Source: Asterochloris sp. CNOR1
Lineage: Eukaryota > Chlorophyta > Trebouxiophyceae > Trebouxiales > Trebouxiaceae
DNA length: 64,000 bases
Reading direction: 5' to 3'
Assembly (NCBI GenBank): GCA_963969365.1
Contig: OZ017757.1
Coordinates: 62,001-126,000 of the forward strand
The translations under genes were made by a program, and so were the position numbers. This document shows, piece after piece, positions 1 to 64,000 of the stretch; the first letter of the stretch is position 1; each line of letters starts with the position of its first letter. The notes beneath the pieces were generated by a model. That model was not told the origin of the DNA and ran no database searches. It was given only the letters and a program-made list of their open reading frames with translations.

Positions 1-8
1 ATCTGCAG

Positions 9-3000
9 GATCCTGTACTCATCCTGCTGATGGTGGCTGCACTGGTGAGCCTTGAGACTTCCAAAGACAAGGGTGTGCGCCACATACAAGTAGTGCATGT
101 GCAGAGTACATGAATGAATGTTGCCATGGTATGTGGGTCACTGGGCCCCCAATTGCTGACCCAATGAAGCAGGGAAGTAATGAATGGACTCCAGTGGATT
201 GGGTTTGACCATGCCCAAAACTAGGTCATGAATTGCAGCTCTTCAGTGATGCAGCAATCTGCAGTACTACACCCAAGCTGCTGGCAGCTCGAACTGCTTT
301 GAAGGTCTTTGCAGCCAAACATGGTTATGAGTGGATGTGGGGCACTGACAAGAAGTCTGTGGGCTGTCTGCAGGTGTCCACAGTGCTGGGAGCAGCTGTG
401 CCAGAGTCACGGCGCCAGAATGAGTGGACAGAGGGTGTGGCTATCTGGATTGCTGTCATTGTGGTCAGCTGCGTGGGTGAGTTTGCCTGTCTGGCCACAC
501 CTGTCTGCTCACACCACTGCTGCGCTGCAGCTGCCTCATGCCATGTGAGCACATTTGCTGAAGCAGCACTGTGCGCCTGTTCCTCCTGGCAGTCCCTGCC
601 TCAGCAGTCAACCAGCCCCAACAAATGCATGCTTTGCCTTGGTGCTCAGCCAAGCCTCGCCTGCCCTGCAGCATGCGCATGGTGCAACAGCACCCTTTTG
701 CCTGTGGTTGCAGCCACCACAAGCATGCAGTGCGGCCTTTGTCATGACACTGGCAGATTCTACCTGCTGCAGGCGCCGCCGACGCCTGCCCCATGATGAT
801 AAAGTCAACACAGCAGCTCATCACAAACCTAGCATGAACCCCACGGCTGTGCCCCTGCTGCAGGTGCGGGCAACGACTATCAGAAGGACAAGCAGTTCCG
901 CGAGCTCAATGCCAAGAAGGACGAGCTCAAGATCAAGGTGGTGCGGGATGGCAGAGAGTTCCTCATCCCCAACACAGAGGTTGTGGTCGGCGACCTCCTC
1001 AAGCTGGAGACGGGGGACAAGATTGCAGCTGATGGGTTGTGCGCGGAGTCCCACAACCTGGTGGTGGACGAGGCCTCGCTCACTGGGGAGAGTGATCCCC
1101 TGAAGAAGGGGCCTGAGGACCCCTTTGTCAGGGCAGGCACCCAGGTGAGCTCTGCACGTGACGCCTGCATGACCTGCCAAAGGGAACAGAGCATGAAGAA
1201 AGGGCCTGAGGAGGCTCTTGTCAGGGCAGGTGGGATGCCTTGAGGCGCCTGCATGAGATCTCCAGAGGGGACAGTGTGAGCGAAGTCGGGGCTAGAGAAC
1301 CCCTTTGTCAGTGAAACTGCGTCTGAAGGGTTCTTTTAGAAGAGGTTGATGGGCTGTGTCATGTAACCCCACAGCCTGGTGATGATGAGGGCTCCCTCAC
1401 AGAAAAGGGGGGGTGAGAGTCCCTTTGTCAGGACCCTCACCCAGCTCTGTCACATCCACAGCAGACTGGTCCAGCTGGTGCACAGCTGGCAGTGGACACT
1501 GAGCATTCGTGCAGCGATGCAACACAATAAGGCCTGCAGCCCTGGTGTTGGCTCAGCTCCTCAGCGCAACATGTGTTGCTGACAGCCCCTGCACGCAGAC
1601 ACCATGCAAGGAGTCGCCCCCTCATTGACCTGCAGCAACGAGCCCCCGCCAGCAACAAACTCCCACATGCAGACACCATGCAAGGAGTTGCCCACTGACG
1701 TCCCCCTCTCCCTGGCTGCTGCAGGTCAATGAGGGCTCTGGCAGCATGGTGGTCATTGCTGTTGGCCTGAACTCTGAGCATGGCAAGACGATGTCTCTGG
1801 TGATGACCGAGTCCGAGGACACACCTCTGCAGGAGACTCTGGGTGTCCTGGCCACCGGCGTTGGCAAGATCGGCCTCGCTGTCGGCTGCATCTGTTTTGT
1901 CGTGCTGCTCATCAGGTGAGCCTGGCACGACAGGACCAGCCTGCAATAGTACCTCTGCTGGGCACGCGCTGCTTCTGAGTGGTTGCCTGAACACCGTCAC
2001 ATGTCAGCAGGTACGTGACAAGCCTCCTGGCCAGCGTGCTGGCTGGCACACAAGCACAGTGCCCTGCTTGGGGTGCTCAGCAGAGTGGCCTCCCTGCACC
2101 CCTCTGGTTGCTGCACACCTTGGCTGCATTGAGGTGAGTGCCAATCCTGCAGTGGCTCAGAGAAGTGGACTGACCCCTGTGGTCCCCTGCTGTGCAGGTG
2201 GTGTGTTGAGAACCGCGGCTTCCCTGCTGACGGAATTGTGGAGGGGCCCCTCAACTTCTTCATCTTTGCTGTTACCATTGTCGTTGTTGCTGTGCCTGAG
2301 GTGAGAACACTGCTGCACAGCTTGAGCGGCCCTGCCAGGGGTCTGCTTCCTTGTGATGCTGTGACCTGTGCAGCCTCCCAACATCCCTGCCTGCTCAGCT
2401 GGGCCACAGCATGCAACGAGCCTCACAGTACACCTCTGAAAGGACCGTTTGCCACCACACAGGTGCCAGTATATTGAGCGCTCTGCCTTGCGAAGCCCAC
2501 CTACTCCCAGCCTAGCCTGCGTTGCACCTCAAGCCCAGCTGACACATGGGCACAGTACCTACTGAGCCCAATGATGTTGTGCAGGGCCTGCCGTTGGCAG
2601 TGACCATCTCCCTGGCCTACAGCATGAAGAAGATGATGAAAGACAACAATTTTGTGCGCGTCATGGCGGCCTGTGAGACCATGGGTGGCGCCACAGCAAT
2701 CTGCTCAGACAAGACCGGCACCCTCACCGAGAACAGGTGGGGAGTGTGCGGGCCAGGCCGCGCGAAGCAGCCACCGCCTCATCACGAGCAGTGCGCTGCT
2801 TGGAAGCTGCTTGCTCACCCCTTAGCTTGCGCCGCTCGACCATGCTGGCATGTTGCAACTCAGTACCCCTGGCGGTGTCCCAGTCGGCAGCAGTCCCTTC
2901 TGTGCTTGGCTGCAAGGTGCTGTGCCTCACCTGCAGGATGACTGTTGTGGAGGGCTGGTTCTCAGGCACCAAGTATGGTGTTGCCCCGCCCTTCACTGAC

Positions 3001-6000
3001 CTTCCCAGACACGCCCAGCAGGTCATTGGGGACAACATCGCGGTCAACTCCTCTGTGAGTAGCACACCTGCACGGTGTGCTCTCTTGGCTGCACAGTCTC
3101 CTCTGGCGAGATGACAGGGGGCGCTGCTTGCATCTGCTAGGCCCTGTAGCTCGCGCGGCATTGTTTCCCGTGGTGCCTTTACAATATGCACTGCAGGCCC
3201 AACAGTCTGTGTGTACGCAAACGGCCGGTGCCTGCCTCTGTGTGGGACCTTTTAGCAAGGCTTGGGGCCACTGACTGGGCTTCCACGGTGCCCTCCAGCT
3301 GCAGGTTATGCAGTGCGACGCAGCATGTCTCTGCATGGCCTTCTCGGCGCAATGGTGTATGCCTTGCCGTGCCTGCTGTCACAACCCTCACTCAAGCGCC
3401 TACCTCTTGCAGGCGTTCCTGGTCGTGCATGTGGGCAAGCCCACTGAGCTGGTGGGCAACCGCACAGAGTGTGCCCTCCTCCAGCTGCTGAGCAAGTGGG
3501 GCCTAGACTACAAGGCCATCCGGGAGGCCCACCATGACAGCATTGAGCACCTGTACGGCTTCTCCTCTGCCCAGAAGATGGCCAGCGTGCTGATGCGCAC
3601 TCCCTCTGGCCTCAGGCTATACAACAAGGTGGGTCACAGCGGTGCTCTCTTCAGTTTCAAGGCAGATGTGGGGCCTGAGCTTGATGCATGTTGTGATGCC
3701 TCAGGCTGGGCATGAGGTGGTACACCATGGTGGGTCCATGCAGTGCTCCCTGCAAGGCCAAAGTTGATGTGTTACCTTGCGCTTGTGCATGCCTCTGGCG
3801 GCACAACAAGGAGGAGGCCTTGCTGGCGGCACAGCTGGCAATCTGCTTGGGAGACCAATAAGTGGCTACCGAGGCCCTCCTGGCCATGCAATTTCTTATG
3901 GGTCAACTTCGTTGTCCGGTAGCACCATGTAGCATGTACGCATCCTGTTCCCCTGCCCTGGGCCCCCTTCCTCTTTTGCTATTGCTTCAAGCGCGGCCTA
4001 GCCCTTCCGTTCATCTGTGACACTCCGCTGATCCCTTGTGCTGACCAGCTACACCCCTGTGCTGCCTCCTGCAGGGTGCTGCCGAGATGGTGCTGGCCAA
4101 GTGCACGCACGTGCTGGACACCACGGGCTGTGTGGTGCCCCTGAACAGCGCTGCTTGCGAGCAGCTGGAGGCGACCATCACAGACATGGCCAGCAGGGGG
4201 CTGCGCACGCTGTGCCTGTCTTACCGCGACATAGGCGCTGACGAGGTGGAAGGGCTGGGCTCCCTGGAAGAGCCTCCCAACAAGCAACTGGTCTGCTGCG
4301 CCATTGCCGGCATCAAGGTTTGCACTGCCTTTCCCCTGCCTGCTGCCTGCTGCCTGAAAATGGTCTGCTACCCGTTGCCTGAAAATGGTCTGCTGCGCAA
4401 TTGCTCCAGTAGTCCAGGTCGGCAGGCTGGCCGGCAGGTAGCTGTGTCAGCTGCTTGCTGCTGGTTTGCTCTGCTGTGAAGCGGTGCCATACAACAATAG
4501 TCTAGGGACCCTGCCCACAGCTGAGCTTGCCAGATGCCTGATGCAGCAGCAGGCACATGTCGCATGCAATATGCTGTCAACAGGCCATGCTTCTTCAGCC
4601 AGCAGCCCAGCAGCCTGACTCAGGCAGTGGAGTGCCAGCCTCCACCGGACCTTCAACCTGTGTTCTACCCTGCCTGCAGGAGCCTGACACAGCAGGAGGT
4701 GCCACTTCAACCTCTGTTCTATGCTCCATGCAGGACTTTGGCACAGCAGCAGGCGCCACTTTCATTTCTGTTCTCTGTTCCCTGCAGGACCCTGTACGGC
4801 CAGAGGTTCCAGAAGCAGTGGCCACCTGCAAGAGGGCGGGCATTGTCGTGCGCATGGTAACAGGAGACAACATCGACACAGCCCGCTTCATTGGCCGCGA
4901 GTGCGGCATCCTTAAGGAAGGCGGCCTCGCGCTGGAGGGGCCAGCCTTCCGCAACATGAGCGAGGAGGAGATCGTCCCCCTGCTGCCCAGGCTGCAGGTG
5001 ACCGTGTCTGTTATCAGCTGCAGCAGGCACATGCGCCTGCCTCCTGAACCTGAGCAGTGTGAGAAAGCAGACCCAAGGTCCCTTGCAGAGCGCCCCTGCA
5101 GCATGCAAACGCCATTTCAACAGAGCGAAGCCTATGCTGCATGTGCTGTGCAGTGGGGCAGTGTTATGTTGCTTGGCTTTCAGCAAACTGGTGCGTAATG
5201 CAGTAGACCCGGGTCCAAGCAAGAGGCAGGACAGCATGGCTGCTGGGGGCTTGTTCCTGTTACCTCCCCATGTCCTTTGCTTCACATGTGTGCTATATCT
5301 GAATGTGCTACTGCAGATCCTGGCTCGCAGCTCCCCCACAGACAAGTACAACCTGGTGAGACTGCTGAAGAGTCGCGGCGAGGTGGTGGCTGTCACAGGT
5401 GGGCTTCCCTGCCGCGGCCCCAAGCAGCCTGCCTGGCCTGCATCCTGAGCTCGTGAATGCACGTCTGGCCTGGCTGCCCGCGTCTGCCAGCTCACTGCTG
5501 CCAGCCCTGTGTGAGCAGTGCTGCCCCCTGGAGTTGTCGGAGCAGTCCACTGGCCAGGCATGGCCTGCAATGTGCCTTCTCAACGCTGCACTGCACACAG
5601 TCGCCACCTGTTTCAGGTCCCTTTCAGTCCTGTGCACACAGCCTACGATGCACACTGTTGAACTTTGCACTTGCCTCCTGGTGTGCTGTGCACAGTCCTT
5701 GCCCTGCCTTGCCGCGCTGCTCAGACCTTGCCCTGCCCTTTTATTCTGCTCAGTCCCTGCCCTGCCTTTCTGGGCTGCTGGCAATGGCACCGACGGCATT
5801 CCCGCCCTGAAGAAGTCCCACAAGGGCCTGACCTGAAACACTGCTGGCACAGATCTTCTGTACTGTGCACACAGCTCAGCTCAGTCCTGGCGCTGCCTAT
5901 CTGCGCTGCAGGCGACGGCACCAACGATGCCCCCGCCCTGAAGGAGTCCCACGTCGGTCTGGCCATGGGCATTGCGGGCACGGAGGTGGCCAAGGAGGCT

Positions 6001-9000
6001 GCTGACATTGTTATCATGGACGACAACTTCCGATCCATCGTCAAGTCCGTCCTCTGGGGCCGCTCCATCTTCGCCAACCTGCGCAAGTTCCTGCAGGTGG
6101 GGCTGTCCCTGCCTGCGCTGCTGCAGAGCTTACTGCTCTGCAGTGGCTAGGGAACCATGCTGGTCGATGCTGCCAGAAACTCTGAGGCTGCTGTTTCGTC
6201 ATCAGCAGACGGGGACACCTTGATTCACTGCCCCTGCCTGGCCTGCAGTTCCAGCTGACAGTCAACTTTGTGGCGCTGGTCATTGCCTTTGTGGCGGCTG
6301 TCACCAGCGGAGAGACTCCTCTGAACGTCATTCAGCTGCTGTGGGTCAACCTCATCATGGATGCCCTTGGCGCCCTGGGTAAGTGAGCAGCCTGCAATGG
6401 CAAGAGTGAAGCCCTTGGCTGAATGCTTGACTGTCTGTCTGCTTCTGTCACAGATGTGTTGTATGCAACAATGCTGCTTTGCTCAGCTGCTAACTATGTG
6501 CATGTACTCAAGCGTGCATCAGCACCACTTGCAGCCGTCTCGCTGCACTGGATAGCTTGCATCTGCTGCAGCCAGCTGGCTGCCACCTGCAGCATTGACC
6601 TATCTGATGAACCAATGTTGTCAGGCCAGCACCTGCTCACGTGCTGCCTGCAGCTCTGGCCACCGAGGACCCCACCCCAGACCTGCTGGAGGTTCCCCCC
6701 AATGGCAAGCATGACTGGATCATCAATGGGTGCATGCTCAAGCACATCTTCTGGCAGGTGGGTCTTTGGCTGCACGGCCGTCATTATATTCGTGGGCCAG
6801 TCGTCATTATTGTGTTCACATGCTGTGCGGCCCAGCCTCAGTGTGTGAGATCAACCTCAGCAGGCCACATCTGGCTGCTGAACTGTGCAAGCCCTGCTCA
6901 GCCCACAGGTGCTGCTCCAAAATTGCTTCTGGGGCATGGCAGCCTCATCGTAGACCCAGCTGTGAAGCTGTCTCGAGCTCGCCAGGTTCCTGCAAGGCTG
7001 CTACCAGATTTTGCCTGCCCCTGCTGACACGGCCAACCTGGCTGCTCTGCAGGGCTGCTACCAGCTGTTCTGGCTCTTCCTCATAGTTTATGGGGCACCC
7101 GCCCACCTGCCCCACTACCACGTCACCACGCAGTGCGAGACCATGTCCCACCTGCACACGGACGAGTATGGCGGCCTGCTGGCTGTTAACCTCAAAAATG
7201 TGACGACCACGCCGCCCTACCGGAACCTGGACCTGTGCTGCTCTGGGGCAGAGTGCTATACCAACGGCGGGGTGTACTACCAAGGTAGGTGCAGCAAGCC
7301 TCTCCAAAGGAGGCAGATAGGCATTGCATGCATAGTATGCAGGGTGCATGCTGAGCCTGTGCACGCCACATGTTTGGCCCAGGCTGTGCTGGGAGCCCAC
7401 CGAGCATGCAGCGCACAGGCAGAGCTGGAGTTTGGCTGCAGACCTTGAGCTTCCTGAGGTCCCATGGCCGGCAGACCATGGCCAGGAGGGGGGCAGTGGC
7501 AACAGTGTCAGCTTACAATGCTGTCTTGTCTCCACCTTGAAGCATGATGATCTGCGCCCTGGCCGGCCAAACGAAGCAGCAATGGACCCACAGCTTCAGT
7601 TGTCTTTGTGTGATCCCTGCAGGCGAGCTGCCTGTGTGTGAGGTGACGGGCCCCACCATCAAGGACTGCATATTTCACGACCCCGCCCAAGATCTTGCCC
7701 GCTACTGCGACCCCGGCGTGACCAGCTGCGAGCGCCACCAGGAGTTTCAGGACCTCTGGACTAGGTGGGCTGCAGCATACGACTGTCCTAGCGTCCTGCC
7801 ATCATCAAGCCGTCAAGCCATTGTGGTCACAATGAGTGCGTGGTGCCAGTGCATTCCAGAGCAGAGGAGGATGTCTGCACAAATCTGCTCTGATTGCCTT
7901 CGCAGCTTCTCAGTCTTGTGGTGAGGTGTTGGCTGCCTTCTTGCCCCTTGCCTGCTGGCTGCTTGTGCGTCCACCTTTGCAAATTCCTCAATGCTGTGCT
8001 TGCGGGCTCCTGCAGGCGAGAGACTCTGCATGAGCACGACGTGACAGAGAGCCAGAAGAGCTACAATTCCGTGGTCTTCAATGCCTTCATCTTCATGCAG
8101 GTCAGCTGTACTTGAGTTGAGCTGCCAGGGCTTCTCTACCGGCCTGCATGTATCAACAACAGGCCTGTGCTGCTGAGCCATGCCTGACGTGCTTTTAGAC
8201 CAGCAGCCGCCAGCTCTCTTTGTGAATCGCTGTCTGTGTGCATTGGGCTGTGTTCAAGTCATGACTGAGCTCTCTGGCTGTAAACAGCTGTCACCTGCTG
8301 TGCTCATACTTGTCCCGCTCCGCAGGATGCATTGCCGGCTGCACCGGCTGTTTGACTCAGTCCTTGTCTGCCTGTCCATGTCTGACTACCTGCCTGATGC
8401 ACTTCTGTGCACTGGCTCACTGAAGCGCTTGCCTGCAGATTTTCAATCAAATCAATGCACGCAAGGTCCGGGAAGAGTACAACGTGTTCTCTGGCTTGTG
8501 GCACAGCAAGGCATTCCTCTACATCCTCACGATTGAGATTGCCCTCCAGGTAAGCCGCCCAGGCCTGGCTGGGCCTGTCCATGCTGCTTGCCCTGAGCTG
8601 GAGTTTTGTGCTGCATCTGCGTGACTGCCACCCTTGGGCTGTGATAGCAGCCACACCTCCACGCTAGCACACCTTTGGCGGTGGGAGTGATGCAGCACCG
8701 CCTCAAGCTGTCAAACTTTGTTTGGAAAACCTTGAGGCGCAGGTCTGTGCTGCGCCTTCTGTGCATGTTTTGACCCTTCCACAGCTTGCAGGCCTTCAGC
8801 AGTGGTCCTGTCTGTGCAGGTGGTCATCATGGTCACGCCGCTTTCCACGTTCTTCAAGGTCGTATGTCAGGACTGGAGGGAGTGGCTGTTTGCCATTGCT
8901 CTGGGCGCAGGCTCGCTGCTCATGGCGATGGCAATCAAGTTTGTCTCAAGGTTCCTGCCAGCCATTCAGTGCAGTTATAGGCCCAAGTCCAGCTTCAAGT

Positions 9001-9354
9001 GAGTCCATGTGCTGTTGATGATTGCTTGTGCCTCGAATGCGCTCTGCAGGGCCTGCCAGGGTGGGAGCAGCATCTGACTTTAGCAGTGCTTGCCAGGGTC
9101 CTGATCAGCTGTACTTGGCTACTGTTGCCTGCACTGCTTGGGCTGCTTGGCCACAAGCAACAGAACAGCTTCAGCCTTACCTGTGCACTGCTTGAGCAGC
9201 CTGGTGACAGCTAGTGATGCTGGGCACCTTTGCCTGTAGGAAGGCAAAGCAGAAATCCAGTGGGATGCACTCAAACACAGAGGAGGTTCCACAGAAGCAG
9301 CAGCAAATTGCAGCCGTCAAATCTAGAAACAAGGACCCCTTGCAGAACGTGTAG
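9..9354 (+). CDS. Type IIB P-type Ca2+-transporting ATPase (5' partial, 20 exons)
   Basis: Pumps Ca2+ across a membrane at the cost of ATP. Exons: 9-44, 374-476, 864-1144, 1725-1915, 2198-2300, 2585-2736, 2937-3054, 3413-3628, 4075-4317, 4788-4997, 5317-5398, 5912-6096, 6249-6378, 6654-6757, 7053-7284, 7623-7764, 8016-8100, 8439-8549, 8820-8998, 9240-9354. They total 3018 nt and close exactly to 1005 aa plus stop. Visible motifs: SLTGES in the actuator domain, VPEGLP in M4, the phosphorylation site DKTGT (Asp at partial residue 280, nt 2708), TGDN, and the hinge GDGTNDAP (residues 579-586). M5-M10 follow, with NLIMDALGA in M6. The M7-M8 loop is about 125 residues with eight cysteines, unusual for the family. 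The C-terminus is short, with no evident long calmodulin-binding tail; the N-terminus lies before the window. PMCA/ACA-type pump is secure; the target membrane is not known. Confidence 0.93.
1190..1447. repeat. Three degenerate echoes of Ca2+-ATPase exon 3 inside intron 3
   Basis: The end of exon 3 (1050-1144) recurs in the following intron at about 1190-1232, 1280-1316 and 1368-1447. Shared marker is the CCCTTTGTCAG stretch and its flanks. The third copy is the longest: it aligns from CCCACAACCTGGTGGTGGACG-like sequence through the donor region. All carry substit­utions and indels and do not keep the reading frame, so they are intronic fossils rather than extra exons. Confidence 0.75.
1621..1733. 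repeat. Perfect 17-bp inverted repeat spanning a splice acceptor
   Basis: 1621-1637 (CTCATTGACCTGCAGCA) is the exact reverse complement of 1717-1733, which covers the TGCAG acceptor and first codons of Ca2+-ATPase exon 4. The loop is 79 nt. In pre-mRNA the two arms could pair and cover the acceptor. It may also be simply an inverted echo of the junction. Pairing in vivo is inference. Confidence 0.6.
4608..4787. repeat. Tandem echoes of the exon-10 acceptor junction
   Basis: Three units of 54-70 bp, each ending in a TGCAGG acceptor-like sequence, lead into the true exon 10 start at 4788. Each unit opens with a degraded version of the exon start (AGCCTGACACAGCAGGAGGT, ACTTTGGCACAGCAGCAGGC against ACCCTGTACGGCCAGAGGTT). 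Just upstream (about 4360-4410) two short copies of the preceding exon's end (GTCTGCTGCGC) also occur, so this intron carries echoes of both neighbours. Confidence 0.7.
5760..5834 (+). repeat. Decayed duplicate of Ca2+-ATPase exon 12 start (hinge motif)
   Basis: Within intron 11, 5778-5834 reads [18 protein letters not shown] and then a stop, against [20 protein letters not shown] in the true exon at 5912. The pyrimidine-rich tract before the exon is duplicated too. The catalytic hinge Asp is changed to Asn, and the open frame ends at once, so inclusion would inactivate and truncate the pump. Best read as a fossil exon; use as a poison exon is only a possibility. Confidence 0.75.
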
Positions 9355-11296
9355 GGAAACACAGAAGGTGAGCAATCACAGAGTGCACTGTGAATCTGTT
9401 GTGCCAGGTGCTACCATTGTGCGTGCAGATCAGCGCTTGACATTCACTGACAACTGCCACACACTGCAGGTGACTAGACCTGACACAAGGTAACAGGGTA
9501 TGTCAGCAGGTTGTGCCCATGCATGTCGTATGGCTGCGCCAACCTCAGAGAAATGGCAGACCAACCCCAAGGCGTTGCCTTGGACCTTGTTTTTGTGTGC
9601 TCTGAGAAAGCGTCAGGCAGTGCTGACCAGCATGCATGGGCTGCCATGCCTGTCATGACCAGCCGTGCCTGAATGCCCTTCATCTGTACATGTGCAACGC
9701 TGCAGTGCCTCCTCATTCTTGAGTGGCACTCCCCTGACGATGGCTGAAAATGCCTTGGACATCTCTTTCCTGGAAAGAATCTCCTCGAACATGTCATTTC
9801 TGGCAAGCTTCCCACCCTTCTGAGAAGGTTGCCACAGCATGGCTTGCATCGGACAGTCATACACAGAACAGATCTGCTGTGGAGCAAAAGCTCATCACTC
9901 CAGAAATGTCACAAGGTGGAGCAGCAACTGGGGCCCATGCATTCACGTGAAGTGAAAGGGTGTAAGACAAGTCTGGCAGGGCACACCAGCAGGGGCACTT
10001 TCAGCCAGACCACTTGCAATGAGGGTACTGCATGTGCTGCCGCAGGGCACCAAAGCTGCTAAGAGGTGGCAGCTGCCGCTGCTGTTGTGGTGCTGGCAAA
10101 CACGGCCTGGCCCTCTGGCAGCTGGGCCTGCTGCTGCGGCTGGGGCTTGTTGTTTGAACAACTGCAGGTCTGGGCAGAAACATTCAAACGCCTGACACAC
10201 GTCTATGCACTGCTTGTTCCCTGCATGGCAGTGCAAGCTCAGGGCTGCTGCCGTTGATGCGCAAGTGCTGTCTGGCTCAGTATGGCGGTGTGGTAGTGTA
10301 GGGACCCGAAAAATCCATACCCGGTGATGTGAAGAGATGATGTGAACAAATGATACGTCATGCTTCCAAGACAGGTCGAGCTTGGGTTATTGGCGCCTAG
10401 ATGATGTAAGCAGCCCTGTGCAAAAATCACAGAAAATTTGCAGTTTGGTTGGGAGTGGAGTTTCTCTTGATCCTGTTGTCTGCACCGCAAAGAGCAGAGC
10501 ACAATGAGCATCATACGCTCAGCACATTTGTCCAGGAGCAGAAAGGTGAGGCTGCACAGGAGGTGGTTGGTCAATCAACCAGGCAAGCTGCTCTCAGGCC
10601 CGCATTCTGGTGAGTGGCCAGCTGCTGCAATCGCGTGCATGTGCAAGCGCAGCCACAAAAGCAGATCTGTGGGTGCTGTCCGCAGCCTAGCCAGCCCAGG
10701 CACACGTCACAGCCTCTGGAATACACTGCAAGGCACACCCTGAGTCTGTCAGAGGCCAGCATACCTCAGCTTCCCGACCCCTCAGCCTCACCCACCCCTA
10801 GCTGGTCACTGTGGGGGCCGTCAGCACAACCTGCCCCTGCAGCACTGCAGAGCATACATGCATGAGGTTGCATATTATCGTTGCAGGTGATACTGTTGTG
10901 CAATCCTTGAGACCTTCCCAAGAACATATACAACAGTCCAGCGGATACTAAGCGCGCTGATTGCAGGCATGACATGAAGAGGGACAGCAGGCTGCTCTGC
11001 CTCATAGGATTGCATAGATGTTATTTTACAGCCTGCTTGGCATTTGCTGCAGCAACATGAACGCTTTGTTCTGTGCTTGCCAGCCAGGCGATGTATCTCA
11101 GATCTAAATTGCAAGGCAGAACAGCTGCAGGTGTCTGGATCTTGCTGCATTCTCTGCCCTGCTGCTGCACAGAAGTCTGATTGACAAATGCAAGCAGCAA
11201 CAGTCCTTTATATAGCTCCAGCCAAACAAAGGTTTGAAAGCAAGAAGAAAAGAGGATCTTGAAGCCGATCCAGCAGACAACTTCTTGTACTGACAA
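9355..11296. other. Ca2+-ATPase 3' region and intergenic stretch
   Basis: Begins with the Ca2+-ATPase 3' UTR; a TGTAA at 9961-9965 is a possible but distant poly(A) signal. No convincing gene seen. A short minus-strand frame at 9613-9864 (LARNDMFEEILSRKEM) looks somewhat protein-like but has no recognised relative. The R1 repeat lies at 10490-10640. Confidence 0.5.
10490..10640 (-). repeat. R1 repeat, copy 1 (inverted partner at 20560-20720)
   Basis: Read on the minus strand, this block closely matches 20560-20720 on the plus strand over about 140 bp, including GAGAGCAGCTT, TTGATTG and TGCTCCTGGACAAA. Both encode the peptide LLLDKxAERxMLIVLC in their respective orientations, with a CAG acceptor-like site in front. 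This may be an exon of an unrecognised gene or a non-coding repeat. Confidence 0.55.
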
Positions 11297-11765
11297 CATG
11301 GGCTACATGAGATACTCAGGCAGGTTGCTTTTTAGGACCGGGAGCGGCTCACTGATTCTCAGATCAGATACCTGAGACTGTTCGCAGCCTACTGCCACTG
11401 CAACGTACGTGAAGATCTGGCGGAGCAAGCAGAAGACCCTATCAGAGTGGCGAACGGGCTTCCCTTGGGCCCAAACTGCTGCTACTTCTTGGATTCAGGG
11501 TGATTTCCCCTGATGTGAGCAGCAGCTGTGTCTGTCGTCACCAGCTTCTGCAAGGCACCTGTGCTTCACAGGTCGGTTGTTGCAGGCCAGAAGAAAAGCA
11601 GTTGGACACCCTCATACGAGGGCGTTATCGGAGCCAGGAGCCTCTGGCAGCTTCGTGCTCAGGGGGACATAAGACTCTTCCAGACTGCAGTTGCCGGTGG
11701 AGATCCTCGGTAGATGCTTGTGGTTTTGAGTGGGAACAAATCAGTGACAAGCTCAAGGCAATCTG

Positions 11766-11965
11766 AGCTGCTTTTCTGTCATGTGGTGCAACACCATAGC
11801 TGCCTTCTCTCCCTGTTGGGAGATTTGCGCAGCTGACCTGCAGGTCTGTGATGGCAAGATGGTGGTAGAGTATGACGATAGTGACCAAGTCAGCAATGCT
11901 GTTTTCTGTCAAGTGTTGGCAGCCCTGTGTGAGTCTCTTTCCGAGCCCTGCACAACTGCCTCGCA
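11766..11965. repeat. Duplicated intron end plus acceptor in ankyrin copy A
   Basis: The segment CTTTTCTGTCATGTGGTGC...CTGCAG (about 11770-11856) recurs as GTTTTCTGTCAAGTGTTGGC...TCGCAG (about 11898-11966), each followed by exon-like sequence (VCDGKM and LDKHVEWLQF). Copies B and C have a single acceptor here. This is therefore a copy-A-specific tandem duplication of an acceptor junction. Confidence 0.6.
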
Positions 11966-12713
11966 GCTTGACAAGCATGTTGAGTGGCTGCAGTTTCTGG
12001 TCAGGCCATTGCTGCTGGAGCAGTGGGGTCTGGAGGCAGAAGGGGAGATCTGGTACCAAGGCATGGCCTGCCTTGTGCACAGTTCCTACCTTGCCTTACA
12101 CGCGCTGTGACCTCCAGCTCTGCCTGGGCACCCTGAAACTAATCAAAGTGGCCACATGTTACTGTGAAGTGGTTGGTGCTGATGTCTGCCGCCCCTGCAG
12201 ACGAGTGGATGCTGGACACGGGACGCATCTACATCGACAGTGAGGCTGCTGTCGTCAGGGAGGACACAAGAGACATGCAGAACATTCTTGGATTTGCAGT
12301 CAATGGCGACGTGGAAGCCATGCACCAGGTCTTTGAGGATCAGGGCAGCATGGTGAGGAAATGGTGAAACTGCCGTGCCTGCCACAGCACTCACCCCTCA
12401 GTATTGTTCCTTGCCTCTCAGGTGGATGGCTTTTCGTACACGCCATTTATGCTGGTGCGGCTGAGTCTTGCTTGAAGGATGTTTGTGCCTGGAGGGGGAT
12501 ACATTGGCCATGGACTGTGCAATGCAGGCACTGAAGCACAAAGAATTCGATGCAGCAGTGTGGCTCCTGCAACAGCCCGGAGGCGCCCGGCTGGAGGTCT
12601 TTGCAGATCAGGGTGCACTTGTCGTGCTGGTGCCTGCTCCTGCATGTGCATCTTGTAAGCTGTTCAGAAGCGCAGCATCCGCTTATCGGTGCCTTGACGT
12701 ACATGTTGTCTGC

Positions 12714-12950
12714 TGCAGGATTCTGGGAGTTTGATGACTGCTTCCCTGGTCTGTACATGCTGACCATCGTGCAAGATGCAACTGTGCAACTCTCTGGCAT
12801 TTGCATCTCTCAGCTCTTCAGGACCTAGAGTCTGCTCAAACGTGCCCTTGTCACATGATTGTTCTGTTGCAGGACATTGGAAGGAGGGTGGTCGGTCTTC
12901 TGGTCTGTACTTGCTAGCCAAGTTCTGGCCAGAGGGTCGTGACTTCTCCC
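12714..12950. repeat. Duplicated exon start in ankyrin copy A
   Basis: TGCTGCAGGATTCTGGGAG (about 12714), coding GFWEFDDCFPGLYMLT, repeats as TTGCAGGACATTGGAAGG (about 12868), coding GHWKEGGRSSGLYLLAKFW. Copy C has one such exon start (GPWGDVGCCSGLYMLAKLW). The second unit matches copy C better and is probably the original. Confidence 0.6.
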
Positions 12951-13979
12951 CGTTTGTCTCATTGTTGCCCAATGATCTTTTACAAGGCTCATTTGCACCG
13001 TGAGGTTTCATGTTGCTCTTGCCTGGCGCTGCAGCACCTTATGTGCTGTGCATGCTCTGATCTTGGTTGCAAAGCTGCCATGCCCTGTGCAGAGTAATGC
13101 TGGCGGCCCACCCCTATGTGTCGCCGTTGAGCAGGGCAATGTGCCATTGGTCAGGTCAGTGTCCCAAGAGCTTGATGATCAACCTTGCTGTGCTGCACTT
13201 TTTCAATACTGACTCCTGGGCCTCTGCAGGTGGCTGTTGCAGAATGGGGCCGACCCAATGTGGGCTGGGAGCTACCCTGGGGCTAGAGAGGAAGATGGAA
13301 GGGCTGACGATCATTCCATGGCTTATCCTCTGCACAGGGCTTGCATGAAAGACGCGGGTGCTGAGTTAGTGGATGCTCTGGTGTGTGCCGGGGCCCAACT
13401 GGAGAGCAGGGCAGTCTGGAGGGGCACCGGGTGGAGGACACAGCGCTGGGAGGGGACGCCACTCTTCAAGGCTGCATGTGTTGCACGCTATGACAGCGTC
13501 CAGGAGCTGGTGTGGCAGGGCGCGTCTTTGAAGGCGCCCAGCAACTGCATGATGGAGGGGGGCCAAATTTTTTGCGTGAGGAGATATCTGGGCCACCACC
13601 TCATGATGCTGAGCTGGCAGCTGTGCTGCACCCGTCCACATACAGGTAAGTGCGTGTCGCTTCCTCTTCTTCTACAGTGCACTGTATGCCCAGCATCCTG
13701 TTCATTCATCACATGTCCTCATGTAACATCTGCAGGTTGTTGCAAGACCTTGACGGTCATGAGGCAGAGGCGGAAGTCTATGGGATTCGACGCATGTATG
13801 GCACTAAGCCCTGGAATCTGATGCCAACCTGCGCTCTGCTGAGTTTCAAGTCTGCTGCCCAAGCTGGCCTTGAGAGACGGCGCCTGCTGGTCCTTGCTGG
13901 GCTGTCAGTCCAGCCAGGCCCTCATCTGCCAGCAGGATTGCTGCAGCACGTCTGCATGCTGGCAGAGCTTGTGTTGTGA

Positions 13980-15728
13980 GCTTGTCTCTGTTGGTGGTGC
14001 CGCAGCAAGGGCAGGAGTCTGTGCTGCTGAGACCTTGGCCTTGCTGCGGCCCCAGCAAAGGGGACGTGTCAGATCCCTTTCTTGAAGATCAACTTCTATG
14101 AGGGACATGGACCTGCCCACCAGCTAGCCCACCAGCCTTAAGCCCGACTAAAGTCAAACTCAATGTGCAGCTCAAGGAGCAACAGCACGGACAAGGCTGG
14201 CAACGCACAGACACAGCAGGCAGCTTGCTACTTGACATTAACAGGTCATTGCAGTTGGCTACCGGCAGACTCAGCAAGCCAGGTTGCAAGCGGCACAGAG
14301 ACGCTTACAACACTCTGCAAGCACTGTCTGCTAGCACGCCTGGTCAAATTCCAGCACCTGGTTGCAATATCTCTGGCTTGTCCGGCTGCCGCACGAGCGT
14401 CAGGCACTGCTCCTGGCAACGGCGCTGGCCGTGCGCATCCAGCATTTGCATGAGCAATCTGCAGCTGGCACTTGCGGACATGTGCGACGCTGCATGGCTG
14501 GGCAATGAGGCAAGGCCGGCGTGTACTGGGCGCTTGCCCTTGTTCACTGATGGCTCAGCCAGTGAAGCCACAGCAGGCCCAGGACTGGATGGCTGCCGAC
14601 AGCCCAGCTGGCCATCAGTACAGCTGTAATGTTGCTGATACTGCATCCATACTCCGGGGCCGGTCCTGCATGGGTGCCCCTCTGCCTGCTGGGCTGCACT
14701 TCTACCTCAGCAAGGCAAGGGAAGCTCATCTGCAGGTCTACATTGGATTTGGAGACTCTCTGGAGATGTGCCTCTGCCACGTTATGAAGCAAGCCTGGAA
14801 GCAACACGAGCCAAGCTGCATATTCTTCAGAGTTATCCTCCCAATAACACACCCACTTGGCGGACCATGACATGCTGTTGAACATGAGACACAGGTTGCA
14901 GTTTCAGGGTCATCATGATCGGTTGACGACATTTCAGAGCTGTGACATTCTCGAGGGTCTGTGCAACGATCGTTGCTTGCTCAGTGTTTCTGTGTGGCCA
15001 TGAAGTGGGAGGTGGTCTGCCCTGGGTGATACTTGCTGTTGCAGCCAGACAGACCACCAAGTGGGAAGGACAGCCCAGACTTGGACGGGCACAGTCCTGA
15101 AGATCGCCCTGGCGGTCTCAGCAAGGAACCCTGCATATGGCAGTAAAAAAGCACCTTCATCAAACAGTGGCAGCAGACAAGCACCAACCATGCCAGATGA
15201 TGTTGCAGCTTTGCACCATGTCCCTTGTACAAGTCTCAAGTCATCTCAGCAGTAGACCCTGCTAACAGAGCTCCACCATATTGGAATCTGTTCCTGCTGC
15301 CGGATGGTTTGCATCTCTGGCATCAGTGAATGGGGCTGCCACTGCGTCCCTGATCGCACAGACAGGAGCAAGGACCAGGCAAGGGACCCACAATGCAAGT
15401 GATGCCTACGGTGGCAAGATCGGTCAGACAGGTCCGCCTGTTGGGAGCCTTGCAACATGATCACCTCTTCTGTTGCAGATGTGAGCAGCTCTGCCCCAAG
15501 CCAGCTTGGCGGTGTTGGGCAGCGCAGCTACCAAGCCATGTAGGCCAGGTTGAGCATGCCCTGCTGCAGTGACAGTCGGGGCAGTCACAGCAACACACAC
15601 CTGCCAAGCCTGCCTTGCAAAGAAGCATGCCTGCCAGACCATGCCAGCTCAAAAACAACCTTGGTCTCAGCAGGCAGCAAGGAGCTTGCCAGACGCCCCG
15701 CAGTGCAAACCCTGCCAGCACCTGCCAG
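13980..15728. other. Ankyrin-A 3' flank and intergenic stretch with R2
   Basis: The first ~100 bp (TTGGTGGTGCCGCAGCAAGG onward) are conserved behind all three ankyrin copies, so the duplicated unit extends past the stop. The R2 repeat follows at 14160-14640. From there to 15728 I see no gene; the open frames lack coding-like composition and conserved partners in the window. Confidence 0.5.
14160..14640 (+). repeat. R2 repeat, copy 1
   Basis: Similar to 21250-21720 (minus) and 40960-41250 (plus). Markers in order: GCAGCTCAAGGAGCAACAG-like start, GGCACAGAGACGCTTACAA, CAGGCACTGCTCCTGG, and a GGGCGCTTGCCCTTGTTCACTGA end (shared with the minus-strand copy). In copies 1 and 2 it lies directly downstream of an ankyrin copy in the same orientation. 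Possibly decayed coding sequence; nature unknown. Confidence 0.55.
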
Positions 15729-18700
15729 TCAAGCCTGCGGCACACACATCCCACCACCTGACAAGCCAAGTCGTGCCGGAGGAGAAGATTCACCTGGCCC
15801 AGCCGTCAGCGTGCCCCCGCTTGCACTAAAGAGCAGCCCACCCATTCTCTGTACCTTGTAACACCAACCACACAAGCTCAGCAGCACAGTGCTCCCCCCA
15901 GCCTGGAGGCACACCTGACAGCACAACCCTCGTCTGACCCCGCAACCAGAGTGCCTCCGGGGCTCCACACATCTGACAGCGGAACCCTCATCTGGACCTG
16001 CCCCCAGAGCGCCGCCAGCTGTGACACACCCAATAGCAGAAACCCTTACCTGGCCCTGCCCCCAGCGCGCCCACGCCTGCGATGATCAGCAGCCACGCCA
16101 GCAGCCGGGTGGAGCGCTGCCCCAGGGTGGCTGGAAGGGGCTCCCCCAGGGCGACCAGCCCCGCAAGGACACCTGCAACAGCAACAACAGGGCCGCAGTG
16201 CCTGAGAAGCTTGTGACCACCGCAAAGGGGCAACCACTTTCATGCAGTGCACTCCCATGAGCATCCACAGAGTGTCACAGATCTAGCAGTGCAAGTGGTC
16301 CCTGCTCGAGAAGCTGGCGCTGGCAGCAAGGTTGGCAGGGCCTGCGTCAGGGCAAGCAGCCTGCTAGCACCGCTGCGTGCAAGGCACACCCCCAGAGCCT
16401 TCTGTTCACCAGGAGCAAGATGGGCAGTCCAAAAAGAGGAGATGCACCAGAGCCTGCGTCTCACCACAAGCGCAACGGGCGGCTGGCCTCGGTGCGCTCT
16501 TGATCAGAGACAGGTGGTCAGCATCGCTGCAGTGCAATCCCTCGTCTCAGCCCAGCCCATCCAGGACTGCACCCTATCTGACAGCAGCCCCACGAGGCTG
16601 CATCCTGCCTGATGGTTAGTTGCATCAAAGCCCTACCTGACGCCATGGACGACACGGCTGCGCAGGTGCACACCACCACGCTGTTCCCATCCTTGAGGCC
16701 CCGCGTCTGGGTAAGCACGCCCGCGGCAGACAGCGCCACGCTGCACAGGATGCCTGCGGGGGTCCACAGCCCGCTGCCGCGAGAGGCCAGCATGAACCCA
16801 GTGCGGCTGGCAGCTGCAGACAACCCAAAGCATGCACCGGCCTTCAGAGCAGGGTGGGAACCGTCAGTGATGAGTTCCTGCCGCGCTGGGGCCGCTGCAG
16901 TCTGGGAGCCAGCAGGAGCCTGGCATGGCTGGCAGCTGCAGAAGCCCACAGCATGCGCTGGCCTGCAAAAGATGACCTGGGGCGTGCACAAGCCAGGGCG
17001 CACCAGTCGCCCCCACATGAGTGCTGCTTGCTGGAGCTGACGCAGCGTGCTGCCCCCATTCCATGCAGGATTAGATGCCAGATGCACCACCAACAAAGGG
17101 AAGCCCTGCAAACCTGAGCAGGACATTCAGGAGCTGCATATGCTGTTATGAAGATGATGCCTGCCAAAAAAAACTGGTGTGATTGCTGCTACCATCTAAA
17201 TCTTGGGGCAACATTGCTCCCTCCCCAAATCAGCCTCCCCGTGCAGACTCAAATCAGCGGAGCACCCCAGACTCATCGGGAGCCCCTAGGTGGGCGCCGC
17301 CTGTTGAGGCAGATGTGATGCACTGCCACCCACACATTTGGAGGGTGAGTACAGGTTTTGCAGTTGCAGAGGAGAGCTGCCTCCATAAACCACGTTGCTT
17401 TGTGAGCTCGATTAAGCCAGCCAAGCAGGACTCACCAGCAGCCCACAGGTGGACGCCGCCTGGCGGGGGCTGACAGGGCGAGCAGCCGCGCCCGCTCGCC
17501 TTAGCTGTGCCATCACTGCCCCCAGCACAGTCCCCACCAGCAGCGACATGGCCGCAAGCACCCGCAGCGCCCCTGGAGCTGTGGGGCCTCCCTCGGCGTC
17601 CTGCGGGGCAATGTGGAGACAGCTCAGCAAGTGCAGCTGTACCCCGCAAGTTTCAAGTCAGGTGCTGGACTGCTCAGCCTGCAGCGCAGCTTGACACAGC
17701 TCAGAACCTGCAGCCAGTCTGTCAATGCGGGCCATGCCCTGCCCATCAGCTGGCATCAGCAGGCTGGGCTGCAGTGCGCCTGCAGAGGCAACATGACCCT
17801 CTGCAAACCCTGCGGCACATGTCATGTGAGATAGGACAGGGGCTGCAGCGCAACTTCTGCCATCAGCACCAGCGCTGCTACTGTCTCGCAGCGGCCTGAA
17901 TAAATTCTTGCACCTTGGCATGCTGCAGTGCGGCATGACCCACGTCAGAGCACCACAGCCAGGCAATGACTGTGGGCTGAATGCCCCACCTCCAGCCCAT
18001 TGCTCAGCATCAGCACCATGTAGCGCAGCATGACAAAGCTCCAAAAGCTGGGCCCCGCCAAAACACTGTGTGCAACATGCCTCACGTCCAGCCCATTGTT
18101 CACCATCAACAGGGTGGTCTGCGGTGCCCCTGCAGAGGCAGTGTCCTGTAGCACACGTCATATGGTACAAGAACAACCGCTCCATTGAGACGCCGCTAGC
18201 AGCAGTAGTGCTGCAAGTGGTCTTGGGCCCCACTGGAGCAGCTGTTGCGTCAGCAGCCACGCTGCAGCAAACCTTGAACCTTCAATTTTGGCACCCAGCG
18301 CCTCCACTAGATGCCTTACAGCACAGCATTCAACTCCGCCGCCTGAGGAATTTAGCAGCAACATCAAATTACAGGAATAGGTCAGAACTCAACAGGTACA
18401 GACGAGGGCTCATACAAGTGGTGGAACGTGTCCAATTAGTAGCAATACGCAAAACCTGGCTGCGGTGATCCCACCTGTGCAGAGACGCCCAGCACCATCA
18501 CGCCCGCCGCAGCCACCGCCACAGCTGCCCACTCGCTACCGCGCAGCCTCTCCTGCAGGCAGAGCGCACTGGAAGTCCGCATGCTGGCAGCAAGAAAGAG
18601 GCCACATGTGCATGCCCCTCCCATAGGCTAAATATGTCCAGAAAACCACAGGTACATGAAAAGTGCACGTACGGCCGCCCATTCATTGTCAAGCAGCCTC

Positions 18701-19498
18701 TCCTGGGGCCCCTGTGCAGTCGTTGGTACAGCTAAAGCAATCAGAAATGCACACAACTGTGGCCGCTGCCTGCAGGGCGGTGCAGAGCTGAGCGCTGCTG
18801 TTGTTTGCTTGGCGCACAGAAGCGCTGCACACCTGTCATAGAGCAGTACCAGCTGACAGTCAGGTCTGCACCCGGCTGACGCCAGTGCGACGACATTGGC
18901 CTGACAGCTGTGCTGTGCTGTGCCTGCGACTTCACGGTGTGGCTAGTGGCCTGCCTGACCACTTTGGCCCTCGTGGTGGCATGCATTCTGCTCGTGCACA
19001 TGCAACACTTCCTCACCAGACCACATCCACACCAGTGCCCAACTCCAAATGTGCTCAGCTGGAGACTGCAGGGAGTGTGGCATGGCATTGCAATGTGGCA
19101 TGGAAGTCAGCCGCTGCACCTGCCTTGAGATGGAAGTGGGAGAAGATGGCCAGGGTGACGATGCCCAGGCCTGAGACAGGTTGAACAAGGGATACCTGCA
19201 AAATTGTGGAAAGCCACCCGTATATGCAGACCAGCTCAACGCTGCCACAATAACACAAGCTTCCCATGCAGGCAGGCTGCCAGCTCACCGGCGCCAGGGC
19301 TAGGGCTGCCAGCATGAGCACTGCACCCCCAACATCTGCGGCCAGGCCAATCAGCCATGTCCTGCTGCGAAGATACTGGCTGACAGTGCCCACACTCAGG
19401 CTGAATCGAGGCAGGGAGCCAGTCGCTTCTTTCTGCAGGGCCTTGCCGATGTTGTTCAGACTGCTGGCCAGCAATGTCAAGCATATCGCTTTCCACAT
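15729..19498 (-). CDS. NIPA-type magnesium transporter (DUF803 family)
   Basis: Integral membrane Mg2+ transporter of the NIPA family. Exons on the minus strand: 19498-19289, 19195-19124, 18552-18475, 17600-17436, 16877-16637, 16172-16050, 15997-15729; 1158 nt, 385 aa, frames close. The start MWKAICLTLLASSLNNIGKA matches the typical plant N-terminus, which fixes the ATG. The family hallmarks ALAPVSLVQPVSGLG and FSHFHLKE (exons 1-3) and LTQTRGLKDGNSVVVCTC (exon 5) are present, with further hydrophobic helices such as LAAMSLLVGTVLGAVMAQ and LLAWLLIIAGVGALGAG. Intron 2 would use a GC donor (AAG|gcaggt). The last exon adds an 88-residue Gly/Cys-rich tail behind a 52-bp intron; this tail and the acceptor at 16877 are the weak points, and the protein may end soon after 16050. 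Confidence 0.87.
17716..18135. repeat. Degenerate tandem units in NIPA intron 3
   Basis: Three related units at about 17716-17795, 17991-18060 and 18088-18135, marked by CCAGCCCATTGYTCA and CCTGCAGAGGCA. They lie between exons 3 and 4. Their parental exon junction is not obvious, unlike other echoes in this window. Confidence 0.5.
18665..18705 (-). repeat. Echo of NIPA exon 3 start
   Basis: On the minus strand CAGGAGAGGCTGCTTGACAA leads a degraded copy (ERLLDNEWAAV) of exon 3 (ERLRGSEWAAV, start 18552), including its acceptor. It sits in the intron immediately upstream of the real exon. Confidence 0.7.
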
Positions 19499-20364
19499 CG
19501 ACAAGCATCGTCTGTGGTGTTCCACTACATGGAGCCGGGCAGCGCCACCTGCTGTTGACCATGCACTGCGGGGAACAGCAGGCAATGGAGTGCATGAGGT
19601 GCCATATCATTCAACGCTCTCTCAGCCTGAATGACACCTCATCCAGGCTGCCAGAAGATCTTCATTAAATGCATATGTGGCCACAGGGCCAGTGTTTGTA
19701 CATTTGCATTGCTCATCCTTCTATGTGGTTGACCTGGGCTCAAACTTGCCAGTCTGGCCCTTGTGATCGCCCCTGGCCAACAGAGCCCTGCCCGCCAATA
19801 TAGCCCTCATCTGCCTGCAACAGATCAACAGACAGTGAAAGCGGCCAGCCGCCACTCACCCTCGCAGCATGCTATCCTTCGTGGCCCCTCACCTGCGTTT
19901 TCTTGCTGCTCAGCCAGAACTGCAGGAGCGGCAGAAGACAGTCAGCGCGACAGCAAGTGAGCAGTCGGCGCAACAGCTACTAAGGCAGCAGTGAGCATGC
20001 TGCCCAAGCGGTTCTCCTGGTGGATGGCAAGCAACACCAGTCAGAGGTGAACAGCATAAACACCTTCAGGAGACCGTATGTAGCGACGCCGGTAGCCGCA
20101 ACCACCAACAACCCCCCTCTGCAGCCAGTAATAGCTGAGGCTGATGTTTTGGTTCCAACTCGCTACAAGCCCCAGGGCGCTGCTCTTACAGGGCCACTGA
20201 TGAGCCTGTGCCACAACAAATGCACTGCAATGCACCAGACAGGTGCAGACTTGTGCACCGATACATGACGGCAGGGCTCAGCTATGGCCATCAGTTGCCC
20301 ACTTGGGAAGCTGCAGACTTGGGAGACTGCAGACCAGGCTTGATGGTCAAGCAAGACGCAGTAC

Positions 20365-20456
20365 CTGGTTGCCTGTCCAGCTGCCGGGAGAAAGAGGCGC
20401 CTCGGTGGCATTCTTGCCTTTGGACTCGCCCCCAGCCTCCTCCAGAACAGGCTTGC
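20365..20456 (-). CDS. Candidate exon of an unidentified gene
   Basis: Bounded by an acceptor (CCTTGTAG, plus-strand 20457 onward) and a donor (CAG|gtactg). It reads GKPVLEEAGGESKGKNATEA then PLSPGSWTGNQ, a hydrophilic coding-like peptide. No partner exons could be joined with confidence and the family is not recognised. Confidence 0.25.
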
Positions 20457-20559
20457 CTACAAGGAACAGCAAGTCAATTGTGATTGCGAGCTGTACATGC
20501 CATGTCAATGTGAGCCATGCTGTGTAATGCAGTACAGTGCTCTGGGGATCCAGCTTGCC

Positions 20560-20720
20560 AGCCAGGGCTTCTGCTGGCCACTCACCACCATCACTGGCCC
20601 GAGAGCAGCTTACCTGATTGATTGGCAAACCACCTCCGCTGCAGACCCAGCTCTTTGCTCCTGGACAAAAGTGCTGAACGTGCCATGCTCATTGTGCTGT
20701 GCTTTTCTGCTGTGCCGACA
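20560..20720 (+). repeat. R1 repeat, copy 2
   Basis: Inverted relative to copy 1 at 10490-10640. Contains SLLLDKSAERAMLIVLC in the plus frame after a CTGCAG acceptor-like site. The two copies lie on either side of ankyrin copy A and NIPA, so they could mark the ends of a rearranged block. Confidence 0.55.
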
Positions 20721-21249
20721 ACAGGAAAGGAGGTTGTACTCCGAATCGTAATACAAAAACTGTGTCCTTGTCACCAGCTGCTTGCCTTCTACGTATCTTG
20801 GCCATGGCCTGGATGGCACTCAAGCTAGACCTTTAGAACAGATTGTTGCACGATGAAAGACTGAACAGATACACTTCCAGTTGCTGCAGTGGTCTCTGAA
20901 ATAAAAATCAGGTGCCTGTGCACACTGTTATCACTCTTGTACACCATTAGTTGCCACGCTTTGCCATCTCGCCAGTTGCATCACACAAGTTGGCGCGATG
21001 GCACAGGGTAAGTTTTGCAGTGCCTGGATATCTTGCAAGGGTGGAAGAGTCCAGGAGCTGCAAACAGTTGCCTCACAGACAAGCCCACACCAGGCAGCTG
21101 CTGAGGGGACCCAGTCTGCAACAGCACTGCAGCCACTGAGCGGCCCCAACCTGCAGGCGCAAGGTGTTTGTGGACATGCAAAGTGGCAGGAGGGCAGCCC
21201 AGAGAAACACCCATGCAAGGCAGGGGCTAGGGTGACCACCCAGTCCTGG

Positions 21250-21720
21250 ACTTGCTGTAGGAACACTGTGACCTCACTGGCTGGGGCCTCAGTAAACAAG
21301 GGCAAGCGCCCAAGGGGCGCTGACCCTGTCTCGATCGTCAGCCATGCAGCGTTGCGCCTGGCCTGCCAGCTGCAGAATGCCTGGCAGGCTCCTTACAAGG
21401 AGCAGTGCCGGATGCTCAAAGAGGCAGCTGTACATGCCCACGGTGATTGCGAGGGTGATCGATATTGCGCTGAGCCCAATCGTTTGTGATGCTGAGTTGT
21501 GGCCTTGCTGTGCAGCCAGAGGCACTTGCAGCACTGGTTGTCTCACGCTTACAGGCTATTGTGCGTCTCTGTGTAGCTTGTAGCCTGGCTTTGAGCCTGC
21601 CGGCAACCAACTCCGTTGCCCAGCTACATGTCACGTGATCAGCAGCTTGCTCTGTCTGTCCAACTCCCAGCCTTGCCTGTGCTCTTGCCCCCTCAAGCTG
21701 CAGATGCACCTTGACTTATT
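21250..21720 (-). repeat. R2 repeat, copy 2
   Basis: Minus-strand copy lying directly downstream of ankyrin copy B, as copy 1 lies downstream of copy A. Shares CACAGAGACGCACAATAGCC, GCCTCTGGCTGCACAGCAAGG (the latter with 40960-41250) and the GGGCGCTTGCCCTTGTTTACTGA end. Confidence 0.55.
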
Positions 21721-21900
21721 TACATGAGAACATTGGTGCCTGGCTTGTGGGCATGGAGCCTGGCAACTTCCGTATTTCAGGTAATGCATGGGAGATGGAT
21801 CTGCCGCCTTTCGTTGGTGGGGCTGCAGCGGGGCCAAGGTCTTGGCAATCGCAGGTCAAGGTCTTGCCGCCTTGCTGCAGCACCACCAACAGTGACAAAA

Positions 21901-22900
21901 TCACAACACAAACTCTGCCAGCTTGCAGATGTGCTGCACAATCTCAGCTGGCAGATGAGGGCCTGGCTGGGCTGCCAGCACAGCAAGGAACAGCAACCGC
22001 CGCCTCTCAAGGCCAGGCTCCTTAATGACAGTACCCTCATCATCAATGAAGAGGCGCCCCAATTCTGTGGGGTTGTTGCCTTCAGGGACAGCAGACAGTC
22101 AGGATTTTAACTGGTGTGGGGCAACATGTGGCAGCTCAGCCCGGCTTCAGGGTGCCCAGGCAGAGCTAAAGGCCACAGCGCGTGTTGGGCAAGGCAGAAT
22201 AGTGTGCACAAAGCAGACCATGCCTTTGAACCAGATCTCCCCTTCTGCCTCCAGACCCCACTGCTCCAGCAGCAGCGATTTCACCAGGAACTGAAGCCAC
22301 CACATCTGGGTTTCAATTTCAGCACTATCATAAATCTGCAGGACAGCTGCGCAAGGCTTGTAAAGGGAGGGGTTTCCCCAGCATGCCACTTGACAGAGAA
22401 AAGGAAGCACCCAGCTTTTTGTTTACCGGGTCTTCCATTCTCCATTCAATGCCACGCCCGTCAAGCGAGGCAGTCCACTGGCAATAGCAGTTTGTTAAAC
22501 TTTTGAACCCCCCTCCCAAGAAGACTACCAGGGGATTCCGGCTCTTGTAGTGCCCATGTATCAGAGTGTAGCTTTGCTGCTGTATAGGCCTGCAAAGCAC
22601 AGTGGAGTGCATGCGGCCTGCAAAGCGCTAAGCTGGACACAAGACACATGGCTGCTGGGTTGCTGCTCACATGAGGTTAAACACCCCAGAGTCCAAGAAG
22701 AAGCAGCCATTTTTGCCCAGGGGAAGTCCAGTCGCCGTCCTGACAGGATCTTCTGCTTGCTCCGCCAGATCTTCACGCACGTCATAGTGGCAGTAGGCGG
22801 TAAACAGTCTGAGGTATTTCCACTGTGATTCTGTGAGCTGCTTGTGGTCCTTGAAAAGCAGTCTGCCTGTATACTGCGGGATACTGCGGCGGCCCAGCAT
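21901..22900 (-). pseudogene. Ankyrin family copy B, internally deleted
   Basis: Exon 1 (22900-22671) starts MLGRRSIPQYTGRLLFKD and has no frameshift; exon 2 (22589-22427) and exon 3 (22335-22210) join in frame. The next block, opening GRLFIDDEGTVIKE, runs straight into PGLERRRLLFLA and the family C-terminus ending LAEFVL at stop 21903-21901. In copies A and C these two points are separated by the whole ankyrin region (about 1.6 kb). The deletion keeps the reading frame. The junction between exons 3 and 4 could not be placed in phase (acceptor is CTGAAG, not CTGCAG), so whether a protein is made is open. Confidence 0.6.
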
Positions 22901-24307
22901 GGCCTATGGTGCAGAGTCACTTGATGATTCTTTCCTTCTTGCATTTGACCGGGCTGTTGCTGTGGCTCAGCCCCGAGTGGGGCTGTAGCGGCCTGCTGCA
23001 GTCTTGACAGCGGCTTGCTTGACATCGATCACTTGCTTTTAGGATATGCCGTGGTCTGTAACACCTTGCAGCTGTTCTGCACAATATTTTGGGTCTTAAG
23101 TGTGCCACTCAAGCCCAATGGCAGGTGAGTGCAGACCAAACAGCATGAGCTGCCGCAGCAGATGCACACCTGTTGCACAGCAGCCTGTGCAACAGCAGCT
23201 TGACGACTTCTGTTTGGCGGATCAATGATCTGCCATATGCCAGGGTTGCGATCAACGTGCTCAATGTCTCTGGCTCTGTTACAGATCCAGGCTGCTTTGA
23301 TCAGGCTGAATGCTGTCACAGTCTGCGGCGTCCCAGGTCCATGGATGGACCTTGGACAATATGGCTCTCCATGTCTCACTCTGTGGGTGGTCGTGTAAGC
23401 CAGGCTGTTGCAGTGCCAATCTAGCAACTAAAGAGTCTTGTTTGCCTTCTGAGTGCCTGCCTGTTCTGCAGAGGCCGCTCCTTCTCCTGATTTCTTTCAC
23501 TTTGATGTATGACGGTGATGGCATGTCAGCAGTTGGGAAGGCGGGCGAATAACACTCCACTTTGGAGGGCAAGGGCTTGAGCCAGCCATCTGGAGGATGC
23601 AGCCCAGGCCAGAGCCCCAAGGCCACCCGAGCCACTGTCAGGCAGGTCTGTGCCAGCAGCCAATTAGCCAGTCCCAGTACTTGCTCAGAGGATGCCGCCA
23701 GGTTTTAGCATTATGGGAAGGCCCGGTCATGGGCCCTGCTTGCTGGTTGCGATGGCCCATGGTCACCATTGCAGCCCTGACATATGCATGCTTTGCAAGC
23801 GCATTCTCGCATTAATTGAGCGCCTCTCTTGGCCTCAGCTTGACATCAAATTGGTCTTGACAGAGAAATGGTCGCTTGGCGTAGAGCAGTACTGGAATCC
23901 ATGCAACCAAAGGCTGAAGCTCCAGAAAGATTTAGAGCTGTGGAAAATGGACTTCTGCACTGACCTCGAGGAGCTCCCTGTTCTGACAAATTGCAGAAGT
24001 CATTACGGTCTTTACATGCTCATGTGAGATAGAACTTAGTGTTTGCGGCGACAAGCAGCTTGCCTTGGCAGTTGCCCCCTTCCAACTGCGGGTCAACAAG
24101 ATCTTGGACTCAATTGAGTCCAGACCAGGAAAACATGGGTGCCTGGCTTCTTATTTATGGGCACACAGCGTCCTAGATCCCAATGTAATACAGGTAACAC
24201 ACAGAAAGGCATCGACCACCTTTATCTTTTGCTGGGGCTGCGGCAAGGCCAAGGTCTGCGCAATACAGACTCCTGCCCTTGCTGCAGCCCCACCAACAGC
24301 GACCATT
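22901..24307. other. Stretch between ankyrin copies B and C
   Basis: Contains a decayed zinc-ribbon remnant (23230-23427, minus) on the 5' side of copy B, and the conserved 3' flank of copy C near 24200-24307. A plus-strand frame ending at 24027 (DIKLVLTEKWSLGVEQYW) looks protein-like but is unplaced. Nothing else supported. Confidence 0.45.
23230..23427 (-). pseudogene. Decayed zinc-ribbon (DUF4379-like) fragment
   Basis: The minus-strand peptide GTPQTVTAFSLIKAAWICN corresponds to ERTPETVTASSTIRAAWRCG of the zinc-ribbon genes at 42-43, 59-60 and 63-64 kb. The second Cys pair and ribbon are gone. It sits upstream of ankyrin copy B, as a similar remnant does upstream of copy C. Confidence 0.5.
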
Positions 24308-26760
24308 TCACAACACAAGTTCTGCCAGCCTGCAGATGTACTGCAGCATCTCAGCTGGCAGCTGAGGGCCTGGCTGGGCTGCCAGCCCAGCAAGAACCAG
24401 CAGCCGTCGCCTCTTAAGGCCAGCCTGAGCAGCAGATTTGAAACTCAGCAAAGCGGTAGTTGGCAGTATGTTGTAGGTTGGCGGGCAGAAATCAGGATCG
24501 GGAATCCCAAAAACTGCATAGTATGCCTCCTGGCCATCAAGGTCTTGCAACACCCTGCAAACAATATAGAAGGAAGGGTAAAGAACAGGGCATGGGCACA
24601 CAATAGATTTGGAGAGGAGAAAGGTTGGGGACCCACTTGTATGTGGATGGGTGCAAGACAGCTGCTAGCTCAGCATCATGAGATGGTGGCCCAGCTGTCT
24701 CCTTCCGCATCCATCGTAGAACCTCCTTGTCGGTGCATCTGCTTAGCGCCTTGAGAGAAGCGCCCTGCCACACCAGCTCCTGGACGCTATCATAGCGTGC
24801 AACGCATGCAGCCTTGAAAAGTGGCGTGCCTTCCCAAGGCACTGTCCTCCAACCAGTGCCTGACCAAAGCTGTCCACTTTCCATGTGGGCCCCCGCACAA
24901 ACCAAAGCATCCACCAATTCCGCACCCCCATCCTTCATGCAAGCCATGTGCAGAGGATGAGCCAGGTGGTGAATGCCAGCCCTTCCGCCCTCCCTTTCCC
25001 CAGGATCGCTCCCAGCCCACATGGGGTCGGCACCAATCCGCAACAGCCACCTGCAAAACCCCAGGGGTCAATCATGAAACCATGCAACACAGCATCCGCA
25101 GCATGCTCCTCGAGACACTGAACTGACCAGAGAGACATTGCGCTGCTCAATAGCAACACACAGAGGTGGAGCGCCAGCGCTGACCTGCACAGGGCATGGC
25201 AGCTTGGGAACCGATATCAGAGGAAGCCCAGCGCATGAGTTGCTGCAGTGGCAGGTGAGCTTCTCGTGATGGCGCACGCTGCGGATGAGCTCTTTGGGAA
25301 GATTCATCGGGCAGCAAGGAGATATGTTTGGAGAAGTCACGACCCTCTGGCCAAAGCTTGGCCAGCATGTACAGACCAGAACAGCAGCCAACATCCCCCC
25401 AAGGTCCTGCAACAGTCATCATATGCGTCAAGCCACCCATCAGCAAATGCAAGGATGATGAACAGCTTAAAGGGTGCAGATACAGATAGGATCAAGGACG
25501 GAAATGTTGCACAGCATCACGATGTACCATTGTCTGTGAAGAATTCCAGCCTGGCGCCGCCAGGCTGTTGCAGGAGCCACACTGCGGCATCCCATCTGCC
25601 ATACATCAGTGCCTGCATTCCAGCAAGTGAGCCATCGAGACCCCCTGTAGGCAAAATCATCCCTGAAGCAAGGATCAGCCCTACCAGCATGAAGGGTGTG
25701 TGCAGTAAGCCATCCAACTGTGGTGCAGAAGCAATGGTGAGGGGGCTGACTGATGTGACAGGCATGGCAGTCAGCACAGCACCGTTGCATGTCCCCCTCA
25801 CCATGCTGCTTTGATCTGCAAAGACGCGCTGCATAGCTGCGATGTCGCCCCTTGCTGCAAACCCAAGGATGTTCTGCATGTCATCTACAAACTCTCTGAT
25901 GACGGTAGCCCCACTGTCAATGTAAAGGCGTCCCATGTAGTGAGCAAGACCGCCTGCAGGGGCAGCAGACAGTCAGGGCCATCAGTCGGAGTGGGGCAAC
26001 ATGTGGCAACTTTGCCCAGACTCAGGGTGCCCAGGCAGAGCTGGATGTCACAGCACAGGTAAGGCAACGCAGGACTATGTGTACAAGGCAGACCGTGCCT
26101 TGAAACCAGACCTCCCCTTGTACCTCCAGACCCCACTGCTCCAGCAACAGCGTTCTCACCAAGAACTGGAGCCACTCAGTTTCATCATCAAGCTCAATGC
26201 AACAGTCGTAAAGCTGCAGGGCAGCTGCGCAAGGCTCGCAAAGGAAGGCACTTGCATGGTATGGCCAGTTCACAATAGAAAGAAGCACCGGGCTCATTTA
26301 CCTTTTGATCTCCTCTCCACATGAGGCCACGCCTGTCAAGCGAGGCAGTCCACTGGCAATAGACTTTAGAACGGTTACATATCTCTGAAGGGTTGACGGC
26401 CAGGGGCTGCTGGCTCTGATAGTTCTGATTCAAAAGCATGTCACTTTGCTTCTCTTTTGGCCTGTAACAGCAGGTGAACCACCTGTGCCCTCCAAATGCT
26501 GCACACAAGAGTTACACAGGGCTACTGCTCACATGTGGACAAACACCGCAGAGTCCAACAAGAAGCAGCATTCTGGGCCCAGGGGAAGCCCAGCCGCTGT
26601 CCTGACGGGATCTTCTGTTTGCTCCGCCAGATGTTCACGTACTTCACAGTGGTAGTAAGCTGTGAACACTTTGAGGTAAGTCCACTGGACACCTGTGAGC
26701 TGCTGCTGGTCCTTGAAACAGAATCTGCCTGAGAACTCCGTACCGCGACTCTTGCTGAGA
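24308..26760 (-). pseudogene. Ankyrin-repeat protein copy C, probably inactive
   Basis: Most complete of the three copies. Blocks in order on the minus strand: GRFCFKDQQQLTG...LGPECCFLLDSA (ends 26533), QSQQPLAVN...CQWTASLDRRG, ETEWLQFLVRTLLLEQWGLE, MGRLYIDSGATVIRE with MQNILGFAARGDIAAM, a long ankyrin segment (ELVDALVCAGAH; GTPLFKAACVARYDSV), and the C-terminus LPAEMLQYICRLAELVL with stop 24310-24308. Against function: no ATG in frame before the first block (a TGA precedes it), and the donor matching GTCAG|gtcagt of copy A reads GTCAGTTCAG. Ankyrin proteins usually bind other proteins; the partner is unknown. The C-terminal helix loosely recalls SOCS/F-box tails, but that is weak. Confidence 0.6.
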
Positions 26761-27149
26761 GTCAGTCACGGCATGAGCAGTCTTCTGAGGTGATGGATTT
26801 CTTCTCCCCTTCTTGATTTCAACCTGGCCGTGCCTATGGGGCTCTGCTGAGTGTTATAAGGGCTATATTGGTAAGCTGAATTGTGCTGATTCCAGCCCCA
26901 GGGCCCGCCCTGGATCAGGTGGTCCTTGCAGAGGCTATGGGAGGGATTTGGGCTGAGGACAGATGTCACAGATCTGCAGCTCAGGCTATGTCTGCGAGTG
27001 TTGCCACAGACATGCTGAAAGTGCAGATTGCGGTGACAGCGCTGCACAGAGGGGACTGCAGGCTGGTGTTGAACAGTTGCCTTGTCGGCCAGCCTCAGAA
27101 GCACTGGTGCATCCTGGCTCCACCAGAAAGCCCTCAACCTGGTGTGCAT

Positions 27150-27270
27150 TGCCCATCTGTGCCCACAGCGGCCGTCAGTCCAGCGTGCTTGGATCAGGCC
27201 GAGTGCCGTCACAGTCTCTAGCGTCCAAGGACCATCGGCCTCCATGTCCCACCCTCTTGCTGGTTGTGAC
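27150..27270 (-). pseudogene. Decayed zinc-ribbon (DUF4379-like) fragment
   Basis: Minus-strand peptide GWDMEADGPWTLETVTALGL continuing RCGHRW matches the family pattern EWDWEANGERTPETVTASST ... LCGHRW. One Cys of the first CxxC is lost. Lies on the 5' side of ankyrin copy C. Confidence 0.6.
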
Positions 27271-27449
27271 CCAAACCATTGCAGGGGCTGTTGTGCCATA
27301 GTTGTAAACGCTGAGCAGCTTGACATGAACCTGCTTACCCTATAATGGGTTCACAAGGAGGGTCAGGAGGGGAGCAGTCGGCAGCTTCATGTTCATTCGT
27401 GAGCGTCTGTCACAGGACGTAAACCAAACACAGAGCCATTTTTGGCTCT

Positions 27450-27454
27450 TTACA
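27450..27454 (-). terminator. TGTAA poly(A) motif for tRNase Z
   Basis: TGTAA on the minus strand, about 103 nt beyond the tRNase Z stop codon. TGTAA is the usual polyadenylation signal of green algae. No transcript evidence. Confidence 0.55.
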
Positions 27455-27556
27455 GTTCATGCACGTCGTACACAACCACATCCTGTGCATCAGTCTACAT
27501 AGCCATCATCTGGTGATTTTCAGTGACTACATCTGACGCCAGGAAGCCGACCCACT

Positions 27557-30500
27557 TCAAGTCAGCATGAAAGGGACTGGGCCCTCTTGAGGGTCAGCCT
27601 CTGCCTCTTTGCACAGCACCGTCAGTGCTGGCACTAGGCGCGGAAGGCGAGGGAGGTCTGCACAAAACATTCAAGAGCGCTGAGGTTGCAGGCGAGGCAG
27701 ATGTGCACATCAGGGCATAGGGGCCACACAACAGTTCAAATAGTTCAGTTAAGGGGCAATCTGCTGACTGCAGCGCAGCTTCAAAACATAGCTTTTGAAA
27801 CATTCCCCACTTGCTCAAGGGACTGGGGACTGCTTTGAGGCTGGACCCAAACACAAAAGGAGGTTATTGGTGTCTGTCTTAGGACCAGCACCATGACATC
27901 TGTATTCCATGGTCAGGCCACCCAGGTCACACAACAGCAATGGAGCACGACTTTGCACTGAGCTGCGCAGGCAGGTGAGGCCCATGCAGCCTCTGATGCG
28001 TGCAGTGCCCCACCGGCAAGATTGACGCTCATCAGGTCAAAGGCAATGCAGGTGGAGGAGGAGAAGGAGTCATCAATCTTGGGGATTTTGGGGTAGCGTT
28101 GGCTGAAGTGGGTCAGAACTGTGCGATACGCGCCGGCCTGCAGGCAGAAGCAAACAGCAGGTCGCAGTGCTGCACTGCCAGCCCTGGAAAAAAGCACATG
28201 CAGGAGCAGACACGAGTTGTGCATGCAGTGGGTCAGCATGGTGCAATGGGGACTCGCCTGCAAGCCAGAGCAGACAGGGAGTAGCAATGCTGAGTGGGTC
28301 CCAGCGCAAAAGCACCACACTCACAGCATGCACACACAATATGCTTGCAAAGAATCTAATAGGGGCCTGCCTGCAGGAGCTAAAGTGGAGTTGCCATGCT
28401 GCAGTGGCCAGCATGGAAAGGAGACAACAAAGGAAGGCTGAAGTGAGTCAGGATGGTGCAAGCCAGAACAGAAGGGTTCAGGGCCAATGGTGTGGGCAAC
28501 GTAGGAAGGGAGCTGGACAGACTTCAGGATTACGCTGAGCAGATGCAGAGATACACTACAGCAATGTGCAGCCTGCAAGAGGGCACGCCAGCAGCGGGTG
28601 GACAATGAAGCATCTGGGCATTGTGCTGGCTAAATGGGTCTCATTGTAGAAGAGCGCTGGCCTGCACAAGCTGCACACGCAAGTGATGGTGAATTGCAAT
28701 GGGCGGAAGCAATGATGCTGGGCGTCACCTGAGATATGCCAATAGCTGCAATGGCAAAGCATTGCAGCCAGGCTGCACCAACACTGAAAAGACTGTTGAT
28801 AGCAAAAAGACAGGTTGCCCCTAGAGTAGGGCCCCCACTGCACGCAGGCTTGACCCTGGGGGAGCCATGCCCTTCTTGGAGATTCGCACAGCTTGATCTG
28901 AACTAGTGATTGTGACAACAAAAGTGGATCCATGTGCTCTGGTGGACCAGCAGCAGTGCCTGATTGCACTTGTAAACTGAACAGCTCACCTGGTGCCCAG
29001 CCTCCACAGCTTCCCGCGTCATGCTGTGGCGCTTGGCATGGGCTTCACTCTCCATGCCATCGTCAAAGGTGGCCTGCAGCAGCCTGAACTGTCACAGGAC
29101 GTTGCAGCTGGCCTGTTTGACCGCCTGAGTTGGTTGGGGCCATGGCCGCCACAACTGAGATGCATGTTCAGCAGCATTTACAGTCTGCCACGCCTGTGCG
29201 AGCTGCCCCAGGAGACACAGCACAGACGACTCTGCATCTCACCACATGCACGAGCATGGTGGGCCCCCTTGACAACACGATCTAGGATTTTGATCCTAGG
29301 GGTTAGGGCAGCCTCTGATAGCTGCCCCAGAGAACACACCACGGGCATGTCTGCATCTCACCTCATGCACAAGCATGGTCGCCCCTTTGGCAGCCTGCGT
29401 CAGCTGGGGGCACGGCCGCGTGTCCCCGCTGAACACAAACTTCCAGCCAGCCTTGCCCTCCACCACGATGGCAAAGGCGTGGGGGCAGTGCACCACAGGG
29501 ACGGTCCATAGGGCCCTCAGCCTCAGCTGCTGCTTCACGACTGCCAGCCTGAAGGGGAGCACAGGTGAGTGGTGACGCCCAGAACAGTGTCTGTGACTGT
29601 AGGGCAAGAGGTTTGAGACAATGGTCCAGGAACCCTCAAACCTATACCTAGCAGCTGCTTCACCAGCCTGCAGGGCGTCGCAGGTGGCTGGTCAGCAGTC
29701 AGTAGGAGCCTGGCCAGGGACTTGCAGCAGCAGGGCAGAGCAGGCCTTGCGTGGCATGGCCCCCCTTCAGACACCCTCATCTGGTATGCAGCCTGGCCAG
29801 AGTTTGCCTGGCTACAAGCACGACAAAACATGAAGCCAAGCCAACACGAGACGGGTTGGCACATATTGGAGGGTGGCAACTGTACTGCATTGCACAGTGA
29901 CTGCAGCAGACACTCACGCTGGGTGGGCCTTTGAATGCTGCTGGCTGCCAGAATTGGAGTGTAGGGTTTTCTGGCTGCCAGGGTCCCCTTGGAGGCCAAC
30001 ATTGTCGATGAAGGTGTGGGCTATGTCCTCCATGGGCGCTGCAAAGCGCAGGACATTCTGCAGACAGACAGAGGACATTAGGCATACAACAAGGGCATGG
30101 ACTACAGCACCGGTGTAACGGGGTCTGCCACAGCATAACCGGGCAGACCAGCACGAGCCACTCGTTCTGAGCAAGAGCAGTTGGTAGGCTCCCCCAAAGC
30201 CTTCTATGTTGGTCAGGGACTGTGCAAAAGCAACCCACAACTTAACGAGTCTATGTGCTGCAGGAGAAGTTGCCTCCCTGCTTGTGCATTTCTTGAGAAG
30301 CCAAATATCATTGTTTATTTTTTATTGGACTCTGGACTCCCTCACCTGCAGGGGCCGGGGCCCAAAGATGGGCAAAGGGGCGCAGCCAGGTCCCAGCAGC
30401 TCTGCGCGGCGGTGTAGCAGCCTGCAAGCGCAGATTGCCCTGGTTAGTGCTGGCAAACCCTGGTGTATACCCCTCAAGAAGTACCAGCAGCAGAGCCTTG

Positions 30501-33500
30501 CTGCATAGCACACTGCTGAATCTTGCAACATTGTGGCAACTGCCGACCTAGCAGTCCAGAAGCCCCTCAACTGCCTATTCATCTACTCTATTGGGTGCAC
30601 AGCTTTACCAGGCTTTCTGTCACCATGCTGGAGGGGCACATATGCCAAGGCAGGCAAAACATGAGGAGGCAGCCGCTGACCTGGGCAGTCCCGCGTGGTG
30701 GTCTGCATGGATGTGCGAGATCCATACAGCATTTAGATTCCGCAGCACCTCCTCTGCTCCTGCAGGCACATAGCAAGCAGCTCTGCAGACAGGGGTTTCA
30801 AGGGTTTACGGGTCAACATAACATCAATGCCCTGATGCGGGTGTGGGCCAAGCACTGAGATACCCTCCCGGCGAGGGTCAGAGGAGCGCACCAATCTGGA
30901 CGCCAGTCACTCTAGCAAGTCTGCCACTTCAGCGAGGCCGGTGGAGGGCCAGCCACGCTGTACACAAATAGACTGCCATCACGGGTGCAGTGCGCTGCAT
31001 GCATGGCTGCTTGCAACGATGCTCAACTCGTCATTGGCAGTCAACACTCATCTAGCTTTTGACAGCGCCACGCGAGTGCCTGATATTGGAGATGTCCATC
31101 AAGCTGGCTTGGCAGGCAAAGGCGCCTATAGCGTCACACCAGCTGCCCCCCTGTTTTGCTCCCCGCAGTCCAGCATGAAGCCGCATACGCCACTGCAATG
31201 CCCTGCCATGCATTCTGTGGCATTGGCAGCCCGCCTGCCTGCCGGCGGCGCTGGCTGGCTGCTCCCATAGGTGCAAGTGCAAGTATGAAGCTGTTCTGCT
31301 GAGTAAACAGCCCCATCGCCACCCTGTGCCGCCCAATGAGGTGCTCCCACAGGTGCTAGTGCCAGTATCAGGCTGTCAGAGCTGAGTCGCACTCCCCCGA
31401 CATCAAAGTCTGATCAGACTCCAATGTTCGAGCATTGCCTGCAGCTCTCCTTTTGCATGGTCAGCAAGGTCTCAAAGACCTCATGCCCACCTGGATGCCC
31501 ATAGCGCCGCACCAGCTGCCCCCAGGTGCCCTCCCCGCAGTCCAGTAGAAGGCTGCCCAGCCCGAAGCGGTTCAGGTGGATGCCGGTCACGTTGCGGTAC
31601 TTGGATGGGATGGCGGCTCCTGTCCCCAGGAAGACAACCTCCATCTCCTCCCGCCCAGCCTGCAAAGCATTGAGCAATAATAGCGAAGTATTAATGCAGC
31701 CTGATTGGCTGCTTACTAGACAGGTAGCAGTCTGCAGCAGCATTCCGCCTCGCAGCAGCACCTCTGGATGTCCGCCCCTGCCCCCAGGGAGATGTCTCCC
31801 TCTCCCATCTTGTCTGCAGAGCACCTGCCTGACCACACCTGGCGTAGCTTCGCCATCCCCAGGCTGCCCCTGTCAGCCTGTCACCAGCTGACTGAATGCA
31901 GGTGGCGTCTCCCCACATGACCAGCAAATCATCTCCATCCACGTGCAGCACACCTGAAGACCACAACTGATGCAGCCTTGCCTTCCCCCAGGCTACTCCT
32001 GCATGTGCGTCTCACGCGAGCTCAGGCACGTCTGCTGCCAGCTCCGACATGGGGCTAGTATCCCCTCACATGGGTGATCACAAAGCTCCTGCCAAGCACG
32101 ACACACCCGTCGGAACACATCTGGGGTGGCCTCGCCTTCTCTGGGCTGCTCCTGCAAAACCTGTATGCTTCGCGCCAGCTGAGACATGTCTGCCGCCACC
32201 CTCCAGATGCAGCCAGTATCCCCCTACAGCAGTACTCCCAAGCCTCCTTCCCAGCACGGCATACCTGTCTGACCACATCTGGGGTGGCCTCGCCGTTTCC
32301 AGGCTGCTCCCGTGCAAGCTGTGCTGCCTGCGCCAGCTCAGGCATCTCTGCCGCCAGCTCACGCTGAATGCGCTCCACATCCAGCTGAGCAGCCTCAGTG
32401 CCTTCTGCCTGGCCCAGGCGGCTCTGAGGGCGCAGGTGGAGCTTCAGGCCATCCACTGCAGATGGCGAGGCTGCAGGCAGGCAAAAGGAATATTACACCA
32501 CCCCACAGTCAGCCTTGCTGGTGCAGGTTAAGCTCCAGGCTGTCCACTGCAGAATGGAAGGCTGCAGCCAGGCAGCAAAAAGTCGCGCTACTCGATGGGG
32601 GCTCTTGAGGGCGCAGATGCAGCTTCATGGCCGTCCACTGCAGACAGTTCTGAAGGGCTGCAGGCAGGCAGCTACCAGGCAGAGGTCGTGATGGACCTGG
32701 CCCTGGCACAGGTGCTTCATGCTTGCAACTGATGCAGGTGTTGGCTCCAGCCACACACAAGATGTTTGTGCTACTCATCAGGCAGCCAGACGCGGAGGCT
32801 GCAGGCAGGCAGAATGAAAGTTGCACTACCCCGACAGGCGGCTTGTGGGCCGCAAGTGCAGCTTCAAGCCGTCCACTGCAGAAAGGCTGTAGGCAAGAGC
32901 AGGCATTTCTCTGGGTGCTGTAAGGGACACGGGAACCTGATGCGCATGGCTCAGGCGGCTGCAGTCACTGCGCTGGGAGCTGAACATGATGGCTCATGGA
33001 ATCTGGCCATCACACTCCTGTCTGATGCAGGGTCCAGCATCAGCCCACACTGAAACTCAGTGTTTCTGATTATATAGCATCTGTTCAAAGCAGAAGCTGT
33101 CTACAGCGAGCCGCTGGATGATTGCACTACTCCCCTTACTTCAAAGATTGACATTGAAAGTGGAGTTAAGGTCCTGACATTCTTTTCTGCAACGCCGTGC
33201 TATGCAAGCAGAGCACATACATGTGCCAGGGAAAAAAGAAAGTGTGCTTCCTTCAGGCTCATATATCAGCGTGCGCGCTTTGCATTCAAACGTGAAAATG
33301 CGACCATGAGTCCCCTCAGTGAAGACCTCTTGCATGACAGGTATGGCAATCAGGAAATGCACAGCAGTTTTGCAGCATGCCTGCACAGCGCCCGTCTCAC
33401 CTTTGCCCTTGGTGGCTGTGCTCTGGTGCCTCCACGTGGGCGATATCTGGAAGATGTCCTGGTCAATGGAGTTGAGCCTGGCCTGCACAGAAAGAGCAGC

Positions 33501-36500
33501 GCCCTCAGCTTGCTGGGCCCAGCCACCTGGCTGAGTGCTCAACCTGGCTCAACCTGACATGAAGGCAGCGCAGTGTGTGCCATATGTGATGTGGCGGATG
33601 CGCACCAGAGGTGCCGTTTCTCATCTGCAGTATGACCAGACAGTCTTGTGCCCGTCTTGCGCACACACGTTGCCAGAGGCACAGCACAGCATGCGCCCTC
33701 CTTGCTTTGCACCAAGCAGTTGCTTCAGAAAACACAAGCGCTGAGTAAGAGCACATCTGGCAAGGTGCATGCGCTTGCCTGACAGAGGGCGAGGGCTGCG
33801 CTTGGGCACAGCCGCTTGCGCATCCAGCCCCAGGTCCCCAGCTATGAGAGACAAGCCAACAAAGTTCCCAGGTGCTATCCAGTGGCGCATAACCAGTGGA
33901 GCACCTGCGGTGGTGCGGTGATGTCATGGGATGCCAGGCACAGCACCGGCCCACCTGAAGCGTGGATTATGACATTCAGGGGGCCGGCTGCTGGGCGCCT
34001 GTGGAGGAAGGGCCAGCATGTGACGCACCCCCCGACCAAAGCTGAGGCCAGGTGCAACTCCAGCTCACCTGTAACGTGGCTGATGACGTCATAGGGCAGC
34101 TGCCTGAGGTGTGTGAAGGGTGAGCCATGATGTGCCGCACCCCCTTGTGTCCAAAGGAGGTCTGCCAGGTCTGATACTCCAAGCTGCCGGCCACCTACAC
34201 ACAGAAGCATGGGTAGCTTTGGCGGGGGGACTGAGGGGTGCAGGGCATCTCGTGCACAGCATGTGCAGTGGCAGTGCTGGTGAGGATGTTTGGTACACCC
34301 TGACCCAAGGAAGCACGCCAGGCTTTGCCGCCCTGAGCAGCCAGTGATCTGCATCAGGAGCATTGGGAGCACTGGCTGCTAGACTGGGTGGTGTTATGTA
34401 GGTGTTGCAGGGCAGCTCACAAGCAGCATGTGCAGTGACAGTGCAGGGGCGAGGTGTGGGGTCTGCCGCACAGCCTGAGCCATGGAGGCCTGCCAGACAA
34501 CACTAGTGAGTGTGGCCTGCAGGCGAGGGCAACTTCGGGAGCCTGCTGGACACCTGCGTCAAGCAGCAATTTGACAGTTTCATTAACAGATCTCCTGCTC
34601 TCTGCAGCATTACTTTGACATCAGTCTCTGACACTGAGAAGCCAATGCTGGAAGACAGCGTCGGCAAGCACTGGGCGATTTTTAGGGGCTTTGGCCAGAA
34701 GCAGGTGCATGGACAATGCAGCCGGGCAGAGAGCAAAACCCAGCCACAGCGTTAGCCAGCGCGCCAAGGCTTCAGACCTGAGAAGGACCCACATGCTGCA
34801 CACAAATGCTGCCACCAGCAATGTCAAATCAGATTCCATGACAGGTGGGTCAAGTCTATCACTTCAAGTGGTTCACACTGGAAGTAACAAGCCGCATAGA
34901 CCCAAGCCTGTTTGATGCAAAGGTCTGCTGAGCAGTAGTCCCCACCCCACCCCACTCCACCCCACCAAACAAGGCACGGTCAACATGCTTGGGTCAACAT
35001 GCCTGGAGTTGATTGGCTGGTACGTGACAGCGCATGCAAAGCCTGCAGCATCACATGATGCTCACTGCGCGCAGCACCAGGTGCACATTCCATGCAACCC
35101 TGGCAGACTGACCAGTGCTGCTGGCCCTTCCTGCAGGTGCCTGCGCCTACAAGGCTGCACAGACCCAAATCCTTCTGCAAGGGTCTGCTGAGCAGTAGCA
35201 ACCTACCAGGCGACCCTGTTGCTCACCTCCAACGGCGCCAGGTGCACGATGCATGCAACCCTAGCAGGCTGACCAGTGCTGCCAGCGTTCTGTGGAGATC
35301 TTTGCCAACGGCTCCAGCCAGGTGCGGAGCACAGGCTGGGGAGGTGCTGGGGAGTGGGGCAGTCGGCGATGATGACCACGGGGCCAGGCCGCCCTGCCTC
35401 AGTGACCTGCAGGTAATATGGCCAGGAGCAGTCAGCCACGATGGGGCGAGACACCAAATGGCTCACTTACTTCCAGGCACTCAATACTAGATCATCAAAC
35501 ATGATACCTAGTAGGCTGCCTGATTCAGTTGCATGTAGGCAAAGCATCTGGTTGGGTAGAGGTGTTGTCACATGGGCATGCTGTTTGAGGGCTTCCCATT
35601 GCAGCAGCATAATGAAAGAAGTCCATGTCTGAAGCATGGAACGAAACTACTGCTGCAACGTGCAACAGCACACTAAAACAGCAATCGCCATCAGGGCATG
35701 CCTACCAGAGAAGACATTCCCCAAACCTGTTGTGGTTGCCCTGAATGAGGGTCTGCTGCTTCAGCAACGATACAGAAGACAGAGAGAAGGCCTTTGCTGT
35801 CCACCAAGTGTACCGCCTCACCTCTGCCTGCGGGAGTCGCCCATGCCCGATGCACAATGCAATGCCATTGCTGTGAATTGAGTGTCCCCCTCGATGTCCT
35901 CTGGCTGCATAGGGCAGAGGCCCTCATGCCTCAGGCACCTGGCTCTGCCACTGCTGTCAGATTGAGCAAACCATTCCGCACCTCCTCTGGCTGCATGAGG
36001 CAGAGCCCTCATACCTGAGGCACCTGGCAAGGCCATTGCGACTGTGAGAGTCAATTCTCACCTCCTCTGGTTGCACCATGCGAGAGCTGCCCATGACAGC
36101 CTCGCCGCCCTTCAGTTGCCCAAACAGGGGTCCAGGCCTAACCCCCAACTCCCTGGCCCTCTCTGGCAAGAACTTGCCAGGGATGTCCTGAAGGCGGCAG
36201 ATGTAGCAGGCAGCTGGAGATGCCTGCAAACCATGAAAGACGTTCAGCATATTTTTGCCATGGGGCTTAGACGGGGTGCTGCCTGGCAAGGGTTAGCAGC
36301 AGTCGCATGCAGTCAAGCTTGGCAGTGATAGGGGCAGCCTGCGAACATTTGAGGGCAGCACATGAAACAGGTGCCAAGATGCCTCTCTCCACTGTGCACC
36401 CCTCACCTGCAGGGCCTGAACCCCTCTAGTGCCAGCTATCATCACTCTGTAACACCGCCCTCAACGCAACCCCTAAAACCCTGAACCCTGGCTTGTGCCA

Positions 36501-39500
36501 CCTGACAATCCCATAGAGGAACCGTCGGCTTCAAGTGAGCCCCAGCCATGGCTTCCAGCCGCCGCTGCAGGCTGAGACCCAGGTTGCGCTTCAGCCCTCG
36601 CCTGCACCTGCTGTTCTGCCCCAGGCAGCATGCAACAGTCCCTCCACCACCCCAGTCATTCTACAGGAGAGCCATTGACTTTAGCTGAGGCCCCCAGCCT
36701 AAAAAATAGTTGTTCTGAGGCCCCGAGCTGTGACCTCTGATTGGTCTGCCCCGCACAGCAGACAGCAGAAGTAGGACCCACTACGCGCCCGGCACCTGCG
36801 GCGCCTCCATCTGTTGTTCCCCCGGCAGCAAAAACTTTCTCAACAGGATCAAAACACCACCTCACAACCCTGCATTGCTACCACCCCTTCACCTGCGGCG
36901 CCTCCATCCGCCCAGGCAGCTGCTCGGTAGAGGTCTCCTCGCTGCCGCCCTCGGCCCGCTTCTGGCGCTTGCCAGGAGGCTCCTCTGCAGAGCCGTTGGC
37001 TTCAGCTGGGAGCCCTGATGGTGTTGTTGGCTCCAGAACAACGGGGATGATCTCTACGACCTCATTTATAATGAGGGGCTGCTGCACCCTGCACATTGTG
37101 ACAGCAAACAGTCATATGGGGTGCACGGCTTGGCAGTCGCCTCCAGGGGCTGTGACCTGGGCAAAAGCATTGGGAATGCTAGACATAGCCATCTGTGCAG
37201 CACTGCATGTCATGACAAAGTCGCAAGCAACTCAAGAGTGTGGCCAAGGCTGAGGCCAAATGTCTAACCCCAAGTATCTGCCTGATGAAGGCCTTCAAGC
37301 AAGACACACAGAAGGTTTTGCATCTGCAGAGTAGACACGGTCTGGGCCATCACTATTCTCATAACACATTGAAGGAAGAGGTGCCCTGCAGGATATGCCA
37401 ATGCAACATCAGCAACAGGAGTAGGCAGCAGCAACCTGTCCACCCAAAGCAGAGCAGAGGCAGAGCAGGGAAGCTAGGCAGCAGCAACTTCACACAACAG
37501 AGCAGAGGCCAAGCAGGGAGGCTAGGCAGCTGCAGAACCACTATGAAATTCAGTGTGGGGTCAGGGTTGCCTTGCTAGTACTGACACATAAGAAGCGGGT
37601 GGCGCCTTGAGACAATGAAGGTGCGCTCTCATATTCTCGACGAAGCCCTCCACAGCTTGCCTGGCACCATCCTGTGCCACTACGGACTTGTTGATAGTCG
37701 CCTCCATGTGGCCCAGGGTAAGAGGACTGGGGTGGGCACCCGCGCAGGCTGGACCCTTGCAGGTGGAGGTTGGGCCATGGGCCAACACAATCCTGTTCCC
37801 CCAACTAATGCCTGCCAGGTACCATATCATGCCCGTTGGATGTTAGTGACAGGTGCCTGGCTGCCAGGCTTTGGCTAAGGTTGACATGCCCAGGGGTCAC
37901 GTATCTCGTGCAGCCTGACCCCTTGCAGGCGGACGTAGGGTGATGCCACGAGACAAAGCATCCTTTTTGTACCCCTCAGGAAGCTTGCCTGGCGTCATCT
38001 TGCGCCCCCTCAGGCTTGGTGACAGGCTCTTGGTCGGCTGGCTGAGCCCCAGGGTGAGACGCCGCGGGGGTGCGTGTCTCGTGCAGACTGACCCCTTGCA
38101 GACGGATGTAGGACGCCATGGCGGCTTGGAGGTGGCTCAGCCCCTGCAGCCCCAGCACAGCAGCCGTCAGGCAAGATCACGCAAATTGGCAAATCGCTCA
38201 GCTCTTGCGACTCTGACAGAGCAAGTCGCATGGCAAAGGCTGAGCACCACTGGCATGTTGGTGCTGGCTTACGGGGGGCCCGACCACAAGCACAACTCCT
38301 GCATGTCAGATGCAGCAATCACACTGCAGAGCATTGGTGACACACAGCACATCCATCCCAAAGCTGGCCTGCCTTGGGGCCATACACGTCCAGCTCAAAG
38401 GTCCCCGCATCTGCACCCATGTTGCCATCTGACGCCGTCAGGATGAAGCCTGCAGCAGGGGATCAGAAGTTACACAGCTATACATGACGCAGCCATGCAT
38501 GCATTTGGTGCCGTCTGGTGCACACTGCAGCAGTGACAAGGCATTTGCAGGGCAAGCGCTTGTAGCCATCCCAGCGCATGTTGGGATGAGATCAGATGGG
38601 TGGCTGCTTCGTAGGTGCGGCAGGGACTGCCTGAGAAGGAGCAGGCCATTTGGCAGCCACTACATTAAGATGCAGCTATGACAACCAACTGCAGAAGCTG
38701 CTTCCAGTTGTGGGGCGTATAGGGTCATTAAGGCCCACCTCTGAGCAGCCTTATTGGCAGGCCTGCGTCTGGTGGAGGCGGGCTGCACCACTCAAAGCAA
38801 AGCTGCACTTGTTGCTTGCATGGCAGAGCTACTTTTCCCAGCCAGCATGATCTGCAAGTCACATAGCACAGCTGCTTGCCAAGTGCCTGACTTGCAGGCA
38901 ACGGCAGGGGAGCAGGACCCCTTGCCCATCCCGTGCGGCACAGCAGCCAGCATGAACAGACGTGGCCCCAGGACAAAGGCGATGCTGACATCGTCATGCA
39001 GCGTCTTCTTCAGCCAGCTGCAGCTCTGATGGCAACCCAGTGTAGCTCACAGCAGCATTCCTGAAGCTGAGTAGGGTGACACAGGAACATGCTCTGATGT
39101 CACCGCCACCTCATCTGGCAGGTTACATATAGCCACTTCACTGCCAGAATTACACATGGCTGGTTGCGATGCCTGCAAGCCTCTGCTGAGCAGGTATATG
39201 CTTTATTTCTGGCAGCTGCCAAAGGAGGCTTGCTCTCTGATGAGGTAGGCATTGGGGCAGTTGTTTGGGCTATCGAGGTGGGCTGCAGTAGTTATGCACA
39301 AGCGCGCCGGACTTGCATCCTTGAGTTCCTGCTCTCTGCTTTTGACAAACATGAATAGGTGGCCACCCTGGCACACAGCAAAAGACCAGCAAAGGGCAGC
39401 TCGCTGTGGTTCTCACCACTGCATCCCATTGTGACCGCCAATGTAATACTAGTGTGGCCCAATGCTGCCGGGCTGCAACCAGTTTGCCCATGCAACCATG

Positions 39501-40679
39501 GAGACTGGGCCCCTGTCCTGCCCTTTGGAAGTGCAGCAGGTCCGCACCTGGCAGCCCCCCAAGCGCAGTGTGTGATGCCTGCGTCGCCAGGACTTGCTTC
39601 ATGCGTACCAGGCGGTGCCTGTGCTCCACACAGTAGCGCTGGAACCCCTCCCCAGCATTGAACAGGTACCTGCAGGCAACGCACAAGCAGCTGTAAATTC
39701 CACAGTGTATATTTGCTGTAAATTTGCTGTAAATTTGCTGTAACTTCCACTGTGTAAACTTGCTTCCCCTGGCTGGACACACCTCACAATTTCGAAGCAG
39801 AGCACAACAAATTTTGCATGTGGCCATCTGTGCACACGCAGAACACACAACAAAAACAAAAGAGCCTGGAAGCCGTAGCTTTCTGCTGAAGTCGTTGAGC
39901 ATGAGTAGGGCCACTGCCGGTAGGGCTGGCTCTGACTGGTCTGTGTGCTTGGTAACCACTGTGAAGGCACAGCACAAAACTCTGAGACCTGTGGCGGCTG
40001 CTGGTGCTGGCAAACAGCAGCGCCAGAACACTTAGAGCCTATGGCACCCAACGTGGCTCTCAGGTTGGCGCGAAACCCAACATGAGCCTGCTGGCACAAC
40101 TAGAGCCGAGGCGTTTGATGATAACCAAGCATCAGAAGCAGGTGAAGGCCAAGACGGTTACCCAACACAGGCAGGGGCCCCCAACACAGCAGGGCCTCCT
40201 GATTGACTCAGGTTTGGCGCTGTGCTGCCCCTTCCCGTCTTGGGTAAGTGGTTTGGGCTCCACCTGGGGTTGGTAGGTGGCCAGCAGCCACCTTAAATGT
40301 CATACTTCCCCACAGGCTCATGTTGGGGTCTGCGCCAACATGAGAGTTACTAAAATCAGGCATGGGGCCGTCCAGGATCAAACCTAAGTCCAACAGGGGG
40401 CCCTGCTCCAGGTGTGTGACAGGCCTCATGTTCAAGTCTGGCTGTGTGCACGAGCATTGAGAGCGGGCCGCGCACCTGTGCTTGTCAAAAAAGAGGAGCA
40501 CTGACGGCAGCGTGTCCCCGGTGTCCATGCCATTGCCCAGGATCTGCAGGGACAGGCAGCAGCAGTCCTTGCTTGCAGCCGGCAACGAATTTATGTGCAA
40601 CAGGCATGCATGGACTCACCTGCAGGTAGCAGCTGCTGTTGGTGCTTGCCGGCTTGGCCGCAGACTTGGCCTTGCCCAT
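27557..40679 (-). CDS. tRNase Z, long form (ELAC2/TRZ type), 19 exons
   Basis: Endonuclease that removes 3' trailers from precursor tRNAs. Minus-strand exons: 40679-40620, 40543-40476, 39669-39548, 38449-38373, 38143-38093, 37081-36893, 36223-36062, 35406-35227, 34194-34069, 33482-33401, 32470-32265, 31659-31491, 30759-30681, 30421-30346, 30057-29918, 29548-29362, 29073-28990, 28137-28014, 27657-27557. They sum to 2283 nt, 760 aa, all phases closing. The N-terminal half keeps the degenerate lactamase fold ([38 protein letters not shown]). The C-terminal half has the catalytic signs: [15 protein letters not shown], HxHxDH (HIHADH, 513-518), HCPHAF (616-621), SGDTRPC, LVHE, KRHS (674) and THFSQRYPK. 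Intron 4 would use a GC donor. A small exon may be missing between exons 5 and 6, where the family usually has more sequence. No clear transit peptide. Confidence 0.92.
28218..28665 (-). repeat. Echoes of tRNase Z exon 18 start
   Basis: Three degraded copies of the exon 18 start with its acceptor lie in the intron before it: around 28218-28263, 28436-28480 and 28620-28665. Marker on the plus strand is GTGGGTCAG or GTGAGTCAG followed by GTGCRAT-like sequence (more diverged in the third copy); two of them (28218-28263 and 28620-28665) keep CCTGCA. Real exon start is 28137. Confidence 0.7.
31120..31230 (-). repeat. Echo of tRNase Z exon 12
   Basis: On the minus strand CTTCATGCTGGACTGCGGGG and GGGCAGCTGGTGTGACGCTAT copy the exon segment coding LLLDCGEG...GQLVRRYG (31491-31659), but with a TGA and a TAG in frame. 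It lies in the intron directly after exon 12. Confidence 0.75.
31826..32225 (-). repeat. Echoes of tRNase Z exon 11 end
   Basis: Three copies of the exon end (coding [16 protein letters not shown]...ATPDVVRQ) follow it in the intron, near 32100-32210, 31955-32045 and 31826-31880. The plus-strand marker is CATCTGGGGTGGCCTCGCC and CCAGGCTGCTCC with growing divergence; the working exon end is at 32265. Confidence 0.75.
32520..32895 (-). repeat. Echoes of tRNase Z exon 11 start
   Basis: Three copies of the exon start (coding [14 protein letters not shown]) precede the real one at 32470: about 32520-32565, 32590-32665 and 32810-32890. Minus-strand reads include CAGTGGACGGCTTGAAGCTG and CAGTGGACGGCCATGAAGCT. 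With the end echoes, this single exon is flanked by six fossils. Confidence 0.75.
33900..34000 (-). repeat. Echoes of tRNase Z exon 9 end
   Basis: The exon end plus donor (CTATGACGTCATCAGCCACG TTACAG|gtgagc, at 34069) recurs downstream as CTGAATGTCATAATCCACGC TTCAG|gtgggc and CCATGACATCACCGCACCAC CGCAG|gtgctc. Donor-like GT is kept in both. Confidence 0.65.
35068..35125 (-). repeat. Echo of tRNase Z exon 8 end
   Basis: Minus-strand CAGCACTGGTCAGTCTGCCA and GGGTTGCATGGAATGTGCAC copy the exon end coding [18 protein letters not shown] (to 35227). The intron behind it is also partly duplicated: CAGACCCAA...GGTCTGCTGAGCAGTAG occurs at about 34899-34938 and 35160-35199. Confidence 0.7.
35840..36025 (-). 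repeat. Echoes of tRNase Z exon 7 end
   Basis: Three successive copies of the exon 7 end (coding [11 protein letters not shown], to 36062) at about 35975-36025, 35890-35940 and 35840-35880, marked on the plus strand by CTCCTCTGGCTGCAT, GTCCTCTGGCTGCAT and CTCTGCCTGCGGGAGTCGCC. Each later copy is more diverged. Confidence 0.75.
36500..36860 (-). repeat. Echoes of tRNase Z exon 6
   Basis: Two kinds of copy lie in the intron after exon 6. 36790-36860 copies the exon end (GATGGAGGCGCCGCAG|gtgcc, real end at 36893). About 36665-36700 and 36505-36560 copy the middle of the exon (GCTGAAGCCAACGGCTCT becomes GCTAAAGTCAATGGCTCT and TTGAAGCCGACGGTTCCT). Confidence 0.7.
37660..37990 (-). repeat. Echoes of tRNase Z exon 5 end
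   Basis: The exon end plus donor (CATCCGTCTGCAAGGG|gtcagtctgc, at 38093) recurs as CGTCCGCCTGCAAGGGGTCA (about 37940) and ACCTCCACCTGCAAGGGTCC (about 37765). A neighbouring GCCAGGCAAGC segment is repeated in step (about 37985 and 37660), so units of roughly 150-300 bp were duplicated. Confidence 0.7.
39706..39745. repeat. Short tandem repeat in tRNase Z intron 2
   Basis: TTTGCTGTAAA repeated three times in an A/T-rich patch just upstream (in transcript sense) of the exon 3 acceptor at 39669. Simple slippage repeat. Confidence 0.7.
40055..40348. repeat. Inverted repeat in tRNase Z intron 2
   Basis: Arms 40055-40090 and 40313-40348 are near-perfect reverse complements (shared core CCCAACATGAGCCTG). 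The interior is about 220 bp. It could be a small non-autonomous foldback element; no target-site duplication was established. Confidence 0.5.
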
Positions 40680-40954
40680 TGCAGGGGGACCCCAGGCTGC
40701 CAAAGAGCGCGTCTGGGATTGGCTCCTGGTGTTCCAGCTGGTGTGTGCAGCAAAGTGGCAGATGTGCTGGTGTCTGCACAACTGAAAGCTTCTCCTGGTC
40801 ACACCAGCAATCTTGAAGGGAGGATGAAGTGTCACAGAGCTATTGCAGGGCCAAGTCGGCATGGATCGCCAGTTGACCTAATCTTTTCCAAGCAGTCCCA
40901 ACTGACAACATGACCTCCATGGGCGCTGGGCCAGCGCTGGGATCCCTCCTGAAT

Positions 40955-41000
40955 GGAATCCCTCCTTGTTGCTCTGAGCTGCAATCATGATGCTGCCCAG
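40955..41000 (-). pseudogene. Zinc-ribbon gene scrap, antisense
   Basis: Minus-strand GGCAGCATCATGATTGCAGC then TCAGAGCAACAAG codes GSIMIAAQSNK, matching LGSIIIAAQSNKKAWW of the copy at 44.4 kb. It abuts R2 copy 3, so an inverted fragment appears to have landed at the edge of that repeat. Confidence 0.55.
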
Positions 41001-41250
41001 TTGGACAATCAGGCCACAAGGTGCACAGAGACACACCCAGAAGCCTGTAAGCATAGGGTGATTGCTGTTGCAAGCACCTCTGGCTGCGCAGCAAGGCCAA
41101 AGTCCAGCACCACAAATGGCTGGGCTCCGCACATCATTCACCATCATCACACCTCCCTCTGGCATGTCCAGCTGTTTCAAGGGCATTTGGCACTGCTCTG
41201 CGCGGGGGTGTTGGCCAGGCGCACACGCATCATACAAGCAATGTGCTCCT
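40960..41250 (+). repeat. R2 repeat, copy 3
   Basis: Shares CACAGAGACACACCCAGAAGCC, GCCTGTAAGC and the GCCTCTGGCTGCRCAGCAAGG type segment with the copy at 21250-21720, and TTTGGCACTGCTCTG with 14160-14640. Unlike the other two it is not next to an ankyrin copy. Confidence 0.5.
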
Positions 41251-42104
41251 AGAGCTGGATTGACTTCAACTTCACCGCTGAGCTGCAGTCCAAGACCCTG
41301 GGCCGTTGGTGGCCCCAGCCTGCCATTGCCTTGGCAGTGACAGCATTTCTCTTGCAGCCCTGGCACACACACAGCAATAGTCTGCCCACCTGCCATGTCT
41401 CAGGAGTGCGCACATGTCACGAAGCAAGCAGACTGCTGTGCCTTTAGACCGCTGCGTCTTTGTGAATGCCAGTCTTGCCTGTGCAGGTGGCACCTTGAGC
41501 TGCCAAACAAAGCTGACATACATATTGCTGGTAGTTCTGATGTGCCGCAGACACCAGGGCTTGCATGAGTGAAGCTGGGCTGAAGGCGCGAGCTTGACTC
41601 ATGAATGCTGTGACACGAGCTGGACATTGAATGCTGTGAGACTCGGAGAAGATCGCCTCCCCAGTGATCTGATAAGCTAACAGCTGATCAACCAGTGGGC
41701 GCCCTGAACTCACGGTGGCACCCCACTGCCATGGCGGTAACAGTGCCTGAGGTGTGGCCTGCACCGGTAGGGGCCTTCGGGTTTGCTGCAGATCTTGTGC
41801 AGGTGACAGGTGTGCATGCCAAGACCAGCACACTTCAGGACAAACGCACTCACGAACAATGAATATGGCCTGCATCATGTAAAGAGCTGCCTAAGTGCAA
41901 TATTGACCGCCTGCAAGCATGCACCACATCTGACCCTGGCCATGCTCTTGCGCATGTGCTGTTGGAGCTCTCATAAGGCTACCTGCGCCATGCTCTTGAG
42001 GTTGGGTGGGCCTTGATTTTGTGGTTGGACAGCGGCCAGTTACCCTTTGGAGCCCCACTACTGCACAGGAAGGCTGATCAACCACGGCAGAGATAGATTC
42101 ATGC

Positions 42105-42116
42105 CCACAGCTGTGG
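42105..42116. promoter_or_regulatory. Conserved palindrome CCACAGCTGTGG upstream of zinc-ribbon copy 1
   Basis: A perfect 12-bp palindrome (contains an E-box CAGCTG), 329 bp before the coding exon. The same palindrome, followed by sequence ending CTGCCCTCC, stands 280-330 bp before all four large zinc-ribbon copies. A regulatory role is inference; it may only reflect common descent. Confidence 0.4.
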
Positions 42117-42180
42117 TTCTATGCTGCCCTCCCGTCTCAACTTCACCAGCTCCTTCACCAGGTATTGAGTCAAGCATGTC

Positions 42181-43329
42181 ATGCTGGTAGTCACCTGCCA
42201 CCACTGGACGTGCCATATGCTGGTCTTGCACCCAACGTCATGCATGAGGTACCAGGCAACACACTTACCCAAGTGGCAGAGGGGACTTCACTGCAGAGCT
42301 ACACAGTCACAAGGTGAGGCAAGGGCGGTTCAGATCAGCAGGAATCACTCCGGGCAGGCGAGTCATCTGAGACCTTGGCAATATGCTGCACACTTGCCTC
42401 AGCATGGCAGCACAGCATCTGGTTTGCTTGCAGGCAACTCTGGGAAGCAGGCTGGCCCCAACATCAGCAAACTGGCTCCGCACCTGCAACAGGAGTGGGA
42501 CCATGCCGCCAACGCCCACCTGGGCAGGGTCGTCATCACTCCCCACAGTCACAGCAAGGTCTGGTGGAGGAGCGGCATGTGCAAGACGGGGCAGCCGCAC
42601 AGGTGGCAGGCAACAGTCAGCAATCGCTCAAATGGCAGGAGCTGCCCCTACAATACTGGCAAAGCAGTGTGCCCCTGCAATGATTTGGCCCACAACTACC
42701 CAGAGGTGGCAGCAGAGTGGGACTGGGAGGCCAATGTGGAAAGGACACCAGAAACTGTGTCAGCAAGCAGCAACATCAAAGCAGCCTGGAGGTGTGGCCT
42801 CTGCGGGCACAGATGGAGAGCCACTGTGAGCTTGAGAACAAAAGGGACTGGATGCCCCCAATGTGCCCGTGAGGCCCGCCGCATCCAGACAAGGCAGCCC
42901 AGCATCAGCATTGGAGCACCACACCTGCTAGCTGAGTGGGACTGGGAAGCCAATAAGAATTGTGGCTGGCAACCAGACCAGATCACTTTGGGGTCTGGCA
43001 AAAAGGTGCACTGGGTCGTGCATGACGAGTGCAAGCTGAGCCTGGTGCACAGATGGCAAGCATCACCCAATGATCGCATAACATTGAGCAGTGGCTCCCC
43101 CTTCCCCTCTGGCAAGGCTGTGTGTGCTTGCAACTCCCTGGCTGTGCAGTGCCCAGAGGCAGCAGACCTATGGGACTCTCAAAATAATGGAGACCTGACT
43201 CCTGGTGGTGTAGCAGTGCAATCAGTCAAGGTTGTGGCCTGGAAGGGTCCAGATGGCAGCCAGTGGCAACAAAAGGTCCGTGAAGTTGTCATGATTGTCA
43301 GAAGACATCAAGCAAAAGCAAACAAGTAG
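42181..43329 (+). CDS. Zinc-ribbon repeat protein (DUF4379-like), copy 1
   Basis: Open from 42181 to the stop at 43327-43329 (382 aa). The conserved part begins at 42434, right after a TTGCAG acceptor that is also present in the copies at 59364 and 63180, so 42434-43329 is probably the main exon and the true start lies in an upstream exon (an ATG at 42240 with a GT donor at 42314 is a candidate, but the phase does not fit). Contains three ribbon-like modules: WWRSGMCKTGQPHRW...CPYN...CPCN; AWRCGLCGHRWRATVSLR...GCPQC (a clean CxxC/CxxC ribbon); and VVHDECK...HRWQA...VCACN. Between them recurs EWDWEAN. This spacing resembles the 'probable zinc ribbon' DUF4379 modules; function in the cell is unknown. 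Confidence 0.65.
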   Translation: MLVVTCHHWTCHMLVLHPTSCMRYQATHLPKWQRGLHCRATQSQGEARAVQISRNHSGQASHLRPWQYAAHLPQHGSTASGLLAGNSGKQAGPNISKLAPHLQQEWDHAANAHLGRVVITPHSHSKVWWRSGMCKTGQPHRWQATVSNRSNGRSCPYNTGKAVCPCNDLAHNYPEVAAEWDWEANVERTPETVSASSNIKAAWRCGLCGHRWRATVSLRTKGTGCPQCAREARRIQTRQPSISIGAPHLLAEWDWEANKNCGWQPDQITLGSGKKVHWVVHDECKLSLVHRWQASPNDRITLSSGSPFPSGKAVCACNSLAVQCPEAADLWDSQNNGDLTPGGVAVQSVKVVAWKGPDGSQWQQKVREVVMIVRRHQAKANK

Positions 43330-44090
43330 CTCCATCAGTGCATTTTCCAGCTTGAATGCTTCAAGCAACTCTGAGATGTTGTTGTCTGGTAATGGATGGG
43401 GCGCATCTCTCTTTGTCTGCGCAAGATTTCTGCCTGTTCCAAACTACCAGGCATGAGCGCAGCATGCAGCTCACAGCAGCCTGTGACTCTACTTGCATTT
43501 GCAAGAGCGGGTCTTTGAAAGGCTGTGGCCATCACTGTCGACAGAAGACTCTGCCTGAGCCACAAACAGAACACATCACTGCAGCTCTTCCACAACCTCA
43601 GCCAGAGGAGTGCAGATGCTTGTGACGTGCAATCTGAATCTTGGTAATGGCCATGTGGCCACACTAGTGCCACCAGCTCCCAGTGCAGACAGATTACTGC
43701 ACGAGGTACTGTGCAACAGCTCTGCTCAAGCCTCTCAGGGGGCTTCACGAGCACACCGTCACAAGGTGAGGCCACATCAAGACAACAGGAGGCTTGCTCA
43801 TGGCAGACATGTCAGACTTACACCTTGCCAGTGTGTCGCGTGCCCGCCTCACTCAGCAGTGCAGCACCTGCCGTGGTGCAACCAGGATTGGCAGTCCGGC
43901 CAGAAGGCTGGCCCCGATGCTAGCCAGCTGTGCCTGCTGCAGGAGTAGGACAATGCCAGCTGGACAGAATGACCAGCACACCTCAGCATAAGAAAGAGCT
44001 GCTGGACCAGTGGCAAGGCCGGCTAGCCGCACAAGTGGCAGTCCACAATCTCCAGACATCACATCCACGCATTAGACATGGATCAAAAGC
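43330..44090. other. Stretch between zinc-ribbon copies 1 and 2
   Basis: 43330-43640 shows nothing I can name. From about 43640 it becomes a decayed zinc-ribbon fragment. Confidence 0.4.
43640..44075 (+). pseudogene. Decayed zinc-ribbon fragment
   Basis: Nucleotide matches to copy 1 in order: GTCACAAGGTGAGGC, CAGAAGGCTGGCCCCGATGC, then GCCGCACAAGTGGCAGTCCA against GCCGCACAGGTGGCAGGCAA. The Cys codons and the frame are lost. Confidence 0.55.
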
Positions 44091-45175
44091 CCACAGCTGT
44101 GGTTCCATGCTGCCCTCCTCAGGGATCATCTGACTGGAGCATGCTCATGACCAGTCTTCCATGAAAGAGCTGTACTGCCAAGATCCTGCATGAGGCTTTG
44201 GTGTCAGGTGCCACAGCTGCACAAGAGGCTTTACCAGGCTGCCATACTGGGCCAGGAAGGTCAAGGCAAGCGTGCTTACCTGTGCAGAAGTGCTGTCATT
44301 TGGGAATGTTGCTTGCGTAAGCACAGCAGGCCAACAACTCGAGTGTTTGCAAGCTACTCAGAGCACCAGGTCGGCCCCATATAAGCAGATCTGCTCTGCA
44401 CCTGCAACAGCAGTGGGACCATGCGGCCAACGCCCACCTGGGCAGCATCATCATTGCAGCTCAGAGCAACAAGAAGGCCTGGTGGAGCAGCGGCATGTGC
44501 AAGACTGGGCAGCTGCACAGGTGGCAAGGGATACTCCAAAATCGCACAAACAGCGCCGGATGCCCGAACGACAGTGGCACAGCTGTATGCCCCTGCAATG
44601 ATGTGGCCCACAACAACCCAGAGGTGGCAGCGGAGTGGGACTGGGAGGCCAGTGCGGGAAGGACACCGGTGACTGCCACTGCAAGCAGCAACATCAAAGC
44701 ACCCTGGAGGTGTGACCTCTGTGGGCATAGATGGAGCGCCAAGGTAAATCTTAGAACACCTGGAAGTGGATGCCCCCCATGTGCCCGTGAGGCTGGCCAC
44801 AAGAAGACAAGGCATTCCAGCATCATTGTTTGGAGCCCAGCATTTGCTGGCTGAGTGGGACTGAGATGCCAATGAAAGATGCAGCTGGCACCCAGACCAA
44901 GTCACTCTGGGCTCAAACAAGCAGGTGCACTGGGTCGTGCAAGACCAGTGCAAGCTTGGTCTGGTGCACACATGGCAGGCAACACCACATTCACGTTTCA
45001 GTGTTGGAAGAGGATCACCCTTCCCTCTGGGAATTTTGTGTGTGCTTGCAACTCCCTGGCTGTGCAATGCCCAGAGGCAGCAGACCTGTGGGACTCTCAG
45101 ACTCCTGGTGACTAAGCACTGCAATCAAACAGAGTTGTAGCCTGGAGGGGTTGATACAGCAGCCAGTGGCAGCAA
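44091..45175 (+). pseudogene. Zinc-ribbon copy 2, pseudogene
   Basis: Opens with the palindrome CCACAGCTGTGG (44091-44102). The ribbon frame is open for LGSIIIAAQSNKKAWWSSG through PWRCDLCGHRWSAKV and GCPPCAREAG, then a 4-nt insertion (ATTGTTTGGAGC, near 44828) shifts the frame and stops it at WSPAFAG. Further on, GACTGAGATGCC replaces GACTGGGAAGCC, a nonsense change. The third module and the C-terminal part survive only as nucleotide similarity. No acceptor is preserved at the expected place near 44360. Confidence 0.7.
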
Positions 45176-45654
45176 AGTGCTGGTCAAGTCATACATACCT
45201 TGTAGAGGAGAGAACAAGCGCGTGTGCATTCAGCATCCCATCAATGCAGCTGCCTGTTTCCTGTTCCTGCCTTGATGTCTGGGCAACTAATGTGAAAACC
45301 CTCCTTTCCACTTGGCTGCTTTAGAACTAAGACATGAGGAGCTTAATGCCATGGCCATGCAGCTAGACCTCTCTTTCTTTCGGGACAATGTACTTCTAGC
45401 AGGAACCCCAGTCTAGCCCTAAGCCAGATGGCCTTATACCATAAAGCGTCTAGGCAGCTCTTTCTGCCTCAAGCTGCCTTGTTGAGAAGGGCTGGCACAT
45501 CTGGACTTTCTCGTAACTTGAGCAGCCCCTCAAACCATCACACAGGTGCAATGCATTCCCTGCAGAGCATTGTGGAGTTACTGACCACAACCTGCTGGTG
45601 CACTGCCATGCAGCTCTGCGTGTGCACCAACAGCCAGTTCGTACTGGTGCAAGC
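45176..45654. other. Intergenic, upstream of CutA
   Basis: No gene or clear repeat seen. Expected to contain the CutA promoter; no TATA-like element stands out close to the start. Confidence 0.4.
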
Positions 45655-46087
45655 ATGAGTGGGGTAGCCTCTCAGACAGCGCATCTTGCCAGTGTGGTGG
45701 GTTGCCTGCCTTTGCATCCTGGCCCGAATCGCGTTGCAGATTGTCAACCCAGTCAGTCCATGTGGTTCACATCCCCCACACATGCAGGTGTATGTCACCG
45801 TGCCTTCACAGGATGTTGCTGACCACCTGGCAGGATCGATCATCCACCAAAAGCTGGCTGCCTGTGTCAACATCATCCCCGGCCTGCAAAGTGTGTACTT
45901 CTGGGAGGGCAGAGTGACAAAGGACCAGGAGCTTTTGCTCATGATCAAGACCCAGAGCAGCCTGGTCCCAGGTCTGGCGGAGCATGTGAGGCAGCACCAC
46001 CCATACGATGAGCCAGAAGTCATTGCAGTCCCCATCACTGACGGCAGCAGCTCCTACATTCAGTGGATCATTTCAAGCTCAGGCTGA
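45655..46087 (+). CDS. cutA: CutA family protein
   Basis: Small trimeric CutA1 protein, linked to divalent metal ions. Two exons, 45655-45696 and 45788-46087, joined at GTG|gtgggt and TGCAG|GTG, give 113 aa. The join produces HLASV|VYVTVPSQ, the usual start of the first CutA strand, which supports both the intron and the ATG. Family motifs: KLAACVNIIPG, SVYFWEG, LLLMIKTQSS, HPYDEPEVIAVPITDGS and YIQW. Length is that of the core domain, with no obvious chloroplast transit peptide, although many plant CutA proteins have one; a further upstream exon is possible. The single 91-bp intron contains no echoes, unlike those of the larger genes. Convergent with the EF-hand gene. Confidence 0.9.
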
Positions 46088-46403
46088 GCGCCCACATGAC
46101 ACGCTGAAGGGACAGGGACAAGAGGCAACGATTCTGTGCAGTGCGTACTGTACTTCAACGGAGACATGTGCACCTGAGAGGGGGCTGTAGTGTAAAGTCA
46201 GCAGGTGAGGCCTGGGTACAGCCTGTATCTAGTTGTCCGACATCCCAGCATGCTATATGGTAACTGCTACGCTGCACGGCTCGCGCCTTTAGGAGCTGTA
46301 TTGGAGGTAGCAGTTGCCCAACACTACAACTGGCGCACACTTGAGCGCTGGCTGTGCTTGTTGGCTGTCTCAGCTGGCGCATGCCAAAGCGGCCATTGCG
46401 GCG
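46088..46403. other. Convergent 3' intergenic region
   Basis: Separates the stops of CutA (+) and the EF-hand gene (-). Contains the CutA TGTAA motif. Nothing else seen. Confidence 0.5.
46191..46195 (+). terminator. TGTAA poly(A) motif for CutA
   Basis: TGTAA 104 nt after the CutA stop codon, a typical green-algal poly(A) signal position. No transcript evidence. Confidence 0.6.
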
Positions 46404-49400
46404 TCAGGGCTTGACCTTCATGCTTGAGCGCCTGTTGAAAGCTCGGCTGTCCTCTGCCGACAGAGACATGCGGTTCTGGGCAGCAGCTTTAGCTGCCTCC
46501 CCCTCCCTGTGCATGTTGGCCTCTTCATCTGAGTCTGCATCAACCTTGTCGTCGTCATCGTCCAGCACCCAGCCTTGCACCGCGTACAGGAACTCCTTGA
46601 AACTGATTTGGCCTGCAGCAGTGAAAGGCCTGAGGCATGTAGCAAAGGACTCTGAGTCACCACATCTTACTGCATCAAGTCGTCGGAAGCTAACACTTCC
46701 AGCTGTGTGACATGCTGAGCTTCATCAACGTCCAGAGACTCTGAAGGCTGGTACGTCACGCAGCCAAAAGAGCAGGAAGCTGTCAGGCTGAGCCGTCTCA
46801 TGAAGGGCACAAGGGAGAGGCTGGCCCAAAAGCTTGTGATGAGTTGCAGAGCTGACATCTGGCTGTTCGGCGGAGCTATGCCAGAAGCAGCTGCTCACTC
46901 CAAGACAGAGTACGCTCGTGAGAGCTGGAAAGGCTGAGCGTGCCAGGCGCCATGTCTGTGCAACTATGGCTGCAGCCCATAGCAGGGTGTTGCAGGCTGC
47001 AGCAGGCTGGCTCTTTGATGAGCCATGCCACTGCAGACATGCTTGCATGTCAGACGATACATGCATGGCGCACCAGACTGGCTTCACTACCACTGCTGTG
47101 CCTGTGCCCCATTCCTGGGCCCCTGGGTGTCAGAGCATGGCCCGAGCTGGCGCTGAGCGCCAGCGCCCCTCACCGTTGTTGTCCCAGTCCATCTCCTCAA
47201 AGCGTTTGATCAGGATGTTGTTCATGCTGGAGCCCTTGACATTGGCCTGGCTCTTAGTCCCCCGCTTGTGGGGCATGCCAGTCTCTTTCAGCGCTGCCAT
47301 GACCTCGCTCTGCAAGCCAGCAACAAGCTGACTCATTCCAACAGAAGCAGACTGTGGAGCTTTCTGCCTGCCCTGTGTCCCTCCAGCAGGTTGCAAAGGC
47401 CATGTAGCCCAAGCATGTCCTGAGGTCAACCTTCTTGTGCACAGGCAACAACATCTGTTGAGGCGCAGCACTGCTTGCACACACAGCTGTGCAAGGCATC
47501 ATAGCCTGCCTCCCTCAGCTGGCCATCTTCTGCAACAGACAACAACAAGTCAGACTCAGTAAAGAGTACACACAAGTGCAGCAGAGGGTGCAGCATGTGG
47601 GGCTGCCACGGCCTTGCTCTGCAGGTGGAGAGAAGCATTGTTCAAGTCACAGCGTGAGGGGTTGATGTGCTGCAGGAGTGCTACTGGCCGCAGCTATTGG
47701 CAGGGCAGGCAGTGCAGGGAGCAGCAGCGCTGCACAGCTACTGAGCTGGGCACACAAGCAGGCGGCGCAACTGGGCGGACTGCCACACAGCTGCAAAGCT
47801 GGGCATCACATGCAGGCAGCGGCCACACAACAAGACAGAGGGTGCCACTGCTGCTGCCATGCAAAAGGTGCAGCAGATGCAGGGCCTGTATAAAGCCCAT
47901 AGACCCATGTCTCACCCGATCCATGAAGCCATCTTTGGACGCATCGAAGTATGTGAAGGCCTCCTCTGCCTGAATGCAACATGACCAAGAGACTCACATA
48001 GTTGGTGCAGAGGAAGCTTTCCTGGTACAGACTCAGGCCACACAATCAAACCCAAAGGCCTTCATAGTGCCACTGCCAGCAACATGAAACAAGAGCCGGT
48101 CCAGATGCAAGTCCCTGTTCTAGCAGAGCATTGTTGAAGTCAGACTATACTTTGGCACCTGCAAGAGCAGCCACCAGCACCCTGTATCTCACCAGGCTGA
48201 ATGTCTTGATGATGGAAGCGTCCAGCCCGGCTGGTGAGTGGCCTTGATCCTGCACACAACAATTGGAAGATTGAGCTGCAACCCTTCACAGCCACCTGCA
48301 ATGAACACAAGGCCCCAGAAGACTGACAGCATCTGCAGACAAACTTCAGTTGTCTGAGCTGTCAACCTTCTTAGCCACCTGCATGCAACACACATGAAGC
48401 ACAGACAGGCATCATCAAGGGTGTAGTCCATGCTCACTCCACATGAGCTGATGGATGCCTCGCTGCATGCACACGGCAGAGGCCTGCTTTGCATTGTAGC
48501 ATCAAGCGCACAATGTGGCCTGTCGCATTCTGCCCTCGCTGCATCTCTGCCCTGTAGGAAACTGGAGCGGCTGGGCAGTGCTGCATGCTTGATGCTGACA
48601 AGCTATTTGGCAACTCAAGCTGTGGGCTCATCTTGTGCCCCTTAATTGTATGTGGCAACCCAGCGCACCCCAAGCTGGGCAGCCCCGCGAGGGACCATAT
48701 AGTGCAGTAGCAGCAGGTGCCCAACAGCTTTGAGCTGCTGGCCATCACACGGGCGGCCTGGACTGACCATGTGCGCAAAAATCCTGTCTCAAGTGGGAAA
48801 GCGTCAAGCACATTGGGCACACTGCAGTATCAAACATCAAGAGGATGGCCTGCACCACAATGCAGCCCTGGCTGCCCTTCAAGGACCTCCCTGGTACAGC
48901 CTGGACTCACCAGGTATGCATGGCTCGCGACTGCCATGCAGACTGTGCACACCTCTGTGCGGAGCATGGTTGCCATGCAGACCGTGCACACCTTGGTGCT
49001 GAGGATGGCCTCAGTGCTGAGCATGAAGAGGATGGCCGGCACTGCAGTGGCGCTCTGGCTGTTACTAGACAGTGCCTTGAGCCAGCAGCAGTAACGGCAG
49101 CCCATGCTTGGCCATCACAAGGGGCCAGTTGGGGGGGTCCTGTCTCTTGCGGGTACTGGCCAGCTGGGTGGAACGCACCTCAGTGCTGAACATGTAGAGG
49201 ATGGCGAGCACGACAATGAACTCCCGGAAGTCCACCACTCTGTTGCCATCCAGGTCTGAGGCGTCAAAGATCTTGACAATCATGTCGTCGTTGACAGCGA
49301 AGCCCATCTTGCGGCATCCCTGGCGCAGCTCCTGCAGCCAGCGGCACGTTATGGTAGGCACCCACGAAAACTGGTGCCTGTTTGTGCTACGGCTGGCGTG

Positions 49401-50659
49401 GAGGACAGACTGACCCGCCCCAGGGCGGAGCTCCTGCAGAGGCAGCCAGCAGTGCACTGTGCTCTCTGGGCTGTAGGCAAGAGCAGATCTTGTGCCTGGT
49501 GTGCTGCCGCTGGCGTGCTGGGCGGATCGGCCTGACCCAGCGGCGCAGCTCCTGCAGAGCCATGGCTGGCAGGTCGGGCAATGTGGGTGAGCAGTGTCAG
49601 CTGAGAGATCGAGAACGCCTGCTGCAGCTGACATCGCTCAGCTCTGAGGCGCGGTATAAGCATTGTGGGGCTGCCTGTGACCAGCCTGCAGCAGCAGTCA
49701 GTCAGACAGGCAGCGCCAGCTGGGCACTGATTTATTCTGTCCAAAGAGCGCACACTGCATGCAGCACCTGTACATTGTGGGCACTGGCAGGCTGGCCAGT
49801 GCAGTGAGCGTGTGTGGGCTCTGCATCATGAGTCTTGGCGTCCTACTTGTACCATGCATGGCATGAGGGCCGGTAATCCGGCTGATGTTCTCCTGCTGGG
49901 CATGAGCAGCTGCTAAGCAAGAGCTTTGAACTTGGCACTGCCTTCCTCTGCTTGTCCCAGACGGGGACGCAGATATGATGGGAGGCACCGCAAGGGTGGC
50001 CCACAGCCTGTGACTGCCCAGACCGGCGGCTGTGAAGGCGCCTTCAGCACGCCAGACCTGCACTTCCTGCGTGAGATCCTCGGTGGACAAGCATTGAATG
50101 GTCGTCCTGACAGCCATGCGCACCAACCCCAGCCAACAGACAAAGTGCTTACCCTTCAGGCTGTGGCAAACTCTCTGGAGTCACATCAAGCCCCAAGGCT
50201 AGAGGGCTCTCGAGCTGCTGCCTCCGCCAGAGGTCTGCCCAGCTTGGTAAGGGGCACCTTCATGTAGCCTGAACCACGTACCCAACAGCAGGACCTGGTA
50301 TGGACAATCAAGTGCAGGAAAATCCTCCAAGTCAATGACGTTGCTGCCGCCCACCTGGTCTGCGCCGCAGCAAGCACTCAGGAGGCGCAACAAGACTCAA
50401 AGCTTGGAGGGACGCCATGCGGCTGCCTCCACCAGAGGCGAGCCCAGTATGTACTGCACCGCGCTCAGGAAATGGAAACTCCCCTCGCTCTGTGGTATTT
50501 TAAGTGCAAACAGACCTCCAGGTCGATGACGTTGTTGCCATCCACGTCCAGGCTGTGGAACACCTCCCGGCACTTTGTGAACCCCTTGTCCAGGTGGTTG
50601 AAGCGCAGCAGCAGCTTGTTGAAGCTGCTGGAGCGGGCCTCCTTGCGGCCGGCCTTCTT
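46404..50659 (-). CDS. Four-EF-hand calcium-binding protein (N-terminus not resolved)
   Basis: Ca2+ sensor of the calcineurin-B/CBL-like kind. Minus-strand exons: 50659-50516, 49331-49179, 48249-48193, 47969-47916, 47309-47174, 46612-46404; 753 nt, 250 aa plus stop, all phases close. Canonical 12-residue loops: DVDGNNVIDLEE (residues 38-49, split across an intron), DLDGNRVVDFRE (74-85), DASKDGFMDRSE (127-138, split), DWDNNGQISFKE (177-188, split). Three of the four loops are interrupted by introns at the same place or nearly so. After EF4 comes an acidic stretch (LDDDDDKVDADSDEE) and a basic, Ser-rich tail ending SSMKVKP. The first exon begins KKAGRKEARSSSFNK after an acceptor at 50660, so at least one 5' exon with the ATG is missing from my model. 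Confidence 0.85.
48822..49045 (-). repeat. Echoes of EF-hand exon 2 end
   Basis: The exon end (coding LAILYMFSTE, to 49179) recurs at about 48985-49045 (minus: GCCATCCTCTTCATGCTCAG) and 48822-48862 (minus: GGCCATCCTCTTGATGTTTG). Both lie in the intron following that exon. Confidence 0.75.
49424..49566 (-). repeat. Echoes of EF-hand exon 2 acceptor
   Basis: The acceptor and first codons (CTGCAG|GAGCTGCGCCAGGG, start 49331) recur as CTGCAGGAGCTCCGCCCTGG (about 49424-49445) and CTGCAGGAGCTGCGCCGCTG (about 49538-49556), spaced about 110 bp. Both could act as decoy acceptors. Confidence 0.75.
50189..50450 (-). repeat. Echo of EF-hand exon 1 end and a tandem intron unit
   Basis: Minus-strand GGCAGCAACGTCATTGACTT GGAGG (about 50330-50355) copies GGCAACAACGTCATCGACCT GGAGG at the exon end (50516). 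Around it, 50189-50250 and 50400-50450 (plus: GCTGCCTCCRCCAGAGG) are tandem copies of the same intron segment about 200 bp apart. Confidence 0.7.
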
Positions 50660-51776
50660 CTGCAGCAGGCAGCGGCAGCCATTGGTGCAGCGCTGCGGGC
50701 AAGAGCAGCGTGTGGGAGGCAGGGTGTGTGCTTCATGCAGGTAGTGATGGGCACCCTCTGCTGTGTACAGCACTGCAAGAGGACGGGTGCCAGTCTCGTT
50801 CAGCAGGCAGCAGTGGGCATGGAGGCCCAACCGGCACCAAGAGGCAGCCTTCTTCTGCAGCAGATGCGCCAACATTCATTGGCGCAGCAGTTCATGCAGA
50901 AGCATTTGGTGGCTGGTACAGGAGCCGGATTACAGCCTGCCGTCTCCTGCAGCAGGCAGCAATGGGCATGCACCAGCAGCAGGCCCTGAGGCCAGCCTCA
51001 TGCTGCGTAAGGCGCCTATTTTAAATCATGTCATTCCTGCAGTTGGTCCTCTCTGAAGCTGGCTGTGACGCCATGTCTCATTGAAGTGCCAACAAGCAAA
51101 GGCCCAGCAGCCTAGGGCCCCTGCTCTGTTGCCTGATAACACAGCATTCTTGATACTGCAATGTGGCTGGTCCTGTTCTGCACCCGCCAAAAAGACCTGT
51201 GCAGATCAAGAGCACTGAAATGCCTTGCAGCCAGGTTGCCTGCTGCAGGGACTGCTCCACTTGCTTTGGCGTCTGCCTCAGCAGCACCTGGGGCCATTGC
51301 CTGGAGCTGCCTGTCACTCCTCTGCCCCGTGGGGCGCACAGCAGCTTCTGCTCCAGCAGAGCAAGCCCCTGGCATGGCTGCAGAGCTGTGCTGCCTGGCA
51401 GATGGCTGCAGTCACCCTGCCAGGCCCACCAATTTGTAAGCAGATCCTCCGCGGACCAGGCATGCCATCTCTATGCATGCGGCCTCAGGTAGCTGGCCTG
51501 TTCATGAATGGTTGCATGCTGCACCTTGATGATGTCTGCCAGCTTCTCATCCAGGTAATCGCTGTCCCCTTGCTTGCCGTCCGCTGCAGAGCACACCGGT
51601 GTGCCCAATCTGCCACCCATGCTGCCCGGCTCTGTCTGGAATCAAGTCGCTTCTGGATGCATGCCGGCACCTGCCAAGACCTGTCTCTGTGCTGCTGTCA
51701 GACGGATTTCCAATTCCAAATTTTTTTTGTTCATGCAGGCAGCAAGTGCTGTGAACTTCACCAAGGTAGTGGTCAG
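50660..51776. other. Region between EF-hand and coiled-coil genes
   Basis: The two genes diverge here, so both promoters and missing 5' exons should be within or near it. 50838-50870 holds an echo of the EF-hand exon-1 acceptor (minus: CTGCAGAAGAAGGCTGCC). A minus-strand ATG at 51072 (MASQPASERTNC) is a possible EF-hand start, but no donor follows. A run of T precedes ATGCAG at 51720-51738. Confidence 0.4.
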
Positions 51777-54700
51777 GTGCAAAGGTTGCAAAGTGACAGT
51801 GGCGGGCGGCTGAGCACACACATTGGGATGGGAGTGCAGCATGGCACCTCTGACAGCCTGCGCTCTGCGGAGGCCCGGGTAAGTTACCTGCATCAATCAT
51901 GCTGAGTGCCTCTCTGGGCGCACGTGCTGCAGTGCACAGCAATATGGGCCCCTCATCACAGTGCTTGCATGATGCAGCAGACCATTTGCAGGCCAGACCA
52001 CGCTGTTTGCTTTTGCGCATCCCTGCTCGTGCGCAGGCCTGCACTATCACCACGGAGCTGGGCTTTCAGAGTGACCTGCAGGGTTGCTGGCAATCACACT
52101 AGTATGCCCAAGGCCTCTCCCTTGGCAGAAGGGTAGTCTCAATGGGGCTGGTGGTGCCAGCGGCGCCGGCCGTCTGACTCTCTCACAAACTGTGCCCTGA
52201 AGTCTGTGCAGTAACGTGGGAGCTGGGCAACCTCAAAGCGGCCTTGTAGCCCTGCTGACACTCTGAAGCTCTGGGCACAATTTCCCCACTCTGTGTGCAG
52301 GCCCCTCACTCATGCGTGGGGCGCTCCAGATCGTGCACACACGGCATGCTCTAAAGTGGCCAGATTGTTGACAGCATTTTCGGCTCTGCGTGCAAGCGTC
52401 TGTCCTGAACTCAGGGGCTGGGCGTCCTCAGAGAGGACCTGCAATGCTGCAGCCAGACCCTTTTCTCACATGTGAAGCCCCGTGCCTGCAGGCTGCCCGG
52501 AGAGTCAGGGACCAGGCATGCTCACAGGAGGCTACAGCGCAGGCCAGCCTGATGACAGCATGTCTCAGTGCATGTGCAGCCCCACAGATTTGACTTGGGA
52601 GCTGAGCACACTCAAAGAGGCCCTGCAATGCTGCAGCCCTGTTGTCACCTGTGGCCCTTCTGTGCAGGCTGACTGAAGAGGCAGGGGCCGAGCATACTCC
52701 AGTAAACTCACAGGAGGCTACAGCGCAGACCAGCTTGTTGACAGCATGCCGCAGTGCATGTGCAGGCCCGCGCCCTGACTCGGGAGCTGGGCGCCCTCAA
52801 GGAGGACCTGCAGCGGGAGCAGAAGCGCCGCGCTCGGGCGGTGCTGCAGGCGCAGGAGGCTGAGGGCCTGCGCCTGCAGAGCGAGGGGCGGGTCAAGCAG
52901 CTGCAGTACAGCAACAAGTGAGCTGATGCTCTCATGCCCTAAGCGAGGGGCGAGTCAAGCAGCTGCAGTACAGCAGCAAATGAGCTGATGCATGTGTGGT
53001 CGTCCGGCATGGGGCTGCAATGCGTTGACATGCAGCTGGTATGCCCTGAGTAGCAAGGCTGCAACCTGTCAACAGCAAGTGCTTCATCCCCAGAAGCAGG
53101 GACAGCAACAGTATCGCAACAGGTGAGCTAGTGCTCTGAATGTGTCTCTGTCTGCCATTGGCCCGCACTTTGTCCATTTGCAGCTGTTGTGCACTGACGA
53201 AGCGAGGGGCAGAGCAGCTGCCATGCCTGGACAAGTGAGCAGCAGAGCAGATGTTTTTTTCTTGACAACATTAGCTGACAATGCTGTCTCTTAGCAGGAC
53301 TTCATCACTGCGGCTGCTCCCTGCAGCTGCACTGCAGTGAGCACTTGCCCATCCGCAGCAGTGCTCCAGCAAGGCAGGGGCACCTTGAGCGAATTTGCAG
53401 CACTCCGTAAGAGCAGGGCTGTCCCCTTCCAGATCCACCTAATGCTGCTTAATGCCCCGTGGCGTCAGGTGCCTGGCTGCAGGGGCATGTCGACAAGAAG
53501 AGACAGGAGAAGACCAGCATACCTTGCAAATCCGCAAGAACATGTGCTTCTACATCAGACAACTACTGCCCTCACTGCATGGCTGGCCTAGTGTGGTCAG
53601 GAATGCACAACGCCTCTGCACACCGTTGTGTGATGCTGGGGCCATGCATCGGTGGTGTTACTGCTCTACCTGCGCTTTGCACCGCAGTGCTGCAGCATGG
53701 AACATACATCAGGGCATGACAAACTCTGCAAGTGTAATGCGCTCAGTCTGCAAAATGCCCTGCCTGCAGAAAGTTGGGACAGGAGCTAGCCACAGTCCAG
53801 GAAGGCGCCCGTCATGGGTCTGCCAAGCACAGGGCCGCTCTGCACTCCCTCAGGTGCGCTTGCTTGCCTGGGAGGCGTGCATGCTGGCTGTGCATGGACC
53901 AAGCTGGTGCAGGACCTGCCTTGAGCCCGGCTGGGTGGCCCCTGCTGTTACTTTGCCATCGGCCTCATTCAAGGAAGAACTTGCTCCTTGGGTGCAGGGG
54001 TAATGCAGCAATTTCACAGACCAATCCCATTGTCACAGTGCAGTTCAAGTTGCTTTGAGCGCAAGTGGCATGGCTGACTCCAGGGTTGCGCAAACCTTCT
54101 TCACTGAGACCCACGGTGCAGGGAGTGCTTGGCAAAGAAGGAGGGTGTGACGTAACTGGCAGGTTGACTCCAAAATGGTGCAAACCTACTTCACTGAGAC
54201 CCACTGCTGCAGGGAGCAGTCAGCAAAGTAACAGGGTGTGGCACAATTGGCATGCCTATGACTGAAAGTAATGCAATGCATGCTGCTTCACTATGACCCT
54301 GTATTGCAGGAAAAGCTTGGCAAAGAAGAGGATGTGGCAGAACTGACAAGGCGACGCCAGAATGGCGCAAAGCGAGACCAACTGCTGAAAAGCATGCCTG
54401 GCAAAGCACAGGGTTTGGCATACCTGGTCGACTGCAAAGGGATGCATCTGCTTCACTGAGACCCCCTGCTGCAGAGAGCGGTTGGCAGATGTGGAGGAGA
54501 GCGTGGCAGAGCGCAGCTCAGAAGTCCACCGGCAGCTGCAGCGCGTGTTCTCACCCCTCCAGGTGCGCTCCAGGGTCAAGAACATTATCAATCAATATTA
54601 CTGCACAGGCGGCTGCAGGGCATCACCTTAAGCCATCCTGGGGAGCTTGTGAGCACCAGTGCACCAGTGCCGCTGCCCATTGAGTTTGTCACAGCAGGGA

Positions 54701-57700
54701 TGGCAGCAACAACTTGCAGTCACAGCAACTTGTTGGCCTGCTTCTGTTGCCGAGTGCCTTCATTGGTCTTGAGTTTTGCGATGTCTGAAGTATTGTGGCT
54801 GCGTTGATTCTGCTTGTCAGAGGCGACTCCCTTCTCCCACCTGAGCCCGCACTGCGGCTGCCAGGCGTCACCCCTGCAGCTGGTGCCCTGTGGCAAGCAG
54901 CTAGCCCTGCAACGCTTGCACTGTGCGTGCAGGAGCTGCAGCGACTTCTCTGCACTTGTGCCTGCAGAGGCTGCAGCGACTCCTCTGCACCGTGCCTGCA
55001 GGGGCTATCATCACTCCTCTGCACTGTGCCTGCAGGAGCTGCAGCGACTCCTCTTCAGCCCCTGCGACCCAGCAGACCCTCTGAACATACCCCCGCTGTC
55101 ACACGAGGTCGCTCAGCCTGTCCAGGTGAGCTTCCACAGCCTGCAGGCCCCTGCACTTCAGCGAACTTTCTGAAGGCGCTCCTACAGTCAGATGAGCTTG
55201 CTCAGCCTGTCCAGATAGGATACGCGGCCTGCAGACCCCTGGAATCCAGCGAGCCTAGGGCTAGCGATGTCATGCTGCCCACGCCCCAGACAACAAAGTA
55301 GGCCTCAGCTGCCTTGGGTGGCGACGCTCTGTTGCTCATGGCGGTCTTAAGAGAGGGGCTCATGGTGCGGGGAGGGAGGGGATCCAGCTGGCAGAGGCAG
55401 CTCGGTGCCAGGTCTGCTGACTGTCTTCCTGAGAGCGTCCATCACATGCGGGATGCGCACAAGGATACCATTCGGGGTGCAGCCGCCTCAACGGCACACA
55501 GGTCTAGCATCAGCACAGTGGGCAGGCATGTCTGGTCAGCAGCAGCCCCTTCTGAGTGTTGGCCTCCCTGAGAGCACCAGCCACCTGCAGGAAGCGTTTG
55601 GGGACCTGATGCGGGCGTGCAGCCGCCTGAGCAGCACCTGCGGCGGGCACCAGCACTGTGGGCGGGCATCCCTGCCCAGCAGCAGCCCTGTCACGCTGGA
55701 GCTGGAGGCAGTGGAAGACGAGCAGGACCGCCTGAGCAGGGAGGTCGCGCAACTGAAGGTGCAACGCTGAGCGACTCTGTTCATTTGGGAAAGGCAGCAA
55801 GCACAATGTAATGCTGGCTCAGGTGAAGGTAAACTTACAACCTGGGCTACTGTTGGATACAGCATGATTGGCAGCAGCAAAGCTCCGAACATGGTGTGGC
55901 TCATGAACTCAGGGCGACAGCATGATATGACCAGAGAGGCGCCCACCTCAAGGAGCAAAGATGATACACTGGATTGCAGTGTGACTGTGGGCACACAGAA
56001 GGGCAGCTTTGCAGCCCATTGCCATACATGCAGCCTGCTACCTGGCTAATTGCTTGATTTTCAATGTCCCTGCATGCAGAGGCGCGAGTACACAGAAGGG
56101 CAGCACTGCAGCCCATCGCACACCTGCAGCCTGCTACCAGGCTGTCTTGACTGACCATAAATCTGCCTTTGTTTTGCAGGCCAAGGCGCGGGCACGCAGG
56201 GATGCAGCGTCGCAGCCCAGCGCCGATGTGCAGGCGCTGATCCCTGAGTACAGGGCGGCCCTGCAGCAGCTACGGGGGCAGCTGGACCAGGCCAGGGTGC
56301 AGCTCGAGGAGGCACAGGCAGACAACAAGACCCTGGAGCAGCAGGTGAGACGCAGGATAGTGCGGGACTCAGAAGATTGGTATGGGCATTGCTTCGCAGC
56401 AACTTGTGCTTAGCTGGGTGGACGTACAAGGTGAGGAACCAGTGCGCTTGAGCAGCAGGGGGATGCACAGCCCGGCCCTGCTCTGTAACGCACCACTGGC
56501 CCACACCTGAGTGCAGCAGAGAGTGGTCCTTTTCAAGCCTGCAGGCACCACTGCATGCAGATATGGCCGCCTGAAGGCTTGGCTGAGGCAGCTCATCAGC
56601 ACATCTGTTCACATGTTGCAGCACTTGAGGGTGTTTACATGTGGCAGCACTTGAGGGGGCCATGTGTCCAGTGTGGCAGCACTTGAGGGGCCCATGTGTC
56701 CAGTGTGGCAGCAGGTAGCCAGGGGATGCTGCAGATCTGGCTGCAGGTGCTGCACGCAGTGGGCAGGCCTGCACTCAGTGAAAGCGCTGCACATTTATGC
56801 AGCACCAAGAGGTGGAGGGCAGGGGGCCCTCACACTGCTGCAGCAAATGCTTCTGGTGTCAAATCTGCATCAGGGCTCTCTGAAGAGGTCGCGGTGGGAA
56901 CCCTCTGCTGAGGCCTGTCCCTGCACTGTGCTGCAGGCCTCCCTGTGGAAGCAGCTAGCCCGGGACAAGGATGGGGCGGCCCAAACTGGAGCACGGGCGG
57001 CCGTTCCCTCCCGCAGACAGGTATTGCCCGGCAGCAGACTCCGCTGTCCATATATGTTATTCCATATGTAACAAACTTTGAGGGGCTGAGCAGCAAGGTC
57101 TTGGGAGAGGTCCTTGCCTGTGAGAGACGCCACCTGCCAGACATGCTGGACGACTTGCAAGATGCCACATGCCAGCACTGGCTCTCGAAGCAGGCTTGTC
57201 TGTGCGGGGTTTGTTTGTCAAGGCCAAGATTGCAGGCGCTGCCCTTCACCCTCAATGAGTGCTTGCTGCTCCTGCAGGCTGCCCACCCGGCAGCTCACAG
57301 CTGCCACAGCCAATGGGGTCGCTTCACTCTCAACAAGTGCTTGCTGCTCCTGCAGGCCACCCACCAGGCAGCTGACAGCTGCTGCAGGGTTTAGGATTTA
57401 AGGTACACATCTGCCACAGCCAGTGGGGTCCCTGTGCCGTGCCCCACTGCCGTGCTGGTGCATGGAGCATCGGCAAACTCCCACTCGTGCACCTGCAGGC
57501 GCCCCGCAGCTATGAGCCTGCACCTGCAATTTTGGCCTGCACTGCAGCAGGCGTGAAGGACCTACATGTGCTGCAAAAGGCTCGGCAGGCACAGGAAGAT
57601 GAGGAGCTGTCGCAGTCGACCAGCTGCAATGCAAGCAGCTGCACAAGGGGTGGCTGTGTCTGGCTGCAGGCTTGGGGCAGGGGTCAGGGTCAGCTGTGAG

Positions 57701-58796
57701 CCTGCACCGCAGCAAGCGTTGAGGATCCACTCCTGCTGCAGGCGGCGCGGCAGGCGCAGGAAGTTGAGGAGCTGCAGCAGCATGTGGGCGCCCTGAGGCA
57801 GCAGTGCAGCCGGCTGCAGACGGACCTGCGGCGGGTGCAGGGCGAGAATGCAGCCCTGGCGCGGGATCTGGAGCAGCGTGAGAGGGACCTGGAGGAGCAG
57901 CGCCGGCGCATGCGGGACCTGCAGGGCACCATCCAGGACCAGCGCGCCGACATCCGCTCCGCCCTGGACATGGTGAGCGGCCGGTGTCCAAAAGCTACTA
58001 CCCTCAGGTACAGAGTCAAGCCAAATTCTTACACCGTGAAGCCTGTCAGGCCCTGGACTTGGTGACCGGCCGCTGCTGGGCACCCCTACTGCTCTCAGGT
58101 AACAGTAAAGCCACATCTTAGTCTGCTAGGCCCTGGACATGGTGAGCGGCCGGTGCATGCGTGCTCGGGGCGTCTTTCAGCGCAGTTGCCCATGTGACAC
58201 CCTTTCTTGCTTCTTGTCTTTGCCATGGCTGTACAGGGTGAGCGGAGATCAGTTTCAGAGGGGTGTGCAATGGCTCAGGCAGTTGGTAAGTCCATAAAGG
58301 ACACCAGTGCTCAGTTTGACCAGTGCTTGTGGCAGGCGGTCAGCTCTAGCTTGCTGCTGGGCGTTGCAACAAAACAAATGGCTGCCCATAGTATAGACAA
58401 TCTGAGGCAATCAGTGTGACATGGGGGTCTTGATGGCCTTGTTCGGTGGCTTGTGCACCTGCGACTCACTGCAAAGCCTCAACCTCCTTCACGCATCCCC
58501 TGCAGGTGTTGACGCGGCAGGGCACCAGGTCCGAGACAGCTCTGCACGAGGACGTGACTCCTCCTTGCAGTCCCTCGCACACAGCATACCACCGATCAAA
58601 GGCAGCTGCTGGAGAGTGGGCCCTGTCGCGGTCCAAGGCAGCTGCTGGAGACTGGGTCCTGTCACATGGTGGACGGGCAGGCGGCTCCTCAGCACAGAGG
58701 AGGCATCACTCCCCAAGCAGATCCTTTGACAATCTCAGGCAAAATGTTGTTGACTTGGACGCTGACATCGCCGATCTCAAGCGGCAGCTGTGTTAG
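51777..58796 (+). CDS. Coiled-coil protein (5' end uncertain)
   Basis: Exons: 51777-51878 (tentative), 52766-52917, 53770-53853, 54475-54562, 55036-55125, 55591-55758, 56180-56344, 56937-57020, 57742-57972, 58506-58796. From 52766 on they total 1353 nt, 450 aa plus stop, with every phase closing. The product is rich in heptad-like Leu/Ala with charged Glu, Arg and Gln: ALTRELGALKEDLQREQ, ALQQLRGQLDQARVQLEEAQ and CSRLQTDLRRVQGENAAL are typical segments. This predicts a long helical rod, interrupted by Pro/Ser-rich exons (55036, 55591). The C-terminal exon has a tandem SKAAAGxW repeat and ends LDADIADLKRQLC. No motor or globular domain seen and no family recognised; centrosomal, cytoskeletal or tethering roles are all possible. 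Its introns are the most echo-rich of the window. Confidence 0.75.
52205..52640 (+). repeat. Three ~187-bp tandem echoes leading into exon 52766
   Basis: The segment coding LTRELGALKEDLQ recurs upstream near 52218, 52414 and 52597 (GGGAGCTGGGCAACCTCAAAGCG; GGGGCTGGGCGTCCTCAGAGAGG; GGGAGCTGAGCACACTCAAAGAGG), with the working copy at 52782. Spacing is 183-196 bp. GCATGTGCAG before the third echo matches the true acceptor. The functional exon is the 3'-most unit. Confidence 0.8.
52946..53235 (+). repeat. Echoes of exon end at 52917
   Basis: GCGAGGGGCGGGTCAAGCAG...AACAAGTGAGC (real, to 52923) is followed by copies near 52946-52990, 53095-53130 and 53200-53240, each ending in a GTGAG- or ATGAG-type donor or its remnant. 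Confidence 0.75.
54090..54474 (+). repeat. Tandem echoes of the acceptor before exon 54475
   Basis: CTTCACTGAGACCC...TGCAG recurs at about 54102, 54192 and 54287 before the true acceptor at 54452-54474. The following GGCAAAGAAGAGGATGTGGC resembles the exon start TTGGCAGATGTGGAGGAGAG. Confidence 0.75.
54933..55035 (+). repeat. Three ~34-bp tandem units before exon 55036
   Basis: GAGCTGCAGCGACTTCTCTG, AGGCTGCAGCGACTCCTCTG and GGGCTATCATCACTCCTCTG, each closing with TGCCTGCAG, precede the exon start GAGCTGCAGCGACTCCTCTT. Every unit carries a usable-looking acceptor. I chose the last because it alone leads into a long frame-compatible exon. Confidence 0.75.
55430..55590 (+). repeat. Echo of exon 55591
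   Basis: GTGCAGCCGCCTCAACGGCAC...CAGCACAGTGGGCAGGCATG (55478-55540) copies the exon interior GTGCAGCCGCCTGAGCAGCA...CAGCACTGTGGGCGGGCATC, and CCTGAGAGCGTCCATCACATGC (55430) copies the intron end CCTGAGAGCACCAGCCACCTGC. Confidence 0.75.
55985..56170 (+). repeat. Tandem intron units before exon 56180
   Basis: CACAGAAGGGCAGCTTTGCAGCC and CACAGAAGGGCAGCACTGCAGCC begin two ~95-bp units (about 55993 and 56090). The second unit's GCAGAGGCGCGAGTACACAG prefix resembles the exon start AGGCCAAGGCGCGGGCACGC. Confidence 0.65.
57535..57620 (+). repeat. Echo of exon 57742 start
   Basis: GCTCGGCAGGCACAGGAAGATGAGGAGCTG (57579-57608) copies the start GCGCGGCAGGCGCAGGAAGTTGAGGAGCTG at 57745. The preceding CCTGCACTGCAGCAGGCGT also recurs at about 57701. 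Unit length is about 165 bp. Confidence 0.8.
58040..58165 (+). repeat. Echoes of exon end at 57972
   Basis: GCCCTGGACATG|GTGAGCGGCCGGTG (real) is followed by GCCCTGGACTTGGTGACCGG (about 58050) and GCCCTGGACATGGTGAGCGG CCGGTG (about 58130). The last is identical to the true junction over 25 bp, so it may be a usable alternative donor. Confidence 0.8.
58594..58665 (+). repeat. In-exon 36-bp tandem duplication
   Basis: 58594-58629 and 58630-58665 are two copies of a 36-bp unit inside the last exon, coding SKAAAGEWALSR and SKAAAGDWVLSH. The frame is kept. It shows the duplication process also reaches coding sequence. Confidence 0.8.
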
Positions 58797-59073
58797 AGAC
58801 ATAGATTAAAACCCAGAGGGCTGCTGAAAGTCAGTGCACGCATACTTGTTGGGCTTGGCAATGACTGCTGTATCTGCACAATTGTCACATGTGCCTGTTG
58901 TCAAGAAGAGATGAACTACACAGATCTCAGCCTCCTGCTGAAGGCAGAGTGGTGGTGGGTGTGCATAGTATGCTGATGCTGTCATCAGGCCATGAATCTC
59001 AGCTTCATAGACTGGCTGAGCTGAGGGTTCCAAAGCATTTGAGCTGGGCGGTGCATGAAGTTCGGTCCCACAA
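58797..59073. other. Intergenic
   Basis: 3' region of the coiled-coil gene; no TGTAA noticed close to the stop. Nothing further seen. Confidence 0.4.
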
Positions 59074-59085
59074 CCACAGCTGTGG
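59074..59085. promoter_or_regulatory. Conserved palindrome upstream of zinc-ribbon copy 3
   Basis: CCACAGCTGTGG, 290 bp before the coding exon at 59364, followed by TCCCATGCTGCCCTCCTC as in the other copies. Confidence 0.4.
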
Positions 59086-59293
59086 TCCCATGCTGCCCTC
59101 CTCAATCATCATCAGAATTGACATGCTGAACACCACTCGACCACTCCTGAGAGATCAGATCCCGGCTGTGGTGCCAGTATCATGCACTATGCACCCGGCA
59201 CAACAGCTGCACAGGAGGCTCCACCAGGCGGCCGCTCCAGGCAAGGCCATGCAAAGCCAGAGCAGGATGACTCAAGCTTAGCATGCCAACCTG

Positions 59294-60127
59294 GTGCAGC
59301 AACTTCTTATCAAGGATCTCTCCTTGCATGTGAACAGCAGCACATCACCTGCTCTGTTTGCAGGCAAGTCTGAGGAGCAGCCTGGGCCCGACATCTGCAG
59401 ATTGGCTCCGCACCTGCAACAGGAGTGGGACCATGCGGCCGACGCCCACCTGGGCAGCATCATCATTGCGCCCCAGAGCAACAAGAACGCCTGGTGGAGC
59501 AGCGGCATATGCAAGACCGGGCAGCCGCACAGGTGGCAAGCGAGCATCCAAAATTGCACAATGGGCAACAGCTGCCCCTACAACAGCGGCAGAGCAGCCT
59601 GCCCCTGCAACGATCTGGCCCACAACCACCCAGAGGTGGCAGCGGACTGGGACTGGGAGGCCAATGGGGAACGGACACCAGAGACTGTGACGGCAGGCAG
59701 CACGATCAGGGCAGCCTGGAGGTGTGGTGTCTGTGGGCACAGATGGGGTGCCCATGTGTTTAGCAGAACACGTGGAGTAGGATGCCCCCGGTGTGCGCGT
59801 GAGGCTAGCCGCAACCAGACAAGGCAGCCCAGCATCAGCATTGGAGCACCACACCTGCTGGCTGAGTGGGACTGGGAAGCCAATGAAAAATGTGGCTGGC
59901 ACCCAGATCAGATCACTTTGGGGTCCAGCAAAAAGGTGCACTGGGCAGTGCAAGACGAGTGCAAGCTGGGCCTGGTGCACAGATGGCAGGCATCACCAAA
60001 TAGTCGTGCTCTTGGGAAGGCTGGCTCACCCTTCCCCTCTGGCCATGCTGTATGTGCTTGCAACTCCCTGGCTGTGCAGTGCCCCGAGGCAGCAGACCTG
60101 TGGGATCTTTCCTCAAACGAGACGTGA
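59294..60127 (+). CDS. Zinc-ribbon protein copy 3, C-terminally truncated
   Basis: Open frame of 277 aa; the conserved exon begins at 59364 after TTTGCAG. Ribbon modules are intact: WWSSGICKTGQPHRW...SCPYN...CPCN, AWRCGVCGHRWGAHV...GCPRC, and VQDECK...VCACN. A one-base loss near 60115 (AACGAGACGTGA against an expected GAxGACGTGACT) brings in an early TGA. The lost ~50 residues are still readable in the next frame (DVTPHDVTVQSQRVAAWKHP) to a stop near 60288. An upstream ATG at 59182 (MHYAPGTTAAQEAPPGG) may belong to its first exon. Either a recently truncated gene or a young pseudogene. Confidence 0.6.
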   Translation: MQQLLIKDLSLHVNSSTSPALFAGKSEEQPGPDICRLAPHLQQEWDHAADAHLGSIIIAPQSNKNAWWSSGICKTGQPHRWQASIQNCTMGNSCPYNSGRAACPCNDLAHNHPEVAADWDWEANGERTPETVTAGSTIRAAWRCGVCGHRWGAHVFSRTRGVGCPRCAREASRNQTRQPSISIGAPHLLAEWDWEANEKCGWHPDQITLGSSKKVHWAVQDECKLGLVHRWQASPNSRALGKAGSPFPSGHAVCACNSLAVQCPEAADLWDLSSNET

Positions 60128-60288
60128 CTCCCCATGATGTGACTGTGCAGTCACAGAGGGTCGCGGCCTGGAAGCACCCAGATGGCAGGCAGTGGCAGCA
60201 GAGAATTGATGAAGTTGTCAGCACTGTCAGAAGACAGGGCATCTCTCAACAGGAGCGAACCCAAGTTGATGAGTTCAAAGTCGTGTGA

Positions 60289-62867
60289 CCTTTGAGAGTG
60301 TTTCGCCATAAGGCAGCATCTCAAGCCTGATTGTCAAGCAGTCAAGCTTAGCTATGTAGTGACATGGAAACACAACCCAGGATGAATGTGGGCCCCGCAT
60401 GTACAGGCCAAGAAGCGCTGGCCGCAGCTCAGAGCCGATATGATGCAGCAAGTGCTGCCTTTCATGGGTCAGGACGCACTGCTGGCCCACAATTCGTCAG
60501 GGACGCTTACTGTCCTTGCCAGAGAGAACTGACTTGCATGCATTAATCGCATGCATTCATGGAAGACTAGAGCAGCAGCCATGCATTCTGGTGGTGGCCC
60601 ACTGGGCTGATGCCACACCATATCGTATACGCAGGTGCCTCATGGCGCCCTCTGGCAGGTCGCAGCAAAGCCCAGCAACTGCAGCTCCCTGGTGGCCTGG
60701 CTAAAGCGCACAGCAGCCTCCTGGATGTCACTGCAAGCCCCTTGCTCATGCTTGACAGGTGCTGCACCAGCAGCACCGAGCGTAACACAGGGTCGTCATC
60801 TTTGGGCTCCACCTGCAGAAAGACAATTGTCCTCAGCCACCAGGCAATAGCCCGGTTGGCATGGGCAATCCAACTCAGGCTACATGCAGCCGATAGATGC
60901 ACCCGGCCCTGGTGTCACTGAACCAGTCCAACAGCCTGCAGCTCCACCGCGACCACCTGCCTGCTTTGTCACACATGGTCTGCAATTCCCAGCAAATGCC
61001 AGCAGGCAGCAGCATTGCTGGCAATTGACTGATGGGGCCAGCTGGCTGCAGCCCAACAAAGTGCATGCTCCCTCTGCACAGGCATGCAGCAGTGAATGGC
61101 ATGCGCAGGGCCCAGGCATGCATTTGGTGCCAGAAGAGGCGGCTGCATACCTCCAAAACCCTCGTGCAAGGAATCAGCCACTTGACTGCACCCTCCAGAC
61201 GCTGCAGTATCTTATTGACCAGGCAGGGCATGCCCGCCTGAGAACCACTTATGCACTCAAGGGGCACCCCTGCAGGTCACAGCCTCCCACCTCAGGAGGG
61301 ACTTGGGACATTGCGCCAGCCTGTACGCCTGCCCAGAAGGCCAGAACAACCATGCTAGGGAACTTACATATCATCAAACTGTACACCTTGCATGCATATG
61401 CAGAATGGTTGCCTTGTAAGAATGCTTGTGCTCGGCAGGAGGCTCTTACCGCTGGGGAGAAGATGCGTGAAGCAACACGTTACTTAGGCAAGACACGCAG
61501 TCAGCAGCTGCGTGGGTCCTGCAAACAGATTCCCTGCCACAAAGAGACGCTCATCTGGAAACGGCAATCCAGTGACGCCTGCTGTAGATTTCAGCCACAG
61601 CAACCGACTGCTGTGAGGGGCACAGGTGGCCTCCAGCGCCACGCTGGGCTCTCCTGACAACAGCAGAGCAGCATCTTTAGCACATGGTGGAGGTCAAGCT
61701 GATGGCACCGTCACTGGCATGGCAAAGCACAAACTGCTGCTTGTGAAACAAGGCCCCTCCTTCCAAAATGAGCCGCATTTTAGAGTGCAATGTACAGTCA
61801 CAGCAGCACGGCTTGCTTGGGCATGCTGCATCTGCCACCACATGAAATGGCGCAGGTCTTGTGGCCCCTCATGGCCGCCAGCAGCACAACAACAGCCCAG
61901 AGGTGCCACCATATCCCGTTTGCCCAGTCAGACCTGCCTCGTGAGCTGTCTGGGTGCTGCTTCCGCCAGTTCAGACTGAGCCCCACACCATCCCCCAGGC
62001 CACTGTTGGGAGCTCAACATTGGCTCAAGCTGCACCTTCCACAAGGCGCCGAGTGATCCCTGAGCCACAGGTTATGCCCAGGCGTGTGGTCATTTGTGTC
62101 TGCACAAGGCCTTAAAATTACCTTCCTCAAACGGGGAAGCATCCCTTGGGCCATGTTGTCAGGTCAACAGGCAGCTGCAAGCACACACCCTGCAAACCCA
62201 GCTGACACCACTCACCGTCCCCATCTGACTCGCCATCTGCCTGTTTCCACGCTCCTGCGCTGCTGCCATCATCCTGCTGTGAGCTGCCAAGTTGGTGTTA
62301 CTGTCCTGCCTTCTATGTGCAGTCCATCCCGACCTGTACAGTGCCTGCAGCTGATGGTGGCGAAAGGCTGTGCGCCCCAAACGTGGGCCTGCTGTCAGCT
62401 GCACTGCTTCAGGGCCGCCGCAGATTTGCATAGCATGGCTGCAGGCTAAGCGCCTGGACCCAGGCGCACCTAGCTGGTGGTGACACCGTGAGCCTTACAC
62501 AAAAACACATGTTGGGCAGTGTGCGTTTGCACTGGACAGCTGGCCAATGCTCTCTGCGTGCCTGATGCTGGCCTTCTTCAAGCCGCTAAGGCTGTGCAGA
62601 TGCATGCTTTTGAGTTGACAGGGGAACAGAAGCAGGTCTCTGCATTATGGGCTCAACGGACGGACTTCTGTTTTGTCCGACTCGATGTCAGGCTGTCCTG
62701 GAGGTGCCCAGCTTCTTGCAAAGGCAAAGTGTTGGTACTGCACAAGAACTGTTGATGATGTGACCAAGCCATGTGGCTCAGCTTCACGCGCTGCCTGTTC
62801 TTGGAGGTTGGAACAGCATCAACCTGGGCCAGATGCTCACAACAGGCCGAGCATGGATGTCAGATCC
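60289..62867. other. Long stretch with no firm gene
   Basis: Apart from the possible ORC3 remnant (60560-60960, minus), no gene is supported. A 257-residue open frame on the plus strand (60884-61657) overlaps that remnant and has no recognisable features. 62084-62860 shows nothing I can name. Confidence 0.4.
60560..60960 (-). pseudogene. Possible ORC3 C-terminal remnant
   Basis: Minus-strand pieces resemble the C-terminus of origin recognition complex subunit 3: LLDWFSDTRAGCIYRLH, then AIAWWLRTIV, VEPKDDDPVLRSVLLVQHL, and most clearly EAAVRFSQATRELQLLGF followed after a frame change by MRHLRIRYGV. The pieces lie in order but in different frames with no credible introns between the last ones. 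The match is recognition from memory of the family pattern and is tentative. Confidence 0.35.
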
Positions 62868-62879
62868 CCACAGCTGTGG
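62868..62879. promoter_or_regulatory. Conserved palindrome upstream of zinc-ribbon copy 4
   Basis: CCACAGCTGTGG, 312 bp before the coding exon, followed by TTCCAAGCTGCCCTCCTC. Confidence 0.4.
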
Positions 62880-63179
62880 TTCCAAGCTGCCCTCCTCATG
62901 AAATCACATTCATCAGACTGAAGCAAGTGCAACATGATTGAGACCTCCTGCCCATCGAGATGCCAGATCCCAGTGGTGCTGCCAAAGTCATGCATGAGGC
63001 ACCTGACACCCAAGCTGCCAGCACTGCAAAGGAGCCTCCACCACACAGCCACCCTGGGCAAGATCATGCCAAGACAGACTAGTAGCATTCAAGGCAAGCA
63101 CACCTGCCTGGTGCAGCCGTGATCTCATGCAGGCTCTCTTCTTGCATAGGCACTGCAGCACAACACCCACTTGCTGCAG

Positions 63180-64000
63180 GCAAATCTGAGGAGCAGGATG
63201 GCCCCAACATCAGCAGACTGGCACCGCACCTACAGCAAGAGTGGGACCATGCGGCCAACGCCCACCTGGGCAGCATCATCATCGCGCCGCAAAGCTGCAG
63301 GAAGGCCTGGTGGAGGAGCGGCATGTGCAAGACGGGGCAGGCACACAGGTGGCAGGCAACAGTCGGCAGTCGCGTCAAGGGCACCAGCTGCCCCTACAAG
63401 AGTGGCAGAGCAGTGTGCCCCTGCAATGATCTGGCCCACAACCACCCAGAGGTGGCAGCGGAGTGGGACTGGGAGGCCAATGGGGAGAGGACCCCAGAGA
63501 CTGTGACAGCAAGCAGCACGATCAGGGCAGCCTGGAGGTGTGGCCTCTGTGGGCACAGATGGAGCGCTTGTGTGTCAGACAGAACGCATGGGAATGGGTG
63601 CCCTCAGTGTGCCCGTGAGGCTGGCCGCACCAAGACAAGGCAGCCCAGCATCAGCAAGGGAGCACTACACCTGCTGGCTGAATGGAACTGGGAAGCCAAT
63701 GTGAAATGTGGCTGGCACCCAGACCAGATCACTTTAGGGTCCCACAAAAAGGTGCATTGGGCCGTGCATGATGAGTGCAAGCTGGGCCTGGTGCACAGAT
63801 GGCAGGCATCACCAAGTAGTCGCATACAATTGAGCAGTGGCTCCCCCTTCCCCTCTGGCAAGGCTGTGTGTGCTTGCAACTCCCTGGCTGTGCAGTGCCC
63901 AGAGGCAGCAGACCTATGGGACTCTCAAAACAATGGAGACCTGACTCCTGGTGGTGTAGCAGTGCAATCAGTCAAGGTTGTGGCCTGGAAGGGTCCAGAT
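63180..64000 (+). CDS. Zinc-ribbon protein copy 4 (runs off window)
   Basis: Exon begins after CTGCAG at 63180 (GKSEEQDGPNISRLAPHLQQ) and stays open to the window end. Modules: WWRSGMCKTGQAHRW...SCPYK...CPCN, AWRCGLCGHRWSACV...GCPQC, VHDECK...VCACN. An upstream ATG at about 62990 (MHEAPDTQAASTAKEP) could be in its first exon. The last ~165 bp differ from copy 1 (43090-43254) at only one position, while the earlier part is clearly more diverged. Confidence 0.65.

Follow-up and report, generated by a model that had tools for sequence, protein, structure and literature searches.

Introns in a 64-kb stretch of the alga Asterochloris sp. CNOR1 (the window; bases 62001-126000 of contig C12) contain copies of the ends and starts of their neighbouring exons, splice sites included. 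An initial annotation had read these exon echoes as leftovers of intron gain under the Rogers model, in which exon sequence holding AGGT is duplicated and gives a new intron (as outlined in the available text of PMC3443670 and PMC4974935). The locus raises the question of whether such echoes record the birth of introns or a change in introns already in place, and how widely they occur.

Genome sample and gene models

The assembly comprises 56.38 Mb in 21 contigs, with C1-C18 at 2.0-4.5 Mb each. Its small contigs include C20 (110056 bases) and C19 (43319 bases); the smaller circular contig of Trebouxia measures 109.5 kb (accessible part of PMC12712428), and given this closeness in size C20 may be an organelle genome. 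Besides the window, we sampled 25 stretches of 10 kb from the same assembly, among them the paralog stretch L026. Local repeats beyond the window were compared by blastn in 23 readable 10-kb stretches picked by position. L021 (C3:2400001-2410000), which is all N with a GC of 0.0 and was thus either withheld or left unassembled, falls outside these 23, and L013, with at least 100 N, was left out of the gene-model set and of every later count.

Exons of the Ca2+-ATPase gene were placed by protein homology with GT-AG borders and served as the seed for training a gene finder, a two-strand hidden Markov model trained on 294 kb (the window, 22 random stretches and one paralog stretch). Over the range from exon 864-1144 to exon 8439-8549, the gene finder reproduces the homology-placed exons with borders that are identical or a few bases off, and it adds tiny extra exons to this gene. 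Since an echo is sometimes modelled as an exon (for example, 4680-4698), intron and echo counts are approximate. Splice sites are strong in the gene model (donor CAG/GTGAGC, acceptor CTGCAG/G, the slash marking the border). From these author-built models we took 371 introns between confident exons, with a posterior of at least 0.8 at both sites; 65 of them lie in the window.

Ungapped repeat scans used a score of at least 17 and a separation of up to 1 kb. Simple-sequence pairs were removed before the coverage, junction-copy, intron-echo, age and echo-locus counts, and the intron-echo count took only pairs within an intron and its two flanking exons, leaving out exon-exon pairs.

Local repeats are in excess and in direct orientation

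A blastn comparison of the 64-kb window with itself found 43 direct repeat pairs and a single inverted one at a spacing below 1.5 kb, 44 in all; 40 dinucleotide shuffles of the window yielded none. The ungapped scan found 120 direct and 12 inverted pairs in the window, against shuffle means of 1.7 and 2.0, respectively. Similar results came from elsewhere in the genome. Across the 23 readable stretches there were 49 direct versus 2 inverted blastn pairs of at least 40 bits; 17 of the 23 stretches had one or more direct pairs, and no such pair appeared in three shuffles each of 30 pieces (window pieces included, one piece all N). In 22 stretches the ungapped scan gave 266 direct and 51 inverted pairs, with a mean of 8.7 shuffled direct pairs; coding or simple repeats make up part of both the direct and the inverted excess there. 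Exon-exon pairs account for 69 of 246 filtered direct pairs in the 22 random stretches and are perhaps repeats inside proteins. In L020, eleven direct pairs with a spacing above 1.5 kb fall within a single 10-kb stretch.

Tandem duplication, the source that the initial annotation had proposed for the echoes, is supported by the predominance of direct over inverted pairs in the ungapped scan and by an intron of L026 whose positions 3050-3273 contain a head-to-tail copy of 108 bp (116 nt aligned at 97% identity). Repeats cover 15.7% of intron bases in the window versus 3.2% of bases between genes; the corresponding values in the random stretches are 6.9% and 2.4%. This lower coverage between genes fits poorly with a uniform process. 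For the other 23 stretches, the ratio of intron to intergenic pair density was 1.6, which is not significant (bootstrap 0.57-13).

Exons match their own introns in and beyond the window

For the 308 introns of 120-700 nt in the set of 371, we aligned 40 nt from each exon end with the following intron and 40 nt from each exon start with the preceding one, at a score of at least 14. Exon ends matched their own intron in 28 of 308 cases and exon starts in 23 of 308, with 0.6 expected for each when introns were exchanged; reverse-complement controls gave 3 and 2 matches among the 308. Similarity between introns and their flanking exons thus exceeds the exchanged-intron control, and we confirm that the echoes are real. 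Chance or low complexity as their source is ruled out by the shuffles, the inverted controls and the other-intron controls.

At a score of at least 17, an exon or junction echo is present in 75 of the 371 confident introns of the window and 23 other 10-kb stretches. The window is richer (20 of 65 introns) than the remaining stretches (55 of 306), so that the genome-wide spread once suggested holds beyond the window, within a 0.4% sample, at a density below that of the window.

Introner-like or other mobile elements could in principle have made introns that resemble one another, and we found no point that supports them. Only 1 similar intron pair occurred among the 371 sampled at E 1e-5, both members in the window, and exons match their own intron rather than others. 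The near-absence of similar pairs rules out introner-like elements for the sampled 371 introns, and we regard an origin from mobile elements as extremely improbable. The sole similar pair joins an intron on the + strand of the window to one on its - strand.

Echoes occur in six modelled genes of the window

Of the 120 direct window pairs, 55 have one copy that contains exon sequence and another within an intron; merging gives 49 distinct intronic echoes, although some exons counted as sources were predicted ab initio and may be echoes themselves. By modelled gene, the 49 divide into 15 in tRNase Z, 14 in the coiled-coil gene, 7 each in the Ca2+-ATPase and NIPA genes, 5 in the EF-hand gene and 1 in one further gene. 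All five genes for which echoes had been reported therefore contain them, as local direct copies far above the number in shuffles.

The main host of homology-checked echoes is a PMCA-type Ca2+-ATPase gene at 1-9077 (+), truncated by the start of the window and identified by its gene model and a PDB match to plasma membrane Ca2+-ATPase (E 1.5e-190). Three echoes of the end of exon 864-1144 lie within 1194-1444 (+) in the following intron (1194-1230, 1282-1311 and 1402-1444; scores 27, 20 and 21; periods 93, 180 and 300). A donor-junction echo at 3709-3771 (+) matches 3608-3670, a segment that runs across the end of exon 3413-3628 (score 23). At 4651-4794 (+), Tandem Repeats Finder and alignment reveal an array of about 2.7 copies of a 54-bp unit that comprises a pyrimidine tract, TGCAG and exon-start-like bases; adjacent units are 79% identical by alignment, and the array stops at the true exon start, 4788. 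A 109-nt echo at 5745-5853 (+) is 73% identical (score 51) to 5876-5984, the true acceptor and start of exon 5912-6096, and its own acceptor AG is changed to TG.

Three of the five reported genes lie on the - strand. The one with a NIPA domain (15528-22672; PF05653, E 7.3e-07, above the Pfam cut-off) has 7 echo loci (15792-18705), of which the one at 16908-16942 (-) echoes the start of exon 16637-16813 in the preceding intron (an aligned copy of 16786-16820, score 21). This model may be two genes fused. Its 5' part and the model at 11513-13286 (+), on opposite strands, have similar first exons, and the two are perhaps a duplicated gene, fused with NIPA in the model. The modelled long-form tRNase Z gene (27557-40679; PF12706 and PF13691 above cut-off) has 15 echo loci (28224-37939). 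Among them, 29192-29266 (-) echoes the end and donor of exon 29362-29548 in the following intron (an aligned copy of 29311-29385, score 43) and retains the GTGAGATGCAG donor stretch. The modelled EF-hand gene (46404-51620; PF00036, E 2.3e-13, above the Pfam cut-off) has 5 echo loci. A compact open frame at 45803-46087 (+) resembles CutA; it was missed by the gene finder, and its sole match in the genome is itself.

On the + strand, the modelled coiled-coil gene (51828-59780; coiled-coil Pfam matches, all below cut-off) has 14 echo loci; beyond about 59.3 kb its model probably takes in a separate DUF4379 gene. Exon 52766-52917 has a young echo of its end and donor at 52942-52991 (+; 94% identical, aligned copies at 52880 and 52942); the echo has AT in place of the modelled donor GT, and 12 unmatched bases separate the copies. 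Similar open frames with zinc-ribbon-like repeats occur at four window sites (42169-43329, 44321-44854, 59282-60127 and 63086-64000); the one of the four scanned for protein families, at about 59.3 kb, matched DUF4379 (E 1.2e-13).

The initial annotation had also stated a position rule, with echoes of an exon end in the intron after it and echoes of an exon start in the intron before it. The rule stands in the homology-placed Ca2+-ATPase gene; it also follows from geometry, since only the intron-side copy can be absorbed.

Duplicated units usually carry an existing junction

Because the Rogers route duplicates exon sequence with AGGT, the donor and acceptor of one intron are expected to be homologous in register. 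We compared them in the 346 of 371 introns that are at least 100 nt long. No intron had an in-register donor-acceptor segment scoring at least 10 (0 of 346; 0.42 expected by permutation), and mean in-register identity across the 346 was 0.2595, against 0.2555 +- 0.0034 when permuted.

Repeat copies that run across a junction were found at 32 donors and 26 acceptors of the 371 introns; the corresponding control counts were 19 for intron midpoints and 14 and 16 for exon midpoints. We mapped 77 partner copies of spanned junctions. Fifty-one, 27 from donors and 24 from acceptors, are in the same intron, and for each of these the parent repeat spans the junction by at least 8 nt on each side, which means that the unit crosses an existing exon-intron border. 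None of the 51 lies within 3 nt of the other splice site of its intron. Pairing is mainly of the same type, donor to donor and acceptor to acceptor, and the splice dinucleotide is kept in many same-intron copies (GT in 18 of 27, AG in 19 of 24). The remaining 26 of 77 mapped copies lie outside the intron in question and count against a border-duplication reading.

Of 74 distinct junction echoes, 62 coincide with no modelled junction, 10 with one of the same type and 2 with one of the other type. Both of the last are at modelled exons of at most 26 nt, and 4 of the 74 coincide, judging by models only, with same-type junctions of exons of at least 45 nt. Together with the register counts, these numbers indicate that the duplicated unit is usually an existing junction with both flanks. 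As many echoes hold an existing splice site and the sequence on either side of it, the intron in these cases predated the duplication.

Two paralogous genes share intron positions but not echoes

The stretch L026 holds a second PMCA gene, whose protein is 79.8% identical to that of the window gene over 748 aligned residues, with identical bases at 171 of 269 four-fold sites. The two genes, the only pair that we compared, share 12 of 12 intron positions (the first Ca2+-ATPase exon, whose frame did not join, was left out). Their intron sequences are unalignable except for matches of 14 and 19 nt in two introns.

Exon or junction echoes scoring at least 15 are found in introns 1, 6, 7, 9 and 12 of the window gene and in introns 4, 8 and 12 of the paralog. 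Wherever only one of the two genes bears an echo, the echo-bearing intron is the longer one (6 of 6, a small sign result that was defined after looking): 580 versus 408 for intron 1, 405 versus 200 for intron 4, 446 versus 376 for intron 6, 470 versus 296 for intron 7, 391 versus 319 for intron 8 and 513 versus 233 for intron 9. The comparison points to old PMCA introns that grew.

These results bear directly on intron birth, in which duplication of an AGGT-holding exon stretch would have made the introns and left the echoes behind. Tandem duplication does occur here, as the 108-bp copy in L026 attests, and the route is documented elsewhere (according to the available text of PMC3443670). Against it stand the 346 introns with none in register, the 51 junction copies with none at the other splice site and the intron positions common to the PMCA paralogs; very old gains would have lost the register signal and may have occurred. 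On the register test of 346 introns we reject Rogers-type birth as the explanation and leave it a very slim chance of accounting for the echoes. The initial interpretation as a whole is therefore partly supported: duplication and spread are upheld, and Rogers intron gain is not.

Length, age and reading frame of the echoes

Introns with an exon or junction echo have a median length of 546 nt in the window and 459 nt elsewhere, compared with 264 and 249 nt for introns without any pair, a difference that is partly expected since longer introns offer more room for repeats. The identity of intron-intron pairs falls with distance (rho -0.36, n=89). Exon echoes show no such trend (rho -0.06, p 0.53, n=116), contrary to the earlier impression that their divergence grows with distance.

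Young pairs are few. Identity reaches at least 95% in 10 of 213 intron-related pairs, in 3 of 169 with segments of at least 30 nt and in none of the 91 longer blastn pairs; a simulation at constant rate predicts about 7-8% of pairs at this level. For the suggestion of a continuing process, the 10 of 213 is close to the simulated value and gives weak support, and the 0 of 91 speaks against it.

Repeat periods show little preference for the reading frame. Those of the 91 blastn pairs divide into 31, 30 and 30 by remainder modulo three (31 of 91 divisible by three). Among exon-related periods, 46 of 116 are divisible by three, and remainder 1 is rarer (24 of 116). In-frame exon growth as the main fate of the duplications is rejected, as periods are not mainly multiples of three.

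The same counts bear on whether the copies are functional, that is, alternative splice sites, duplicated exons, or new exons or introns arising from arrays. Many echo sites would be serviceable by sequence, with 15 of 27 donors and 19 of 24 acceptors scoring above the 5th percentile of used sites, and the 10 junction echoes on same-type modelled junctions, 4 of them of exons of at least 45 nt, point the same way. The 62 of 74 junction echoes on no modelled junction, the loss of AG or GT in some clear echoes and the lack of a predominance of multiples of three (31, 30, 30; 46 of 116) argue against function, which we consider improbable as a general explanation. Mutually exclusive tandem exons likewise differ from what we see: they are whole spliceable exons, whereas 62 of 74 junction echoes are on no modelled junction (from models only).

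Probable growth of old introns by junction-spanning duplication

The reading that we favour, and think probable, is that junction-spanning tandem duplication lengthens old introns and that selection on exons decides which copies survive. It starts from direct observations, namely the excess of local repeats, their direct orientation, same-type pairing without in-register pairing, shared intron positions with unshared echoes, and longer echo-bearing introns. Small head-to-tail duplications of tens to a few hundred bases would arise in genes of the alga, presumably through slippage or end joining, either of which fits the data. Events restricted to an exon would mostly be lost because they damage the protein; events inside an intron or across one exon-intron border could persist. 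After a border-spanning event, the outer copy would stay as exon and splice site, and the extra piece of exon would turn into intron. As the exon copy is conserved while the intronic copy decays, the pair would still be recognizable as an exon echo. Repeated events of this kind would extend the intron step by step and leave the working exon at the edge of an array. We infer both the role of selection and the use of the outermost splice site.

How much of the pattern such filtering may explain was gauged by a simulation in which duplications were placed uniformly, exon-only events were removed and exon copies were conserved. Simulated ratios of exon-containing to intron-only pairs were 0.64-0.92 and 0.83-1.17; the observed ratio was 116:89, or 1.30. 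Selection together with slower decay of exon copies would thus explain most of the pattern and leave a modest excess at junctions. Because 1.30 lies above every simulated ratio, junctions may be somewhat favoured or the simulation may be too simple.

Duplication might accordingly be targeted to junctions or favoured there, by transcription, splicing intermediates or repair, beyond any filtering by selection. The observed 1.30 against the simulated 0.64-1.17 would fit this, as would the lower repeat coverage between genes, but the excess is modest and sensitive to how the simulation is set up, there are many intron-only pairs (89), and the difference between intron and intergenic density is not significant in the other 23 stretches. 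We judge such targeting unlikely, though less so than the other alternatives. A bolder form of the lengthening model, which we think less likely than not, is that in this algal lineage border duplication is a major and enduring route of lengthening, is somewhat junction-favoured beyond selection, and continues to supply near-intact spare splice sites; the spliceosome must then choose the outermost copy consistently, and some arrays would become new exons or introns.

Relation to known cases and implications

To our knowledge, the lengthening of introns has been studied less than their birth or loss. Messer and Arndt (2007) reportedly found that tandem duplication is the usual form of short insertion and a common mutation, and a study by Zhuo and others (2007) reportedly concerns human introns that arose from tandem arrays.

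The closest known case, in the text available to us, is the potato RdRp gene, in which the 3' part of an intron and the start of the next exon were tandemly duplicated with the splice signals carried along (Ma, Lan and Niu 2016, PMC4974935). There, as in the alga, the unit crosses an exon-intron border. The potato event made a new intron in one gene, whereas in the alga the copy is mostly absorbed into an old intron, in many genes. The Rogers model and its Drosophila cases (accessible part of PMC2891723) likewise involve local tandem duplication in genes at splice sites; the model predicts in-register donor-acceptor homology and an intron as long as the duplication, which we did not find in 346 introns. 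Rogers and Bendich 2025 describe, in the portion available (PMC11782384), short direct repeats of 4-30 bp near splice sites. These resemble the echoes in being direct repeats near intron borders, but the 5' border pairs with the 3' border, whereas in the alga donors pair with donors and acceptors with acceptors over tens of bases.

Among the matches listed in a search of open-licence PMC papers by titles and the starts of abstracts, none described junction echoes as a genome-wide feature or as a common record of intron growth. Single boundary-crossing duplications are already known, and the duplication model of intron gain is well known.

One warning follows for work on intron origins: exon copies in introns are not evidence of intron birth without a donor-acceptor register test. 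For the alga, near-copies of one splice site lying close together constitute a natural test of splice-site choice. About one-fifth of confident introns (75 of 371) retain a readable trace of one growth step, and these traces would allow each event's rate, age and side to be measured.
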